Part shown: one piece after another, positions 1-64,000 of the stretch | How positions within the stretch are numbered: the stretch's first letter is position 1 | Layout: each line of letters opens with the position of its first letter | From: Scenedesmus sp. ARA3 | Lineage: Eukaryota; Chlorophyta; Chlorophyceae; Sphaeropleales; Scenedesmaceae | Length of the DNA: 64,000 nucleotides | Assembly: GCA_004335835.1 (NCBI GenBank) | Contig: RWJK01001672.1 | Span: 257,866 to 321,865, forward strand | Reading direction: 5' to 3' | The notes under the pieces: model-generated | Told to the model about the DNA's origin: nothing | What the model saw: the letters and a program-made list of their open reading frames with translations, nothing else | Databases searched by the model: none | Position numbers and translations under genes: made by a program

Positions 1-350
1 CAGCAGTATGCCAAGAGTTGGTTGGTGAACTAGGTGTTGATGTCCCAGGTGCGGCAGCAGCAGCGGCACCAGCAGCAGACACTCACGCTCACCCCATGCC
101 TAACGCGACTGCCAGTGACAGGTTGGCAGGCATGACAACACCAGCACAATGAGGCTCGAACGAGCAGCTGCCACAAATCAGAACAGAGCGTTAACTTAAA
201 GTGTAGCATCTGCAGCCAGTCTCACCCCATGCCTGGCGCGACAGCCAGTGGCAGGTTGGCGATGGCACCCATGAGGAAGCATGCCATGAGGGACGATGCG
301 GCAGTGGCGGTGATGAGGCTGCGGCGCACCTCTTGCTGCAGTGCGGGAGC

Positions 351-388
<38 letters not shown>

Positions 389-1719
389 CAGCAATAGTTG
401 CAAAGCAGGAAGCAGCAGCATGGCAGCATGCACAGCAGGAGAGGAGTGAGCCGGCTGAGCAGATGTGCAAGCAGATGTAACAACTGGATGCAGGAATAGG
501 CTCAGCAGAGGAGCGCTGCAGCCGGTACATTTCAAGGTGCGTAGATAAGCATTAACCTTGGTTCTCCTGTGTGAATTCATCCTTTGCTATTCCGCATTTT
601 GAACTGCAAGTGCTCGGCTGCGCCTGGCTCGACACTGTGACCGCATACAACAGACATCATAGCATATTGGTTGAAGCTGCTTTGCAGCGATATCCAGACA
701 AGCAATGCAGTATTTTGGTATTGATGCCTGCACAGCACAGCCAGCAAACAGCATAGCACGTGTACTCACCACACATGACTGGAAGCCTGCATCATCAAAC
801 CTGCAGCCTGGCTGCCCTGCTTTGGGACCCTGCAGCAGCAGCAGCAGCAGCAGCAGCACCAGCAGGTTTCAACAACCGTTTGACAGGTTTGTAGGGCAGC
901 AAACTCATGCAGCGCTGAGGAACAGCTGAAAAGCATACTGTGCAACTGCAGCAGCGCAGCAGCGCCGGCGCGGCTGTGCTATTTGCTTGGCTGCAACGTC
1001 TTCAGGCAAGCTATCCATGTCCAGCCGCTGCACAGCAACACTTGATCAGGTAAGAGCAGTGCTCGGCTTTTTCCCTTGTGCTTGCAAGGAGGGGCTTATC
1101 AAAGGCATCAGTGAGTAACAACAGCAGCTTGGAGCCAAAGATGCTGTGCATCCCACGTTTTAGGGGCAAGGGCAGTGCGAACATACCCCAGCTTACCGTG
1201 CAGTCAGCATCGCTGCAGTTGCCGCCGCTGTCACTGAGGATGCCGGCATTGACAGCAAGGATGTAACACGTCTGCAGAACAGCGATGAAACAGGCAATAC
1301 AGGCACGTGAGCCACGGGGACCCATGTGGCAGGTTTGAATTGCCGGACAACTTCGGACCACTGTGCTGCAACAATGGTGCAAATCAATAAGGCAACCAGG
1401 TATCATAAAAATGAAGGTTCACGCCCAGCTGCATGCCACCTCGAACAGGCTTTCTCTTTCCCCGCCCTGGCTTCGCTTCACTGGTCGACGCTGCTCACCG
1501 TCAGGAACGTCACGAGGCCAGCTCTGACCTCTGTAGAGAAGGTGCTGCCTCTTTGCTTGACTTGGAAGTACTGGCCCACCTGGCAGTGAGGAAGAAAAGA
1601 ACAGACGACAACCCTAGATCAGCCCAGGGCCCCATCTGCACTGCCAGCATGCACGTGGCTAGTAAATTCCATACCCTTGATGCGGCAAAACCGTCATTGA
1701 GCGAGTCGATCCACTTCAT
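1..1719 (-). CDS. AZG1-like: AZG-type adenine/guanine permease, N-terminal part (runs off left edge)
   Basis: Probable plasma-membrane purine (adenine/guanine/hypoxanthine) transporter of the NCS2/AzgA family. Start ATG at 1719. Five phase-consistent exons are visible: 1675-1719 ([15 protein letters not shown]), 1499-1579 (ends RAGLVTFLT), 1197-1271 ([20 protein letters not shown]...), 770-829 ([20 protein letters not shown]) and 226-335 ([19 protein letters not shown] then GMG). These match in order the family start: the ELRAG..TFLTMAYILAVN first helix, the SDSGG loop, and the ANLPLALAPGMG helix with its substrate-site region. About 124 residues of an expected 550-600 are present; the rest lies left of the window. 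The exon at 226-335 is preceded in the transcript by a CTG tract (CAG at 346-387 on +). A damaged copy of its 3' edge lies at 85-131. Family assignment is firm; substrate is inferred. Confidence 0.85.
85..131 (-). repeat. Degenerate copy of AZG exon 5 3' edge
   Basis: On the minus strand this reads approximately [15 protein letters not shown] followed by GTGAGC. It mirrors the end of the real exon ([14 protein letters not shown] then GTGAGA) about 105 bp away. It lies in the following intron and keeps a usable-looking donor. Confidence 0.7.
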
Positions 1720-4700
1720 GGCTCCGCTACAGCCGGGTTAGCCCAGAACGAAGCTGTGCAACCTTGATGCAGTCGAATCTGCAGCGCGGCGACCCCAGAT
1801 GATGCGATCCTATGAGCGTATAAGACACCTGAGCATTACTTGTGTCTGCAGTTTGCATCAAGGAGCCGCGGTTCACCACCACCACGAATTGAGTAGTATA
1901 CTGTGCTACTCTACTACAGCATTGCGTCACAAAATTGCGTTATGTTCAGCCGTACACGCCTCAAACTGCGGTAAGTTGCAGCTTATCAACACATTTTGGT
2001 TCAAGGCAACAGCTTCAGTTGTTGGGCGTCATCACAACAAGGGTTCCACCAGAAAGATCTTCTCACGGTCATGGCCATGGGCCTGGCACCTGCTTGCTGG
2101 CACCATGAACAGCGGTGTACAGATCCAACTCATTTGTCGCTTATAGGGATTTAAATCTAATTGACGCAGTACTGCACTGCAGCACAGCTGCGGCACAACA
2201 GCTGCTGTACTTCGTATTGCCAGCAGTACCATCATGGCTGATCACGTGGGGGCATGCTGCAGTGCAGCCTGTGGCGTGCGTTGAGTTGCTGTCTGTGCCC
2301 AGCGGCCCTGCCATTGGCTATTGACGTCGTTCATTCAGCCTTCAGGACGCGACACACTTGCTACACTGCAGCCAGCCTGGGCAGCCTGACCAGGCAACCA
2401 CGCCAAGCCTTTGGCCTGCAGGACTGCCACTCCATTGCAATACCAAAGGATAGCATAGGACTGACCTACCTCAGGCACCCACATGGCTATGCACCCACAT
2501 GGCTATGCACCCACATGGCCATGCACCCACATGGCAGAACGTGGTTGCAAAATGTGAGTGCATGCCGCGCCCAGGGACCTGCTCAGGCGTGACATGTCAA
2601 GTGTACACTTTTAGGGCGCGAGATGATCCAGGTGCTGCTGCAGCAGCTGCTGCTGCTACCGCTGCTGTTGCTGCTGCTGGTGCCACCTGTCATGACACAG
2701 CCGCAGCATGCAGCAGTCTGCAGGCGCACCTTGACCTGCAACCAGCCGCTGGCCACGCTCGAGGCGTTTGTCATGAGATGTGACAGCTGATGTGGCATGA
2801 CTATTGTTGCCGCCTTCGTTGCTGGCCTGCACAGTGCCAGCACATACGCACGCTTGCGGCAAGCAGGCGCGGCAGCCATCAGTACTTGATACGCAGCAGT
2901 TTTGCCTTCAATTTGCAGTAGTTTTTTTGGACATGTCTTGTACCGTGCCAGGAAAGCAACGGTTCCTGCATCACGCAATGTTGATGACAGACAGCTGTCC
3001 CATGGGATGTCCCTTACGCCAGACTTCGATACCTAAACCTAAGCAATTTTCTGTAATTACACCTGTATTCGACAAGTGTATTCAGTCGATAGCGACGCCT
3101 GTGCTGGTCAGCAGCGCCATTGAAAAGCGGTTTAAGGTTCTTTATCACACGTTCTATCCGTTTATTTGTCCGAACAGAGCAGGCGAGCCTGTTTAGTTGT
3201 ACGAATATGCGATTGAAATTTACGCGTAATGTGTATCGATACACTGCTTAGGTAAAGGAAATTTCTGTAAGGGAAATCCCATGCCTGCAGGCTGTCCATC
3301 TTTCTGGCGGAAAGTCAATGCTGCCTTGGTAACACAAGAGGTTTTCCACTGACTCAAACACGTAAACCCTGAGCTATTCGGGCGTGGTATGCTGCTGCCA
3401 GTCGCGTGGCTACTTGTTTCGCTGTCAGCTGGGCCAGGGGGCAGTACTGGCTTGGTTGCTACAGCTGGGTGCAGTACATCTGCCTGACAACTGCCACCGA
3501 ACCCTAGCAACCACTAGAGCATTGCAACACCTCTCAGTCAACTACTATGAGTGTGTTCTACTTTCTGTTCGCAGCTGTCTTACGTACAAAGACGTACAGG
3601 GCTCTCCGCTTGGGTCTGGCACAAGTACTCGATCTCGATCTCTGGCCTCTCACTCGGTGGCCAAAAATGCAAGCAAAAACTCTGAATCACTGCAATTATT
3701 CGTTGTTTGGCTGGCAACATGCCCATACGGGCAGGTGCAGAACAGCAACGAAGCAGCAACAGCAGAGATGCAGACCCTGCAGGGGCTTGCAGGAACAAAG
3801 CTGGTCCATTGGAGGAGCCTCGGCAACATCGGAGTTTGAAGGAACATTGTTAGCACGGAGGCAGCTGCTGCACTGCATTGTAGCATCGCTGGTGCTGGCG
3901 CAGCAGCAGCTGGCTCAACCTCCTCCTGCTGCAGCAGGTGGGGCCATGACAGCAACTGCACTGTGAGGAAATGCCGTTGACCCACGGCTTATGAGATAGC
4001 TGCATATACCAGTCCTGCCGTGCAAGCTATCGCTGCCATTGTACAGTTATGCCAGCATCGGCACCACAAAGCAATTGTAGTGCTGGCAGCAGCCCTGGTT
4101 GCCTGACAGCAATGCCTGCATGCACTGCTGGTCATGCGCACTGGCTGTGCCAGTCAATCAGTATGCATGCCAGAAACCACACTGTTCAGCAGCTGCGTCA
4201 CCAACAGCATACACGTTATGTGTTGGGCATAACTCTGGCTGCCTGAATATTTAGACCTGCATGCGCTGCCTGTGTGTGCACAGGCCTAGCACAGTTCCCG
4301 GCAAGCGAGCTGAAGAACAGATACATCTTGGTGGGTGCTACTGCTGCTATTCAAGCTGCTACAGCTGACATAATACAGCAGCAGACTCAGCCTAGTCGAG
4401 GCAGCACTGCATTGCTGTCAGTTTGTGCCTCAGCACTGCATTGGAGGAGCGTTGCTGCCTGAGCACCTCAGCATCTCACGCGCAGCAACAGCAGCAGTAG
4501 CAGCAGCAGCAGTGGCGGCAGCAGCGTGAGGCTACGTGTCAACAACCCGAACCACTTTCACTGTGGCGACCAGCTGGTGGGCGAGGCGGAGTGAACCCCG
4601 ACTTGCACATGAAGATCTGCTTGTGCAGGCCAGTTTCTCCAGCAATACAATGCAGTACAACTAGTCGTGTATGGCTTGATATGCTGACATGAGCTGACGC

Positions 4701-4739
4701 GGATGATGACAATGGTGACACGATAATACACGTGCGCAG
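1720..4739. other. No recognised gene; upstream regions of AZG (minus) and of the phosphatase-like gene (plus)
   Basis: About 3 kb with only short open frames that match nothing I know and lack convincing splice-bounded exons. It should hold the AZG promoter and the unrecognised 5' exon(s) of the phosphatase-like gene, because the first exon I can place for that gene (4740) starts at an acceptor, not an ATG. A 16-bp tandem repeat lies at 2476-2536. Confidence 0.5.
2476..2536. repeat. 16-bp tandem repeat, about 3.8 copies
   Basis: Unit cacccacatggctatg repeated head to tail with one substitution (ggccatg in the third copy). No coding meaning evident. Confidence 0.9.
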
Positions 4740-4880
4740 GTCAGGGCTGGCGAGAGCGAGTCAGAGACGCAAGACGCCATGCTGACCAACCCAGTGTGGA
4801 AGCAGTCTGGCATGGCAGGGCTCAGCGCCAAAGGCAAAGTGCAGGTGAGCAGGGCTTTCCCCTGGCCACAGCAGCAGCAT

Positions 4881-4911
<31 letters not shown>

Positions 4912-7131
4912 TAACCAGCAGCAGCAGCAGCAGCAACAGCACGCACGCACTTTGATTGCTAGCTTCCAATTCAGAGTGCAGCAGCAGCAGCAGCAGCACC
5001 ACCACCAGCAGCAGCAGCAACAGCCGCAGCAAGGTGTTGGCAGCTGTGGCAAACACCCACACAGCATACTTGAACGTTGCAATGCACCCAGCGCTTGTGG
5101 CTTCAAACAACTGCAGACAGTGTGCTGCTGCTGCGCAGGTGGTGCGACAGATCCTGCCCGCCATGGAAACACTAGCCGTGTGTGGCGAGGCCGGCTGCTG
5201 GATCTGCAGATAACACGCCTCCTTGCACACTGCTTGTGCAACACTGCTGTGTGCTGCTTGTTGATCATTGTGACGCTGCTGCTGCACAGGTAGTGCGGCA
5301 GATCCTGCCCGCCATGGAGACGCTGGGTGTGTGTGGCGAGGCGGGCTGCTGGATCTGGCCCATCTCTGCCCACCTGCACCCACTGCTTGTGCTGTATTTC
5401 TTTCCACTACTAAACAACCAATGTTCTGCTGCAGGTGGTGCGGCAGACTTTGCCCGCCATGGAAACACTAGGAGTGTGTGGCGAGGCAGGCTGCTGGATT
5501 TGGCCCTCCATCACACTCAGCACCTACCAGACTGCAGAGATCATGGCTGGCAGCCTTGGCGTGGGCCGCAGCCGCATCGTGCCAGAGTGAGTGCATGTTG
5601 ACAGAGAGATTGCAAACAATTGCATGCAAGCAGGCTAGCCGTACATTTTGCTAGGTATGTTTTGTGAATCCTGCAACTCAACAAACAGCGGAAGCACAGT
5701 CGCATCGTGCCAGAGTGAGTGCGCTGGTGAGGGTGTTGGGGGCGCAGGCAGCGGTAGCTGTGGCAACAAAGCTCGCACAGGAGTTGGGTGGGCCATCTCC
5801 CATCCTTTGCTCCACTGTATGTGCTGCATTGCTTATGTTACTTGCTTTCGGTCACTAGATGGCGTGCGGCTTTGTGTTGCTAGAGATGGCCTTCCGTCAC
5901 ACTCAATACCCACCAGACAGAGATAATGGCGGGCGGCCTTGAAGTGGGGCGCAGCCACATCGTGCCAGAGTGGGTGCGTGCATGTTGGTTTATTGGTGAG
6001 GCTGTAGCACAAGCAAGGGTAGCGGTGCAGCAGGTGTGGGGCGCAGGCCCCCCAGATTGTCATAGAACAATGTATTTACACCGAGCAGTACAGTGAGGAC
6101 ATGCTTGCAAGCTAAGTAAGCAGCGAGCCCCTTGAGCCTGTGCTAGGCTGCATTCTGACTACGCCACATTTCTCACACCGCTTGAATGCACACTCACTCC
6201 GGCACGATTGTTACATCCACACGTCTTTGATGCAGCATGTTATCCCTTGAACTGCTGCAGGTACTCCTTCCTGGATGCTCGAGGGGTAGGCGCACTGGAC
6301 GGCCTGAGGGTGGCAACAGCAGCACAGCAGGTGCGGCAGTGTGCGTGCAGTTCAAAGTGATAGAAAGATCACGTGCTGCGCTGCGCTGTGTTGCGCTGCG
6401 CTGCGCTGTGCTGCGCTGCGCTGCGCTGTGCTGTGCCGCGCTGTGCTACACAGCACGTGGACCCTGCTCTGCTGTCTTGTCTGTGTTGTGCTGTGCTACG
6501 ACACTCTTTTTTGCAGCAGACCAGCATGTCGTGCCACCTGCATTCTGCACGTCATCTACAGGTTCCCGCAAATTCTTGGTGTTACTATGGCATCGATGGC
6601 CACATGCCGCTGATGCTGATCAGCATCATAATGCTGCTGCTGCTGCTGCTGATCCTGCAGGTGCTTGCAGGAGACATGCTGGATGCAAACTGGAGGCCGC
6701 CAAAGGGCTATGATGGCACACCAAACGAGTCAGCGGCAGACGTGCTCACGCGTATGCGGCAGCTGATGTCCATCTGTGAGACGCAGTACAGCGGGGAGGA
6801 TGTGGTCATTGTGGCGCCAGATTCTGACACACTCTCCATACTGCAGGTGAGGGCGGGGAGATGGCAACAAATAGGCTTCTGGTAGTGAGTTGACGCGCAT
6901 GGACAAGTGCAGAAGACGCAGTGCTGTTATGTGATCCAGCCTCGTGTTGTCGGGCGGTGCTGCTGCTGGTGTTAACTTTGCAGTGCTGGAGAGTGTTGTT
7001 GACAGTGAGTTTGCAGTTTGACATGTAAGCTTGCGAGCAAAGTGGGCGTCGAATGACTTGTCTGACTAGGAATGTAGCCCACAAAGGTTGTGGTGATGCC
7101 TGGTGAGCATGCACTGTAACATGCCCTCGCC

Positions 7132-7224
<93 letters not shown>

Positions 7225-7370
7225 AGGCTGCTGTGTTGGGTGTAGATTTGCGGCAGCACAGGCAGCTGGCGTTCCGGCCTGGCGAGGTGCGCGTGCTGCT
7301 GCTGAGTGACAAGCCATTCGACACAGCACCCATGAGCCTGCCGTGCCCCAAACCACCAGCATGCCGATGA
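4740..7370 (+). CDS. Histidine-phosphatase (phosphoglycerate-mutase) superfamily protein, 5' end not found
   Basis: Resembles the plant proteins annotated as phosphoglycerate mutase family, often plastid-targeted; substrate unknown. Phase-consistent exons: 4740-4844 (VRAGESESE..MLTNPVWKQSG..GLSAKGK), 5435-5586 (VVRQTLPAMETL..WPSITLSTYQTAEIMAG, ending RIVP), 6261-6330 (YSFLDARGVGALDGLR), 6661-6846 (GDMLDANWRPPKGYDG, PNESAADVLTRM, VVIVAPDSDTLSILQ) and 7227-7370 (AAVLGVDLRQHRQLAFRPGE...ACR, TGA). Family landmarks are the VRxGES start, the WxSxxxxTxQTAEI core and the VIVxPDSDxLSxLQ segment. The usual catalytic RHG triplet reads RAG here, so phosphohistidine chemistry is doubtful. The ATG and any transit peptide must lie upstream of 4740. 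The exon at 5435 has two extra partial copies before it, the 3' end is repeated downstream (7311-7815), and about 30 CTG triplets precede the last exon. Confidence 0.7.
5139..5586 (+). repeat. Triplicated exon 5' edge (VVRQ.LPAMETL.VCGEAGCWI)
   Basis: Three head-to-tail copies start right after a CAG acceptor at 5139, 5290 and 5435 (spacings 151 and 145 bp). All three encode V-V-R-Q-(I/T)-L-P-A-M-E-T-L-(A/G)-V-C-G-E-A-G-C-W-I. Only the third continues through QTAEI to a GTGAGT donor at 5587. The first two lose the frame after WI and have no donor. Further fragments of this exon's 3' edge lie downstream near 5697-5725 and 5885-5975 (the phrase cgtgccagagtg with gtg/ggtg following). Confidence 0.9.
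6365..6445 (+). repeat. GCTGY pentamer run in intron
   Basis: Low-complexity ctgcgctgcgctgtg motifs over roughly 80 bp inside an intron of the phosphatase-like gene. Pentanucleotide rather than triplet periodicity. Confidence 0.8.
7133..7226 (+). repeat. (CTG)n tract forming an intron 3' end
   Basis: About 30 uninterrupted CTG triplets running straight into the CTGCAG acceptor of the last phosphatase-like exon (7227). It takes the place of the polypyrimidine tract. Length polymorphism would be expected. Confidence 0.95.
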
Positions 7371-7815
7371 CAGTCCCACCTATCTGGTGCTGGTTGCGGT
7401 AGGGTTGTGGACACGTATATGTAAAGCAACAACACGAGGATGTCTACGTAAAGCTAGCGGCGGTGTGAAGGTCTGCAGGGCAGCCCCATGGGTGCCCCAA
7501 GCCGCCAGCATGCCGGTGACAGGCAAGTTAGTGCGTGCTGGTGGCGGTGGTTGTCCATGCGATTGTCCATGTACAGCTGGCGGCGGTATGAAGGTTTGCA
7601 GGGCACCCATGGGTCTGCCGTGCCCTAAGCCGCCAGCATGCCGATGACAATCCCGCCTAGCAGGTGCTGGTGGCGGTGGTTTTGTGGAGACGAGGATGTC
7701 TATGTAAAGCTGGTGGCGGTGTGAAGGTCTGCAGGGCACCCATGGGGCTGCCCTGCCTTAAACCACCAGCATGCCGATGACAATCCCACCTCGCAGGTGC
7801 TGGTGGCTGTAGTTT
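7311..7815 (+). repeat. Tandem copies of the terminal exon end/3' UTR
   Basis: About four copies, roughly 130-150 bp apart, of a segment containing gcacccatg..ctgcc..cc..aa.ccaccagcatgccgatgacaat-type text and a following gcaggtgctggtggcggtggtttgtgg-type text. The first copy is the real coding end (stop at 7368-7370); later copies (near 7475, 7605 and 7735) are noncoding. Copies differ by scattered substitutions, so they are not a simple assembly echo. Confidence 0.85.
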
Positions 7816-8970
7816 TGTGGAAACGTAGGTGGAGGGCAACCATGTTTCACATGCGTCTGCTTTGCTGTTGTACGCCCGAGCCGTGCTGGCTTTTCTCGAC
7901 GTTCCATGTAAAACATCCTGTTGAAACCTTGATTGCAGCAGGTGTAGGTGTTGACTTACAGACAAGCAGCAGCTCACCATCAGGTCCTACTGGTGCCGGC
8001 TGTGCCAGCTACCTTTCTAGCCAAACATCTCACATCAACAAGAGCAACCGCACAATCCGCACCCACCAACAACATCACCCACCATCATGGAAGCGCCGAT
8101 GACATCGTGCATATCACCAAACACCATCATCACCCATATTCCTGGAAGCGCCAACGCCTTTCATGCGATACACATAAGGATCATCATCCACCACCCAGAC
8201 ATCATGGAATCATCATGGGCACATGTTGATCCCAATTATGCAAGCCCCAGCACATACATCAGGACATCATCATGCATATAAGCAGCACAACCGTTAACCC
8301 CCATGCAGTCCAAAATCATCGAAGGTATCTTGCCATGGCACAGCCCTGAGCTGTACTGCACGGGCATGTGCACACATGCAAACTTGCTTGAAGCTGTGTC
8401 CCAAGAGCTGGTACATGAACAGCAGTGCAACAGGAACATCAAGCGGCATCATTTTGAATCCATCTTGTTGAGACCCCTGACTTTTATAGCATTGATGTTG
8501 CCAAACCGAAGCCGGCTGCCTCTGCTGGCAACGTGTGAGGCAATCTGAAAGTGCAATGCGTCTGTCTAGGATTCTCTGTCATGGTAAGTAATACGCAACA
8601 GCACTGCAGGTGAAAAAGTGAACCAAGAGAGACAGCAAAGCAAGCAACAGCACCTGGCTGCCTCACACTCTCTCTCTCACACACACACACACAAACAGCA
8701 CACAGTGCGGGCGCAGCACCTGCCAGGGACACGCCGTCACACTGTGCTGCAGCAGCAGCAGTGCTGGTTAGCATTAACCGTGTGCAGTTCGGCAGTGGCC
8801 GCGCTTCTGCGCTAGATATTCACACCATGAAAGGAAACCTTGTGCCCAAACAAGCCCCAATGTTCATGGGTAGCATCATGCAGATGTAAACACACACGCA
8901 GAGCCTTGCAGGAATGTGCTTACAACGGCGCAGAAGTCCACTGTGTGATGTGCAGCTTGTACAAGCTGCT
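7816..8970. other. Intergenic space between convergent genes
   Basis: Lies between the plus phosphatase-like gene and the minus CotH-like gene. Contains cat/cac-rich simple sequence (8080-8280) and a ct/ca dinucleotide run at 8670-8694. No gene seen. Confidence 0.6.
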
Positions 8971-9735
8971 CTACCTGCCTTGGGCTGTTATTGCTGGTGC
9001 AGCCGCTGGCTTGACTGCAGCAGCAGCACGAGGAGCAGCGTCTGCATTTGCAGCAGCTGCTGGTGCCTCTTTGGCCAATGCAGCATCAAGCCAGTGCAAC
9101 CTCGCAACTATCCATGTCCTCAGGTCAACCACACTCGCATTCCAAGCAGCAACGCCCTGCAAGCCAGGCGTAAACTGCACCTTGTCTGCTGCAAACGTTG
9201 CCCCCCAGCGAGCAAAGTTGCGGGCTGTTGCTGCATTGATGCGTGCAACCTGTGTGTCGATCTCGTTTGTGTACCAGCTGTCGCTCCAGCTGCTGTTGCG
9301 CAGCTGCTGGTAGCGGGCCTGGGCCTGGGCACGGAAAGACGGGCTGCGCCATAGCGCCAGGTACCACTGCAGCAGCACCGGGAGCAGCAGCAGCAGCACA
9401 ATCAGGCTTGCATTGTCAGCAACCTCATGCCAGCTGCAACCGCACATGTACAGCCAAATCACACTTGCGCCACTCACTGTCATGTGTTGGTAAGCACCAC
9501 TGCGGCACTCTGAGCACCGTGCAGGGTGTATAAGCACTCTGCTGTATTTCAAAATGCATTGCTGCTGCAAGCATTGCCGGCCCCGACTAACCTGCGCCAA
9601 CCCATTCAGCGGATCGATCTTGCAGCGGTGTGGCTCTGCGCAGATGTTGAACAGCCAGCCCTCAGGGCTGATGGCGCTGCCACCGCTGCTGCTGTTGCTG
9701 ACGCCGCCCGCCTGGTAGCCTGCACAGCAGGATCA

Positions 9736-9778
<43 letters not shown>

Positions 9779-11481
9779 TACGGCAAACATTGTGGTATGC
9801 GAACTGATCGAGGTGATCACCTCGCGTGCTGCAGCTGGCAGTTTTGAAGAACAAGTTTGAGCGATGACACAGCACAGCTGCCGATGTTAAGCAGCAGCAT
9901 CCACCGAATGCAATATCACTGCACGAGCTGCGCATGATTGCTTACACTCACCCTCTACAGGGAAGCCGCAGCACAGGCCCATTGCCTTTGCAGCATCCAA
10001 AGTGCTGTGATACTGCACTGAACCATGAAGATGAGCCTTGAGGCTACAGCAGAAACATGCATGAACACATATGTGCCATACATCCAAATGGCGCCAGCGA
10101 ATGGCTGCCCGTTACCCAGCTGGGTGTTAGTCGTGGGAGGCCACGTCACCACAAAACAAAGCATAATGCACACATAATACATCACATTTTCATGCTCACT
10201 TTCCACTGGGAAGCCGCAGCACAGCCCCATTGCCTTTGCAGCATCCCACACAGGACCCATCACCACCCGCGCACGGCCCGCTGAGCAGTAGTCCTCCACC
10301 CCATCAGCGGCTGACCCAGCAGCAGCAGTGGATGTGTTGCCAGCAGGACTGGCAGTAGATGCAGCGGTGCTTGCTGAGTCCCCGGTTGAAGGGCCCGCAG
10401 CAGCAGCAACAGCCGGGCTCGTCAGCGTGGTGGTGTTGGCTGCAGGCAGAGGCAGATGCAGACAAAACAAGATGCCAGATGCACTAGATATGACGACGTT
10501 CAGTGCCAGACATGGTGATGGTGCCAGCAGGACCTGAGGTGGGTGCAGCGGTGCTTGCTGGGTCCGCGGTTGAAGGGCCCGCAGCAGCAGCAACAGCTGG
10601 GCCATGAGAAGTGGTGGTGTTGGCTGCAGACACAGGCAGAGGCAAATCGCAGCAAAACACAAGGACGACACATGGGACACCCAGTTAGTGACTAACGATC
10701 ATTTTGATTGGCTCAGTTGGTGCTGAGCGTCTTGATGACCAGGAAGTGGTTGGCAGACAGTGCTGTGCGGTGTGCTGCACGTCACCTGCACTTTCCATTG
10801 TTGGCATACCAATACCAATACTAACACCACAGTACAGAACGGACCTGCCTCAGGCAAGAGCCCAGCGAGCTGATATACTGCTGCTCATGCCATGAGCTCA
10901 GGGAGGGTTGCAACCAGGACCCGCTTCCTCCCTCATTGCTTGCTTGCATACGACACGGTCGGCTGTCTGAGCCGGCAGCACCTGGGCCCCCATATGCCAC
11001 CATTGCTGCAGAGATGCAATGTTTTGTTGCAAGGCATGCAACGCTCACCTGCAGCAAGCGCTGTCAGCGTCCTTCCAGAAGAAGGTGCGGCCCCTGTAAC
11101 CGTCACTGTCCACACATTGCCTCCAACCAAACCCTGTTCTACATCATACGGTATGATTCATACCACACACAGCCCTCACCTACTGTGCATGCGCTGTCAG
11201 CGTCCTTCCAGAAGTATGTGCTGCCCCTGTAGCCGTCACTGTCTACAACTTGTCTCCACATCAACCCTTTTCTACATCATACCGCACACAGCCCTTACCT
11301 ACTGTGCACGCGCTGTCAGCATCCTTCCAGAAGTAGGTGCTGCCCCTGTATCCGTCATTGGCCGACTTGATGACCTCAGCAGCCAGGAAGAAGTCAACCA
11401 GGCTCTCAAGTGTCACATAATCACTGTAGTGGCCCAGGCCTGGGGCCAGCAGCTGCTTCTCAAAGGAGTTGAAGTAGCTGG

Positions 11482-11528
<47 letters not shown>

Positions 11529-11619
11529 AAAACATGAGTTACAAAGTTGCTGTAGTTGCCCAGGCCTGGCTCCAGCAGCTGCTTTTCAATGGAGTTGAAG
11601 TAGCTGGTGGCAGTAGCGC

Positions 11620-11620
<1 letters not shown>
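8971..11620 (-). CDS. CotH-like protein, C-terminal part only (5' end lost at CAG tract/assembly gap)
   Basis: CotH family proteins are atypical protein kinases of spore coats, also found in some eukaryotes as secreted or surface proteins. Visible exons in transcript order: about 11305-11484 (SYFNSFEKQLLAPGLG, TLESLVDFFLAAEVIKSAND, GYRGSTYFWKDADSAC), about 10216-10450 (NTTTLTSPAV.. to GRARVVMGPVWDAAKAMG), 9594-9723 (PEGWLFNICAEPHRCKIDP) and 8971-9366 (WYLALWRSPSFRAQAQARY, ..ARNFARW, ..LRTWIVARLHWLDAAL, TAG stop at 8971). These match the family's ending: YFxxxELxKxxDGYRxSTYFxKD, then GPxWDxxxAxG, then a region ending in WlxxRxxWLD. The N-terminal ATP-site half is not found; upstream lies a CAG tract with a 50-N gap. 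Several exon edges are duplicated, so exon choice is partly uncertain. Complete gene versus fragment cannot be decided here. Confidence 0.6.
9955..10640 (-). repeat. Duplicated CotH exon edges (AAKAMGLCCGFPVE; ANTTT..AGPST)
   Basis: The 3' edge of the WDAAKAMGLCCGFPVE exon occurs at about 10203-10245 and again at 9955-10000, each followed by a GTGAG donor. The 5' edge of the same exon (ANTTTxxxPAVAAAAGPST) occurs at about 10395-10445 and again upstream at about 10565-10625, each preceded by a TCTGC(AG)-type acceptor. Confidence 0.8.
11055..11370 (-). repeat. Three copies of CotH exon edge GYRG.(T)(Y/F)FWKDADSAC
   Basis: Minus-strand copies at about 11310-11370, 11188-11245 and 11055-11113 (spacings near 120-135 bp). 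Each encodes DGYRG-x-T-(Y/F)-F-W-K-D-A-D-S-A or a close relative and is followed by a possible donor. The first in transcript order joins the open frame of the upstream part of the exon; the others lie downstream. Confidence 0.8.
11400..11612 (-). repeat. Two copies of CotH exon edge (T)SYFNS(F/I)EKQLL.PGLG.YS
   Basis: Minus-strand reading SYFNSFEKQLLAPGLGHYSD at about 11425-11478 and SYFNSIEKQLLEPGLGNYSN at about 11550-11607, each directly preceded by a CTG tract. The upstream copy lacks the LVDFFL continuation, so it is a 5'-edge copy. Confidence 0.85.
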
Positions 11621-11621
<1 letters not shown>

Positions 11622-11678
<57 letters not shown>

Positions 11679-11728
11679 NNNNNNNNNNNNNNNNNNNNNN
11701 NNNNNNNNNNNNNNNNNNNNNNNNNNNN

Positions 11729-11787
<59 letters not shown>
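11622..11787. repeat. Long CAG/CTG tract interrupted by a 50-N gap
   Basis: CAG triplets on + from about 11622 to 11678, N at 11679-11728, then CAG again to 11787. Both gap flanks are pure CAG, so the gap is an unresolved repeat of unknown true length. Confidence 0.95.
11679..11728. other. Assembly gap (50 N)
   Basis: Exactly 50 N inside a CAG tract. Open frames that cross it are artefacts. Confidence 1.
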
Positions 11788-11788
<1 letters not shown>

Positions 11789-11793
11789 GATTA

Positions 11794-13182
11794 TCAGCAC
11801 GGCAGCTGCCTGGATGTTGGAGACGTGAACTTGTGTTGCGTGCAACCAGGGATGGCTGCAATGGTGTTGCAGGATCTGCTGGCAATGCCATCTGGCCTGA
11901 CGCTACAGCTCAGCAAGGCAGCCACCGTGACAGTTGAACTATCTGCACCTCTTGATGCACGATAACACCGATGCTGCACCACCTGCCATAGATGTCAGGT
12001 TGGTCAAGCTTGGTCGAACAGTTGCAGCAGCAAACATGCTGTGGCTGGCCAGCTGTCGACAATCCACTCACGTAGCTCATGAGGTTGTTGAAGTTGTTGA
12101 AGTAGCTGTCACCCTGGGGAAAGCCTGCAGCAGCACTGCAGGACTGCTGCGCATTTACCGAGCTATTGCTGTATGCTCCAGTCTGAGGATCGCAGTTGAC
12201 AAAGCGCAGGATGGCGCCGGTGGAGTTGAGCGACTGCGCAAACGTGTCACGCACGCCATCACTCCTGCTATTAACGATGTCATCAACAGCCTGTGATGCG
12301 CTGCGCTTGCACTGCGTGGAGAGAGAGGCTCGCTCCCAGGATGGCTCAAACCAGGTGTGGTGCAGCATCTGCAGCAGAAGATACAACACCGGACAGCAGT
12401 CAGGGGCATGCCCAGCAGGCAGGATAATGCCTCACTTCAGCCTCAGAGTGCAGCATGCGTAAAGCTGCTGCACCCACCAGCTTATGTTCAAGCTCATGAT
12501 CTGCATACATAATATAGCGAGGTCTGCAGCTGCTACGCTGCAGTCACCAGCTGGCGGCCGGTTGCAAGATCTGCATCCTTACAAGTCCTGTTTGTACAGG
12601 TGCTGGCCAGAAGTCACCAGCTGTTACACCGCTGGTGCCTAGCCTCATGGGACAGGTTGCGCAAACCACAAGCCATGTTACTGCAACTGCAGCCCCGCAC
12701 TCACCAGCTGGTGCCCGATCTCGTGTGCCAGCACCGCGCCGCTGTCAGCCAGCCCGCCATCAACCACGGAGCGCCCACCAAAGCCAGGCAGCGTCTTCTC
12801 GTATATGTGCACCCTGCAGGCAAAATGTGATTGATCAAGTGTGTTGTAACTTTGCAACATTGAGCACTGCTTTAGCTGCTGTCAAGCATGATCTTTGTGA
12901 GTGGCACTGCAGAGCTGCTGCTGCACACATGCACCACACGCTCCAGCGGGTAATGCACCAGACAAATGCATGGCAGTGTCGCTGGTGTGCTAGGCATAGC
13001 TGCAGCAACTGCAAGCATGGCTGCTGGTGATGGGGCTGCTGAAAGAGAATCTTTTGTTGTGGCCGCTGGTGCTGTGGTGCCTGGCCACGCACCAGTTGTA
13101 GCACGCAGGGGTGCGTCCGAAGCGCTGCGAGAAGGTTGACCAGTACTGCGTGTAACCCAGTGCACCGCCGCTGCAGGGAGCC

Positions 13183-13274
<92 letters not shown>

Positions 13275-14745
13275 GAGGTTGATGGCGTGGGTTTGCTGTT
13301 GCGTGCGTGAGCATGGGGACATTTGGCGAGTGCTGTGTATCAATTTAATGCATCACAGCTAGTGCTGATGCCTGCACCTGTACATTGTATGGCACAGCAA
13401 GCATACAGGAGGCCACTGCACTTTGCAACAGCCTGTCCAGCCTGATGCCGCATCCAACTGGTGTATCGCTCCAATTGGCGTATCCAGTCATTCAGTGTGA
13501 TTATCTGCTGCAGCATGCACAAATGTACTCACAGGTGCTCAGGCGCAGTCACCACATGCACTGTCATGCCTTCGCCAAACCGTGGCAGGCTGCAGACCCA
13601 TCCATAGTCATCAATTTGCGGCATGCTGCTCGCTTGGGCAGTATGGATCACCCCATCCCAAGTAAACTGAATCCCCGTGCGCTGATACACTGCATTCAGG
13701 TATTCGATCTGAGGCTGCACATCTGCAGCGCTGTACGTGCCACCCCTGCAGCCGCTGCTGCTGCAAACCTGCGCGGCTGTCCAATGCACGGCCATGGTGT
13801 AGGGGGCGGCTGGAGCGCCCTTGTCAGCAGCTTGGCAAGCCTGCAGGGCAAAGGTCAAGGGAAAGCAAGATTCACAGGACATGAGGCAAGATGGAGTGCG
13901 GGTAGGTGGCGGGCGCTTGTTAGAAGCTTGGCATGCCTGCAACGGCAAAGGGAAGGAAGAGTCACTGGGATGGGGGCAAGGTGGAGCGCAGGAAGCTGGC
14001 AGCGCATGCTTCATCACACACCTGTGCAAGCTGATGTGGAATACAGCAATGCACAGCTCGTGCACCAACCGACAGCGTCAGCTGCTGCATTATGAGTGGC
14101 TGCCTCAGTTGCTGAGACACTATCCTGTGACAGCTGTTGCAGCGCATACATGCACATACCCCACGTGCCACTCCAGCAAATCGTTGACAGCTGCCCTCGC
14201 AGAACCAATCCAATCCTCTACAAGACCCAACACCACAGCAGCCCTGCCTGCCACCCCACCTGCATCACAGCCTCAGCATTAGACTCCCAGTCCTGCGGCG
14301 CCGCTGCTGCAATGGATGCAAGCTGCGCCTTGAAGCGCTGACGCTGCCCCACAATGCCACAGTCGCTGTGCTGCGCGTGCTGATGCATGATCTCCGCTGT
14401 ACTCATCACTGCAGCTGCATCAACCAGCTGCTCTGAACTGCCCACTGCTGCATTGGAGTGCTGCTGCTGGTCCTCTTGCTGTGCTTGGCTGCTGCTGTCT
14501 GAGCCAGGGAGGGTGTCCCTTGGGGGAGGGGAGCGCCGGCCGGGTGCCCGGTTGCTGTCTGTGCCGTTGCTGCAGCCTGCGCACGCCGGGCAGCAGTCGC
14601 CTGCTGCACTGCAGAAGGCATCGCACCAGCACTGACCTGCAAATGTGGCAGCAGTTATAATGTAGGTGCAGCAAGATCCGTCCTTAAACATAACACCAGC
14701 CAGTGTTGCGCGCAGATGTAATAAACGCTGGGTACTGCAGCAATG

Positions 14746-14788
<43 letters not shown>

Positions 14789-15614
14789 CAGCAGCAACAG
14801 CAATTGCGACCATCTTGCACCCGTCCTGCAAGCATCATCATCATCATGTTACCCATCAAGCCATATGTCCTGCAAGCATCTAGCGGCTGGCATATAGGCA
14901 CAGCAGCTGCTGCTGCACCTCACCTGGCTTGTAGCCGGCTGTCAGGTTTGTCACACCCACAGGGTTGTTGCAGTTGGTGATGCGCTGCTTGGCCAGGCTG
15001 GGCACCATGGCTGGGCAGTTGGCGTTCTTGGAGACAGCGCCACCGCAGCAGTCCCCAACATCATCACATGCATAGTCGCAATGGCAGTAGCCTGCGGCAA
15101 ACATAGAATGCAATTGGACTGTTTGGTGTTGTGTGCGAGTCTTGCCAGGTAGATATGTGCGTTGCGGCAGCATGCGATGCAAGATGCTGCATGCCTGCTG
15201 CCCCTGCTGCTGCTGCTGCTACTGCTGCTGCTGCAGCATGTCTACGTATCTGTACAGACGTTGCTGTTGGAGCACACGCCAGGCAGGTTCATTTCAGACT
15301 GCATGTCGTCTGCATACAACTGCGTGATGGTTCGCTAACACGATCCGGATTGGGCCCACACCTCCGTTAGCAATCTTGATGTAGGTCTGGCCGCATCGGC
15401 CTGTGCACGGACCAGTGGTAGCTACGCATGTGCTATCTGACTGCTTTGCAAACCCAGCAGCGCAATCACAGCCTCCATTTGCTGTCAGCTTATACTGGCG
15501 GGCGCATGCCGTGCATGTGCCATCGACTGCGTACTGAGTGCATCCGGGGACCTGTGTCTGGGCTGCGCAGGCAGCTATAAACGCTATAACAAATATTCTT
15601 ACGACGATCGCCAT
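11794..15614 (-). CDS. Secreted M43 (pappalysin-type) metalloprotease with somatomedin-B-like domain, copy A
   Basis: Zinc endopeptidase, predicted secreted. Phase-consistent exons: 15362-15614 (signal peptide MAIVVRIFVIAFIAACAAQ, then CTGRCGQTYIKI), 14924-15091 (YCHCDYACDDVGDCCGG), 14260-14636 (QCWCDAFCSAAGDCCPAC, then a Q/S/A-rich linker), 13533-13840 (YTMAVHWTAAQVC.., YLNAVYQRTGIQFTWDGV), 13093-13170 (GALGYTQYWSTFSQRFG), 12705-12813 (HIYEKTLPGFGGRS.., VLAHEIGHQL) and 12072-12368 (MLHHTWFE, SDGVRDTFAQSL, NNFNNLMSY). The zinc site HEIGHQLMLHHTW and the Met-turn NNLMSY identify M43. Met replaces the Gly of the usual HExxHxxGxxH. Where copy B ends in TLTAGQGARARC I find no equivalent: the only open continuation gives a different short tail stopping at 11794, next to the CAG tract and gap. 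The 3' end is therefore uncertain and possibly broken. Confidence 0.8.
12540..12730 (-). repeat. Decoy fragments of the HEIGHQL exon edge, copy A
   Basis: The phrase (a)g/ctcaccagctg occurs at the true exon end (about 12701) and again near 12545 and 12609 in the following intron. This gives partial copies of the GHQL/GTGAG boundary. Confidence 0.55.
13188..13273 (-). repeat. (CTG)n tract (CAG on +) before an M43 copy A exon
   Basis: About 28 CAG triplets on +, which is CTG in the transcript. It lies just upstream of the acceptor at 13170. Confidence 0.95.
13843..14000 (-). repeat. Duplicated 5' edge of M43 copy A exon 4
   Basis: The text around the acceptor (cttggcaagcctgcagggcaaagg) recurs at about 13928-13950 as cttggcatgcctgcaacggcaaagg, with matching flanks (caaggtggagcgc / caagatggagtgc). 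Spacing is about 90 bp, and the copy lies in the upstream intron. Confidence 0.7.
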
Positions 15615-16747
15615 GCTGCTATTTCTTGCTGCCATTGGGCTTGTTGAGCCGCGCTGCGTGTTTCGCGCCAAAGCGTTGGCCACACGGTAAGCCCAACTGT
15701 ACTAATCCACACGTCAGCAGCATTTATTGAACGAAAGAGGATGAAGTAAATGCCTGATGTTGTGCTGAAGACATTCTGTGAGGGTTCTGCATGAAGAGTG
15801 GGGTCAGCAGCTGCTGCTGGCTGAGTCAGATGACCAGCATGCAGCTCACAGCAGCTGCCTGCAGCTTTGAAGTACAAGATTGAAGCGCATTGCAGTAAGT
15901 TGAATCCATGATGTACATGTTCCCATAGTTGCTGGCACGTTTGGTGAGTCAAGAGCAGCCTGCTATGCTGCGGCTGCAGGGTCTAACAGAGACGTTACAT
16001 GGAAGCACCTTCAACGTCACCTCATCATCATCATGTTACCCATCAAGCCATAGCACGTGCTTTGGCCTGGTTGATATTGAAGCAATGTTTGCCGCACATA
16101 CCTATGCCATACCTATGCCATTTACTAGGCTGTACTGAAAGGCAGGCTTGACATCACAACCACAGTAAGTGCCGCATTTGGTGATGGCAACTGCTGCGCT
16201 TTGTCACCAGCAGCTGGCACCAATCTATGCCAAAGTGGCGCACAAGGCGCACATGCAACACTATGTGCACACCTGGCGTGCCATGCTATGAAACGAATCA
16301 ATATCTGAACAACTGCAACCTATTTCTGTGACCAAGCCTCTACCTGCAGCTGCCTACGCCTACAACGTGCACCACACAACAGCAGCACCTGCAGCCTACA
16401 TGCCTATATTGGCCAGCAGCACCTGCAGCCTACCTAACAGCCCTCAGTACACTGGCACTCTACATGCATATGCCTTTCTGCAATGTTGTCATCACAGCAT
16501 TGTGCAATGCTGCCTGCGGCTGAGCCACATGCACAAACCCTTCCAGGTGCACCACCACCTGGACAAGTACTTTACCAGGAAAGATGCTGGCAGCAGTGCA
16601 TGCCTGAGCACAGCTGCCTAGCAGGCTGTCTCACAGGCTCCATTAAAGGAGGAAAATTTCTCTGCTCTCAAGCCGCAGCACAGCATGTACGACAAATGCG
16701 GCCAACAGGCTCCCTCACAAGATCCTTTCTCTGTCCTTGAAGCGCAG

Positions 16748-19128
16748 CTAGCACTGCATCCTGCGCATGCACTTGATGGCGCAGCGTGCCCTGGCTCCCT
16801 GGCCAGCCGTCAGCGTGCGCAGGCACGTCTTGTCACCCTGCAGCAGCAGCAGCAGCAGCAGCAGCTTATGTAAACAATGCGTCCGATCCAAATTAGGGCC
16901 GCCATCCACTGATTGCATGCGTGTTCCTGAGCAGCGCAGTGAATCTTCAAGTAACGCCTTGTTTGGAGCTCTTTATGCATCCTCTGCCAAACATCAGCGT
17001 GGCGCCATTTAAACATACAAGGCAGCAGGTACATGCAAGGCTCATTCTCCAAGGCCCAGCACTGCAGCACTGTTCAACCCAAGTAGTGTCCACTCACGTA
17101 GCTCATCAGGTTGTTGAAGTTATTGAAGTAATTGCTGCCCTGGGGGAAGCCGACAGCAGCACTGCAGGACTGCTGCGCGTATGCCGTGGTGTTGCTGTAC
17201 GCGCCAGTCTGGGGGTTACAGTCCACAAAGCGCAGGATGTCTGTCACGCTGTTCCGTGTTCCGTTCAGGGACTGTGCCGGAGTGTCACGAACGCCGTCGG
17301 AACGCCCTGCAGTTGCAGGTGTGTGGAAGGAGCAGCAAGCACAGCATGACTTACGGAGGGCAACATGCGCTGCTGACACATGCAGCTTGGATCAGAAGCA
17401 GCTTGTATTGGCAGCAGTGGCACACACACGTCACCGGCTCTGCCACGTTCTGTGTAGTTTCCCTTAGCAGCAAGAACATAACCATAGTCAGCAGTAAGCA
17501 ACAATACAGCAACCGGCAACTGAGATAGCAATGTGAAATGTCAAACCAACTAAGCACACACCAACTCACCAGCAATGATGTCGGCAGGATGCGTGCTGGC
17601 GCTCATCTCGCACTGCTCCTGCAGCGAGGGCTTGCCGCCAAAGCGGCGCTCCTCGTACCAGGTGTGATGCAGCATCTGCGGGCGCAACAGCACATCACAA
17701 CCAGTAATTCTCAGTGTGATAGAACATAAAATGCAGCCATTTGCTGCTGCTGTGGCATCACCACATGACGCGCAACGCAGTGATGCCTGTGGAGCTGCTG
17801 CCTTGTACTCACCAGCTGGTGCCCAATCTCTTGTGCCTCATGAAGCATGAGTCATGAGACATCCAGCACAAACTGCAGTATATTTTAACAGCTGCACTGA
17901 GGTGCACCGCACTCACCAGCTGGTGCCCGATCTCGTGTGCAAGTGTAGCGCCGCTATCAGACAGCCCGCCATCGATCAGCGACCGCCCACCCAGCCCCGG
18001 CAGTGTCTTCTCATACAGGAACACCCTGCGGCCAGCAGGGCGCAAGCGGCAGACAGCAGACTCTCAGCAGCGATAATCATAACTGCAAGCAGCATGTGTG
18101 CAGGCACAGGACAACTCTGCGACCAGCTCGCAGTGCGAGTGCCACCAACAGCATCTGACTAGTGGGGCTCTTGAAGCATCACAAATGCGTCGTAAGGCAA
18201 GCCTCACCAGTTGGCGCAGCCTGGCATTGCTCCAGTGGTCATGTATGAGGGGTACAGCGTGACACCCAGTGATGTGCCGCTGCAGCAGTAAAATGGAACA
18301 AAAGAACATAGCCATATGAGTACACGGCGTTGTGAGCAGAGATGCACAGCCATGCCACTTGAGAAAGGACCAGGGCATCTAGCAGTGAGGATTGAGGCAA
18401 GATACAGGCTACTCATTGTATGGCTGCCAGCTTACTGCCATGGCATACATTCTGAACGGCACTACTCAACAGCAGTTCTGCCCTGCCAGACATTGCTGCT
18501 GCTGCTGCTGCTGCTGCTGCCACCACTTATTGTGCAACACAAGCTGTTGGAAAAAGAGCAGCTTCCAGCCTCTCACCCAAGATGAGTCGGCGCCGTCACG
18601 ACATTGATTGCCGCCTGGTCACCAAAGCGCTGCTGCTTGCATATCCAGCACCGTCCGCTCGGATCCAAGCACACATCAATGTCATTCGGCGAGCTTGCAT
18701 TCGCGTAATGCATCACGCCATCCCACTTGAACTGAATGCCAACATGCGCATACAGCCTGTTTACATAATCCACCTGCTCCTGCACAAGGTCTGCTGTGTA
18801 CCTGCCACCAGTGCAGTCGCCGCTGCGGCAAACCCTCCCAGCCGTCCAATATAACGGCAGTACAATAGGGTTTGCAGGAGGGCCTTGGTCTGCTGCCTGG
18901 CAAGCCTGCATTTGACTCTCTGCTTCTAGCTGCGTCTCTGCTACTGCTGCAATGCCAACACTGCCAGGGCCACCAGCTAAAAGCTGCAGCGGGTAGGGCT
19001 CGTGTGCGCCGCAGTCGTCTGGCTTTGCCTTGCGTGCGCTGGCTGACGCCGCTGCAACCGCTGCTACTGCAACACCAAGAGGGCTGCTTGAATCTGCTGC
19101 AACAGCAACCTTGGACTTGCGATTGTCA

Positions 19129-19167
<39 letters not shown>

Positions 19168-20421
19168 GTGCTGTGGCTATCCTCATCCCTGCCCGTGTGC
19201 TCATCCACATCAGCACTTGCTACAGCAATGCTGCTGCTGCTTCCGGCATGCCTACTCCGCTGCCGAGCTCCTCTGCCTGCGGCAGCACCATCAGACCCGC
19301 CCCTGCCTGCATCTGCAGCACCAGCACCAGCAGCAGCAACAGCTCCACGATTGCCTGCGCCAGTACCAGCCCCTGCGCGTGCACCAGCAGCGCTGCCGCC
19401 CCTGCCTGGCCTGTTCCTTGCTGGTGTCCTAGCTGCTGCTCTGCAGGCGCTGCAGCGGGGGCAGCAGTCGCCGGCTGCTGCGCAGAACTCATCACACCAG
19501 CACATGCCTGTACAAGAAGCAGCACCAACCAACAGCAGCAGCAGCAGACATGCAGGGGTTGTTGACAATTAAGCCGCTGCATCCTGTGAGTACCCCAGGT
19601 GCGCTTGCTGCGCAAGGTTGAATTGTCTGTTTGCTGCATGTCACTGGAATGCGGATATTTCCAAGCATCATGCAGCGGATGCTGAATCACTCACACCCAA
19701 ACTCTGATGCATGCACAAAAGCATCGGCCATGCGCGCCGCACCAGGCAGGTAGCTGCTGCCGGCAGCTGTCCGGCGCGCGGCGGGCTCGGAGCTACGCCT
19801 GTTCACTTCTCCATCACAGTCTGTGATGTAGCTCTTGTTCCTGCTGGGTTCCATGCTGGGGCACAGCGCATTCTTGCTGGCTGCGCTGCCGCAGCAGTCG
19901 CCAGTCTGATCGCAGTAGTAGTCGCAGTGGCAGAAGCCGCTGCCGTGCTTGATGTGGGTTTGGCCGCACTTCTGGTAGCAAGGTCCAGGGTTGCATGTAC
20001 CTGTATATGATTGTATGTCGTGCTGCGTGAGGTGTTGGTCTTCCCTGACATGTAAGTCAAGACGTGGCACTGGGGGTGTGCCGGTTGTGTGCATGTGGTG
20101 AAAGGCTCTTGCTGTCTTTTTGAAGATAGCAGCGCTCAGAGCAGCAGCGACAGCTCCATCAGCAATGCTGTCTGCTGCTGAATCAACTGCCCGCCTGTAG
20201 CTGAATCTCGACTCACCATCGTCTGCCTGGCGATATCCATTTGAGCACACGCATGCACCAGCTGCGAGACGGTATGTTGGTCCTGCACATGTTCGACAGC
20301 TGCCGTCTGGCCTAAAGGCAATACATCCCTGCAGCGTCCCAACCTGCCGCCTGTTGATCTGTGCGGTTGAAACTGTGATCAAACACGCTATTAAGCACAG
20401 CAGTATTGTGATGTTCGCCAT
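16748..20421 (-). CDS. Secreted M43 (pappalysin-type) metalloprotease with somatomedin-B-like domain, copy B
   Basis: Complete eight-exon model, 675 residues, all phases consistent: 20217-20421, 19695-20000, 18577-19507, 18208-18279, 17917-18025, 17570-17675, 17098-17306, 16748-16837 (stop TAG). Order of parts: signal peptide MANITILLCLIACLITVSTA; Cys-rich stretch; somatomedin-B-like domain (CYQKCG..FCHCDYYCDQTGDCC); a second half-domain (CMCWCDEFCAAAGDCC); a low-complexity R/G/A/S/Q linker; the catalytic domain with LYEKTLPGLGGRSL, HEIGHQL then MLHHTWYEE (zinc ligands split across an exon junction), RSDGVRDTPAQSL, NNLMSY, and the end GDKTCLRTLTAGQGARARC. Presumably acts in the extracellular matrix or medium, as Volvocales gametolysin does, though that is family M11. 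Tandem paralogue of copy A with matching introns, except that B has an extra intron after DIIAG. Confidence 0.9.
17811..17960 (-). repeat. Duplicated 3' edge of the HEIGHQL exon, copy B
   Basis: The exon end reads actcaccagctggtgcccgatctcgtgtgc at 17911-17940 and recurs as actcaccagctggtgcccaatctcttgtgc at 17808-17837. The copy keeps the splice donor and encodes AQEIGHQL in place of AHEIGHQL, so use of the decoy would lose the first zinc histidine. Confidence 0.85.
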
Positions 20422-20895
20422 TGCACGCGGTGCTGGTAGCGTTTCTGGCGCTTTTTCACGGGCGCGCCAGCATCTCCATCATGCTGATGCCAGCTCAAAT
20501 CCGCTTGCGGCAAGATTAATTGATAAAAATGGGTAGGTCAATTTCATAGTGCTTCACGGAAGATTGCGTAATAGCTTCAGCAGGGCTTTCAGACCGGCGT
20601 TTTAGTGCTGTCACTCAAATCGTCCCCAAGCCTTGACTCAAGGCCTCAAGTTGAGGCACGCTGACAGCGTGACGACTCGTTTGCACTGCACCTGCCCGTA
20701 GTGAGAGCAAAGGAAGCAAATTCGAGACTACAACGGATGCTCATGGCGAGTCAGAGTTGCTCTTTGGCAGCTGCTGTGCAGCTGCCTTGGTTCTGATCCT
20801 AGCTGCTGCTTGCCGTGATGGCCAAACATTCAGCACAGGCAAAGCAGTCGCCACCAACACAAACGAACCAAGAACGCGAAATATGCTCAAAAGCT
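20422..20895. other. Intergenic, upstream of M43 copy B
   Basis: About 470 bp that should contain the copy B promoter. No recognisable element beyond an A/T-rich stretch near 20515-20530. Confidence 0.5.
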
Positions 20896-21690
20896 ACTTA
20901 GGTCCATGGAGCAACACAGCTGACATACGTCCCCACAGTTGCTGAACCGAACAGGTCATGCAGCAATGAACACCACACCTCAGTCCAGCACTGTCCAGCA
21001 GCCCATTCAGCACCGGGTGCAGCACAGCTAAATAATGACAGCGCTTGCTTGCACAGCCCGGCAATTCTGCAGAAACATCAGGAAACTGGTCACTGCAGAA
21101 GCGCGCGTAGAGGTCAGATGACCCTTCAATTGCCACGCTACAACAAAAAAACCTGCTCCAATGGCGACAGCAGGCTGCAAACAACAAACATACGGCATCA
21201 AAGTCCTGACACACAAACATGCAGTCATAGCTTGTCACCAGCTCTATGCTGTAGCTCAGCTGTGATCCCAGTATCTCAAGCCAATGCCAGCTGCCATAAC
21301 AGATGTGTGGCCCACTTGTGGCACCTGGATGTGCAAGGCACGTACATCATGCTGGTCTGTTAGCAAATGCGGCTCACCGGCACAGGGAATCTGAGAATGG
21401 GAGCGCTGCTGTGGGTGCTACAAACCCCATGCACTTGCCCAGGGGCAGATTGGCCCACAAAACAGTTGTGCCACATAGACAACAACAGCTAGCAGGGCAC
21501 AGCGTTTAACAAACCAGCTCTGCCTCACAACACTACTGCAGCATGCGAAATAAGTTGTACATACAAGCAAAAGCCTCATATGGGTACTTGGAAATAATAC
21601 TGGTGCTTGATAGGGCATCCGTGTAGTTTGACAACAGCTCCACGCACATAGCGCTGCTGCCCAACATTGTGGGCGTCCCGTAGCATATGT
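20895..21690 (-). CDS. Unrecognised multi-exon gene, fragments only
   Basis: Splice-bounded open stretches suggest a real minus-strand gene: about 21590-21655 (CVELLSNYTDALSSTSIISK then YPYEAFA, followed by GTATGT), about 21200-21280 (WLEILGSQLSYSIELVTSYD then CMFVCQDFDA, followed by GTATGT) and about 20980-21130 (VAIEGSSDLYARFCSDQFPD.., LAVLHPVLNGLLDSAGLRC). The segments look like a soluble helical protein, but I recognise no family. Start and stop are not determined, and some boundaries could be wrong. Confidence 0.35.
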
Positions 21691-21976
21691 GGGCGTCCGT
21701 ATGTCACCAGACATAAGATATCAACCAGCATGCAATGCGCACTGCTATACTTGCAGAAGCTGTATGCTGTGCTGCCTGCACCGAGTGGCACAGCCTTTGC
21801 ACCATCACATGCCAGCAAGTCACGCCAACAGCGCTGGTGCTCGCAACCAGCAACTGAAAGCGACTTTGCAGCACCAGCCTACTGTGCTGGTGGTCTCTCT
21901 GCCACTCCACAAAGCCTGCTGCAGCCCAAACCAAACACACCAATCAGCGCTTGGCAGCAGCCCCCTGCAGCAAGCC

Positions 21977-22600
21977 TCAAGCAATGCCCAGCTGATCGCC
22001 ATTGCTGCTGGTGTCGCCCATGAGCTTGGTGCTCTGTATCAAGTCCTGCAGCTGCTGCACGCTTGCTGTGTCCATGCTCTGCCGCAGTGCTGCTGCAGGG
22101 TTGTGATGGCCTTTCAGGCCACCTTCGCTGCTGCTCATGCCCTGGCTCACTCGCAGTGTGTCATCCATCACATTCTCCAGGATGCTGAGCGCGTGCTGCA
22201 TGCGGTCCACACGCATCTTGAGGTACTCCCGCTCCTTGTGCAGCTTACGCAGGTCTGTCTCTGCCTGCTTGCGTGCTGCTGCCTCCTTCTGCAACTTCCT
22301 GCTGAGGTCCTCCTGGTGCGCTGCTGCCTTGCTCAATGACTGCTTGTAGCCTGCTATCTGCTGCTGCAGGCCTTCGTTCTCATGCAGGAGGCGGTCCTCA
22401 TGCTGCTGTACGGCAGTGTATAACCCGGACAGCTCATTGAGCTCTTGCAACCGCATCTCCAGCTGCTTGCTGAGCTGCTCTGCCCTGCGGGAAGCTATGT
22501 CTGCTGCCTTGCGGTACTCCTCTCGCTGGCTGTTTGCTGACTCAAGCAAGTCCCTGAGCTCTGCCTTTTCGGCCTCTGCACGGCCAAAAAAGCACGACAT
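21977..22600 (-). CDS. Intronless coiled-coil protein
   Basis: ATG at 22600, stop at 21977, 207 residues in one exon. From about residue 5 to 160 the sequence is almost continuous coiled coil, rich in E, K, Q, R and L (for example EKAELRDLLESANSQREEY and RKLHKEREYLKMRVDRMQ). A Ser/Gly-rich tail follows. No catalytic motif or membrane segment. Function unknown; a structural or cytoskeletal adaptor role would fit but is only a guess. It ends about 290 bp before the unrecognised exons on the same strand, so being the first exon of that gene is not excluded, although no donor is evident near its end. Confidence 0.65.
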   Translation of the reverse strand: MSCFFGRAEAEKAELRDLLESANSQREEYRKAADIASRRAEQLSKQLEMRLQELNELSGLYTAVQQHEDRLLHENEGLQQQIAGYKQSLSKAAAHQEDLSRKLQKEAAARKQAETDLRKLHKEREYLKMRVDRMQHALSILENVMDDTLRVSQGMSSSEGGLKGHHNPAAALRQSMDTASVQQLQDLIQSTKLMGDTSSNGDQLGIA

Positions 22601-23341
22601 GGTTGCCTGTCCAAGTCCTCGACGTGCCGAGCTGTGCTTCCCTCAACAATGCAGAAGCGAGCCCTCTCCGGCTTGCAAGGTGATTTTGGGTCAAATAGTC
22701 AACCTGAAAGATTTAGGCGAAAGCGAGAGTGCAGCAAATGGGTAGAGACGTTTCACTGCTGTTGTTGGCGACAAGGCATTGCATGGAATTCAAAGTCATC
22801 ATCAGATGATTATATCGTAAAATCATCAAGTTCAATTGCAGCTGATGTACAGCCACCTGACGTGACAGGTCAACCCAGTCAAATCGTTGAACCCCGACGG
22901 CCGCAACACAACACGATACCCTCGTCAAAAACGTTCCGTGCTTTATCAGGTTAGCCCGTTACCAAGCAATTGCCGAACCTGCGGGCCACTGGCACCTGAG
23001 TGTGTCTGGAGCTGGCTTACTTGGGCACCAAGAGCTGCTGACAACAGCCCAGCCTGGCGGGTACACCAACTTGGCAAGCATGCATGCAAGAACAACTGCG
23101 TCAGAGCAGCATGCTGCACCTACAGTTGAAGAATCTGAGTGAAAATTTGTCAGCTATTTAGTACAAATTCCTGCGGCTACGGCAAGCGCTGACTGTGGCT
23201 AGCTGGGTACCAGGCATGCACCCAGCACGCAGCACACGTGTTGCTGCACACAGCTGTGATGAGCAGTGCGTGACATACGCTGCCACCAGCATTGAAAAAG
23301 GACCGTTCCAGCGCAACAGCAAACAGCACGGTTGTATGTAA
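22601..23341. other. Intergenic
   Basis: Separates the coiled-coil gene from the DnaJ gene, both on minus. No gene seen. Confidence 0.6.
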
Positions 23342-26300
23342 CTATGCGAACCTGCTGCTGCTGCCATACTGGTATGTACCGCCACTGCTGCTGCCACTGC
23401 TGCTACTGGAGCTAGGGCCCATGTATCTGGCTTGCTGCTGGGAGCTGCCGCTGCCTCCAGGGCCACCGTTGCTGCTGCTGCTGCTGCGCCAGCGAGCAGC
23501 TTCTGCTGCAGCTGCCGTCGCCGCCTTTGCTGCCGCAGCCTCTGCTGCGGCTGCGTACCCGAACCCGCCAGGTTGCGGGTAGTGCCAGCTGCTGTACATG
23601 CCGCCGCTTGCACTGCTGCTGGTGCTTGTGCTGCTGCCTGCTGGCTGTGCCTCCCGCTGCCGCATGTGCGCACGGCCTGCTGCTGCAGCAGTAGGCGAGC
23701 TTCTGCTGCTGGTGCCAGCGCTGCCCCTCATGCGTGCCTTGATCATCAGGCGCGCTGCATCATGCTGTGCACGCTTTGCAGGGTCAGCCAGCACTGCATT
23801 GGCTGCAGTGATGAGCACAAACACAACTTCTGCGGCTGCTTTTGCGCTGGGCCCAGTAGCCTTGTCTGGATGGTGCTTCAGCGCCAGCTTCCTGCACCAG
23901 CAGCAGCAAACATCCAGCCGTTAAAACACCATACTCATGCGTCGGAAGACAGGCCACTAGCAAACATGAACTTCTCCTTTTACTTTGCATCAAAGCTACG
24001 ATAATCTTTGCGCACACTCCATATGCAGAGGTTGTGCAAACTGGCATTGCAGCAGCTGAACTACGGCTGGCACCAGCTTGCAACTGGACACAACAGTACC
24101 GCTTCCTTCAGCTGCTGTTGTCGCCCTCACCTGTAAGCAGCCTTGACCTCAGCAGTGCTGCAGCCCTGCTGCAGCCCCAGCACTGCATAGTAGTTGGGCC
24201 CAGCACTGCCCTGCAGGCGCTGCCGCTGCTGCGCATCACGCAAGCGTATGGATGCCTCCCTGCAGGAGCTGCTGCTGCTGCCGCCACAGAGCTGCATCAG
24301 CTGCTGCAGGTCTGCTACCGCACTGCTGAAGTCCTCGATAGCCATGTACGCCTCAGCGCGCCGCTGCAGTACAAGACAGCCAGCAGCACCAGTGGCAGAG
24401 GGAGTTGAGCAGTGACACCCGCAGGCACCATCACCTTCAGTACAGCACATCCAAACCGCATGTGGTACACTCCTGCCTACACCAACATTACCAAACTCAA
24501 ATGCACTGCAGGGCAGCTGTTACAGCTCCATGCTTCGTTCTTCTCATTCAACCTCACCTGCAGCACCCGCGGGTACTTGCCATTCAACTGCGCAGCCATG
24601 CAGCAGTCCGCAATTGCCTCCAGGTACTGCCCACACGCATGCAGCGCAGCTGCACGGTTGCACAACAGCACCGCATTCAGTGTGGGCTCCTCTACGTTGA
24701 GTGCAAGCGCGTCACTGTACGCCTCAAGCGCCTGGCGGTACTGCTGCGCCTGGTAGGCGGCGTTGCCGCGCTGGAAAGGCAGCAGCAAAGAAAGAAGCAA
24801 GGCAGCGGGTGCAGGCGCAGGTGTAAGAGCATGCTGACAACCATTGGATGTAGCTGTGCAGGGTGGCTGGAGCACACATCGCTGCATGGACACAGCCTGT
24901 TAAGCGTAGCATCATGCGGACGTGCTGTCCCGGCAACGCTAGGACACAGTGGCGAACAGGCTTCAGAGAGGCCTCAAGTTGCAATCACACCTTCCTTGAT
25001 CACATACCACTGTACCGTACGGTGCGGCCGTACCACAGAAAACCCAAATGAACGGCCTAGCGCATGCGCTACTACACCACTGCCATGCCCAGCACCCCTG
25101 CTTGCCCCAGCAGTCAAACCCACACGCCTCACCTGCTTCAGCTGCTCTGCCTGTTGGCTGCGTGCCAGGCGTTCCTGCAAGGCCTCCGCCTCAGCCTGTG
25201 CCTCCCGCAGGCTCGCATTCTCAGCCTCCAGCTGCTGCGCACGCTGCTGCAGCTGCGCTACCTGCGCCTGCTGCTGTTCGGCTTGCTGCTGCTGTTGTGC
25301 TTCTTGCTGCTGTTCTGCTTCTTGCTGCTGCTGTGACTGGCGGGGCTGCTGCTGCTCTTGTCCCTGTGTGCCTGCACTTCTTTGCAAGCGGTCCAACAAG
25401 CGGCTATGTGCAGCTTGTGGCGCAAATGCCTGCTGCTGGCTGAAAGGCTCCTGCTGCTGCTGCGCTACTGGCTGCTGAGTGCTGCTACTGCTGGCTTGCT
25501 GACGCTGCTGCTGCAGTGGCACAGGCGGCACATTCTCAGCCTCATCACCGTCTAATGGCTGTGCTGTCCTGCCTGCTGCTGATGGTGCTGCATGAGTACT
25601 GCTTGCTTTGGCTGGTGCTGGTTTGCTAGAGCTGCAGTTCTCCTTGTCGTCGCTGTGCTGCCTGCAGCCTGCGTGGGCATCGCCCTTGACACAGCTGCTG
25701 GAGCTACTGCTACCATCCTGCTGCTGCTGCTGCGCGCGGTTTGGTGTCTGCCAGCTAGTGTGGTAGGTGTTGGTGGCTTCGCTTAGAGGGGTGCCAGCGC
25801 CTGCAGAACACACAGCCGTGAACAAACAGCACATACCATCACACATTGGTTATGTGCCATACGTGAGGGTGCCAAACTGCGGTGCATGCAATTTATTCAC
25901 GCCTTGACTGGAAACAAAGAGTTTCGGTTTCCTTGCATGTAGATTGGTTCGGTGCTGCATTGCGCTTGGCCAGCCGCTGGCAATGCTGTTAACTTTGAAC
26001 CTCAGCTCCAGTAGCATAGCTCATCACTGCTCGCTTTACACAAGCTCCAATCCAATATATGTGCATACCTGCCATGTTGCTTGTGGCTGGTCTGCACCTG
26101 GAGGTTGCCTCGCTGCTGCCTGGGCTTGCCACGCCGTGGCAACTGAAGCTGCGCACAGGCGTGAAGGCACTGCCTCCACTGCTGCTGCAGCAGCTACTGC
26201 CGCTGCCTCCAGGGCTGCCGGCTCCGGCTGCATTGTCAGGAGCAGCAGCGTCTGCTGCTGTAGGTCGTGGGCTGCTGCTGCTTCTGCTGTTTGGCTGGGG

Positions 26301-26900
26301 TGCAGCTGCTGCAGGAGAGGCTGCTGCTTGTGTCACTTGGTCAGCGTCTGCCTGGTCTGCTGCATCTGAGCCGCCTAGGGCCTGCTTTGCTGCTATGGCA
26401 TGCAGCTGCTGCATCAGTGCTTGTATGTGCAGCTTGTTTGCTTGCAGCTCATGTTCCATCCGCTGCAAGCGCTGCTGCCAGAGGCGCCTGTCATCTTTTG
26501 CTGCAGCCTGCAGAATCGGGGCAGTGCATGCCATGAGCTGCTGACATTGGCAAAGCGGCCTTTCCCCAACAAGTAGCACCGCAGCTATTGTTTTATCATA
26601 GTGCTTTAGTTCAGACTGCAGCAGACCTAGCTCAGTGTCGGAAGCATGCTGCAGCATCCTGCATGTGGACTTGCTGCTGCTGCTGCCGCAATCTTTGACC
26701 ATCAAGCCCACCTGCAGCTGCTTCACTTCGCGCTTCTTCTCTACATATGCTGCCACTAGCTTTGCATTCTGCTCTGCCATGTCCATCAAGCCCTCCCTGG
26801 CAGCCGTCTTGGCATTCCTCAGAGAGTCTGCTGCTCTCTCCAGCTTTGCTTGCAATGCTAGACATCCCGGGCAGGCGGAGTTCATGTCAATGCTTTCCAT
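23342..26900 (-). CDS. TPR and J-domain co-chaperone (DNAJC7/TPR2-like)
   Basis: Hsp70/Hsp90 co-chaperone, probably cytosolic. Five exons with consistent phases give 831 residues: 26069-26900, 25133-25800, 24558-24770, 24131-24363, 23342-23891. The N-terminal third is unusual: a coiled coil beginning MESIDMNSACPGCLALQAKL, then low-complexity Q/S/A segments and a second Q-rich coiled coil (QQRAQQLEAENASLREAQAE). TPR repeats follow (RGNAAYQAQQYRQALEAYSD; CNRAAALHACGQYLEAIADC; RRAEAYMAIEDFSSAVADLQ), then the J domain (PNYYAVLGLQQGCSTAEVKA, then LALKHHPDKATG with intact HPD). The tail is Ser/Gly/Ala-rich. The TPR-then-J order is that of DNAJC7. The long N-terminal extension is not typical of that family, so a fusion of two adjacent genes by my exon joining is possible, although phases support one gene. 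Confidence 0.85.
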
Positions 26901-27910
26901 TACAATAAGCGGCGGATAATTCAGCATTTAGCTAGCAAGGCGCAGCAACGATACAGTCGCAAAACAGGCACATCGTCGTTGTTGAGGTTGGCCAAGCAAG
27001 CGACCGTTGCAGGAATGGATTTTTCAACAGCAACAAAGACGGCTTCCTTGATGGAGTTTTCTGCAACGCAAATACATGCTGGGACACCCAGCTGCCGCAG
27101 TTTGAAAAACTTGTCACTTGGACAACCTCGGTGAAGCACGCTGGAATTGCGTTAACTTGATCTCTACGCGACTATGGGCTGATGAACACTTTGACCATTA
27201 AACAGCATTCATTCAGATCAGCTGTGGATGCTAGGTGCCGCAAGTGGTCATCTTGCAACTTGTCACTGGTGCTGGTGACCACCCCATCACTGGCAAGCAG
27301 GGTGCAGTGCAGGACGTTCATCAGAACAGCCGCTGTGCACACCTCAAGGACCAGCAAATAGGCCGGTAAAATGGTGATTGTGTGCACAGCAGTGGCACCA
27401 GCACTTGTCTCACAACACAGCTGCACAGCAACTTCTACAACTAAGGGCCTGTGTCAGAGGCACTGCTGCTGGGCAAGCGAACATGCTGCACAGCAGTTCT
27501 TGCCCATTTGCGATACTGCCTGACGTGCTTCTACTTTAGTCATGAAGCAGCTGTCCCTCAACAGCTGTCATGGATGCTGTAGATGCTGCTGCTGCCGCTG
27601 TGCTCAGCAGGAGGCTCCTGCTGCTGCTGGCCCATTGTCAGACCGAGCCCTCGCCACTAAGCCACATCAAACAAGAGCTAGCCTGAAGGCCAGCCAAACA
27701 GCCCAACTCAGCAATGTGCAGAGATTTGTACCCGCATGTGTGTGACACTGCGCATGTCAATTGTGAAGGAGGCTACCACGCTGACATCGCATGCATCGGA
27801 TATTGTGCCACATACTACCTGGTGACTGAGGGCTGCACCAGATGCAAACTACCACAGTTGTCCAACACACAACCAACATTGCTGCCTACCCTATCCTGCT
27901 GCTTGACATG
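26901..27910. other. Mostly unassigned; one exon-like open stretch at 26921-27146 (minus)
   Basis: A minus-strand stretch opens after a TTCCAG acceptor near 27147 and reads CPSDKFFKLRQLGVPACICV.., AVEKSIPATVACLANLNNDD, stopping at 26921, only 20 bp from the DnaJ gene ATG. It lacks an ATG and a known match. Another open stretch at 27172-27426 begins with GTG, not ATG. Low confidence that either is coding. Confidence 0.3.
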
Positions 27911-28889
27911 TTATCTGCCCTGCAGTTGCCGCAGCAGCTCTGCTCGTTCCAAGTATACCTGCAACAACAGCACGCATGCGCCCCAGCGTGAGCAAGTGTG
28001 CCGAAGGTACGGGTGCAGCTGAGGGGGGGGGTCTATCCTCACTGCATGTCCAGACAGTGCTACCACAGCGTCAGCCCTGCAAGCCAAACTAACCACTGCA
28101 ACTGTAGCTCATCTGCTGGCAGCCGCTGACGTGCAAATGGCAGCTGCACATGTGGCTGCCCAAAGCATGCTTTGCAGCTGCTGCCAACACCATACCCTGC
28201 CATGTTCAAGGGCATGCCAGGGGTCTGTGCCAAAGCAGCGTACGCTGACAGTTGCATCTGCTGCTCAGCCAGCCGTTTTGAATTTGGCGAGACATGTGCT
28301 CTACATCCCTCACCTGGAAGCGTGCCATGATCTGAGCCTGCACTGCCGGCGAGCCCTCAAGCCGATGGCAGCGATTCAGCACTTCTAACAGCGAAGAATA
28401 CAGCTGCAGCGCCACTGCAGCCTGGCCGCTGCCATCCGCAGCAACAGCCTGCACTGCAAGCTCACGAGCCCGCTCTTTACATTGCTGATACTCAGCCACT
28501 GCAGTTGCTGCAGGTGCTGATTGTGCTGCTCCTGCTGCTGCTTGTGATTGCTGTGCTGCTGCTGGCCCGCCTGCCGACGCCGATGCTGCTGTTGGCGCGC
28601 CGCTGCTTGTGCTAACTGCTGCTGGGGTTTGAGGTGCTTGAAGCCACTGCTTTGGTTTTTGACTTGCCGGTCCGGCCTGCTTAAGATCCTCTGCTCGAGT
28701 TAAGACGTCCTTGAAAAGAGAAATCAACTGCTGCTGCTGTTGAGATGCAGGTGCAGCTGCTTGTATCTGCGCATGCAGCAGCTCTAAGGCGTGCTGGTAC
28801 AGTTGCAAGGCCTTGGACGTTTCGTGCAGGGATTGTGCGTGCTGTGCTTTGTCAAGAGTGGCCTGCAACTCGCTGCTAGCGCTAGACAT
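27911..28889 (-). CDS. Small protein with two MIT-like domains
   Basis: Two exons, 28314-28889 and 27911-27958, joined in phase 0, give 207 residues. The first half (LDKAQHAQSLHETSKALQLY, QHALELLHAQIQ, FKDVLTRAEDLKQ) and the second (YQQCKERARELAVQAVAADG, AALQLYSSLLEVL in spirit, ending VYLERAELLRQLQGR) each have the three-helix pattern of MIT domains (A-x-E-xx-D...A-xx-LY...RAE-L). MIT domains bind ESCRT-III tails in VPS4, spastin and related proteins. There is no AAA ATPase or other catalytic part, and a Ser/Ala/Gln linker separates the two halves. Perhaps an ESCRT or trafficking adaptor; this is inferred from the fold pattern only. Confidence 0.7.
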
Positions 28890-30392
28890 GTCCCGTGCGG
28901 TTGACGTTCAGGTGCACATGTACTTGCCGCGTTTCTTGAGACAGAGAAATGCGATCTTTGCTGACTCTCGTCCAAGCTGCAACTCGTCAAAGCTGCCACC
29001 ATGCTTGTGACGCCGTGTGAAATCAAAAAGTAGGGTTCTGGGCAGGCACTACAGTGCCAGCAAGGCATGCTGGCTGCAGCTCGCTCGAGCCCCAACACGT
29101 AAAGCTTCAAGTCAGGCAGCACGATATGAACAGCTGGTGTGCAGCAGTTACACACAGTACTTCAACATGACAAGGTGTGCCAGTGGCATGCCTTGCCCTG
29201 AGGGTCTTGCCAGACCGACACAAATGCATCAAGCAGGTGCAACAGCCCTACATCATTTTTTTTGTTACCAGCCCTACATCATGAGGTGGCTAGGAGCAAG
29301 AATGTCAGTGATCAAACCGATCATGCAGCGTGTCTTGCAACGCCAGCTGAGGGTTTGCAGGCAGACACTGCCACCAAGTGCACCAGCCAGGATCAGCCAT
29401 CAGGGGAATGCTGGCAGCAGTGGATGTGGTTGGGCCTCTCAACAACACCACTGACGCGACTGTCAAAACAACCTTTATATCAAGTGCCACTCAGCACAGC
29501 GAGCCCAACATAGACGCTATATGCAATGCACACCAAGAGCCACCGGCTCTTCGCAAACAGTGGCTGCTGAGCAGCAACCAGCACACAAAAATGCACACCA
29601 CGCCAGCGGCGCCTTTTTAAAGCGTCAAACTGGGAGATCCGAGTAGTTGCTTGATCTGAATCAGCACACGCGGCAGCTGAAGGGCTGCCGCAACAGCAGC
29701 AGCACAGCCACTGCCGCGGCGAACATGAACAGGCCAACATGAACAGGCACCCATGCCACAACGTGCAGCGTACCGTTATGTGGTTGCACACAACACCAGT
29801 GATGCTTGACAGCTGGCACCACTCACAGTTCTACAGCAGCTGCCACTGGCAGCCACCGAGGAGACGCTGAGCATGCTGTAGCGCCCGCCAACAGCTCCAT
29901 CACAATGAGCAAACACTTGCAGCATCACCACAGGCTGTGAAAGCTAGCATCATCATGGAGCTCTTGCAGCTGACAACACAGTAGCAGCAGCCATGCAACA
30001 AATACTGGCAGCTGTGGCCGATTGCGGCTAGCTGGCTGGCAGACGCGTGTCACATGTCGCTGACGCACTCAAACTGCCCCTGGGGCCACCTGTGCAAGCC
30101 AGCGGTTGGCAACTTATTGCCAAGAAAGCTCAAGCAAACAGTTGAAGCAAGCAGCAGTTGAAGCAGCTGCCGGCAGGCCTAGTGACAGCTTGCAGGAACG
30201 CGCTCCGCCAGACAAGCCTCGCAGCCAGCGCGACACACAGCTGAACTGCAGACGCCTGCCTGCCACAGCGCTGCACACCATCCACCTGCCAGCGCCCGTG
30301 TTGTGCAGAGAGCGCGAGTGCACCCTAAAGAGGGAAACACGTGCTAGCCGGCAAGCTCCACGCTGCGCTGTGTGCAGCAACAGCCAGCTTAT

Positions 30393-30425
<33 letters not shown>

Positions 30426-30532
30426 GCAGCAATCCCTGCCAGCCCATGCAGCAACACCTCAGGCTGGTGTGGTGCAGGTTGAAGACTCTGCTGCAAGCCA
30501 GCTTTGCTGGTGCTGGCAGCCGGCGCGCGCTG
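28890..30532. other. No recognised gene
   Basis: About 1.6 kb between the MIT gene start and the RPB3 stop. It contains the MIT promoter and the RPB3 3' UTR with a CAG tract at 30390-30432. A short direct duplication aacatgaacaggc occurs at 29721-29745. Confidence 0.5.
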
Positions 30533-31263
30533 TTACATCACCATGTCGCCGTGCATCTTCCCCTCCCACTCCTGGATTTTTTCCTGGATGGTGGCCAGCT
30601 TGCCATCCAGGATCTCTATCGACTGCCACAGGATCTCCTTCACCTGGCGGCAGCAGCAGCATTAGTTTTATTCAGTACAAACGAATTTACGTTGCAGGTG
30701 CTGTTTGCCGCTGGTGCCCAGCGACACACTCGCGACTTGCACCGAGTGCTGTGCTTGCTACCATTTAGATTGGGTGTGCATCTGCCGTCCCTGCCTACCC
30801 ATGTTGCTGATGCTCCATGCTAACTTCGCCAGTGGCATGTTGCATCACCTTTCAACATGACCTCTTTTTGTAGGTGTGAGAAACACAGCATAACACCGCA
30901 GCTGTTATAACACATGTTATAACTCACCGGCAGCATGCCTGTGCCCTCCACCCTGAAGATGAATGTGTCCTGCCGCTGCTTGATGTCCACTAGGCCTGGC
31001 TTGCCCAGCTCGGCTGCCTTCTTTAGCACCTCCTCATCAAAGGCATACGCCTCGGGCTCAGGCACTGTCACCTGCGGTTTTAACATGACATTTGTAACAC
31101 GTGTTGTTGTTGATATTGTGACATGTGTTGCTGCAAGTTTGAAGGAAGGTGCACAGGATGCACAGTGCACTATGGCCGCTGCATTGCGCAGTACGCTAGC
31201 CATCCAAGTGGGATGCATTGCAAGGATTGGGTCACCGACAGGCTGGCCAGAACAGGTGTGCCC

Positions 31264-31306
<43 letters not shown>

Positions 31307-33122
31307 GTCGCACCTGGCGTGTGGCTGGGTCGTACTTGAAGGCGTTGCGCGTGGCGGTGTGCGGGTTGCTGTTGACAAAGTCCTGCTTCTGCTCCTCTGC
31401 AGGCGCACAGCAGACAGCACAGCAGACAGAAAGCAGGTCAAGGTTGCTGCGGTTCAGACACCATCAGCCAGTAACTGCATGCATCTAGTGTGCTTCTCTG
31501 CAGGTGCACAGCAGGCACCATGCACAGCACACAGGTCAAAGCCAACACTGCAGCTCGCGCCATGGGCATCAGCCGGTGCCATGTGACGTTGTGCATGCAC
31601 TTGCTGCTGCTGCTGCTGCTGCTGTGCAGGCGTAGAATGCAGAAGCAAACCCCAACAAGTCCATGAGTGCCTGGTTGATGCTGATGTCGGCCACATACTG
31701 GAACACTGCAGTGGCCACAGGGATCCACTTACACTGGCACACACAAACACACCCAAAACCTGCGGTCAACTGCGGTCAACTGCAGTCAACACCGCACCTG
31801 TGAGCTCGTCCATGAGCGCCTGGTTGATGCTGATGTCGGCCACATACTGGAACACCGCTGTGGCCACTGGGATCCACTTGGCGTGGTCCTTGCCGATGCC
31901 CTTGCGCGCAGTGGCGCGCAGCTTCACTTCCTGGTTGCGCCCCAGCTTTAGCAGCACCACTGCAAACATGCGGCAAGCAGGGTGCAAAAGAATCAAGCGA
32001 ACCATGAGATTTGAACCACGATGCGCGCAGCTTGACATCCTGGTTGCGCCCCAGCTTCAGCAGCACCACTGCAGGATTTGAATTGAGAGGCCGGGCGCAT
32101 GTAGTTAAATAAATCCAGTTTAAAATCGTAGTTTAGTAAATCCAGAGGAAAATGACAGCAATGGCGCATTCAAAATGGCAAAACGGCAGGCAAGACACAA
32201 TCAGTTTGAGGCGCGAGTGCGGTGCAGCTTCACTTCTTGGTTGCGCCCCAGCTTCAGCAGCACCACTGCATGGAAAACATTCGAGGGGATGAAGCGCAGG
32301 TCAGTTGGGTTGTGAAGCATTCACCAAGCCAGCAAGCCAGCAAGAGCGCCTCCTGGTTGCGCCCCAACGGTAGCAGCACCACTGCGGGGTGCCCTCCTGC
32401 TCCTGCTGCCTCCTGCTGGTGCGGCTGCGCCATCACATGCTCCACAAAGAACCCAACTCCACACAGCTGCTGCGGCCGCAGCTGCAGAGATGCCAGCCTG
32501 CCGAGACGAATGCCACACACCCCACCCGCCCACCTGGCTTGACGCTGCCGCCCTGCTGCTTCATGACCGCCTGCGTGACCGGCACTACGCTGTGGTTTGC
32601 ATCAGGGATGAGGTCCAGGTCTGTCACGCCCTGCTGCTTCTTCCCCTGCTGCTGTTGCTCCTGCTGCCGGTACTGCTGCTGCTGCTGCTGCTGCTGCTGC
32701 GCTACCGCTGCAGCTGTGGATGTGTCAGGTAACCCACCCCCCACCCCAGCCCTACCCCCACACCTACACAACGCCCACCTGGCTTGACGCTGCCGCCCTG
32801 CTGCTTCATGAGCGCCTGCGTGACCGGCACCACGCTGTGGTTGGCGTCAGGGATGAGGTCCAGGTCTGTCACGTCCAGTGAGCGGCCCTCGGTGCACTTG
32901 ACGTTCAGGCTGAACTCAACCTCTGAGCACTGCCCCTCAGCAAAGTCCTCGAAGGGGCGCACCATGTGCCTGACGCAGCAGCGGCAGCAGCAGTGTTGTG
33001 GGCGAAGCACAAGGGTTGGATGTAACGGCAGGGGTGCGGGGTGTGGGTTGTGGCAGGGTGATATGTGGCGGGTTGCAGGCGGCTGCTGGTCAGCGGCTAT
33101 CCTGTGCATGCTGCGGATTGGC

Positions 33123-33160
<38 letters not shown>

Positions 33161-33705
33161 GCAGGACAACAGATGAACACAGACGCAGCAGCTAATGCTG
33201 CAGATCCTGCTGCTGTTTGTGTGGCCACCTGCATCTGCTGCAGGCGTGCAGGTAACACACACGGGCCCAACAGTCTATGCTGCTGCAGCTGCGGCAGGCT
33301 CCACACTACGCCAGCACCAAGTGGGCAGCTAGTTGCGTTCACTACAATCATATAGCTGCTTCATGCATCAAACAACCATAAGCTTGCTGATATCTGTGCA
33401 CATGGTTTAGGCATGGGCGCTACTGCTGCTTTTGCTGCTGGTGCTGCTGCTCCTTACTTGGCAAAGTCCGATACCAGCGGGATCAGGCCCAGTCGGTGTG
33501 CTAGGAACTCATCGTTAAGCACCGATGTGTTGTTCTCAAAATCAACCAGGTCTATGGCGATCGTAGGAACTTCTGCTATCATTATGCGTCTAAGTGCGTT
33601 GGCCACGCTGGCGTCCGTATCGCTAAGGATGAACTCTGCATAGTCATCTTCTAGTTTCCTAATAGTGATCTTTGGATGCCGGTGGTTAGGCCGGTACGTG
33701 TCCAT
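30533..33705 (-). CDS. RPB3: DNA-directed RNA polymerase II subunit RPB3
   Basis: Core alpha-like subunit of RNA polymerase II that pairs with RPB11. Six exons, all phases consistent, 312 residues: 33458-33705, 32779-32969, 31798-31959, 31314-31396, 30928-31071, 30533-30643. Landmarks: start [95 protein letters not shown] then [47 protein letters not shown]; and a C-terminal helix [20 protein letters not shown]. The insert that usually carries four zinc-binding Cys is reduced to [14 protein letters not shown] with one Cys. Length is close to plant RPB3. Introns hold partial copies of exons 2 and 3. Confidence 0.95.
31670..32640 (-). repeat. Partial copies of RPB3 exon 2 and exon 3 edges
   Basis: Exon 3 (31798-31959) has 5'-edge copies upstream at about 32030-32073 ([14 protein letters not shown]), 32222-32268 ([14 protein letters not shown]) and 32345-32383 ([12 protein letters not shown]), and a 3'-edge copy downstream at about 31670-31735 ([20 protein letters not shown] then ALMD). 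Exon 2 has a 3'-edge copy downstream at about 32534-32640 ([20 protein letters not shown] then [12 protein letters not shown]) with a GTGGGC donor identical to the real one. Confidence 0.9.
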
Positions 33706-34516
33706 GGCTGTGGCGGGCAGCAGCAGCAAGGCACAGCACTACAGCAGCAGCAAGTGCATCAGCATGATTGCCTTCCCTCGTAAGTCAGCGCCCAACCACT
33801 TGCTGCTTTGTGTCAACGATGCACGAACAAACCATGACTGCTGCTGCTCAAAGCAGTGCTTTAAAGAGTGAAGAGTGAGCAGTGACAGTCATATTCTGTT
33901 GTGACGAGCGTGGGATGGGTTCAAACGCTTCTAACAGGCAGCATCTTTGCCTTCAGCACACTTAGAGGTCTGTCGGTAACAAGTTGCTTGCGAAATTCTT
34001 GCACTTACCTCGCAATGTTTTCTCACAGTGCACACTATGAACATCTGACACCTTCAGCACGTGGCTGTCAGGTTATCCAACTCCAACCCTCCAGCCTTTT
34101 GGAATACTTCCACATTCACACCAACTGCATGCAGTCACCAACCACACCAATCAGCTACTCAAGATTGCGTCGTGTGGCGCTGCCTGCTTGGGCTAGTGGT
34201 CAGTGTGCCAACAACGCCCCAAACATTCATGGTCTTCTTGTACCTGTTAGCCATATCCTTCGGCATTGCCCAGGAGGCTACCCAGCTGAACTGGCTGGTA
34301 GGCCACTGGCAGCGAGCTGCTGCTTCCTAAACCAGATCTGAATCAGACCTTAGCAACCACATCACAAGCCAACAGCAGGCTTAACATGTGAGACACTGTG
34401 CATTGCCGGCGGCCTGCACTTTAGCAACCATATCACAAGCCAACAGCAGGTTTCACATGCGAAACACTGTACATTGCCTGCACTTTAGCAACCATATCAC
34501 CAACCAGCAGCAGGCT
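33706..34516. other. Intergenic; RPB3 upstream region and a tandem repeat
   Basis: Upstream of RPB3 (minus) and downstream of the alanine-racemase-like gene (minus). A plus-strand open stretch near 34160-34320 looks partly hydrophobic but matches nothing I know. The tandem repeat at 34350-34545 occupies the right end. Confidence 0.5.
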
Positions 34517-34545
34517 TCACAGTGCAGGCGGCCTGCACCTGGGCA
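34350..34545. repeat. Tandem repeat, three copies of about 55-80 bp
   Basis: Copies begin near 34352, 34432 and 34487 with ttagcaaccatatcac.agcc.acagcaggct. The first two include a gccggcggcctgcac-type insert missing between the second and third. Confidence 0.85.
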
Positions 34546-34623
34546 TGGGCTGGTTGGTCGCTTCCACAGGCTGCCGCCCTCGTAAGCACAGCGCCGTGTT
34601 GTATGCGTCAGCGCCAACCTCCT

Positions 34624-34657
<34 letters not shown>

Positions 34658-35105
34658 CATCAACTTTTTAATGCAGTATGTGAGTGCATACCCAATGCGT
34701 GCAACACACACAACACAACGGTGTGTATGCTGGCTTACCTTCTTATTTGTTTGATCTGCAGTAAACACCCACTGTAGAGTACTGCCCAACATGCAGCGAG
34801 GGAAAGCACAAGCACCTCTGTTGACTGGTATTATGCCATCTGAGCACATCAAGTGTCCAGCAGCACATTTTGAAAGCTTCGCTTTCAGTTGCTGGTGCTC
34901 TCAAGCTGCCACTCACGTAAGCCATGCTGCCAAGGGGGTGGTCGCTGCACAGCAGGCACACAGGATCTCCCACTGTCACTTCCGGGTCTGCATCTGTTAC
35001 ATCCACTATTATGACAGATCCATTGCCCGCTGGCACCTCAGCGAGCCTGAATCGCTGACCTCTGATGTAAACCACCGCATGTGGTGCTCTGCCGCTGTCA
35101 TGGCA

Positions 35106-35142
<37 letters not shown>

Positions 35143-35519
35143 ATGCTGCTGTCAGCGTCATTGCTGGTGCAGAGCGCCCTTGCATCACGCCACCAGGAGA
35201 GAGTCGGGTACCTGTTGGAAGTGAGGGGTTGCAATCAGACTGCCGGAGCAGGCTTCACCCTCAGAAGGGCAATGCGACTCGCGCCTGACTGACTATACAA
35301 CTGGCAAGCAGACAGCAACACACTGATGGTATCTGTGTTTGTGCAGTTTATGCATGCGCAAACCACCCCTGTAAAGAAAGCAGGGTGGCCACCCTTGTTG
35401 TAACAAAAGCAGCCACACCTGGCAGGGCTGACATCCACTTCTGCCAGAAGCCGCTGCTGCGCTGCATGGCGATCCTGGCAGGCTTCGCTTCTGTCAGCGC
35501 TTGGGTCACTACATCCGGC

Positions 35520-35557
<38 letters not shown>

Positions 35558-35842
35558 TCTGGCGGCTGCAGATGGTGATGCTGGTGATGGGTGCCGTCCA
35601 GCGCAGCACTGGCGCAGTGTCGCCGCGGAGAGCCCTGCAGGATGCCACACAGGGTGGGCACCAACAAACAGGACAGGCCACTTGGAGCGCCTGCGGACCC
35701 TGGGCGGGGGTCTCCTGGCCAAACCTTGCTTGAAGGTGAAGACTGTCCTTCTTCACATTACCTGTCCTTCTTCACATTACCTGTCCTTCTTCACATTACC
35801 TGTCCTTCTTCACATTACCTGTCCTTCTTCACATTACCTGTC
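34517..35842 (-). CDS. Alanine-racemase-like protein, C-terminal domain (5' part lost in assembly gap)
   Basis: Splice-bounded stretches in transcript order resemble the C-terminal beta-domain of alanine racemase: about 35578-35630 (APVLRWTAPITSITIC, like the PVLxxxAxVxxV strand), about 35425-35520 (TEAKPARIAMQRSSGFWQKW, in the place of the RIAVxxxGYxDG segment), about 35090-35210 (YPTLSWWRDARAL, then a Ser run) and about 34915-35090 (VVYIRGQRFRLAEVP, IIVDVTDADPEVTVGDPVCL, like the VxVRGxRxPxxG...VDVTDxxxVxVGDxV core). It ends QEVGADAYNTALCLRGR with a stop at 34517. The Met-Asp of the usual GRVxMD motif and the GY(A)DGY motif are not seen, so activity is doubtful. The PLP-binding barrel would lie in or beyond the gap at 35843. 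Confidence 0.45.
35104..35145 (-). repeat. CAG-sense triplet tract coding poly-Ser
   Basis: CTG on +, CAG/AGC in the transcript. Sits in the open frame of the alanine-racemase-like gene and encodes a Ser run. Confidence 0.8.
35743..35842. repeat. 19-bp tandem repeat running into the gap
   Basis: Unit ctgtccttcttcacattac, five full copies plus a partial one, perfectly conserved, ending at the first N. The unresolved gap is probably a longer array. Confidence 0.95.
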
Positions 35843-36746
35843 NNNNNNNNNNNNNNNNNNNNNNNNNNNNNNNNNNNNNNNNNNNNNNNNNNNNNNNNNN
35901 NNNNNNNNNNNNNNNNNNNNNNNNNNNNNNNNNNNNNNNNNNNNNNNNNNNNNNNNNNNNNNNNNNNNNNNNNNNNNNNNNNNNNNNNNNNNNNNNNNNN
36001 NNNNNNNNNNNNNNNNNNNNNNNNNNNNNNNNNNNNNNNNNNNNNNNNNNNNNNNNNNNNNNNNNNNNNNNNNNNNNNNNNNNNNNNNNNNNNNNNNNNN
36101 NNNNNNNNNNNNNNNNNNNNNNNNNNNNNNNNNNNNNNNNNNNNNNNNNNNNNNNNNNNNNNNNNNNNNNNNNNNNNNNNNNNNNNNNNNNNNNNNNNNN
36201 NNNNNNNNNNNNNNNNNNNNNNNNNNNNNNNNNNNNNNNNNNNNNNNNNNNNNNNNNNNNNNNNNNNNNNNNNNNNNNNNNNNNNNNNNNNNNNNNNNNN
36301 NNNNNNNNNNNNNNNNNNNNNNNNNNNNNNNNNNNNNNNNNNNNNNNNNNNNNNNNNNNNNNNNNNNNNNNNNNNNNNNNNNNNNNNNNNNNNNNNNNNN
36401 NNNNNNNNNNNNNNNNNNNNNNNNNNNNNNNNNNNNNNNNNNNNNNNNNNNNNNNNNNNNNNNNNNNNNNNNNNNNNNNNNNNNNNNNNNNNNNNNNNNN
36501 NNNNNNNNNNNNNNNNNNNNNNNNNNNNNNNNNNNNNNNNNNNNNNNNNNNNNNNNNNNNNNNNNNNNNNNNNNNNNNNNNNNNNNNNNNNNNNNNNNNN
36601 NNNNNNNNNNNNNNNNNNNNNNNNNNNNNNNNNNNNNNNNNNNNNNNNNNNNNNNNNNNNNNNNNNNNNNNNNNNNNNNNNNNNNNNNNNNNNNNNNNNN
36701 NNNNNNNNNNNNNNNNNNNNNNNNNNNNNNNNNNNNNNNNNNNNNN
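35843..36746. other. Assembly gap (904 N)
   Basis: Run of N. Any open frame across it is an artefact. Confidence 1.
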
Positions 36747-36804
36747 ATCGCCCAAACAACGAAGGAAAGACTGGGTACAATTACTACTACCCCCCATGAG
36801 CGGA

Positions 36805-38513
36805 TTAGCGGCTGGCTGGGCTAGTGCCTGGGGGCGGGTTCAGTCCCGGAAGTGTATTGTTGTATTGTATTGCAATGATCTTTGCCCTGTGCTCTCTGGG
36901 GTAGCCGCTTGGGTGCATCATGATACCCGCCACCCGCAGGTGCACAGCATCCAGGGATGATACCAGTGCCTGGGCAGTTGACGATTGATTAATGACATAT
37001 TCCATGGGGAGAGATACACAGGGAAGCGGGCAGGGGCACATACTGAGGGTACAGATGGACACACAAGAGGGTTGAACGATGACGTGAGCGCCTGGGCAGG
37101 TGAGCAATTGACAACGTAGCGCAAGAGCGCACCAAGCAGCACCAATCGATGGTGCAAGGGGGCACAGCCTGCGCTCACGCTGTGCATCAGCTCAGTGCCT
37201 GCTACACGCACTAGTGTGTGCATGGCCAACTTGGCCCTTGAAGGGCAAGCAGGGAGGGGGTGAGCACCACACCTGCAGCTGGCTGCTGCTGTTGAATTGC
37301 CAGCCCCAAGGCTTGTTGTAGTGCTTGTAGAGGTACAGGTGGACCGGCACGCTGCTGTTGGTGTCACGTGCTGCCCTTGTAACGTCTGCAATGTTGCCAG
37401 GGCCTACTAGCTCCTGCAGCAGCAGCAGCAGCAGCAGTGGCAGTGGCAGTGGTGTGGCAGCAGCAGTGGCAGCGGCCGGGGTAGCAGTTGCGCGGACAGC
37501 CGCCGATGCGGTGGCTGCGCTGCAGCAGTTCTTCCAACAATCTCCACCAAGCCCTGCTGGTACACCCCATGCAGCAAAATGCCATGCAATGTTGCAGCAG
37601 GGATGGTGTTGCGTGGACTGCTGGTGCTGCTGCTGCTGTAGCTACCACTGCAGCTAGATTGGTGAGCATTTCGGCTCTTACTTGCATGTTGTAGCCGCGC
37701 TGTAAGGCCTGCAGCACTTGACTGTAGTTGCCTGGCTGTAGCCGCAGCATCGCCTGTCCAGCAAGCACAGGCAGCTGTCAGTGAGGACAACAGCAGGTGA
37801 TGTTCAACCACTGTTTGTCAGGCCTGCGGCACTTGCTTGAAGCACGTTATGCTGCGTTAGGCAATAATGCATTCAGGGTGTGTGTGGCTATTGGTGAGGT
37901 GGCCAAGCAAGCGCCCTTGTGCATGTGCAGCCCTGCAGTTGCAGCTGGCACACACTGTGCCAACTGTACCGCATGTTGCAACGCCAAACATTCAAGCAGC
38001 TCATGCAGAGTAGATAGGCATGCTGACCAGCTTGTGGTGGGGGCTATGCTGGACAGCTGCTGCGGCCTCCTTGTTGTGCAGCACTGACAGTGTGTCTGCT
38101 GCCTCGGCTGCAGAGCTTGCCAGGTCAGCAATGGAGTGGCCATATGCATCCCACTGCAGCAGCAGCAGCAGACACCATGGTCAAAGTGCAGTGATTCTAC
38201 AAATTGGAAGAGTTGCATTGTCTACTGCGCAAATGGCATCAGAATGAGGCAAAGGCCACCTGTACTGCTGAAGTTGTAGCAGCTGCACCATGCAAGCACC
38301 TTGTACCTTCATGACAGCGTTCAGCTTCCAGCCTTTGGGAATGAAATGCTTGCCTATGTACTGCAGATTACTCTTGAACACGTCTGGATCCGCTAGCAAT
38401 CCAGTTCTGAGGTTGCTGCCCTTTGCCGGGGCATGGGCAGTTGCAGACGACGGCAACAGCAAACACAACAGCAGCAGCGCTTGAAGAAGCAGCTGCCACC
38501 ATCTCATGATCAT
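36805..38513 (-). CDS. Unknown secreted protein, about five exons
   Basis: ATG at 38513 (or 38507). Exon 1, 38307-38513, encodes a signal peptide (WWQLLLQALLLLCLLLPSSA, then TAHAP) followed by DPDVFKSNLQYIGKHFIPKG. Exon 2 starts at 38156 after a CTGCAG acceptor (WDAYGHSIADLASSAAEAAD) and must leave before an in-frame TGA at 38001-38003; a phase-0 GTCAGC is the likeliest donor. Exon 3 is 37682-37753 (MLRLQPGNYSQVLQALQRGY), exon 4 37273-37413 (VPVHLYLYKHYNKPWGWQFN), exon 5 36805-36969 (LVSSLDAVHLRVAGIMMHPS.., ending with stop TAA). All fixed exons are phase 0. I recognise no domain. Function unknown; probably extracellular. Confidence 0.6.
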
Positions 38514-40335
38514 CAGCGAGTGCAGACAGCTAACACAAATAAGGTTTATCTCTATTTCCCTCCCGACCACCGCGCCTGGTCTGTCAGCTACGCTTTTTCC
38601 GGATCTCGCGGGTGACCGGCAATTACTCGATGCGCTGATGCATCACGTGCCAGAGCTACAGACTGGTGCCAGTTGTGCTTATTCTGCAGTGTATCTGATT
38701 TGATCTCCGACCATTCGTGCAGTGAACCGTAAGAGTGACAGCTTCAGCGGTCCAAGGTTGGGAGGATGGTACTGCTGCACGTGCGAGTGGCGGGTCGACA
38801 CATATAAGCCACAACCGCCGAGACCCAGGGTGCCTCCCAGATATACATATATTTTCCCAGGTCTCCAATATGTTGCCATGATAACTTCAAGTTGCTGGTA
38901 CAACGGCCCGTCCATGAGCAGCACTGCACTATGCTGTGTGAAACCACAACAGCAGCAAGTGTGCCCGCGGGCCGGCCGGCCAATTGGCAAATGTGCTTAG
39001 AACTGCCCACGTATTGGCACTACATAAAATTGTTGTTTTTCAAATTGTTATCAATGGCGCAGATTGCAGTGCACGGCATACCTACGTGCAACTCATCACG
39101 AAGTGTGATGCAGGTGTCCCCCTGGTAAAAAATAAGACGGGTGATGCAGGCCAGCCCCCAGGTAAAGCCAACAATTTGCCACTGCTGCAATTTCTAACTC
39201 GCAATTGCCAACATGCAGATTCCAACAATTGCTTCATGCGCTGCGCAAGAAGCTGCACTGTCTTGGAGTCGCAGTAACGTGCGGACTTTATGTCCGTGTA
39301 CATGTACACTTGAGTGCAAGGATTGCCAAACTGTCAGTCATATGCTGCTGCCAATGTCAGCAGCTGATTAGACAGGCAGACCAAACCAAACAAAGAAAAT
39401 AAGCTGCTGTTGCCATTGCCTGCTGCAAGGCATGAACAAGCCAGCCACGCTGAAACCCAACACACCAGCCAGACATCATGTAGCAGTGCTAAACCTCGCC
39501 CGCAACCCAACTCAAAAGCTTTGAAAGTTGCTGCAAATGCTTTCAACACAAAACCCCAGCCACTGGTCGTTGTTTAGCCATCACCATGCACATGTATTGC
39601 TGCACAAAGCAACAAATTCATGCTACCCACCTTCAACACATGCGCGCCCCACAGGTTGATTCACCAAGTACCCACGCCGCGTGCCAGGGTGCATGCGCAT
39701 CAACCCAGAACCGTGCAAGTATCCCTGCCTGAAAACGCAGGCGTAAGTCTGAAAGCACTCTACACTTCATGAACCAGAAAAATCAATTTGATTGGGCGGT
39801 GGCGTGAGAAGCAAAGAGGACAACAACACAGCACAGCAAGAGAGAGAGAGAGGAACACCGTGCTGCATGGTGTGAAAATGTGCTGCTATCTATCCTTGTC
39901 AGCTTAATGCCTTGGCTCCAGTGATGCAGGCCGAATGTCAAACATTGGGTGGAAGTGTCCTTAATAGTACCCTCCGGCCCGCTACCATCATCAACATGTG
40001 CATAGTGTCTGCCCAACTCTGCTGTAAGTTATGCGTTTGGAGCCTTCTAATCCCCTGCACCCCAAAAGATTCACAATAATCCTGAAGCATGACACACCAT
40101 TGGGCAGCAACCAGCTCAGCCGCACAAGCTCACTTTTGCAATATTCGTGCCTCCTCAACTCAGACACACACTCGGCAGTGAGAGGCCATTGCATGTTGGA
40201 TGCCCCAGGCCCAGGACACCACCCATCTGAGTCAATGACAGGCTCACAATGTGTGGTGCAACACCTGATCAACTCACAAACTTTCAAACAAAATGCGTGG
40301 CGCAAGCACCTAACCAACGCATCATCTTAAAAGCA
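38514..40335. other. No recognised gene
   Basis: About 1.8 kb. Minus-strand open stretches at 38656-38990 (for example GKIYVYLGGTLGLGGCGLYV) lack a start, clear splice sites or a match. The region should contain the promoter of the secreted-protein gene and the RCC1 3' UTR. Confidence 0.5.
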
Positions 40336-41515
40336 TCAGGCACACAGGCCCTTCACTGCAGTGGGCAGCGTGACAATGTTGCGCAGCACAGGCTCCGTGC
40401 CTAGCTGCCCGTTGTAATTGCTACCCCAGCACAGCAAGCTGCGCGACGCCACAATCGCACAGTTTGCACTGTACGCCCCAAACAGCGCAGTGACATTTTC
40501 CAGTCCCTTGACTCGCAACGGCACTCTGCTTCCCTGTGCGTTGCCTGTAGTGCCATTTGTGTAACCTTGGCCGAGGACGCCATACTCATTCGCACCCCAG
40601 CAGTAAACCTGCCCGCCGCCACTGCCAGCTGTTGCCACCAATGCACATGCATGCGCGCTGCCGGCCACAACATCCAACACACTCCCTGGCAGCCCTGTCA
40701 CCCTAACAGGGTTTGAGCTGTTAGACGCAAAACCGCCGTACGCGTCTTTCCCCCAGCACCACAGCACACCGGCCGCACCAGCGGGGCGCACAACTGCACA
40801 CGCAAACTTCTCTCCAGCAGCAATGCGCACGACACCGCTGAGACCCGGCACCCTGGATGGTGTTGGCAATGCATCCCAGCATGCAACAGTCTGGTCCTTC
40901 AGTAACACACATGCCTTATACATTCCCATTGCGAGGACTGTAGTGCCGCTGGTCCCTTCGATCTCCATGGGTGTTGCACCATACATAGCACCCCAGCAAT
41001 GCAGGGGCACGCCCCCTGCTCCTTGGCCGCTCGCATCTGCATCATACACCACGCAAGCAGCATACGGACCCACAACCAGCTGGATAATCTTTGGGGCGAG
41101 CCTCAGCCCCTGTACAGTAGCCACAGCAGCAGAACCTGTGCCACTCCCATCGCCCATCTGCCCCGCATCGCCTGCACCAAAGCAGTGCACCGTATTTGAA
41201 CTTGAAGGGCTTGCCCCTTGGATTGGTGCTGCCAACACGCACGTGAACTGCTCCCCGGCACCCATGCCGCTGGCTGGTACGCCAGCAAGCGCAGTTGCAG
41301 CAATGAATGTTCTGCGGTCGTCCAAGTCAGACTTTCCGAGGCCCAGCTCCCCCGCGTCATTCTCTCCAGCGCACACAATGCTGCCGTTGAAAAGTTGTAT
41401 GCAGCTGTGAGAGAAGCCGAGTGCTACTCGCCACGCGCAGCGCTGACAGCTCGGGTCGGCTGCGCGCTCAGGACTGCAGCCCTCAAGGTTACCTGCAGAT
41501 GCAGCAATTGCAAGC

Positions 41516-41567
<52 letters not shown>

Positions 41568-41619
41568 CAGCAGAAATGGCAGCAGCAGCAGCAGCGCTGG
41601 TGACTTGCGAGCACCACAT
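40336..41619 (-). CDS. RCC1-repeat protein, intronless, predicted secreted or membrane-anchored
   Basis: Single exon, ATG at 41619, stop at 40336, 427 residues. The N-terminus has a long Ala-rich hydrophobic run, coded by a CAG/GCA tract, that can act as a signal anchor. From about residue 60 the protein consists of RCC1-type beta-propeller repeats with the pattern Gxx-(H/F)-(S/T/A)-C-x-(L/V) ... C-(W/F)-G-x(n)-GxLG: FSHSCIQL..VCAGENDAGELG, FTCVLA..CFGAGDAGQMG, KACVLLKD, FACAVV..CWGKDAYGG, HACALV..CWGANEYGVLG, NCAIV..CWGSNYNGQLG. The paired Cys per repeat favours disulphides and an exported protein, not a nuclear Ran exchange factor. Lack of introns is unusual among these neighbours. The C1A protease lies just upstream on the same strand. 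Confidence 0.85.
41517..41566 (-). repeat. Triplet tract coding the poly-Ala hydrophobic segment of the RCC1 protein
   Basis: CAG repeats on + read as GCT/GCA in frame on minus. Other frames would give poly-Leu or poly-Cys, so slippage that changes the frame would still leave a hydrophobic segment in one of them. Confidence 0.85.
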
Positions 41620-41719
41620 GATGGTGGCATTAGGCTAATCTAGCATTTGAAGGCACCGCTGTGAGCACAACCATTGCAGCTGTAGCTATCTGCTGTCTGC
41701 AGGGTTGTGCACTGAAAAT

Positions 41720-44700
41720 TCAAATCTCAACGGGTACACAAGTAACATTGCCTGCTAGGGAGCCGATGCTAGGCTCATTGCGTAGGAAAAACAACACCAA
41801 GAGACACCACTCACTGGGTGGTGGCGACGGTGATGGCACTGCAGCAGCAGGTGAAGTTGAAGGCATGACAGCGGGAGATGCAATGGGACTGGGCGAAGGA
41901 CTTGGCGCTGTCACCAGACTCTTCAGCAATTGCACAATGCGTGCATCACACAGCCTGAAAGGCCCCCTGCTTGCTGCTGACAGCTTGCGCGCAGTGCCCA
42001 GGTTTGAAGCGACAAGGTCTGCCAGCACATCAGCCTTGCGTAACCGCATGCCTGGTGATACGGCTGCTGTGTCAGCGAGGGCGGTCAAGTCGTCCATTAG
42101 CTTCACCAGCCGCTGCGGCTGCTGTGGTGTGTACAGCAGGCAAGCTGACTGACTGCTGGATTCAAAGGCCAGGGATAGCTTGAGTTGCTGTCTGATTTGC
42201 CTCGCACGCGCGAGGGGGTTGGCCCTATTGTACTGCAGCGCAAATGTGTAGTCTGGCTGCATAAGGTTGGCGGCTCCATAGGCAGCTCTGAACGAGCCGC
42301 CGAGGCCCCAGTTCGGTCCCCAGCTGCAGCAGAACAGCCAGGACAAAATGCAAGGTTCAAAACAGGAGCACGGCTGGGTTCACTGCTGGACATGAGCAGT
42401 TCGATGTGCAATTGTCTGACATCCTGATTGGAAGAAAGGAGATGCTGGAGTATATGTTGCAGAGGCGCAAGCTGACTCAGCAGATGCAACAGCAAGCTGA
42501 CTCAGCAGATGCAACAGCAAGCTGACTCAGCAGATGCAACAGCAAGCTGACTCAGCAGATGCAACAGCAAGCTGACTCGGCAGATGCAACAGCAAGCTGA
42601 CTCAGCAGATGCAACAGCAAGGTGACGATGACAGAGGGGTTACATGGTGTGTGCATGCGGCATGCGCCACCACTAACACCTGTTGAAATAGGTAGCTGCA
42701 AGCAGCTCAGCTCAGGCTGTCACTCTGAGGTTCAACCCCAGGCAGATATAGTGTGTCCTGCAATCCACCTGTTTTTGCACAGCCAGTACCCGTCGTTGGC
42801 ATCTGACATGTTGTCCCACCATCCGTAGCAGAACACAGCGTGCATGGACAGATCGCCTCGTGCGGTGTCCCGCAGGTCTTCGGCCACCCCAAAGACCCCG
42901 TTTGAAGACGTCTTGTGTTCCACGAAGGCGCTGAATGCGTTATTTGACAACGCCAGCGATGTGATGACCCCTCCGTTCAGCATGATCTGCTCCTTCACCT
43001 GTGCCATTGTGGCAAGAGGGTTGCCGCTGTATGCCATGGAGAGGGCGCCGCCTGCCAGAACCAACAAAATGAAAATCTTGAAGTAAATTTCAACGAACGT
43101 GGAGCCACATAATGTCAACAGAAGGTTCTGCATTCAGACTTCAAGCAAGCATGTTTGTCTACCTTTGGGGGGCAACTTCCACTGGGATGGCAAAGGGTGG
43201 CATTTCCCTCTGTTGCCAGGGTGGTGTTTGTATGTGTGTGGATGCGGCATACAACACTGCTCTGACACCTGGTGTGTTTCAAGGCACAGCACACAGCTCA
43301 GCGCAGCATTCACTCCTTCACTTCAATTCAAAGCCGCTCACCTGCCGGCAGCTGTGACGCGCAGCACTGTGGGGATCCGGCAGGGCAGCTGTCACTGACA
43401 GCAATGCAGCTGGCAGCAGTTGGGTCGCCACTGTAGCCGAAGCAGCTGCGTGCCGCCCACCTCTTGATGCGGTTCTCATTGATGTTTGCTACCACAGTTT
43501 GATATGACGCCCCAGTTGCGCAGCTGACCTTGGGCTCCAACCTGCAGAGCAGCACATGTTACATCTCATGTCACACCAGCCAATCTGCCAGCTCAGTCAG
43601 CAGCCCGCAGCTGCCCTGCTGCGTACATTTGACTGCCGCCTGCAGCTGTACTGCCAGCTCATCACACTGCCCACATCTGTAGAAGCTGAGGTTCTGCTCT
43701 GGCGGGCCCAGCGTGTCTGTCTTGCTGGTATTTTGAGAATGCAGTTTCGTCTCATAGCCACAACGAAACAGGTGACAATTTTACTGCGGTGCGCCATGTT
43801 GAAAAATGAAGTTTTGATTTATATAATTTCAACAAATAAGACAGCAGCTGCTGCTCACCTGCAAAAGCTGAGGTCGTGCTCTGACAGGCCCAGCTTGTCT
43901 GTCTTGCTGGCATTCTGAAAATGCAGTTTTCTTTCATAGCTACAACATGCCAGGCAGCAGCTGCTGCTCACCTGCAAAAGCTGAGGTCCTGCTCTGACAG
44001 GCCCAGCTTGTCTGTCTTGCTGGTATTTGAAACCTGCAGTTTCCTTGATGACACTTCAATGTATAAGGCAGCAGCGCCTGCTCACCTGCAAAAGCTGAGG
44101 TTGTGCTCTGACAGGCCCAGCTTGTCGGTCTTGCTGGTATTGTGAAAATAAAGTTTTTCTTCATAGCTGCCACAAACCAGGTAGCAGCGCCTGCTCACCT
44201 GCAAAAGCTGAGGTCCTGCTCAGACAGGCCCAGCCTGTTCCAGTTCTGCCGCTTGTACACGTTAATGGCAGCCTCAGCAGCAGCAGTGACAACAAAGCCC
44301 ACGCAAGCTGAGCATGTGTCTTGGTTCTGCAGCAGCAGCAGCAGCAGCAGCAACTTGAAGGCCGGCGCGTGCAATTTGCCCCAGCTCTCCTCTTCAATGG
44401 GGGTTCAGTACTGTGGTTTAGACATAGCGCAGTTGCGCACTGTAACACGGCCGTACTGCAACACAGTACCGCACCGCAGCTGTACAGATGTATATTACAT
44501 CAAAATGTGTCTTGTGCCTCCTTACCTGTGCAGGGCTTATGAAGGCGCGCTGGTTTGGCGTGTCTGCAGTGCTGTTGGACGAATAGCTTGCAGGCATCAG
44601 CGTCAGCAGCAGCACGTCCACACACTCCGAATCCGTGACGTCATTTTTGTTACACGCCGCCTGCGCGATCTGTGTTATGTTTGCGCCTGCGCCCAGGTTT

Positions 44701-45641
44701 CTCAGAATGCTGGATCTGCCCCTGCTGATTAGGTACCCGCGCTTGGTGGCGTTGGGTGGCGAGCGGAGGCCCTCTCCAGCATACACTAGGCCAGTGAAAC
44801 GGCTGTGAGGGCGGCAGCAGCAGCAACAGCAGCAGGTGCAAACAAGGCGTTGGGTGGCGAGCGGAGGCCCTCTCCAGCGTACACTAGGCGTGTGAAACGG
44901 CTGTGAGGGCGACAGCAGCAGCAACAGCAGCAGGTGCAAGCAACGGCAACGGCAGTCTTGCAATGAACCACGGCAGCTTGCTCATTGCAATCGCTAGGTG
45001 AATAACGAGGTACTGTGATGCCTCTGCACAGTGAAGCGAATGTAGGTATACTGCTGCGCATGCGTTTCCCAATGCAGGTGATTTTGAATTGACGCTACCA
45101 TCTGTGACAACCGCTGTCTCGAGTCACTGCCTGACAGCACATATGTACACAGTCAGCGTGTTGCTTCAAGGCTGAGTCAGCATGCTCACCCGCCAGGTAA
45201 CTGCAGCAACCGCCGCTCTGGCGGCCTGAGGCCTGCAGCATGGCACAGCAAGCAACACGCGGCGCACACGTAACACAATGACAATGGACAATTGCAAGGA
45301 AGAAGAGTGATGTATAGGGATGCGGAGATGAAACTAAAGTTCATGCTCAGCGCGCGATGGGGCTCCAAGCACGTCTAGAGCTGAGCTTTTGAGATGTCAG
45401 CAGCATGAGATACCACCATGGTGCTGCCTGTGCAGGCACTCTGCTGCTGGCCAAACCCTGTACAACCATGCATACCTTGTGATAAGGTGCTTGGGTCCGG
45501 AGCAGAAGCCACACAGGCCGACAGCACCAGGCAAGTTAGCAGCGTCGTCCCTGCAACAGCAGCAGCAGCAGCAGGTGATCACAATGGGTGTTTCATTACG
45601 TGCTGTATAGCCAGCTGGGCATCCTGCCGATGCCTGCGGCG

Positions 45642-45682
<41 letters not shown>

Positions 45683-45716
45683 GCTGCGCTGCAAGAAGCA
45701 TATGGTTGATGCTCAT
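41720..45716 (-). CDS. Secreted papain-family (C1A) cysteine protease with C-terminal SP-rich extension
   Basis: Exons in transcript order: about 45486-45553 (TTLLTCLVLSACVASAPDP, signal-peptide-like), about 45190-45233, about 44530-44815 (SRFTGLVYAGEGLRSPPNA.., IAQAACNKNDVTDSECVDVL), 44199-44326 (NQDTCSACVGFVVTAAAEAA.., LGLSEQDLSFC), about 43345-43548 (VSCATGASYQTVVANINENR), 42769-43051 (IMLNGGVITSLALSNNAFSA.., LSMHAVFCYGWWDN, DGYWLCKNS across the junction) and 41814-42323 (WGPNWGLGGSFRAAYGAANL). The active-site Cys (QDTCSAC), the LSEQDL segment, the His (MHAVFCYGW) and the Asn (KNSWGPNWG) all match C1A. A roughly 150-residue extension ends in a Ser-Pro stretch typical of algal wall proteins. 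The first exon is uncertain (an ATG at 45716, MSINHML, is one candidate), and so is the last (stop at 41720 if unspliced). Confidence 0.8.
42470..42619. repeat. 25-bp tandem repeat in a C1A intron, six copies
   Basis: Unit gctgactcagcagatgca followed by acagcaa, nearly perfect (one a-to-g). Perfect phase and no spacer variation, so a minisatellite, not a CRISPR. Confidence 0.95.
43676..44326 (-). repeat. Array of exon 3'-edge copies: (N)xSKTDKLGLSEQDLSFC + donor
   Basis: The real exon ends at 44199. Downstream, copies of its last ~55 bp with the donor (AG then GTGAGCAG) end at 44086, 43972 and 43859, giving spacings of 113, 114 and 113 bp. A more decayed copy ends near 43676. The copies encode SKTDKLGLSE(Q/H)DLSFC, whereas the real exon has NWNRLGLSEQDLSFC. 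The copies therefore resemble one another more than the real exon and seem to have amplified as a unit. Confidence 0.92.
44751..44915 (-). repeat. Duplicated exon 5' edge: PHSRFT(G/R)LVYAGEGLRSPPNA
   Basis: Two copies 98 bp apart (gttgggtggcgagcggaggc at 44751 and 44849). Each is preceded on the minus strand by CTGCTGTTGCTGCTG(CTG/TCG). Only the downstream one continues into TKRGYLISRGRSSIL. Confidence 0.88.
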
Positions 45717-48700
45717 GTGTGCTCACTGCTGTTTCTCATGTTGTTTGCTGGTTTTCATGATCAAATGGGCGTTGCACTTGTTCTGGAGTCTGTCACCCAG
45801 ACTGTGCATACGTGCTGTTCCGTGTGAAATCTGCAGGTCCTGCCTAGCCAGGCCTGTCTGGAGTTTGCTCAGGTAATCTCTGCATCTGCTCAACAGCACG
45901 TGTATCAGCACTGATTCTGTTTGTTACTTATATCACTTTCACTGATTCATCTACGTCGAGACCGCAGCGCCAATAAGACTGCCCACGTGCTGCTGCTGTA
46001 CTCTGCACTGTTCTTGGTTACACAGCGATGTGATGCATCGCACACGCACCCAGCAACATAACCTGCTTGTAGCGGAGCACTGTGTCCTGGAAACGTGGGC
46101 GAACCGCCGGCTATTCAACCCTGCAGGCTGCAGTGCGTTCACAGGTGGAAGGTCACCTGTGATACGGGCTGGCAGCTCAATCTGCGCTGCTGAAGCCGAT
46201 GTTGGACTTTGATTATGACTAATTCTGTCAATTTGTTGTATAGCTGGGGCCTCCTGTGACGTGACTAGGCAGCGGGGTGCTCAACCTTCGAAGGTGTCCG
46301 AGTTCACCTCAACAGGGTCATGCTGCGTCAAAAGTGCTTCGACAGGACGTTCAGTTGACATGTTGCTTCGTTTTTGCTGCAGCATGCGCTAGACACACAC
46401 AGATCTGTGTCGCACCTTCCACCGTTCAGCGGTCCTAACACTGTTAGGCTGAGCTGAAATCAATTACAACTGCCACCAGGCGTAGCTGGGCCAGGTCAGC
46501 AACGCTCTCAGCCTCTTGACAACACCGATGTACTAAACAACACATCACTGCTGCCCTGAGAGCCAATTTCCTGAAGGCTTGGCTAAATTCCGTTCACGCA
46601 CCTGACATGTCCTGCCAGGCTGCAGCTGGCTGGCACAACACTGACAATGAAATCAGTGGAGCAACACCGCCGGCTTGCACAACACCCTCAGCCGTGGGAT
46701 ATGTGCCACTGGACGCCATCGCATTCATGCTAAGCTCACACTGCAGCTGCAGAGTGCAACAGCGCGCGCGTCCCATAGCCAGACTCAAGGCCCCCAGCTT
46801 AACAGTAGCATCACATCACGTGTGTAGCACTGCAAGCGGGCTGCTGCTGCAGCAGTCAAGCCTGCTCCGTACCTCAGTGCCATTCAACCCTGCCAATAAA
46901 GATTCTTCCTGCTCAGCATCTCAGGCGCCATGCAGCCAGCCTGCAGGCTGCGGTTGGTCTGCATGCGGTTTGCAGCTTGGCACAGCTCAGCTGCCAGTGG
47001 CATGTCGGTGCCTGCAGCTGGGCCTGCTCGCCCGCAAGGACAGCGCCATGTACTTATAGTCAGCACCATCTGCTGTAGGTGCAGCAGCAGCAGCAGGAGG
47101 GAGCAGGAGCACGGTGCTGGGCTACCACCAGCAGCAACAGCAGCAGCAGCAGCAGCAGCAAGCCAGGCGCCTACAACTGAGCAAGGCCGAGATCCTAAAA
47201 AGCAGTGGGTGCCACACAAGCTGGTAGCGGCTGCTGCAGCAGCGTAGCAGCAGACGTTGACGACCCTGCCGCCCTTGATGGATGATTGAGGGTTCTTGAC
47301 ATAAGCATACATGTGATACCAATTCAGGTCCTCTGCTTTACATGTACAATGAAAGCATATGCAATCTTTATGTCTGTAAGCTGTGCATAACGCTGCAGGC
47401 GCCATGCCTGGGGGAGGCTTTGTCACCTTGGCAGTGTGTGCCTACCAGTTTTGCGCACAAACTGGTTGGTGTGATGGGCAGTTCTGACTGAAGCTGAGCT
47501 GAAACCACGCATGTGTTGCCACTGACCTGCAGGACGGTGCTTTTGGCGCTGTGTTACGCTTGCGTCGTGTCAGACATGCCTGCACCTGCCGGCGTAGCTG
47601 CTCATTTGCACAAGAGCATGCCCGCAGGCTTGCACCTTTGTGTGAGCTACCTGTGAAGTCTGTGTGGTGGGAGGTTAGGACCTGCATATGCAAAAGGATG
47701 GCTTCGAATGGGCTGCCATGCAGGCAGAGCTGTCTGGTAGCATCTGCATGCAGACAAACGCTGTCCCTGTGAGGCCCTGCGTGGCTCAAATTGGGCTTTG
47801 CACTCATGGTCGGGTGGAGCATGTACAATACATTTTTTACAGCATTTTTTTGCTCGGCCGTCTCATGGCCCAAGCAGCCACAGCAAAGCGCACACATGTG
47901 CACTGGAGTAGGTAATGACAGCAGCCCACCTAATCGGCTGGGCGAAACCAAGGCGCCCTAGCTGAGGGCATTGCACCACCAGATGTGTGTGCAGAATGTA
48001 CAGAAGTAGGAGAACATGTTCTCTTGCACACCGCTGCAACTGCCGCAAACAACAGCCAGTGGCACAGGGCAGCACTGCGCTGCCAAACACTGTGCCACAA
48101 CATCTTGGAAATCACATCTGGCTGTATCTGGTTCACGGCCAGAGCGATGCAGCACAAGTTGACTCAAGGTTTGAAACCTGAAGCAGACGAGCCTCAATCA
48201 TACATGCTAGTAGCGCATATCAACATGCGTTGAGTGCACTGCACTGGCCCTAAGGCGCCAGCACGCAACTTGCACCGGACCATACCCAGTTGCTGCAGAA
48301 ACTCTTATATGTATGCTTGACTATGTTGGCATGCTGCTCAGCAGCAGTGCCCACGAACCCCCAACAGCACCTCCAACACACAGTTCTGTACAACACCAAC
48401 TCAAGGTAAGCCTCGCCAACTGTTGAACAGGTGAACAGCCATGTGGTGGCCCCACACTGTGTTGACTTGACATGTTGCTGCTCACCTCCCCCCCAACAGT
48501 AATACCAAATACACAGCTAGGCACAACACCAACTCAAGGCAAGCCTCGCCAACTGTTGAACAGGTGAAAACCCATGTGGTGGCCCCACACTGTGTTGACT
48601 TGACATGTTGCTGCTCACCTCCCCCAACAGTACTACCAAAAACACCGTGCTGGCAGCTGTGCACAACACCAACTGCAAACAGCTTTGCCAGCACAGTGGC

Positions 48701-49468
48701 AAGTTGAGAGTGGGTTGCCTGATCTGCAAAAGCATGCTGAAAGGGTGTGATATGATCAATGCAGCATGCAACAGTTACCAGCATTGCTTCAAAATGCACA
48801 GTCAGACTGCAAATCAACATGCAGAGGCATGGATTGCAAACCTCACAGCAACAACACAGGCAAGCCATCCCTTGATCACTTTCTGCAAACCATGATGCCT
48901 TGTACACTTTGCCAACAAACAGCGCTGTGCACTTTACTATGCACAGGCGTCATGTACAGCATGCTCAGTACGAATTCTGCTGCGTGCAGCATGCTGCGTA
49001 GCGCATTCCTCATCAGGCAGCACTGTGACACCCTCACTGAAAGGTCACTGTATATGGCCAAGTCACACCATCATTGCAAGCCAAGCGCGCTTGCGCACAA
49101 GCTGCTGTCGTGCAGCATCAAACACACCATGTTGTGACCCCCGTACTTTCTTGCTGCAACCAGAACGAAGCACACTGGCAGTCAGTTTCACAGCTCGCAC
49201 CCAGCCCATCATGAAACTCAATCAGGCTCAGGACAAGCGTACCAGTGCTTGCGCATGTTGTCTGTGCAGTATCCCAACCATATATGGGATATATATGCAC
49301 ACTTGCCACATACGCTGCCACGCCGCCACATCACCTCGCACACGAGTGGCAAGTCCCTTCACAATGCACTGGCAGCACTCATCCAGCGACTTCCCATGCA
49401 CAGCCCTGATCAGCCCACATGCCTATGCACATGCACAGTATGCATATGCATCAATCGCATCGGCTGGT
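45717..49468. other. Long stretch without a recognised gene; scattered exon-like segments
   Basis: About 3.7 kb. Splice-bounded minus-strand segments at 47260-47333 (EDLNWYHMYAYVKNPQSSIK), about 47010-47055 (ADGADYKYMALSLRASRPS) and 47533-47665 (SHKGASLRACSCANEQLRRQ..) suggest part of an unknown gene. I cannot join them. A 132-bp tandem duplication lies at 48391-48653. Confidence 0.4.
48391..48653. repeat. 132-bp tandem duplication
   Basis: Two copies starting at 48391 and 48523, sharing caacaccaactcaagg, gcctcgccaactgttgaaca and catgtggtggccccacactg with few differences. Both minus-strand copies contain a GGTGAGCAGCAA donor-like site. Confidence 0.9.
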
Positions 49469-50179
49469 CTACCAGCGGACGAGGTTCACAGTGACAGTTT
49501 GGCCCACAATGCTTGCCCTGAGCACCAGAGCCCTACTAGGCAGCTCCAGGCACAGGGACATCCCCACAATCTTGGGGTACCCGAGCGTAATGCATGGCCT
49601 TGCAGTGTTGATGTTGATGGAGCCGATGGTCTTCCACCAGAACAGGATCTTCACCTCTGCCTTGGCTGTCACGCTCAGGGCACCAGTGTCAATTGTGCCG
49701 GAGAGTCTGAAGGGACCAAGCTTATAGTTGAAGGTCCAAACACCGGCGGGCACCACGCCGCTTGCAGCAGCAGAGGAAGTGATCACCTGAGTCTGGCCGT
49801 CAGCGCCAACCTGAGAGAGGCTCGCTGCCTTGGCAAAGCGCGCAGGCGGCCAGAGCTTGTTGTGGGCGTAGTAGGCCGCCACCCACTGAGCAGCTTCCAG
49901 CGGGAATTCGGCTTTGTTGGTGCAGTCGGCGTTGGGGTCGGCGTCGAGGTTGCATGCTGGCCCAGCGGCAGCAACGGCAGCGGCGTCGGACTCCATGCAG
50001 GGGCAGAAGGTGGCAGCTGCAGGGGCAGCCAGTGCAGGGTTGAAGGAGGATGTTGCAGCCAGGGGTGTAGCATCAGGGATGACCTCCTGGTTGAGGGTCC
50101 TGGCAGAGCAGGTTGTGGCAAGCAGTGCCACAGCCACCAGCAGCAGCATGCTGCTGGTTGTCCTCTTGGTTGCAGTCAT
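49469..50179 (-). CDS. Unknown secreted protein, single coding exon with 5' UTR intron
   Basis: ATG at 50179 (MTATKRTTSSMLLLVAVALL), stop at 49469, 236 residues. A signal peptide ends near ATTCSARTLNQE. The mature part has an Ala-rich region with four Cys (FCPCMES.., ACNLDADPNADC), a short helical piece (AAQWVAAYYAHNKLWPPARF) and a beta-rich half (VWTFNYKLGPFRLSGTIDTG; LFWWKTIGSININTARPCIT; ALVLRASIVGQTVTVNLVRW). I recognise no family. A CTGCAG acceptor 10 bp before the ATG shows a 5' UTR intron, and a TATA box lies 570 bp upstream. Strong signals and ordinary codon use suggest a well-expressed secreted or wall protein. Confidence 0.7.
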   Translation of the reverse strand: MTATKRTTSSMLLLVAVALLATTCSARTLNQEVIPDATPLAATSSFNPALAAPAAATFCPCMESDAAAVAAAGPACNLDADPNADCTNKAEFPLEAAQWVAAYYAHNKLWPPARFAKAASLSQVGADGQTQVITSSAAASGVVPAGVWTFNYKLGPFRLSGTIDTGALSVTAKAEVKILFWWKTIGSININTARPCITLGYPKIVGMSLCLELPSRALVLRASIVGQTVTVNLVRW

Positions 50180-50750
50180 TGGATTGCCTGCAGCCAACAG
50201 CGAAAGCATAGTAAGGTACAGGTATTGTATAGGATTGACAGTGTATGCAAAGGTGTGATTTGGTCGAGCAAATTTATGCCATACGCTGCTTGGCAGGTGG
50301 TAGCTGTGCACATTACATAAGCTGCACACGCATGCACATGTGTGCTAGCGCATGTGTGCAGAGCTGCACAGCTGCAGGTGGCAACTGCTGTCCCATCGGC
50401 TGCCTGCGGCTGCAGTGCTGTATGCCCCGTGCAAATACAGCAGGTCACATGCGAATAACTAATCATTCATAAGCTGCGGGTAGCTGTGACAATTGCGCTC
50501 TTCGGTGAAACTGTCAGCATGCGTGCAGACACCGAAGTTCACGGTCGCCCGCTGTCTAGCACACCCAGCATTGCAGAGGCTGATTAATGTCAAGCACTTG
50601 GAACTGACTAGATATATGTGTTGTATCGGCTCACCGTTTTTTTGAGCGTGGGCAGTGCGACTTCGTAGTACTGTTGTTCAGTTGTTGTCGGAATCGGAAT
50701 TGGTTACCAGTATGTGGCCGTGGGACTGTTTTTGCTCTGGTTTCCACCCC

Positions 50751-50760
50751 TTTATATAGC
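50751..50760 (-). promoter_or_regulatory. TATA box of the 50179 gene
   Basis: Minus strand reads GGCTATATAAAGGGG, a strong TATA box. Transcription would start near 50720-50730, leaving room for a 5' UTR with the intron that ends at 50190. Confidence 0.65.
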
Positions 50761-50934
50761 CTCAAACTCATTAAGCAGCTCGGCAGCAGCTTGCAGGATG
50801 GCCGGGTGCAGGCGAGATGACCTTCTCATTGGTCAGTTCCCCTCGTGGCACTAGCAGGTCGGTTGAACAGCGGAGCGTCAAGGCGGGCTCACCAGCAGGT
50901 CGGTGGAAGACCGCTCTTCAATCGCAATTTGACC

Positions 50935-51042
50935 ATAATATTGTGACTTTGTGTATAGTAGCTCGTCAAACGGTCGTATGCATACGCTATAATATTGTGA
51001 TTTTGTGTATAGTAGCTCGTCAAACGGTCGTATGCATATATG
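50935..51042. repeat. 54-bp tandem duplication
   Basis: Copies at 50935-50988 and 50989-51042, differing by a single c/t. Unit contains gtatagtagctcgtcaaacg and cgtatgcata. Confidence 0.95.
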
Positions 51043-51106
51043 CATGCTACATGAGAGGCACAGCTTGCGAAACCTCCAAACGACCATATTACACTGCTCC
51101 AGGATC

Positions 51107-51255
51107 CCGAAAGTCCGTGGTAAACGCATAGCTGCGCCCCTTTGAGCAATGCACCACACATTTGCTGTAAGCAGGCCCAGCCTGGGCCTGCCTACAGCAT
51201 ACGTGTGGTGCATTGCTCAAAGGGGCGCAGCTATGCATCTACCAAGGTCCTTCGC
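51107..51255. repeat. Long near-perfect inverted repeat (hairpin)
   Basis: Positions 51126-51180 pair with 51182-51236, 55 bp per arm with 3 mismatches and almost no spacer (centre gcccag-c-ctgggc). Pairing continues imperfectly outward to about 51107 and 51255. In a minus-strand transcript two of the three mismatches become G-U pairs. No open frame. Could be a foldback/MITE-like element or a small-RNA precursor. Confidence 0.9.
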
Positions 51256-51477
51256 TGTTTGAGACAGCCTGCCGGCAGCGCTGCACACACACGCAAATCT
51301 CTCAGCCCGTCACTGCTGCTGCTGCTGCTGTTGCTGCTGAGCCCATCACAGCACCACAACCCCAGCTGCCGACAGCTGCAATGCACATGCGATGTGAGCA
51401 GCTGTCCCGGCAGCCACCTGCCTGCAGGCAACCATCGTCGGCACCATCCGCACACCAGCTCAATTGCCAGCATCAGC

Positions 51478-51700
51478 CCTGGCCTTTGCCGGCCTAGTTA
51501 GACGACTTCTTTTTCTCGCACTGCGCTGCACGACTGTTTGACTTGTCCTTGGTGCTTTCTAGCAGCAGGTCAAACACCAGCCATCAACAAAAGCCACACA
51601 AACCACCCCTGGCCTTTGCCGGCCCAGTTTGTGCTCTTCTTCTTCTCCCGCTGCGCTGCACGACCAAACTTGCCGTTGGCGCTCTCTAGCATCAGGCCAC
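51478..51700 (-). repeat. Two downstream copies of the CWC27 last exon
   Basis: About 51606-51695 reads [20 protein letters not shown] then TNWAGKGQG; about 51478-51570 is a worse copy with an internal stop. They repeat the real end at 51746-51840 ([20 protein letters not shown] then TNWAGKGQG) at roughly 130-150 bp spacing. Confidence 0.9.
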
Positions 51701-51745
51701 ACACCAGCAGCAACACGCAATCGCCCCATAAAGCTTTACTGCCAA

Positions 51746-52315
51746 TCACCCCTGGCCCTTGCCGGCCCAGTTTGTTGTCTTCTTCTTCTCCCGCTGCGCT
51801 GCACGGCTGAACTTGCCCTTGGCGCTTTCTAGCAGTGGGTCAAATACCACATAGTCGTCCAGGTTGTCGCTGCGGTCCATGGCGTCACCAGGGGCACGAG
51901 AGAACTCCAGCCTGCACAGCAGCATGCACAGACGGCAGCAGCAGCAGCACAGCTGAAGAACTTTTGAGGTAGTAAGCGACACAAGTCGCTGCGGCCCATG
52001 GCGTCACCATGAACTCCAGCCTGCACTGCAGCATGCAGAGGTGGCAAAGCTAGCTCAGAACACTGTGCCAAGGTGACAGGGCAGCAGCTTGCACCAGAGA
52101 GTGGCTGCGGTCCATGGCGTCACCAGGGGCACGAGAGAACTCCAGCCTGCACGGCAGCATGCAGAGATGGCAGCAGCAGCGGCAGCAGCATGGCTCAAAA
52201 CAGGTTGCCGAGGTAGTGAGGTAGTGACGTGCGCTGGGTTGGCAGCAGCAGCAGCAATGCGTCACCAGGCGCACCCAATCACTGCAGCCTGCGCAATTGA
52301 TCAAGAAGAGGTGGA

Positions 52316-52351
<36 letters not shown>

Positions 52352-52666
52352 AGCAGTAGCAGCGGCGGCGGCGCAGAACTCAGAGCTGTGTCCTGAGGTA
52401 GCAACAGGTCAGATCGCCCCAGCTCCAGAGCAGAACAGGCCAGGCATCACCACAGTAACACAGAGAATAACACAGTGACTCACTTGTGCTGCCTCAGGCT
52501 TGCCAGGTCATCCTCGCCCTGCCCCTCCCCTTCTTCGTTGAGGTAGGCATCCACGCGCCACGCCGCAGGCATGTAGGAGCGGTGGTCGATGTCCTCACGC
52601 ACCTGGTGGTTGGTTTGGGGAACAGCGTTTTGAAATAAGGACGCACAGCAGCAGCAGCAGCAGCCT

Positions 52667-52713
<47 letters not shown>

Positions 52714-52944
52714 CTCAATGAAATGCTTGCACACAACCAATGCGCAGGTGCCAGGATGCGATAATGTGCCAGCGGCAGCCGCCAAAATACTTGGCCCAGG
52801 GCGCAATACTAGCTCAGCAAAAGCTTCAGGGTCTTGCAGGACAAGCACAAAACACATGCTGCATCCTGCAGTTGCAGTTGGTCGGTGTGCAACAGTATCA
52901 TATGCATATCAGCAGCACTACGCACCTTGCCATCATACGCCTCA

Positions 52945-52982
<38 letters not shown>

Positions 52983-55770
52983 TGCTGCTGCGTTGCTGCT
53001 GTCAGCAGGTGACTTGCTCTCCTGCTGCTGCTTCGCCTCATCGTCAGCTGCTGCTGCAGCCTGCTGTTGCTCCTCTTGTGTTTCCTCCTGCTGCTTCTGC
53101 TGCTGCTGCTGCTGTGATGTCCGCAGCTTGCTAGTGAATGCAGCCAGCCGAGCCATGGTGTCCTTCTGGCGGTTGCCAACCTGCACACAGCAGCGCGCAG
53201 CAACCAGCAAGAACTTCACTGCGCCGCACTCCACCGCATAGCACAGCACATCAGGTCTGCACCAAGGAACGATGCCAAACCCTCAGCAATGAGTACAAAT
53301 GCGAACGCGGATCCAACACACGCTACTCTGGGTAGGCACCGGCCTGTTTGTAGTCCTCTGCATAGGCTTGCATGGCTTGCTGAGCGCGCTGCGCTGCGCC
53401 CACCTGCTGCTTGCGCATCTCATACTTCTGCGCCCAGCTGCTGTAACACGAAGCATTGTATGCAGCATGCATGGCTCAGAGCGGCATGCTGCAAGGCATG
53501 CTGATAGCGCTGTGCGCCCTGCCGCACCTGCTGCTTGCGCGTCTTGTACTTCTGCCGGCTGAGCTCAAAGGCCTTCAGCAGCTCCCCATCAGCCACAGCA
53601 TCACTCACGCGCACCCTGCAGCAGCACAGCCATAGATGCATTGTCAGTTGTTGTGCACAGCATGAAGCACCCTACAAGCTGCCAGCCAGCCAAGGCATCT
53701 CTCACACGCTCCCTGCCGTTGAGGAGCGCAGGGCAGCAACACATGCGCTGTGAGCCAAAAACACAGCATGCACAGACTGTCCAGCAGCGCCCCGTTCAGC
53801 AGCAGCAGCAGTGAATGCTGGGCTGTCTGCAGCTCTCATATCAATGCAGTGTTTGATTGGGACATGCACATTGGACTGCAACCCCCGTGTCCGTATCAGC
53901 GCTGCACAAGACACAAGCTGCTGCTAGCGTCTGGTGCCAAAAATGACGGCAAAAAATGACAAACGAAATGACAACCGACGCACCTGCCAGGGCCCTGCTT
54001 CTCCTTCATTTGGTACAGCTCATCTTCCTTGCTAGCAGGCTTCGCTGCTGCTGCTGCTGCACCGCCCCTGCTGCCCCTCCTGTCCCTGCTTCTACTCCTG
54101 CTGCGGCTTCTGCTACTGCTGCCACCGCCAGGTGACCGCCTGCCCCTGCTCCTGCTCCTGCTTCTGCTGCGGCCGCGACCTGCATCACCAGCTGCTGCTG
54201 CTGCTTCCCTGGCGGCCCGCGCGCTGCTCGCTTTGTCCGCTGCTGCCCGTACGCGCTCAGCAACCATTGCTGCAGCACCGGAGGCGCCCTTGCGCGCTGC
54301 TTTGCGACCTGCGCCATCTTCATCGCTGCTGCTGCTGCCGTCGTCGCTGTCGTCAGCATCTCGCGCACGCTTGCCCCCTGCAGCAGGCGAGATCATCCAT
54401 GGTCACTTTCACCTCATTTGTAATGGCTGACAGCACAGTTGTTGTCATCACACAGCCAAGCCAGCACCCATATATGACTCCCAAACACAAGTATGGTCAA
54501 GGCCTTGCCTGCTGCGCCTGCTGCCTACAGCTTGTCGTGCACCGCGCTAACTGCTGCAGCCCGCACTTTTTCCCCCGCAGAACTATTCCAGCCATCAGCA
54601 GCCACAACTACTGCATTGTCATCTGCTACTGCTCCTCATGCGCCCAACCAACCCAATGCGCCTCAGCAACACAAACATACCTACAGCACCCTACAGGCAC
54701 CCGCCCGTACACACAATTTTTTTTTGACCAGAACTAAATTGCTATGGCTTGATAGGTGATTCATGATGAACCAGAGCCTCACCTGCTGCACCTGCTGCCC
54801 GCAGATTGTCCTGCACGGAGCTGACTGTTGCAGCGCATGCCTCTGTGTCCAAAAACAAACCAGATTTCTCAAACACGGCCGCACCTGCTGCCCGCAGCTT
54901 GTCCTGCACGGAGCTGACTGCAGCAGCGCGCGCCTCCCTCTCCCACAAACACAAACCAAATTGCCACAAACACAAACCAATCAACCAGAGCCTCACCTGC
55001 TGCGCCTGCTGCCTGCAGCTTGCTCACAAATACAAACCAAATGGCCACAAACAACAAACCAGATTCTCACACAGAGCCGGACCTGCTGCCCGCAGTTTGT
55101 CCTGCACCGCGCTGACTGCTGCAGCGCGCGCCTCCCTGTCCCGCAGCACATCCTCTGGTGTCTCCTCAGGCGGCAGCAGCGAGGCGTCAACACCCCTCAA
55201 CACCTCATGCGCCGACCTGCACCGAGTAAACATACACAGCAGAGAGCAGGGGTCGATACAGACGTGAGCAGGGAAGACGACAGCAGCAAAGCGTCCACAC
55301 CCCGCAGCACCTCAAAGTTTGCCAGCGAGACATGACATGCATGTTGGAGAGCCGAGGCACCTGCCAACACAAACACATGTGTTCAAAGGCAGCATGGTTT
55401 CTGCCAGTCATGAACGGCAGGTGTGGGAGATGGCGCGGCCTCAGCGCAAAAACACCCATTGACACCAGCTTGCTGCAGCACACATGCCGCCAAACAAGCA
55501 TGCCACCCAGCCGGCAGCATGCCACACGCACCTGATCTTGGCTGGCGCTGCTGCCGCCTCCTCCTGCTGCTGCGTGTCCTGGCCAACATAACAACCGAGC
55601 AAGCACACCGAAAAGCGACCAACACAGCATGCAACCTGCTTGCACCCACTTGATCTTGGCTGGCGCTGCCGCCACTGCCTCCTCCTGCTCCGCGTCCTCC
55701 CCAAAGCTGAGCAGGGCCAGGTTGCGCTTCTGGCCCTTGCGGGACTTGCGCACCTCCGACGCCTTCCTGT

Positions 55771-55805
<35 letters not shown>

Positions 55806-57066
55806 AGCGGAGCGACTCAGCATGGCAACTTGGATGTCAGCAGCCAAGTGCGCACATGCAAAGGTACTACTGCCCTGCTTTTGGTCCTTATTCTCCTCCT
55901 GCCCTTGCTCCAGCCAAGCTTATTGTTAACAACGACAATGGGCACGGCTGGCAGCTGCCTCACATGAACTGCTCCTGTGCGCGGCGCTCCGCTGCTGTGG
56001 TGCGCGGCACGATGTCCTCAAAGGGGTTCCACAGCACCTCCACCCCGGTGATGATTGGGGGGTCAGTTGGCCTGTCAGTCTCCTCATCAACCTGCAGCAT
56101 TGTGCAGCGCAAGCAGCAACGCGTAGCAGATCAGCTCGGGTTGGGTTTTGAGCAGTTGTGGGCGGGAAGCGCAGCGCCCCTCAACCTCGGCACAGCAGTG
56201 CAGGCAACAGCCACTTTGTCACCTGATGATGCTCATCCCACAGCTCTGGTTCAATCTGTGGCCCACGATATCATACTAGCCAGAAGAGTAGTGTTATCAG
56301 CCCATGCACAGTGCAAAAACAGATGACAGAGCCCTGCTTGTGCAACCGCCGCACCTCCAGCTCGTTGAGGCGCAGCATGTTGTGCACTGTGCTGCCCAAG
56401 ATACTGCACATTAGCATGCCGGCCAAAACCCCAACCCACGCACAGTGCAAAACCCTGCTCGGCCGTTGCCGCACCTCCAGCTCGTTGAGGCGCAGCATGT
56501 TGTACACCGTGTCACCCACAATCTTGCCAAAGATGGTGTTCTTCTTGTCCAACCAGTCACACCTGCGCCAGCAGCAGCAGCAGCAGCCGCAGCGGCCTTC
56601 AACACAACACGCATGTCTCCAGACACAACCTGTAGATCAGCCGGCACGATGGTTGCAACCACAGTGCTACAGCAGCACCACGACAGGCCGCCTGCTTTTC
56701 ACAGCAGCCCGAAGCAACACGTGCAGGATATAACAGTTGTAACACGATGTAAGCCTTCCCGCAGCTGTTCCAGCACTTTCCAGCGTGATGATGAGCTGAC
56801 TGCCGCTGCTGTGCGACTTGTTGGCACACTTTGCTGGACGAGCAATGCATGAAACATACACTTTTACACGACAGAGCACAACACACATTTTTATCAACAG
56901 AACCAAATCAAAACCAGCCGCTCACTTGTCGAGCGTGATGAAGAATTGGCTGCCGTTGGTGTGCGGCTGGTTGCGGTTGGCGCAGGCCACCAGCCCGCGG
57001 TGGCTGAAGCGCAGCCGGCTGTGGAACTCATCCTTGAAGGGCGCGCCGTAGATGGAGTCGGAGGCT

Positions 57067-57111
<45 letters not shown>

Positions 57112-59087
57112 AGAAGTCAGCTGATATACATTCACATGCGGGGTGGTGAAGCGCAGCCGGCTGTGGAACTCGTCCTTGAAGGGCGACCCATAGATGGAGT
57201 TGGAGGCTGCAGCACAAGCCAGCACAATAAGAGTAGAATGAGTATGCGCAACATATGCCGCGGCGGCTGCCGCCGTGCTCTGATGAAGCTGCAGTAAGGT
57301 CACATCAACCGCAGCCGGCTGTGCAGGTCGACCGCAGAAGAAGCGGTGTATATGGATTTGGAAGCTGCAGCAGCAGACAGCACACCGACTATCACACAGC
57401 AGCAACAAGACACGCCACGCCGTGCTGACACACACAAGCATTTATGGCTGTAGCCCCAGCATTCTCCCTACTGCACAGGCAGGCGCAAATGATGAGCAAC
57501 TAGCCAACAAAGGCTACTGCCACCTGCGCTCCATGCTCGCAGTGTGAGCGCACTCACTGTCTCCCGTGTTGGTGGGGTCGCCAGTCTGCTTCACTACAAC
57601 ATACAATGCAACTGTTACACTCAAGCCAAGGCCACGGGCCGGCCACGCACTGTTTCCTGCTTTGATGAAGTTTCCTGTCTGCATAGCTGAGACGTACAAT
57701 GCAACACTTTGACTCACTGTCTCCCGTGTTGGTGAGGTCGCTTGTATGCGCCACTACACCATGCGATGCAGCAGACAAGCTCAAACCACTCGCTGTTTCC
57801 TGTGTTGGTGGGGTCGCCCGTCTGCGCCACTACACCATGCAATGCATAGCTATTAAGCAATACTCAATTTCAGGACACAAGCCAGGCACTCACTGTCTCC
57901 CGTGTTGGTGGGGTCGCCCGTCTGCGCCATGAAGTCCTTGATCACGCGGTGGAAGGCGCAGCCCTCGTAGTAGCCCTCAAGGCACAGCTGCACAAAGTTG
58001 CGCACAGCCTGGCGGCAACGGCAGCAGCACGTGGACAAAGAGGCTTAGTATCACCTTGGTGCAGAAGGCAGCTATTCAGTTAAGCCAGAGCCAAGCTGCT
58101 GCTGACACATGCCCTGGCCCATGGTGCTGACAGCGCCATACCCCCCACACACACCATCGCATGGGCACCAGTGGCTGATTATGTGCCAGGTGCAGCAGCA
58201 TGCACTGACAGCCACGACACTTGGTGATCAGGGCGCAGGCAGCTGAGCATTGCTGATTGCTGCCCGCAGTCGCTGATGATGTGGGCACCATGGGCAGCAG
58301 CGTGCACGGACAGCCATGTTGTGGTGCGGCCGGCTGCACATTGCTGAGTACTGCCAACAAGTGGGCAAGCATGGAAGCACTCGAGATCCAGCATTTGCCA
58401 GCAGAGTGGCGGCGCTGTGTGCTTGCAGCAGTGGCAGGTGCAGAGCAAGCTGCTTGCTGCAGGCGCTGCTACTGCCTCCTGCTGCTGCTGCTGCTGCAGG
58501 ACTCCTGCAGCAAGGCATGCTTGTGCTGCCGCTATGCTGCTCGCCCACTGATGTTACGACCGTCGTCAGACATGCCAGCGTGGCAGAGATAAATCTTGGC
58601 TAGCTGCCCAAGCGCACAGCAGCGTGTGCGCTGAGGAATCCAGTTGCTGGCTGTTTCTGCGCTACCGCGGCCGCCCGCTGTAGCTGCTGCCGCTGCTGCT
58701 ACTGCTGCTGCTGCTTGGCCAATTGTTGCCGGCCTGCTGCGCATCAAGTATTGCCACATACACAGCTGTGAGGTGCACACCTTTGGCGCCTCTTTTGGCC
58801 ATAGCTCAATGTCCAGGTCACCAATTGTGGTCTTCAACGACACCTATTAATAGCACCACAACCAGATACTTTGTTAGAATACAAGTTGCAGCAGCAGATA
58901 ATTGGAGTATGAAAGAGGCAGCAGCAGCTCTAGCTGGAGGCAGTGCTGCAGCTGCGGCTGTGCCGGGTGAGTAGGAGAGTCCACCTTTCACTACTCAACT
59001 ACAAGTGCCCGAGCATGGACAACTGAACTGTATGCAGATGCTTACCTTGCCCTTCGTTGGGGGCTCGGTGTTGTAGACGGTGGACAT
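51746..59087 (-). CDS. CWC27: Spliceosome-associated cyclophilin CWC27
   Basis: Peptidyl-prolyl isomerase-fold component of the activated spliceosome. First eight exons with consistent phases: 59046-59087 ([14 protein letters not shown]), 58781-58843 ([20 protein letters not shown]), 57894-58008 ([20 protein letters not shown].., GDPTNTGD), 56926-57064 ([29 protein letters not shown]), 56475-56562 ([20 protein letters not shown]), 55964-56091 ([19 protein letters not shown]), 55650-55766 ([20 protein letters not shown]) and about 55080-55216 ([20 protein letters not shown]). The C-terminal part uses exons near 53990-54390 (an RS-like stretch), 53500-53620, 53325-53445, 52925-53181, 52483-52605 and 51746-51912 ([23 protein letters not shown]). 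Cyclophilin core plus the LLSFGEEAEE and C-terminal Lys-rich motif are diagnostic. The RS block is extra compared with the human protein. Many exon edges are duplicated in the introns. Confidence 0.92.
51990..52160 (-). repeat. Upstream copies of the CWC27 last-exon 5' edge
   Basis: At 52090-52150 the minus strand reads [14 protein letters not shown], as in the real exon (about 51870-51912). A shorter copy lies near 51990-52025. Each is preceded by ctgcatgctgc(tg/c)-type text and an acceptor. Confidence 0.8.
54780..55216 (-). repeat. CWC27 exon 8: repeated edge [19 protein letters not shown]
   Basis: The real exon 3' half ([20 protein letters not shown]) recurs at about 54880-54950 ([14 protein letters not shown]) and 54785-54855 ([17 protein letters not shown]), spacing about 110-190 bp. 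A minor copy of the exon front (EVLRGVDA) lies upstream near 55270-55320. Confidence 0.85.
56330..56475 (-). repeat. Copy of CWC27 exon 5 3' edge (NMLRLNELE + donor)
   Basis: gccgcacctccagctcgttg occurs at 56469 (real exon end) and 56349; each is followed by aggcgcagcatgttgt. The minus strand reads [10 protein letters not shown] with a GTGCGG donor in both. Confidence 0.9.
56926..57370 (-). repeat. Three copies of CWC27 exon 4 5' edge
   Basis: Real exon starts at 57064 ([19 protein letters not shown]). Upstream copies begin near 57208 ([20 protein letters not shown]) and 57366 ([19 protein letters not shown]). All three follow a CTGCAG acceptor. Confidence 0.92.
57545..58008 (-). repeat. CWC27 exon 3 3' edge: three to four extra copies with donors
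   Basis: The edge [11 protein letters not shown] followed by GTGAGT (real end 57894) recurs downstream near 57790 ([10 protein letters not shown]), 57718 ([11 protein letters not shown]) and 57557 ([13 protein letters not shown]), with a further relic near 57645. Spacings are about 75-160 bp. Confidence 0.9.
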
Positions 59088-59686
59088 CCTGCAAGCCTGC
59101 TGTAGCTGCTGCTGCTAGCGTATGCCGCTGCTGTTGCGCAACAGCGCCAGATGCAACTGGCGTTTACAGCAAGCACGGCCTGTAGATAAAGTAACTCCAG
59201 CAGTTTTGCCGGAAGATTGACGTGTGAGTCGATGCTTTGCAGCAGTAAAAGAGCACACTCTATGCACACCAGCAACCAATTCACTGCCTGTACAGCAGAC
59301 CACACATGCTGAGGTCTGTAGCGGTGCCGAGTACTGCTGTGAATCTTGTTGCGACTTACATATACGATCGAGAAGCAGTTGTGCAGCAAAGGCTCCACTA
59401 GCAGCTGAGGGTTACACTGTCGCTGTTCTGCTTGCACCCTGGCATTTCACAAAGCATGCTCGTCACAAGAGCCTCGCACATACTAGTTGATCACGCTTTC
59501 TCCAACATTTATGACAAAGCTAAACCACAAACTCCCTGTATGCACCTGGCAGTGTCACCAGTTCATCTCGTGAAGTCTCTTCAAAGGCCATCTTTTCGTC
59601 CGATAGTAGCCAAGACACTTCATAGCTGGTGTAGACGCCCGATCGTTGCTCGCCAGCAGCAGCTGGTGCTTGGAGGGGCTGCTGTC
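59088..59686. promoter_or_regulatory. Shared upstream region of CWC27 (minus) and PI31 (plus)
   Basis: 600 bp between divergent ATGs, so a bidirectional promoter is likely. No TATA box seen. Both products are housekeeping proteins. Confidence 0.5.
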
Positions 59687-60622
59687 ATGGCCAGTGCTGC
59701 TGCAGTGTTGGCAGTTGTCCGTGCCGCTGCTCCGTCCTTCAGGTGCGTGTTTCAGCTGACATGAGCATATGTTTGCTTATATATACGATTCATGAGTTTG
59801 TGTCTGCTTGCTAACGGCTTCATGTGGTCTGCAGGAGCCCCCAGGACCGCCTGGCCTTTGCAGTGCATGCTGCTGTGCTGAGCAGTGGATACCGCCTGGT
59901 TGCTGTTGGAGAGCAGGCACAGCTTGAAGGTGAGCGCTTTGTTTGAAGAAAGATGATGCGAAGCTGGCTGCAGTGGCGCAGCAGCAGGGACTAGGCGCGC
60001 TTGCAGGACTGCACCAAGGCAAATGCAAATGCATGAACAAGGCTCAGCAGCTGCCCGTGCATGAAGTTGGCACTGCTTCTGTCTAAGCTGATGCTGGTCA
60101 TTGGTTTGTCGATGCTAACGTTTCCTGCTTGCTACTGCTGCTGCTGCTTGTGCTGCAGGTCTGTCAGCAGATGCGCCAGATGCAAGCATAGCTGGCTGGG
60201 ACAGCAGCAGCGAGCAGTACACATTTGCATATGTGTCAGACGACAACGCAGCCGGCAGCACTCCAGTCAAACTGCTGGTCAAAGCGCTGGTGCTTGGTGA
60301 CACGTTACTAACAACATTTGCAACTGACAGTGCATCAGCAGAGCCAAAGGTGCTTGAGCTGGCAGTGGCTGACTATATTGCTGGCAGCAGCAGCAGCAGC
60401 AGCTGCAGCAGTGGTGTTGAAGGAGAAGCAGCAGCAGCAGCAGCAGCTGGCAGCGGTTCAGCTGGCAGTGCGGCTAAAGCCTACAAGAATCTTGACCAGC
60501 TCGCAGCCACTGTTACATCTGCGATGTCGCAGCTGGTGGGCGCTGCAGGCGACAGCAGCAGCGGGCAAAAGAAGCAGAAGACGGAGGCAACAGCAGCAGC
60601 AGCAGCAGGTTCCAGGCGTGCT

Positions 60623-60667
<45 letters not shown>

Positions 60668-62058
60668 CCTGACCCTGATCATGATCCTCTCAGGATTGGT
60701 CCGCCTAGGAGGCCAATGCGCATGGGTGAGTGCACCAGCAGTTGCACCTCATGTATTTGCTCACGCCATGTCAGAAGAAGGCAGGCACATGCGTCCACTT
60801 ATGGCAAACTAGTAGAAGCAATTGTGTTGCCTGTAGTCAGGCGTGCTGGTCTGTATGGGTACAGCTTGTGCCGCAGCGCCACATGCATGCATGCTTGTTC
60901 TATCTCAGCACTTTCCTCAAGTTTTTTGCCACCTGGTACAATGAGATGGGGTGCTGCAATATCCGTGCAGGTGACGCTGCCATAGTATCGATCACTGATG
61001 CCCTGCTCCTGCTGCTGGCCCTGCTCCCCCCCTGCTGCTGCTGCTGCTGCTGCTGCTGCCGTCATTTCAGGCCATGATGACATCATGCCGCTGCTGGGTG
61101 GCGGCCCTGGGGGCGGCATGCTGCCTGGTGGCCCCCCACTGATGGGCCCCACTGGAGGGGGCATGCACGTGGGGCCAGGCCACCCCTTCTTTGCTGACAG
61201 GTGAGGCAAATGCATCTTTAATGTCTGTCAGTCAATGTACGATGGTACTGTCAGGATAGTTGGCAGTGTGTTGAACACTGGCCGGCGGTGTTGCGGCATG
61301 AGTTGGCCTGCCGAATACCGAGTGATGCCAACCACCGGCAGCAGCAGCAGCAGCAGCAGCAAGAAGGTAAGCTGACACGCCGTGGCTGCCCCTTTGGTGT
61401 TCATGGTGTGACCAGATTATTTCCAAAACGCCGTGTATCCCCGCTGTTGTGTTGCGTCGCTGTTGCAGGATGCGTCACCCTGATCTGGTGCCTGGCAGGG
61501 GTGGGCTGGGCGGCATGCCTGGCGGGCCTGGCGGCATGCGCTGGGACCCAATCAGTGAGTGATACATGAACGAATAGTCAAACAACAAATATTGATTTGA
61601 TGTGTTGGCAGAGAAATCCTGACGGTGTGATGTTTTTACAGCGAAATCCTGACAGTGTGAGTTGGCAGGCAAACCACCTGCGGCATGTAGCGGGTAGAGC
61701 ATCACCATGTACGCAGCAACCGGCCTTATTTACAGACGACTTCATCTACTGCAGTGCACAAAACCATCAGTGGCATATTAGGGCCTTTCTGCTCAACGGC
61801 AAGTATGCAAGCCAATGCAATAGTATGTGTGGGATCACCAAACCCACCAACAGCTGCCACAATGCTGCTTGCTGCTGCACTGTCACATCAGACCCGGAGG
61901 GTCTTGAGGGCTGGCGCCCGGAGGACTTCCAGCGGCCACGGCCAGGCATGGGCCGCGGTTTAGGCGGGGCACGGCCGCCGGTAAACCCCGACCTGGATCC
62001 TGACCTGGGGCCACCGCCTCCCGGACGGGGCGCAGATTGGGACAACATGTTTGGCTGA
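59687..62058 (+). CDS. PSMF1-like: Proteasome inhibitor/regulator PI31 (PSMF1-like)
   Basis: Binds the 20S proteasome and affects its assembly or transport. Six exons with consistent phases, 366 residues: 59687-59742, 59835-59929, 60159-60725, 61071-61200, 61469-61554, 61892-62058. The N-terminal FP domain reads SPQDRLAFAVHAAVLSSGYR, then GWDSSSEQYTFAYVSDD.., VKLLVKALVLGDTLLTTFAT. The linker carries poly-Ala/Ser and a polyQ run (CAG, 60622-60664). The C-terminal Pro/Gly-rich part has the family motif DPLRIGPPRRP, a gap in which MRWDPI occurs, RPEDFQRPRPGMGRGLGGAR, and ends PDLGPPPPGRGADWDNMFG. This is the expected PI31 layout. Long Gly/Met/Pro repeats exceed those of plant homologues I recall. 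Confidence 0.9.
60622..60664 (+). repeat. CAG-sense tract coding polyQ in PI31
   Basis: About 14 CAG triplets in frame, encoding the Gln run just before PDPDHDPLRIGPP. Confidence 0.95.
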
Positions 62059-62945
62059 GTTGGGTTTTGTTTAGGCGACGATAACATGTGTTGTTTTGCT
62101 GGCTGTTCATGTGCTAGTGAGTGAGTGCGTGACTACACAGGCAGCTCTGCAGCTCCTGGGTAAGTTAAGGCTAAGAGGGTGTGTGTGTCCAGGCGCCCCT
62201 GGGCTCCATACCATTTACCTGTGGTGTGCTAAAGTTGAATGCGCACGTGTGCCTGGCATGATATGCCTGTCATTGCTTGCGAGCAGTACAGGTGGCACAC
62301 TGGCAGTTGGCTGCTGGCAGTTGACAGTTGTGCTGCTGAGCCCCATTCTTTAACCCTGACCTTGGCCTGCCGCCACCAATCATAAGCTGAGCTTAGGGGC
62401 CAGCACAAGACCAAGAAAGCACAGAGATGCTGACATTGGCGCATTGTGTTTGAACTGCCTGCGTCATGCATTTGGTCGAGATGTTGATGTGGTATGTCTC
62501 AGCTCAGCTGGGCTTGGAGTGCCACTCGCAATGCGTGGAGTACTCTATTTTGGGGGAAGGCCTTGACCACTGGTGGTGAGGGTTGAGTTCCCTGCCCTCA
62601 TGTTTAAGGCCTTCCCCACAACCAGCGTGAAGTAATATCGTATTGAATAACGTAGCGTTGCTTTGGAATGTATTGTGGTGTTCCATGCATCACTCGCGAC
62701 GGAGTAAGTGCAGTGCTGGTTACGCCCCTTGTGTGCAAGGACGTTGGCCAAGCGAAGGTCAGTGGCATGGCACTTAAAAGCTGCTACCCGCAGCACATAC
62801 GTATATTTGGCTTCAAGCGTTGGCGATGAGTCCACGTTTACCAGGATCGAATGCGCATACAACGTGTCAAGAGTTTTCTTGAAGTGTACGCTTTCACCTA
62901 GGCAAGCTCGACGCAATTCAGCAGGCTGATTGCTGTAGTTTTACA
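62059..62945. other. Intergenic; contains a structured inverted repeat
   Basis: Between PI31 and the DUF4436 gene, both plus. A minus open frame (62545-62916) ends opposite the hairpin and has no recognisable features, so I do not call it. No tRNA-like fold found. Confidence 0.5.
62553..62618. repeat. Imperfect hairpin with 12-bp perfect stem
   Basis: ggggaaggcctt near 62553-62564 pairs with aaggccttcccc near 62607-62618. An inner gaggg...ccctc pair extends the fold. Could be a structured RNA or a small foldback element. Confidence 0.6.
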
Positions 62946-64000
62946 ATGAGCCGTGTTCCAAACTCAGCGTTGCGGTGCACGCAGAGCTGGAAGTTGGCAG
63001 TCTGGGCTGTTTTGGTCACTGGCACACTGTGTGCGGTGCTGATTTCGTTTGGGCGCGTATCGCCATCACCAAGACAGAATACATACAAAGAATTCAGAAC
63101 ATCTGCAGAGCATTGTGGCCGCTGGCGGCCGGCAGCAGCTGACAGCCACTTGGTAGTCCCACCAACAGATCCTGGCGCCTCAGATTGCTCATGGGGTCTT
63201 AACAGTGATGGCTTCTGCATAGGCGCTGAGATGGAGATGATCATGCGAGGGTATCTTACCAAAGGTTTTGAAGATGACCCTGGCAGAGCATCACCTGTGA
63301 TAACTGCAGACTGCCGTTTTGCCAGCATTGACTTGACATACTACAAGGCAGAGCTGCAGTGTCTAACCAGCTTTTGGGGACCCTACAGCCAGCCCCCGAC
63401 TTATACAAGGCTGAGTCTGCCTCAGGACGTGAAGTTGGTGGTGGAGTACAACAGTCAAAGCTTTGTTTTCTCAGATGGCGACACAGCAAATCTCACAACG
63501 CTTGCTATTCCACTGGGCGACACATGGATGGGATTTCAAGGATGGAGCACGGCAGCTTCAGCAGCAATGTACCCTCACACCAAACTGTCATGGGCATTTC
63601 AGTTTACGGCGTACACCAGCTACAAAAATGACAGCGGGACGGAAGTGAGAGAGATGGTCGCTTACGTGGTGAGCGTGACACTTCCAGGCATACCTATGTT
63701 CCAAGTTTATAACACAGACTGTGCATGGCATTCAGCAGGCAGCGCCTTGCGCTTCAGCGGCGAGTTGGCACTGAGTGAGACGATCATCATTATGTTGAAG
63801 ATTTTGCAAGTAGCCATGTGGTCATTAGCGGCAGCCGCATTCACAGCAACAGTCTGGTGGGTGCTTCAGCCGCCACCCACGGGAGGCGAGATGCAGTGTG
63901 ACCTTTTGGCTTTTTCTGGAGCTTTGCTGTTTGCACTTCCGGCTGTGCGAGGGTTGTGGCCAGCTGCGCCCCCGGGAGGCACAGCCGCTGATGTCATGCA
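62946..64000 (+). CDS. DUF4436-type membrane protein, intronless, runs off right edge
   Basis: ATG at 62946 (MSRVPNSALRCTQSWKLAVW) opens a frame with no stop for 351 codons to the window end. A membrane segment lies near residues 19-37 (LAVWAVLVTGTLCAVLISFG). A non-membrane domain follows, with MEMIMRGYLTKGFEDDPGRA, TLAIPLGDTWMGFQGWSTAA and MVAYVVSVTLPGIPMFQVYN. Then come predicted membrane helices (IIIMLKILQVAMWSLAAAAF; CDLLAFSGALLFALPAVRGL) and the motif FALPAVRGLWPAAPPGG. That ending (ALLFALPAxRxxxPxxPPxG) is the signature I associate with DUF4436 proteins of bacteria and fungi. Function unknown. Lack of introns sets it apart from most neighbours. Confidence 0.7.
   Translation, partial: MSRVPNSALRCTQSWKLAVWAVLVTGTLCAVLISFGRVSPSPRQNTYKEFRTSAEHCGRWRPAAADSHLVVPPTDPGASDCSWGLNSDGFCIGAEMEMIMRGYLTKGFEDDPGRASPVITADCRFASIDLTYYKAELQCLTSFWGPYSQPPTYTRLSLPQDVKLVVEYNSQSFVFSDGDTANLTTLAIPLGDTWMGFQGWSTAASAAMYPHTKLSWAFQFTAYTSYKNDSGTEVREMVAYVVSVTLPGIPMFQVYNTDCAWHSAGSALRFSGELALSETIIIMLKILQVAMWSLAAAAFTATVWWVLQPPPTGGEMQCDLLAFSGALLFALPAVRGLWPAAPPGGTAADVM

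Follow-up and report, generated by a model that had tools for sequence, protein, structure and literature searches.

Introns of the alga Scenedesmus sp. ARA3 carry diverged copies of the ends of neighbouring exons. In an initial annotation of 64,000 nucleotides of contig RWJK01001672.1 (the whole stretch analysed, hereafter the window), this was put forward as a genome-wide rule: in at least eight genes, exon edges would be copied together with their splice site into the adjacent intron. Are splice sites the target of a particular copying process, or do the copies reflect a more general tandem duplication of which exon junctions are one landing place?

Reference genes and exon prediction

Exon structure was fixed for two minus-strand genes, because Tetradesmus obliquus proteins match them at 98-99%. 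The RPB3-like gene (30533..33729, 99% to OEZ85_002929) has exons at 33729-33458, 32969-32779, 31959-31798, 31396-31314, 31071-30928 and 30643-30533, defined by protein match and joined translation; the start of exon 1 is that of the P0001 protein match. The CWC27-like cyclophilin gene (51746..59087, 98% to OEZ85_002925) has 13 exons. Pfam scans of three minus-strand frames, covering about 5999-35997 and 38499-61398, detected CotH, RPB3, DnaJ, MIT, RCC1 and cyclophilin domains, among others, and no peptidase family at E 0.01. An Rfam scan of the window returned zero matches at gathering cut-offs.

A gene finder was trained on RPB3 and CWC27. Its four settings recovered 15, 16, 18 and 15 of the 19 training exons exactly, and the 18-exon setting was used; a self-trained version was dropped, its accuracy falling to 14/19 with more copies called as exons. 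In these genes the chosen finder also called three exons that do not match the curated ones: a shortened first exon and two copies (32534-32707 and 54885-54917). Since two of the 21 curated copies described below were thus taken for exons, all counts at predicted edges are approximate. For the same reason the RPB3 exon 2 copy is absent from the 41 copy-bearing edges reported below, and one of those 41, the “real” edge at 54885, is in truth a copy.

Copies of exon edges in the window

Comparison of the window with itself gave 63 direct repeat matches within 1 kb. A sensitive curated scan of the 17 introns of RPB3 and CWC27, and of 600 nt past each last exon, established that the extra edge copies are real: 21 were found, all on the minus strand, including two from the CWC27 coding end, and in 15 of the 21 the match runs exactly to the exon end. 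In RPB3, the copy of the 3' edge of exon 2 (32534..32631, 95% identical, also seen by repeat alignment) lies 245 nt downstream and has a GTGGGC donor. Copies of the 5' edge of exon 3 lie at 32023..32068 (93%) and 32211..32265 (89%), each with TGCAG before it, and at 32351..32381 (90%), preceded by CGCAG. Another copy, from near the 3' edge of that exon (31659..31730, 94%), stops 10 nt before the donor, which was not copied.

In CWC27, copies of the 3' edge of exon 3 are found at 57794..57829 (94%, GC replacing GT), 57718..57753 (89%) and 57558..57589 (97%), the latter two with GTGAGT. Exon 4 has a copy of its 5' edge with a CTGCAG acceptor (57139..57206, 90%) and a diverged copy of its 3' edge without GT at the donor position (56779..56823, 80%). 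The 3' edge is also copied for exon 5 (56355..56391, 95%, GTGCGG donor), exon 7 (55533..55586, 83%) and exon 10 (53404..53431, 89%). Around exon 8 we found a diverged 5' edge copy (55275..55314, 82%) and 3' edge copies at 54885..54947 (90%), 54792..54850 (86%) and 54518..54564 (87%, with an in-frame stop). The 5' edge of exon 13 is copied at 52101..52146 (98%), where the preceding intron is alike as well (flank 84%), and a short copy of 25 nt (51985..52009, 96%) begins 21 nt inside this exon. Finally, the coding end is copied, with no splice junction, at 51604..51691 (91%), and a second time at 51473..51579 (81%).

Repeat alignments brought out further copies on the same strand. One, at 88..127, copies an exon 3' edge with a GTGAG donor (putative original 221-260) in the gene that the initial annotation named AZG. 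In the CotH region (CotH Pfam match at 9088-9366), 9947..9998 is a copy of 10195-10246 ending at GTGAG, and 11054..11111 is an 88% copy of 11306-11363 near a donor. Among the eight genes originally named, copies were thereby recovered in RPB3 and CWC27 on curated exons, and in the CotH region and the AZG-labelled gene by repeat alignment. The two genes labelled M43 in the same annotation fared differently: the second has one 24-nt copy (17813..17836, minus strand) of the 3' edge of predicted exon 18025-17917, and in the first no counterpart was found at score ≥36, only a 71%-identical repeat. Minus-strand repeat alignments also define an array at 43667..44238 with 113- and 227-bp periods, where TTTTGCAG directly followed by GTGAGC occurs at an exon end and in three copies, one further unit being degenerate.

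Copies generally involve a single exon edge. Exceptions are the short units of this array and, outside the window at -14801, an apparent copy of a whole short exon, seen by eye.

Density, orientation and spacing of the copies

We extended the survey to 240,141 bp of the contig (C1274:97866-338006, 1,083 N included) and to chaperonin genes on six other contigs. Introns were compared with their flanking exons, as the initial annotation had proposed. Copies were found at 41 of the 338 edges of 169 predicted introns on the contig stretch (approximately 21/169 for 3' edges and 20/169 for 5' edges), 11/56 for introns inside the window, and at 48 of 140 edges in the chaperonin genes, where one contig had none. 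Copies are thus present on 6 of the 7 contigs examined: the pattern does reach beyond the window, as claimed, but it is not a rule that every edge follows. When exon edges were compared with unrelated introns as a control, 0/1010 matches were obtained on the contig stretch and 1/518 at the chaperonin loci.

Nearly all repeats are direct. At spacings of 50-1000 bp, the contig stretch gave 146 direct versus 2 inverted matches, the commonest spacing being 100-150 bp (58 direct matches); under 1000 bp, the chaperonin loci gave 123 versus 0. No inverted edge copy was seen among the 338 and 140 edges, and templated insertion was rejected on the near absence of inverted copies. The far edge of an exon was never found copied in the same intron (0/144, contig stretch, exons of at least 160 nt), which upholds the described order of acceptor copies upstream and donor copies downstream. 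The nearest copy lies at a median of 119 nt (IQR 105-149) on the contig stretch, in keeping with the 75-190 bp first described, and at 128 nt (IQR 113-143) at the chaperonin loci, where a second rise occurs at 220-280 bp. Several edges have 2 to 6 copies. Copies are diverged, as had been noted, by 7-9% in their exon part, and they do supply extra splice sites: the dinucleotide is retained at the nearest copy in 31/41 cases on the contig stretch and 42/48 at the chaperonin loci. Copy-bearing introns are longer (median 435 vs 284 nt, p=1.6e-7), although longer introns also give more room for copies.

Enrichment at exon edges

We then asked whether edges are enriched in copies relative to randomly placed duplications, and this was the case. 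Of 50 genic clusters, 37 are at exon edges, versus 24.8 ± 3.4 under random genic placement (1.5-fold); for clusters of contiguous units the numbers are 12/19 versus 5.2 ± 2.1 (2.3-fold). Exon-derived sequence staying recognisable for longer may account for part of the excess. Such retention alone does not account for the larger excess seen with contiguous units, so that some of the edge bias is unexplained.

Duplications within coding sequence show the converse. Among 88 genic matches, both copies are fully coding in 1 (6.7 ± 2.5 under random genic placement), and coding sequence is present in both in 11 (22.9 ± 3.8); against a whole-contig null, the latter depletion is not clear (11 versus 15.2 ± 4.5). 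Of 108 repeat matches, 31 have no predicted coding sequence within 30 nt. We do not count these as proof of non-coding arrays, because at least 9 of them are copy-copy pairs or lie beside exons missed by the finder (six rows of the 43667 array; 32027, 57552 and 9947).

A rule specific to splice sites is not sustained by these data. Coding ends, which have no splice site, were copied as well in 4 of 23 genes, and the order of acceptors upstream and donors downstream comes from geometry and the need to keep the protein, since that order is the necessary result of any tandem duplication that crosses a junction and is tolerated.

The intron half of the duplicated unit

If the unit spans the junction, its intron half should also be duplicated. 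Homology of the intron half was detected in 52 of 86 edges at p≤0.05 (39/86 at p≤0.01) and was undetected in 34/86; similarity often breaks off abruptly at the splice site. These 34 edges and the abrupt stops would also fit a copying bounded by the splice site. That copies are exon-only pieces was first suggested by flanks at background identity in most RPB3 and CWC27 cases; the residual intron homology in over half of the edges speaks against it. At 66552, 2.5 kb past the right end of the window, exon and intron parts are both identical: this is a fresh duplication of a whole unit. One of the 41 edges, at -98905, behaves opposite to the rest, its intron part being less diverged (0.02) than its exon part (0.093), and we take it to be a putative truly coding array.

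Divergence of the exon part was 0.074 and 0.075 where the intron half could be aligned, versus 0.088 and 0.080 where it could not. Exon divergence is therefore not a simple clock, since it stays at 7-9% in both situations.

Coding signal in the copies

If the copy of a constrained exon decays freely, a pN/pS of roughly 0.5 is expected. Between exon and copy, we obtained 0.31 (0.21-0.44) in one estimate, and 0.27 and 0.21 in another; between copies it was 0.37. This one result leans towards constraint. The low number of gaps under stricter gap costs (19 gaps in 3018 columns and 29 in 4260, fewer than in intron halves) is also something that free decay does not predict well. Stops in the copies are not clearly depleted (7 vs 9.1 expected), and 75 of 343 indels are multiples of three, in a total obtained with permissive gap costs and inflated by extension into unrelated sequence. 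Reading the third-position bias as a sign of coding copies was abandoned: stop and indel counts, and a weaker bias between copies, are against it, without excluding coding. In proteins P0001 and P0121 every exon is represented a single time. The suggestion that copies form a stock of alternative exon ends thus received no positive support.

Proposed origin and alternatives

The explanation we consider probable is a frequent tandem duplication of units of about 120 bp across the genome, exon junctions included, followed by decay. In the nuclear genome of this T. obliquus-like alga, head-to-tail duplications of units of some 90-180 bp (mode 100-140) would affect introns, the ends of genes and exon junctions alike. 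A duplication inside an exon would change the protein and tend to be purged. A junction-spanning unit would be tolerated, as the outer copy, contiguous with the exon, could keep working while the inner one became part of the intron. The inner copy would then decay, its intron half fading from recognition before its exon half. The parts of this scheme that the data show are direct orientation, unit size, the position rule, occurrence on 6 of 7 contigs and at coding ends, some remaining intron-half homology in somewhat over half of the edges, and a number of coding-coding pairs below that given by random genic placement. Selection as the cause of the coding-coding depletion, the outer copy as the one always used, and replication slippage or repair of staggered nicks as the DNA event are its presumed parts.

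In addition, the real exon might keep the exon halves of its copies similar to itself, by gene conversion or by unequal exchange, while intron halves drift. This is compatible with the duplication scheme and we hold it as a tentative addition: exon mismatch is the same irrespective of intron-half homology, and synonymous divergence is nearly equal between exon and copy and between copies (0.178, 0.180 and 0.175). Yet such equality is also expected without conversion, copies in the 43667-44238 array share differences from the real exon, and conversion alone does not explain a pN/pS below 0.5. A fuller version, in which the 120-bp duplication is the main, edge-biased engine of intron growth and local conversion then holds exon halves alike, is likewise possible rather than likely. 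If it is true, one in eight to one in three edges carries a near-identical decoy, and the spliceosome has to pass over it and use the outermost copy. That the copies are instead under selection for a function, serving as regulatory decoys or as alternative ends of exons, would fit the pN/pS of 0.21-0.37 and the GT or AG kept in most of them; it seems improbable, given the lack of a clear depletion of stops, the indels not in threes, the loss of the splice dinucleotide in 10/41 and 6/48 nearest copies, and the single occurrence of each exon in P0001 and P0121.

Intron halves might also have differed already at joining, had the copies come by unequal exchange with a diverged second haplotype or homologue. 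Synonymous differences do exceed non-synonymous ones (S 96, N 78 over 41 copies), the 34 edges without detectable intron-half homology would follow, and an excerpt of PMC7955037 describes a relative, Scenedesmus sp. NREL 46B-D3, as likely diploid. We nevertheless give this origin little credit: the assembly holds one RPB3 locus besides a distant match on C935 (40 of 200 candidates scored in the DNA comparison), several edges have 2-6 copies, and a unit size of about 120 bp is not what it predicts. A splicing- or RNA-linked process copying exactly the exon edge would account for the match stopping at the splice site in 30/41 and 37/48 nearest copies, and for the edge excess among contiguous units, but the homologous intron halves (52/86) and the copied coding ends make it very unlikely. 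As to an assembly artefact, from echoed or mis-joined reads, the window does have two N gaps (11679-11728 and 35843-36746); it is hardly credible for copies that are diverged, direct, often multiple, of narrow unit size and present on six of the seven contigs examined.

Comparison with known systems

Junction-spanning duplication followed by decay, if it has the sampled density genome-wide, provides a great many naturally paired splice sites, near-identical and only about 120 bp apart, so that the choice of the spliceosome between two similar sites becomes directly testable. Exon-edge duplication is also a way in which introns may lengthen, and one that can be measured; in T. obliquus, introns average 462 bp and coding sequence amounts to 15.7%, according to an excerpt of PMC5966456. 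For annotation it is a warning: a copied exon end may be called as an exon, as happened with our own gene finder.

Introners are mobile families at dispersed sites. They resemble the present copies as a genome-wide production of intron sequence, and differ from them in being dispersed, whereas the copies adjoin their source, judging from the unrelated-intron comparison of exon edges only. Tandem exon duplication with mutually exclusive splicing (PMC9741552, PMC9013439, both in excerpt) likewise places copies of exon sequence next to each other in one gene. In such systems whole exons are duplicated and used in mRNA, whereas in the alga mostly one edge is copied, with no sign of use; copies with both splice sites were limited to the few exceptions above.

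A further comparison is with models of intron gain. In that of Rogers and Hellsten, as described in the excerpted text of PMC4974935, an exon segment containing AGGT is tandemly duplicated, and a proto-splice-site version is outlined in PMC2891723 (excerpt). As in the alga, a tandem duplication in or near coding sequence provides extra splice sites; the model involves exonic sequence only and makes a new intron, whereas the unit seen here crosses a junction already present and lies within an existing intron. A precedent comes from potato, where an RdRp gene contains a tandem genomic duplication spanning the boundary of an intron and an exon (Ma, Lan and Niu 2016, PMC4974935); an 83-bp duplication within an intron is also reported there. 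The potato duplication made a new intron and inserted an exonic piece, whereas in the alga the inner copy sits inside the existing intron; the former is one case, and the latter concerns 41/338 and 48/140 sampled edges. Among the literature matches listed, mostly titles and beginnings of abstracts, no exon-edge copies at such density were found. Our best reading is that the tandem duplication is known in kind and unusual in its density. Duplication close to junctions has been proposed as a way for introns to arise, and this alga would allow it to be followed through many stages of decay.

Copies of exon edges

Extra copies of exon edges in the adjoining introns, reported in the initial annotation, are real and strikingly dense. 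RPB3 and CWC27 together hold 21, with 80-98% identity over the exon part, and in 15/21 the match extends precisely to the exon end. In RPB3, the 3' edge of exon 2 has a copy with donor 245 nt downstream, the 5' edge of exon 3 has three upstream copies, with GCAG at each, and a portion close to the 3' end of exon 3 is copied downstream without a donor. In CWC27, the 3' edges of exons 3, 4, 5, 7, 8 and 10, the 5' edges of exons 4, 8 and 13, and the coding end are copied.

The window spans C1274:257866-321865. The composite protein built for RPB3 gave 99% matches to both T. obliquus OEZ85_002929 and P0001, a 320-aa protein from a 2,440-base contig, and the one for CWC27 a 98% match to OEZ85_002925, so that the source organism is probably T. 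obliquus or a very near relative. The genome figures in PMC5966456 for this species are 57% GC, a mean intron of 462 bp and 15.7% coding; our gene prediction over 240 kb around the window gave a coding share of 15.8%. A protein search of the assembly (87.27 Mb, 1567 contigs) found, outside distant matches on contig C935, a single RPB3 locus, so the copies do not come from a second retained locus.

A simple gene finder was trained on RPB3 and CWC27; the chosen setting recovers 18/19 training exons, an accuracy measured on these two genes, and it mistook 2 of the 21 curated copies for exons. Among 169 predicted introns of 60-1500 nt in the 240 kb, copies scoring at least 44 were found at 21/169 3' edges and 20/169 5' edges (41/338). 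Controls gave no inverted copies (0/338 edges), no far-edge copies (0/144) and none in unrelated introns (0/1010). Chaperonin genes on six other contigs had a copy at 48/140 edges (unrelated introns 1/518, inverted 0/140), of which 27/54 come from two loci picked because a family search hinted at copies; the remaining four gave 21/86, one of them 0/18.

The duplicated unit

In the 240 kb, direct repeat matches spaced by 50-1000 bp numbered 146, versus 2 inverted, the commonest spacing being 100-150 bp (58/146). Grouping the matches that reach 50 bits gives 72 clusters, which cover 9.5% of the sequence. The median distance to the nearest edge copy is 119 nt (IQR 105-149) on C1274 and 128 nt (113-143) at the chaperonin loci; the histogram of spacings rises again at 220-280 bp. 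Exon-copy identity is ~0.9 as far as the splice site and ~0.4 past the splice signal. Intron sequence adjoining the exon nevertheless proved homologous to that adjoining the copy in 39/86 cases at p<=0.01 and 52/86 at p<=0.05, and homology was tested and none detected in 34/86; at 66552, 2.5 kb outside the window, exon and intron halves are both identical to the copy. Our conclusion is that whole units are probably duplicated, the intron half ceasing to be recognisable before the exon half does, which for the 34/86 is an extrapolation.

Bias towards exon edges

When the 50 genic clusters were placed randomly inside predicted genes (genic null), 24.8 +- 3.4 had an exon-to-noncoding copy; 37 were observed. 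The corresponding numbers were 12/19 versus 5.2 +- 2.1 for contiguous units, 31/39 versus 20.0 +- 2.9 for partial units and, with a whole-contig null, 43/72 versus 17.7 +- 4.1. All exceed random placement, and thus the excess at exon edges is real. Longer recognisability of exon-derived sequence can account for some of it; the stronger excess in contiguous units asks for more. Matches coding in both copies were rarer than under the genic null (11/88 versus 22.9 +- 3.8; fully coding pairs, 1 versus 6.7 +- 2.5), a scarcity that purging would predict, whereas against the whole-contig null (11 versus 15.2 +- 4.5) the depletion was not clear.

The proposed orientation rule, acceptor copies upstream and donor copies downstream, holds as to direction (far edges 0/144). 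It needs no special cause, because a junction-spanning tandem duplicate would preserve the protein only when the outer copy serves: geometry and preservation of the protein suffice. Downstream copies were also found at 4/23 predicted coding ends, CWC27 included, where no splice site is present, and an upstream copy at 1/25 predicted starts, scoring exactly at threshold.

Divergence and fate of the copies

If the copy of a constrained exon decays freely, with equal mutability at all sites, pN/pS is expected to be ~0.5. Exon-copy values were 0.31 (0.21-0.44) for the 41 best copies and, for all copies, 0.27 on this contig and 0.21 at the chaperonin loci; copy-copy pN/pS was 0.37. A hypothetical ~2.4-fold higher mutability of synonymous sites would roughly reconcile them with ~0.5. 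Stop depletion in the copies was not clear (7 versus 9.1 expected), and only 75/343 indels were multiples of three. The exon half differs by 7-9% with or without an alignable intron half, and gaps are much scarcer in it than in the intron half; gene conversion is the leading candidate for this pattern. It is reversed at edge -98905, which comes from the L008 array (~1021-1512), 138-bp tandem repeats differing mostly at one codon position (20, 3, 4) and possibly truly coding rather than decoys.

Introns with copies are longer, with a median of 435 nt versus 284 nt without. The diverged tandem paralogues at 12063-15092 and 17089-19938 (labelled M43 in the initial annotation, ~5 kb apart) have two well-aligning exon pairs (82% and 77% identity), and a 24-nt exon-end copy in one gene only (score at least 36), consistent with ongoing gain or loss.

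Other repeats in the window

GCA/CAG triplet runs are numerous, including in introns beside exon copies, and may quicken intron divergence. The 43667-44238 array (periods 113 and 227 bp) carries TTTTGCAG/GTGAGC (slash, exon end) at one exon end and in three copies; as a result, a self-trained version of the gene finder put exons of zero length in the array, an arrangement resembling recursive splice sites. At 44748-44943, a 98-bp unit is duplicated exactly head-to-tail with 95% identity; the model used has no coding within 30 nt, other scans have coding up to ~44802-44816, and this may be another young edge duplication. At 35743-36746, a 19-bp unit (5.3 copies, 100%) directly precedes a 904-base N gap, and its real copy number may differ from that assembled.

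Comparison with known events

Among the papers listed by our literature searches, none described exon-edge copies this dense. The copies are best explained by an event of a known kind, a tandem duplication that crosses a junction, like the one in potato (PMC4974935).
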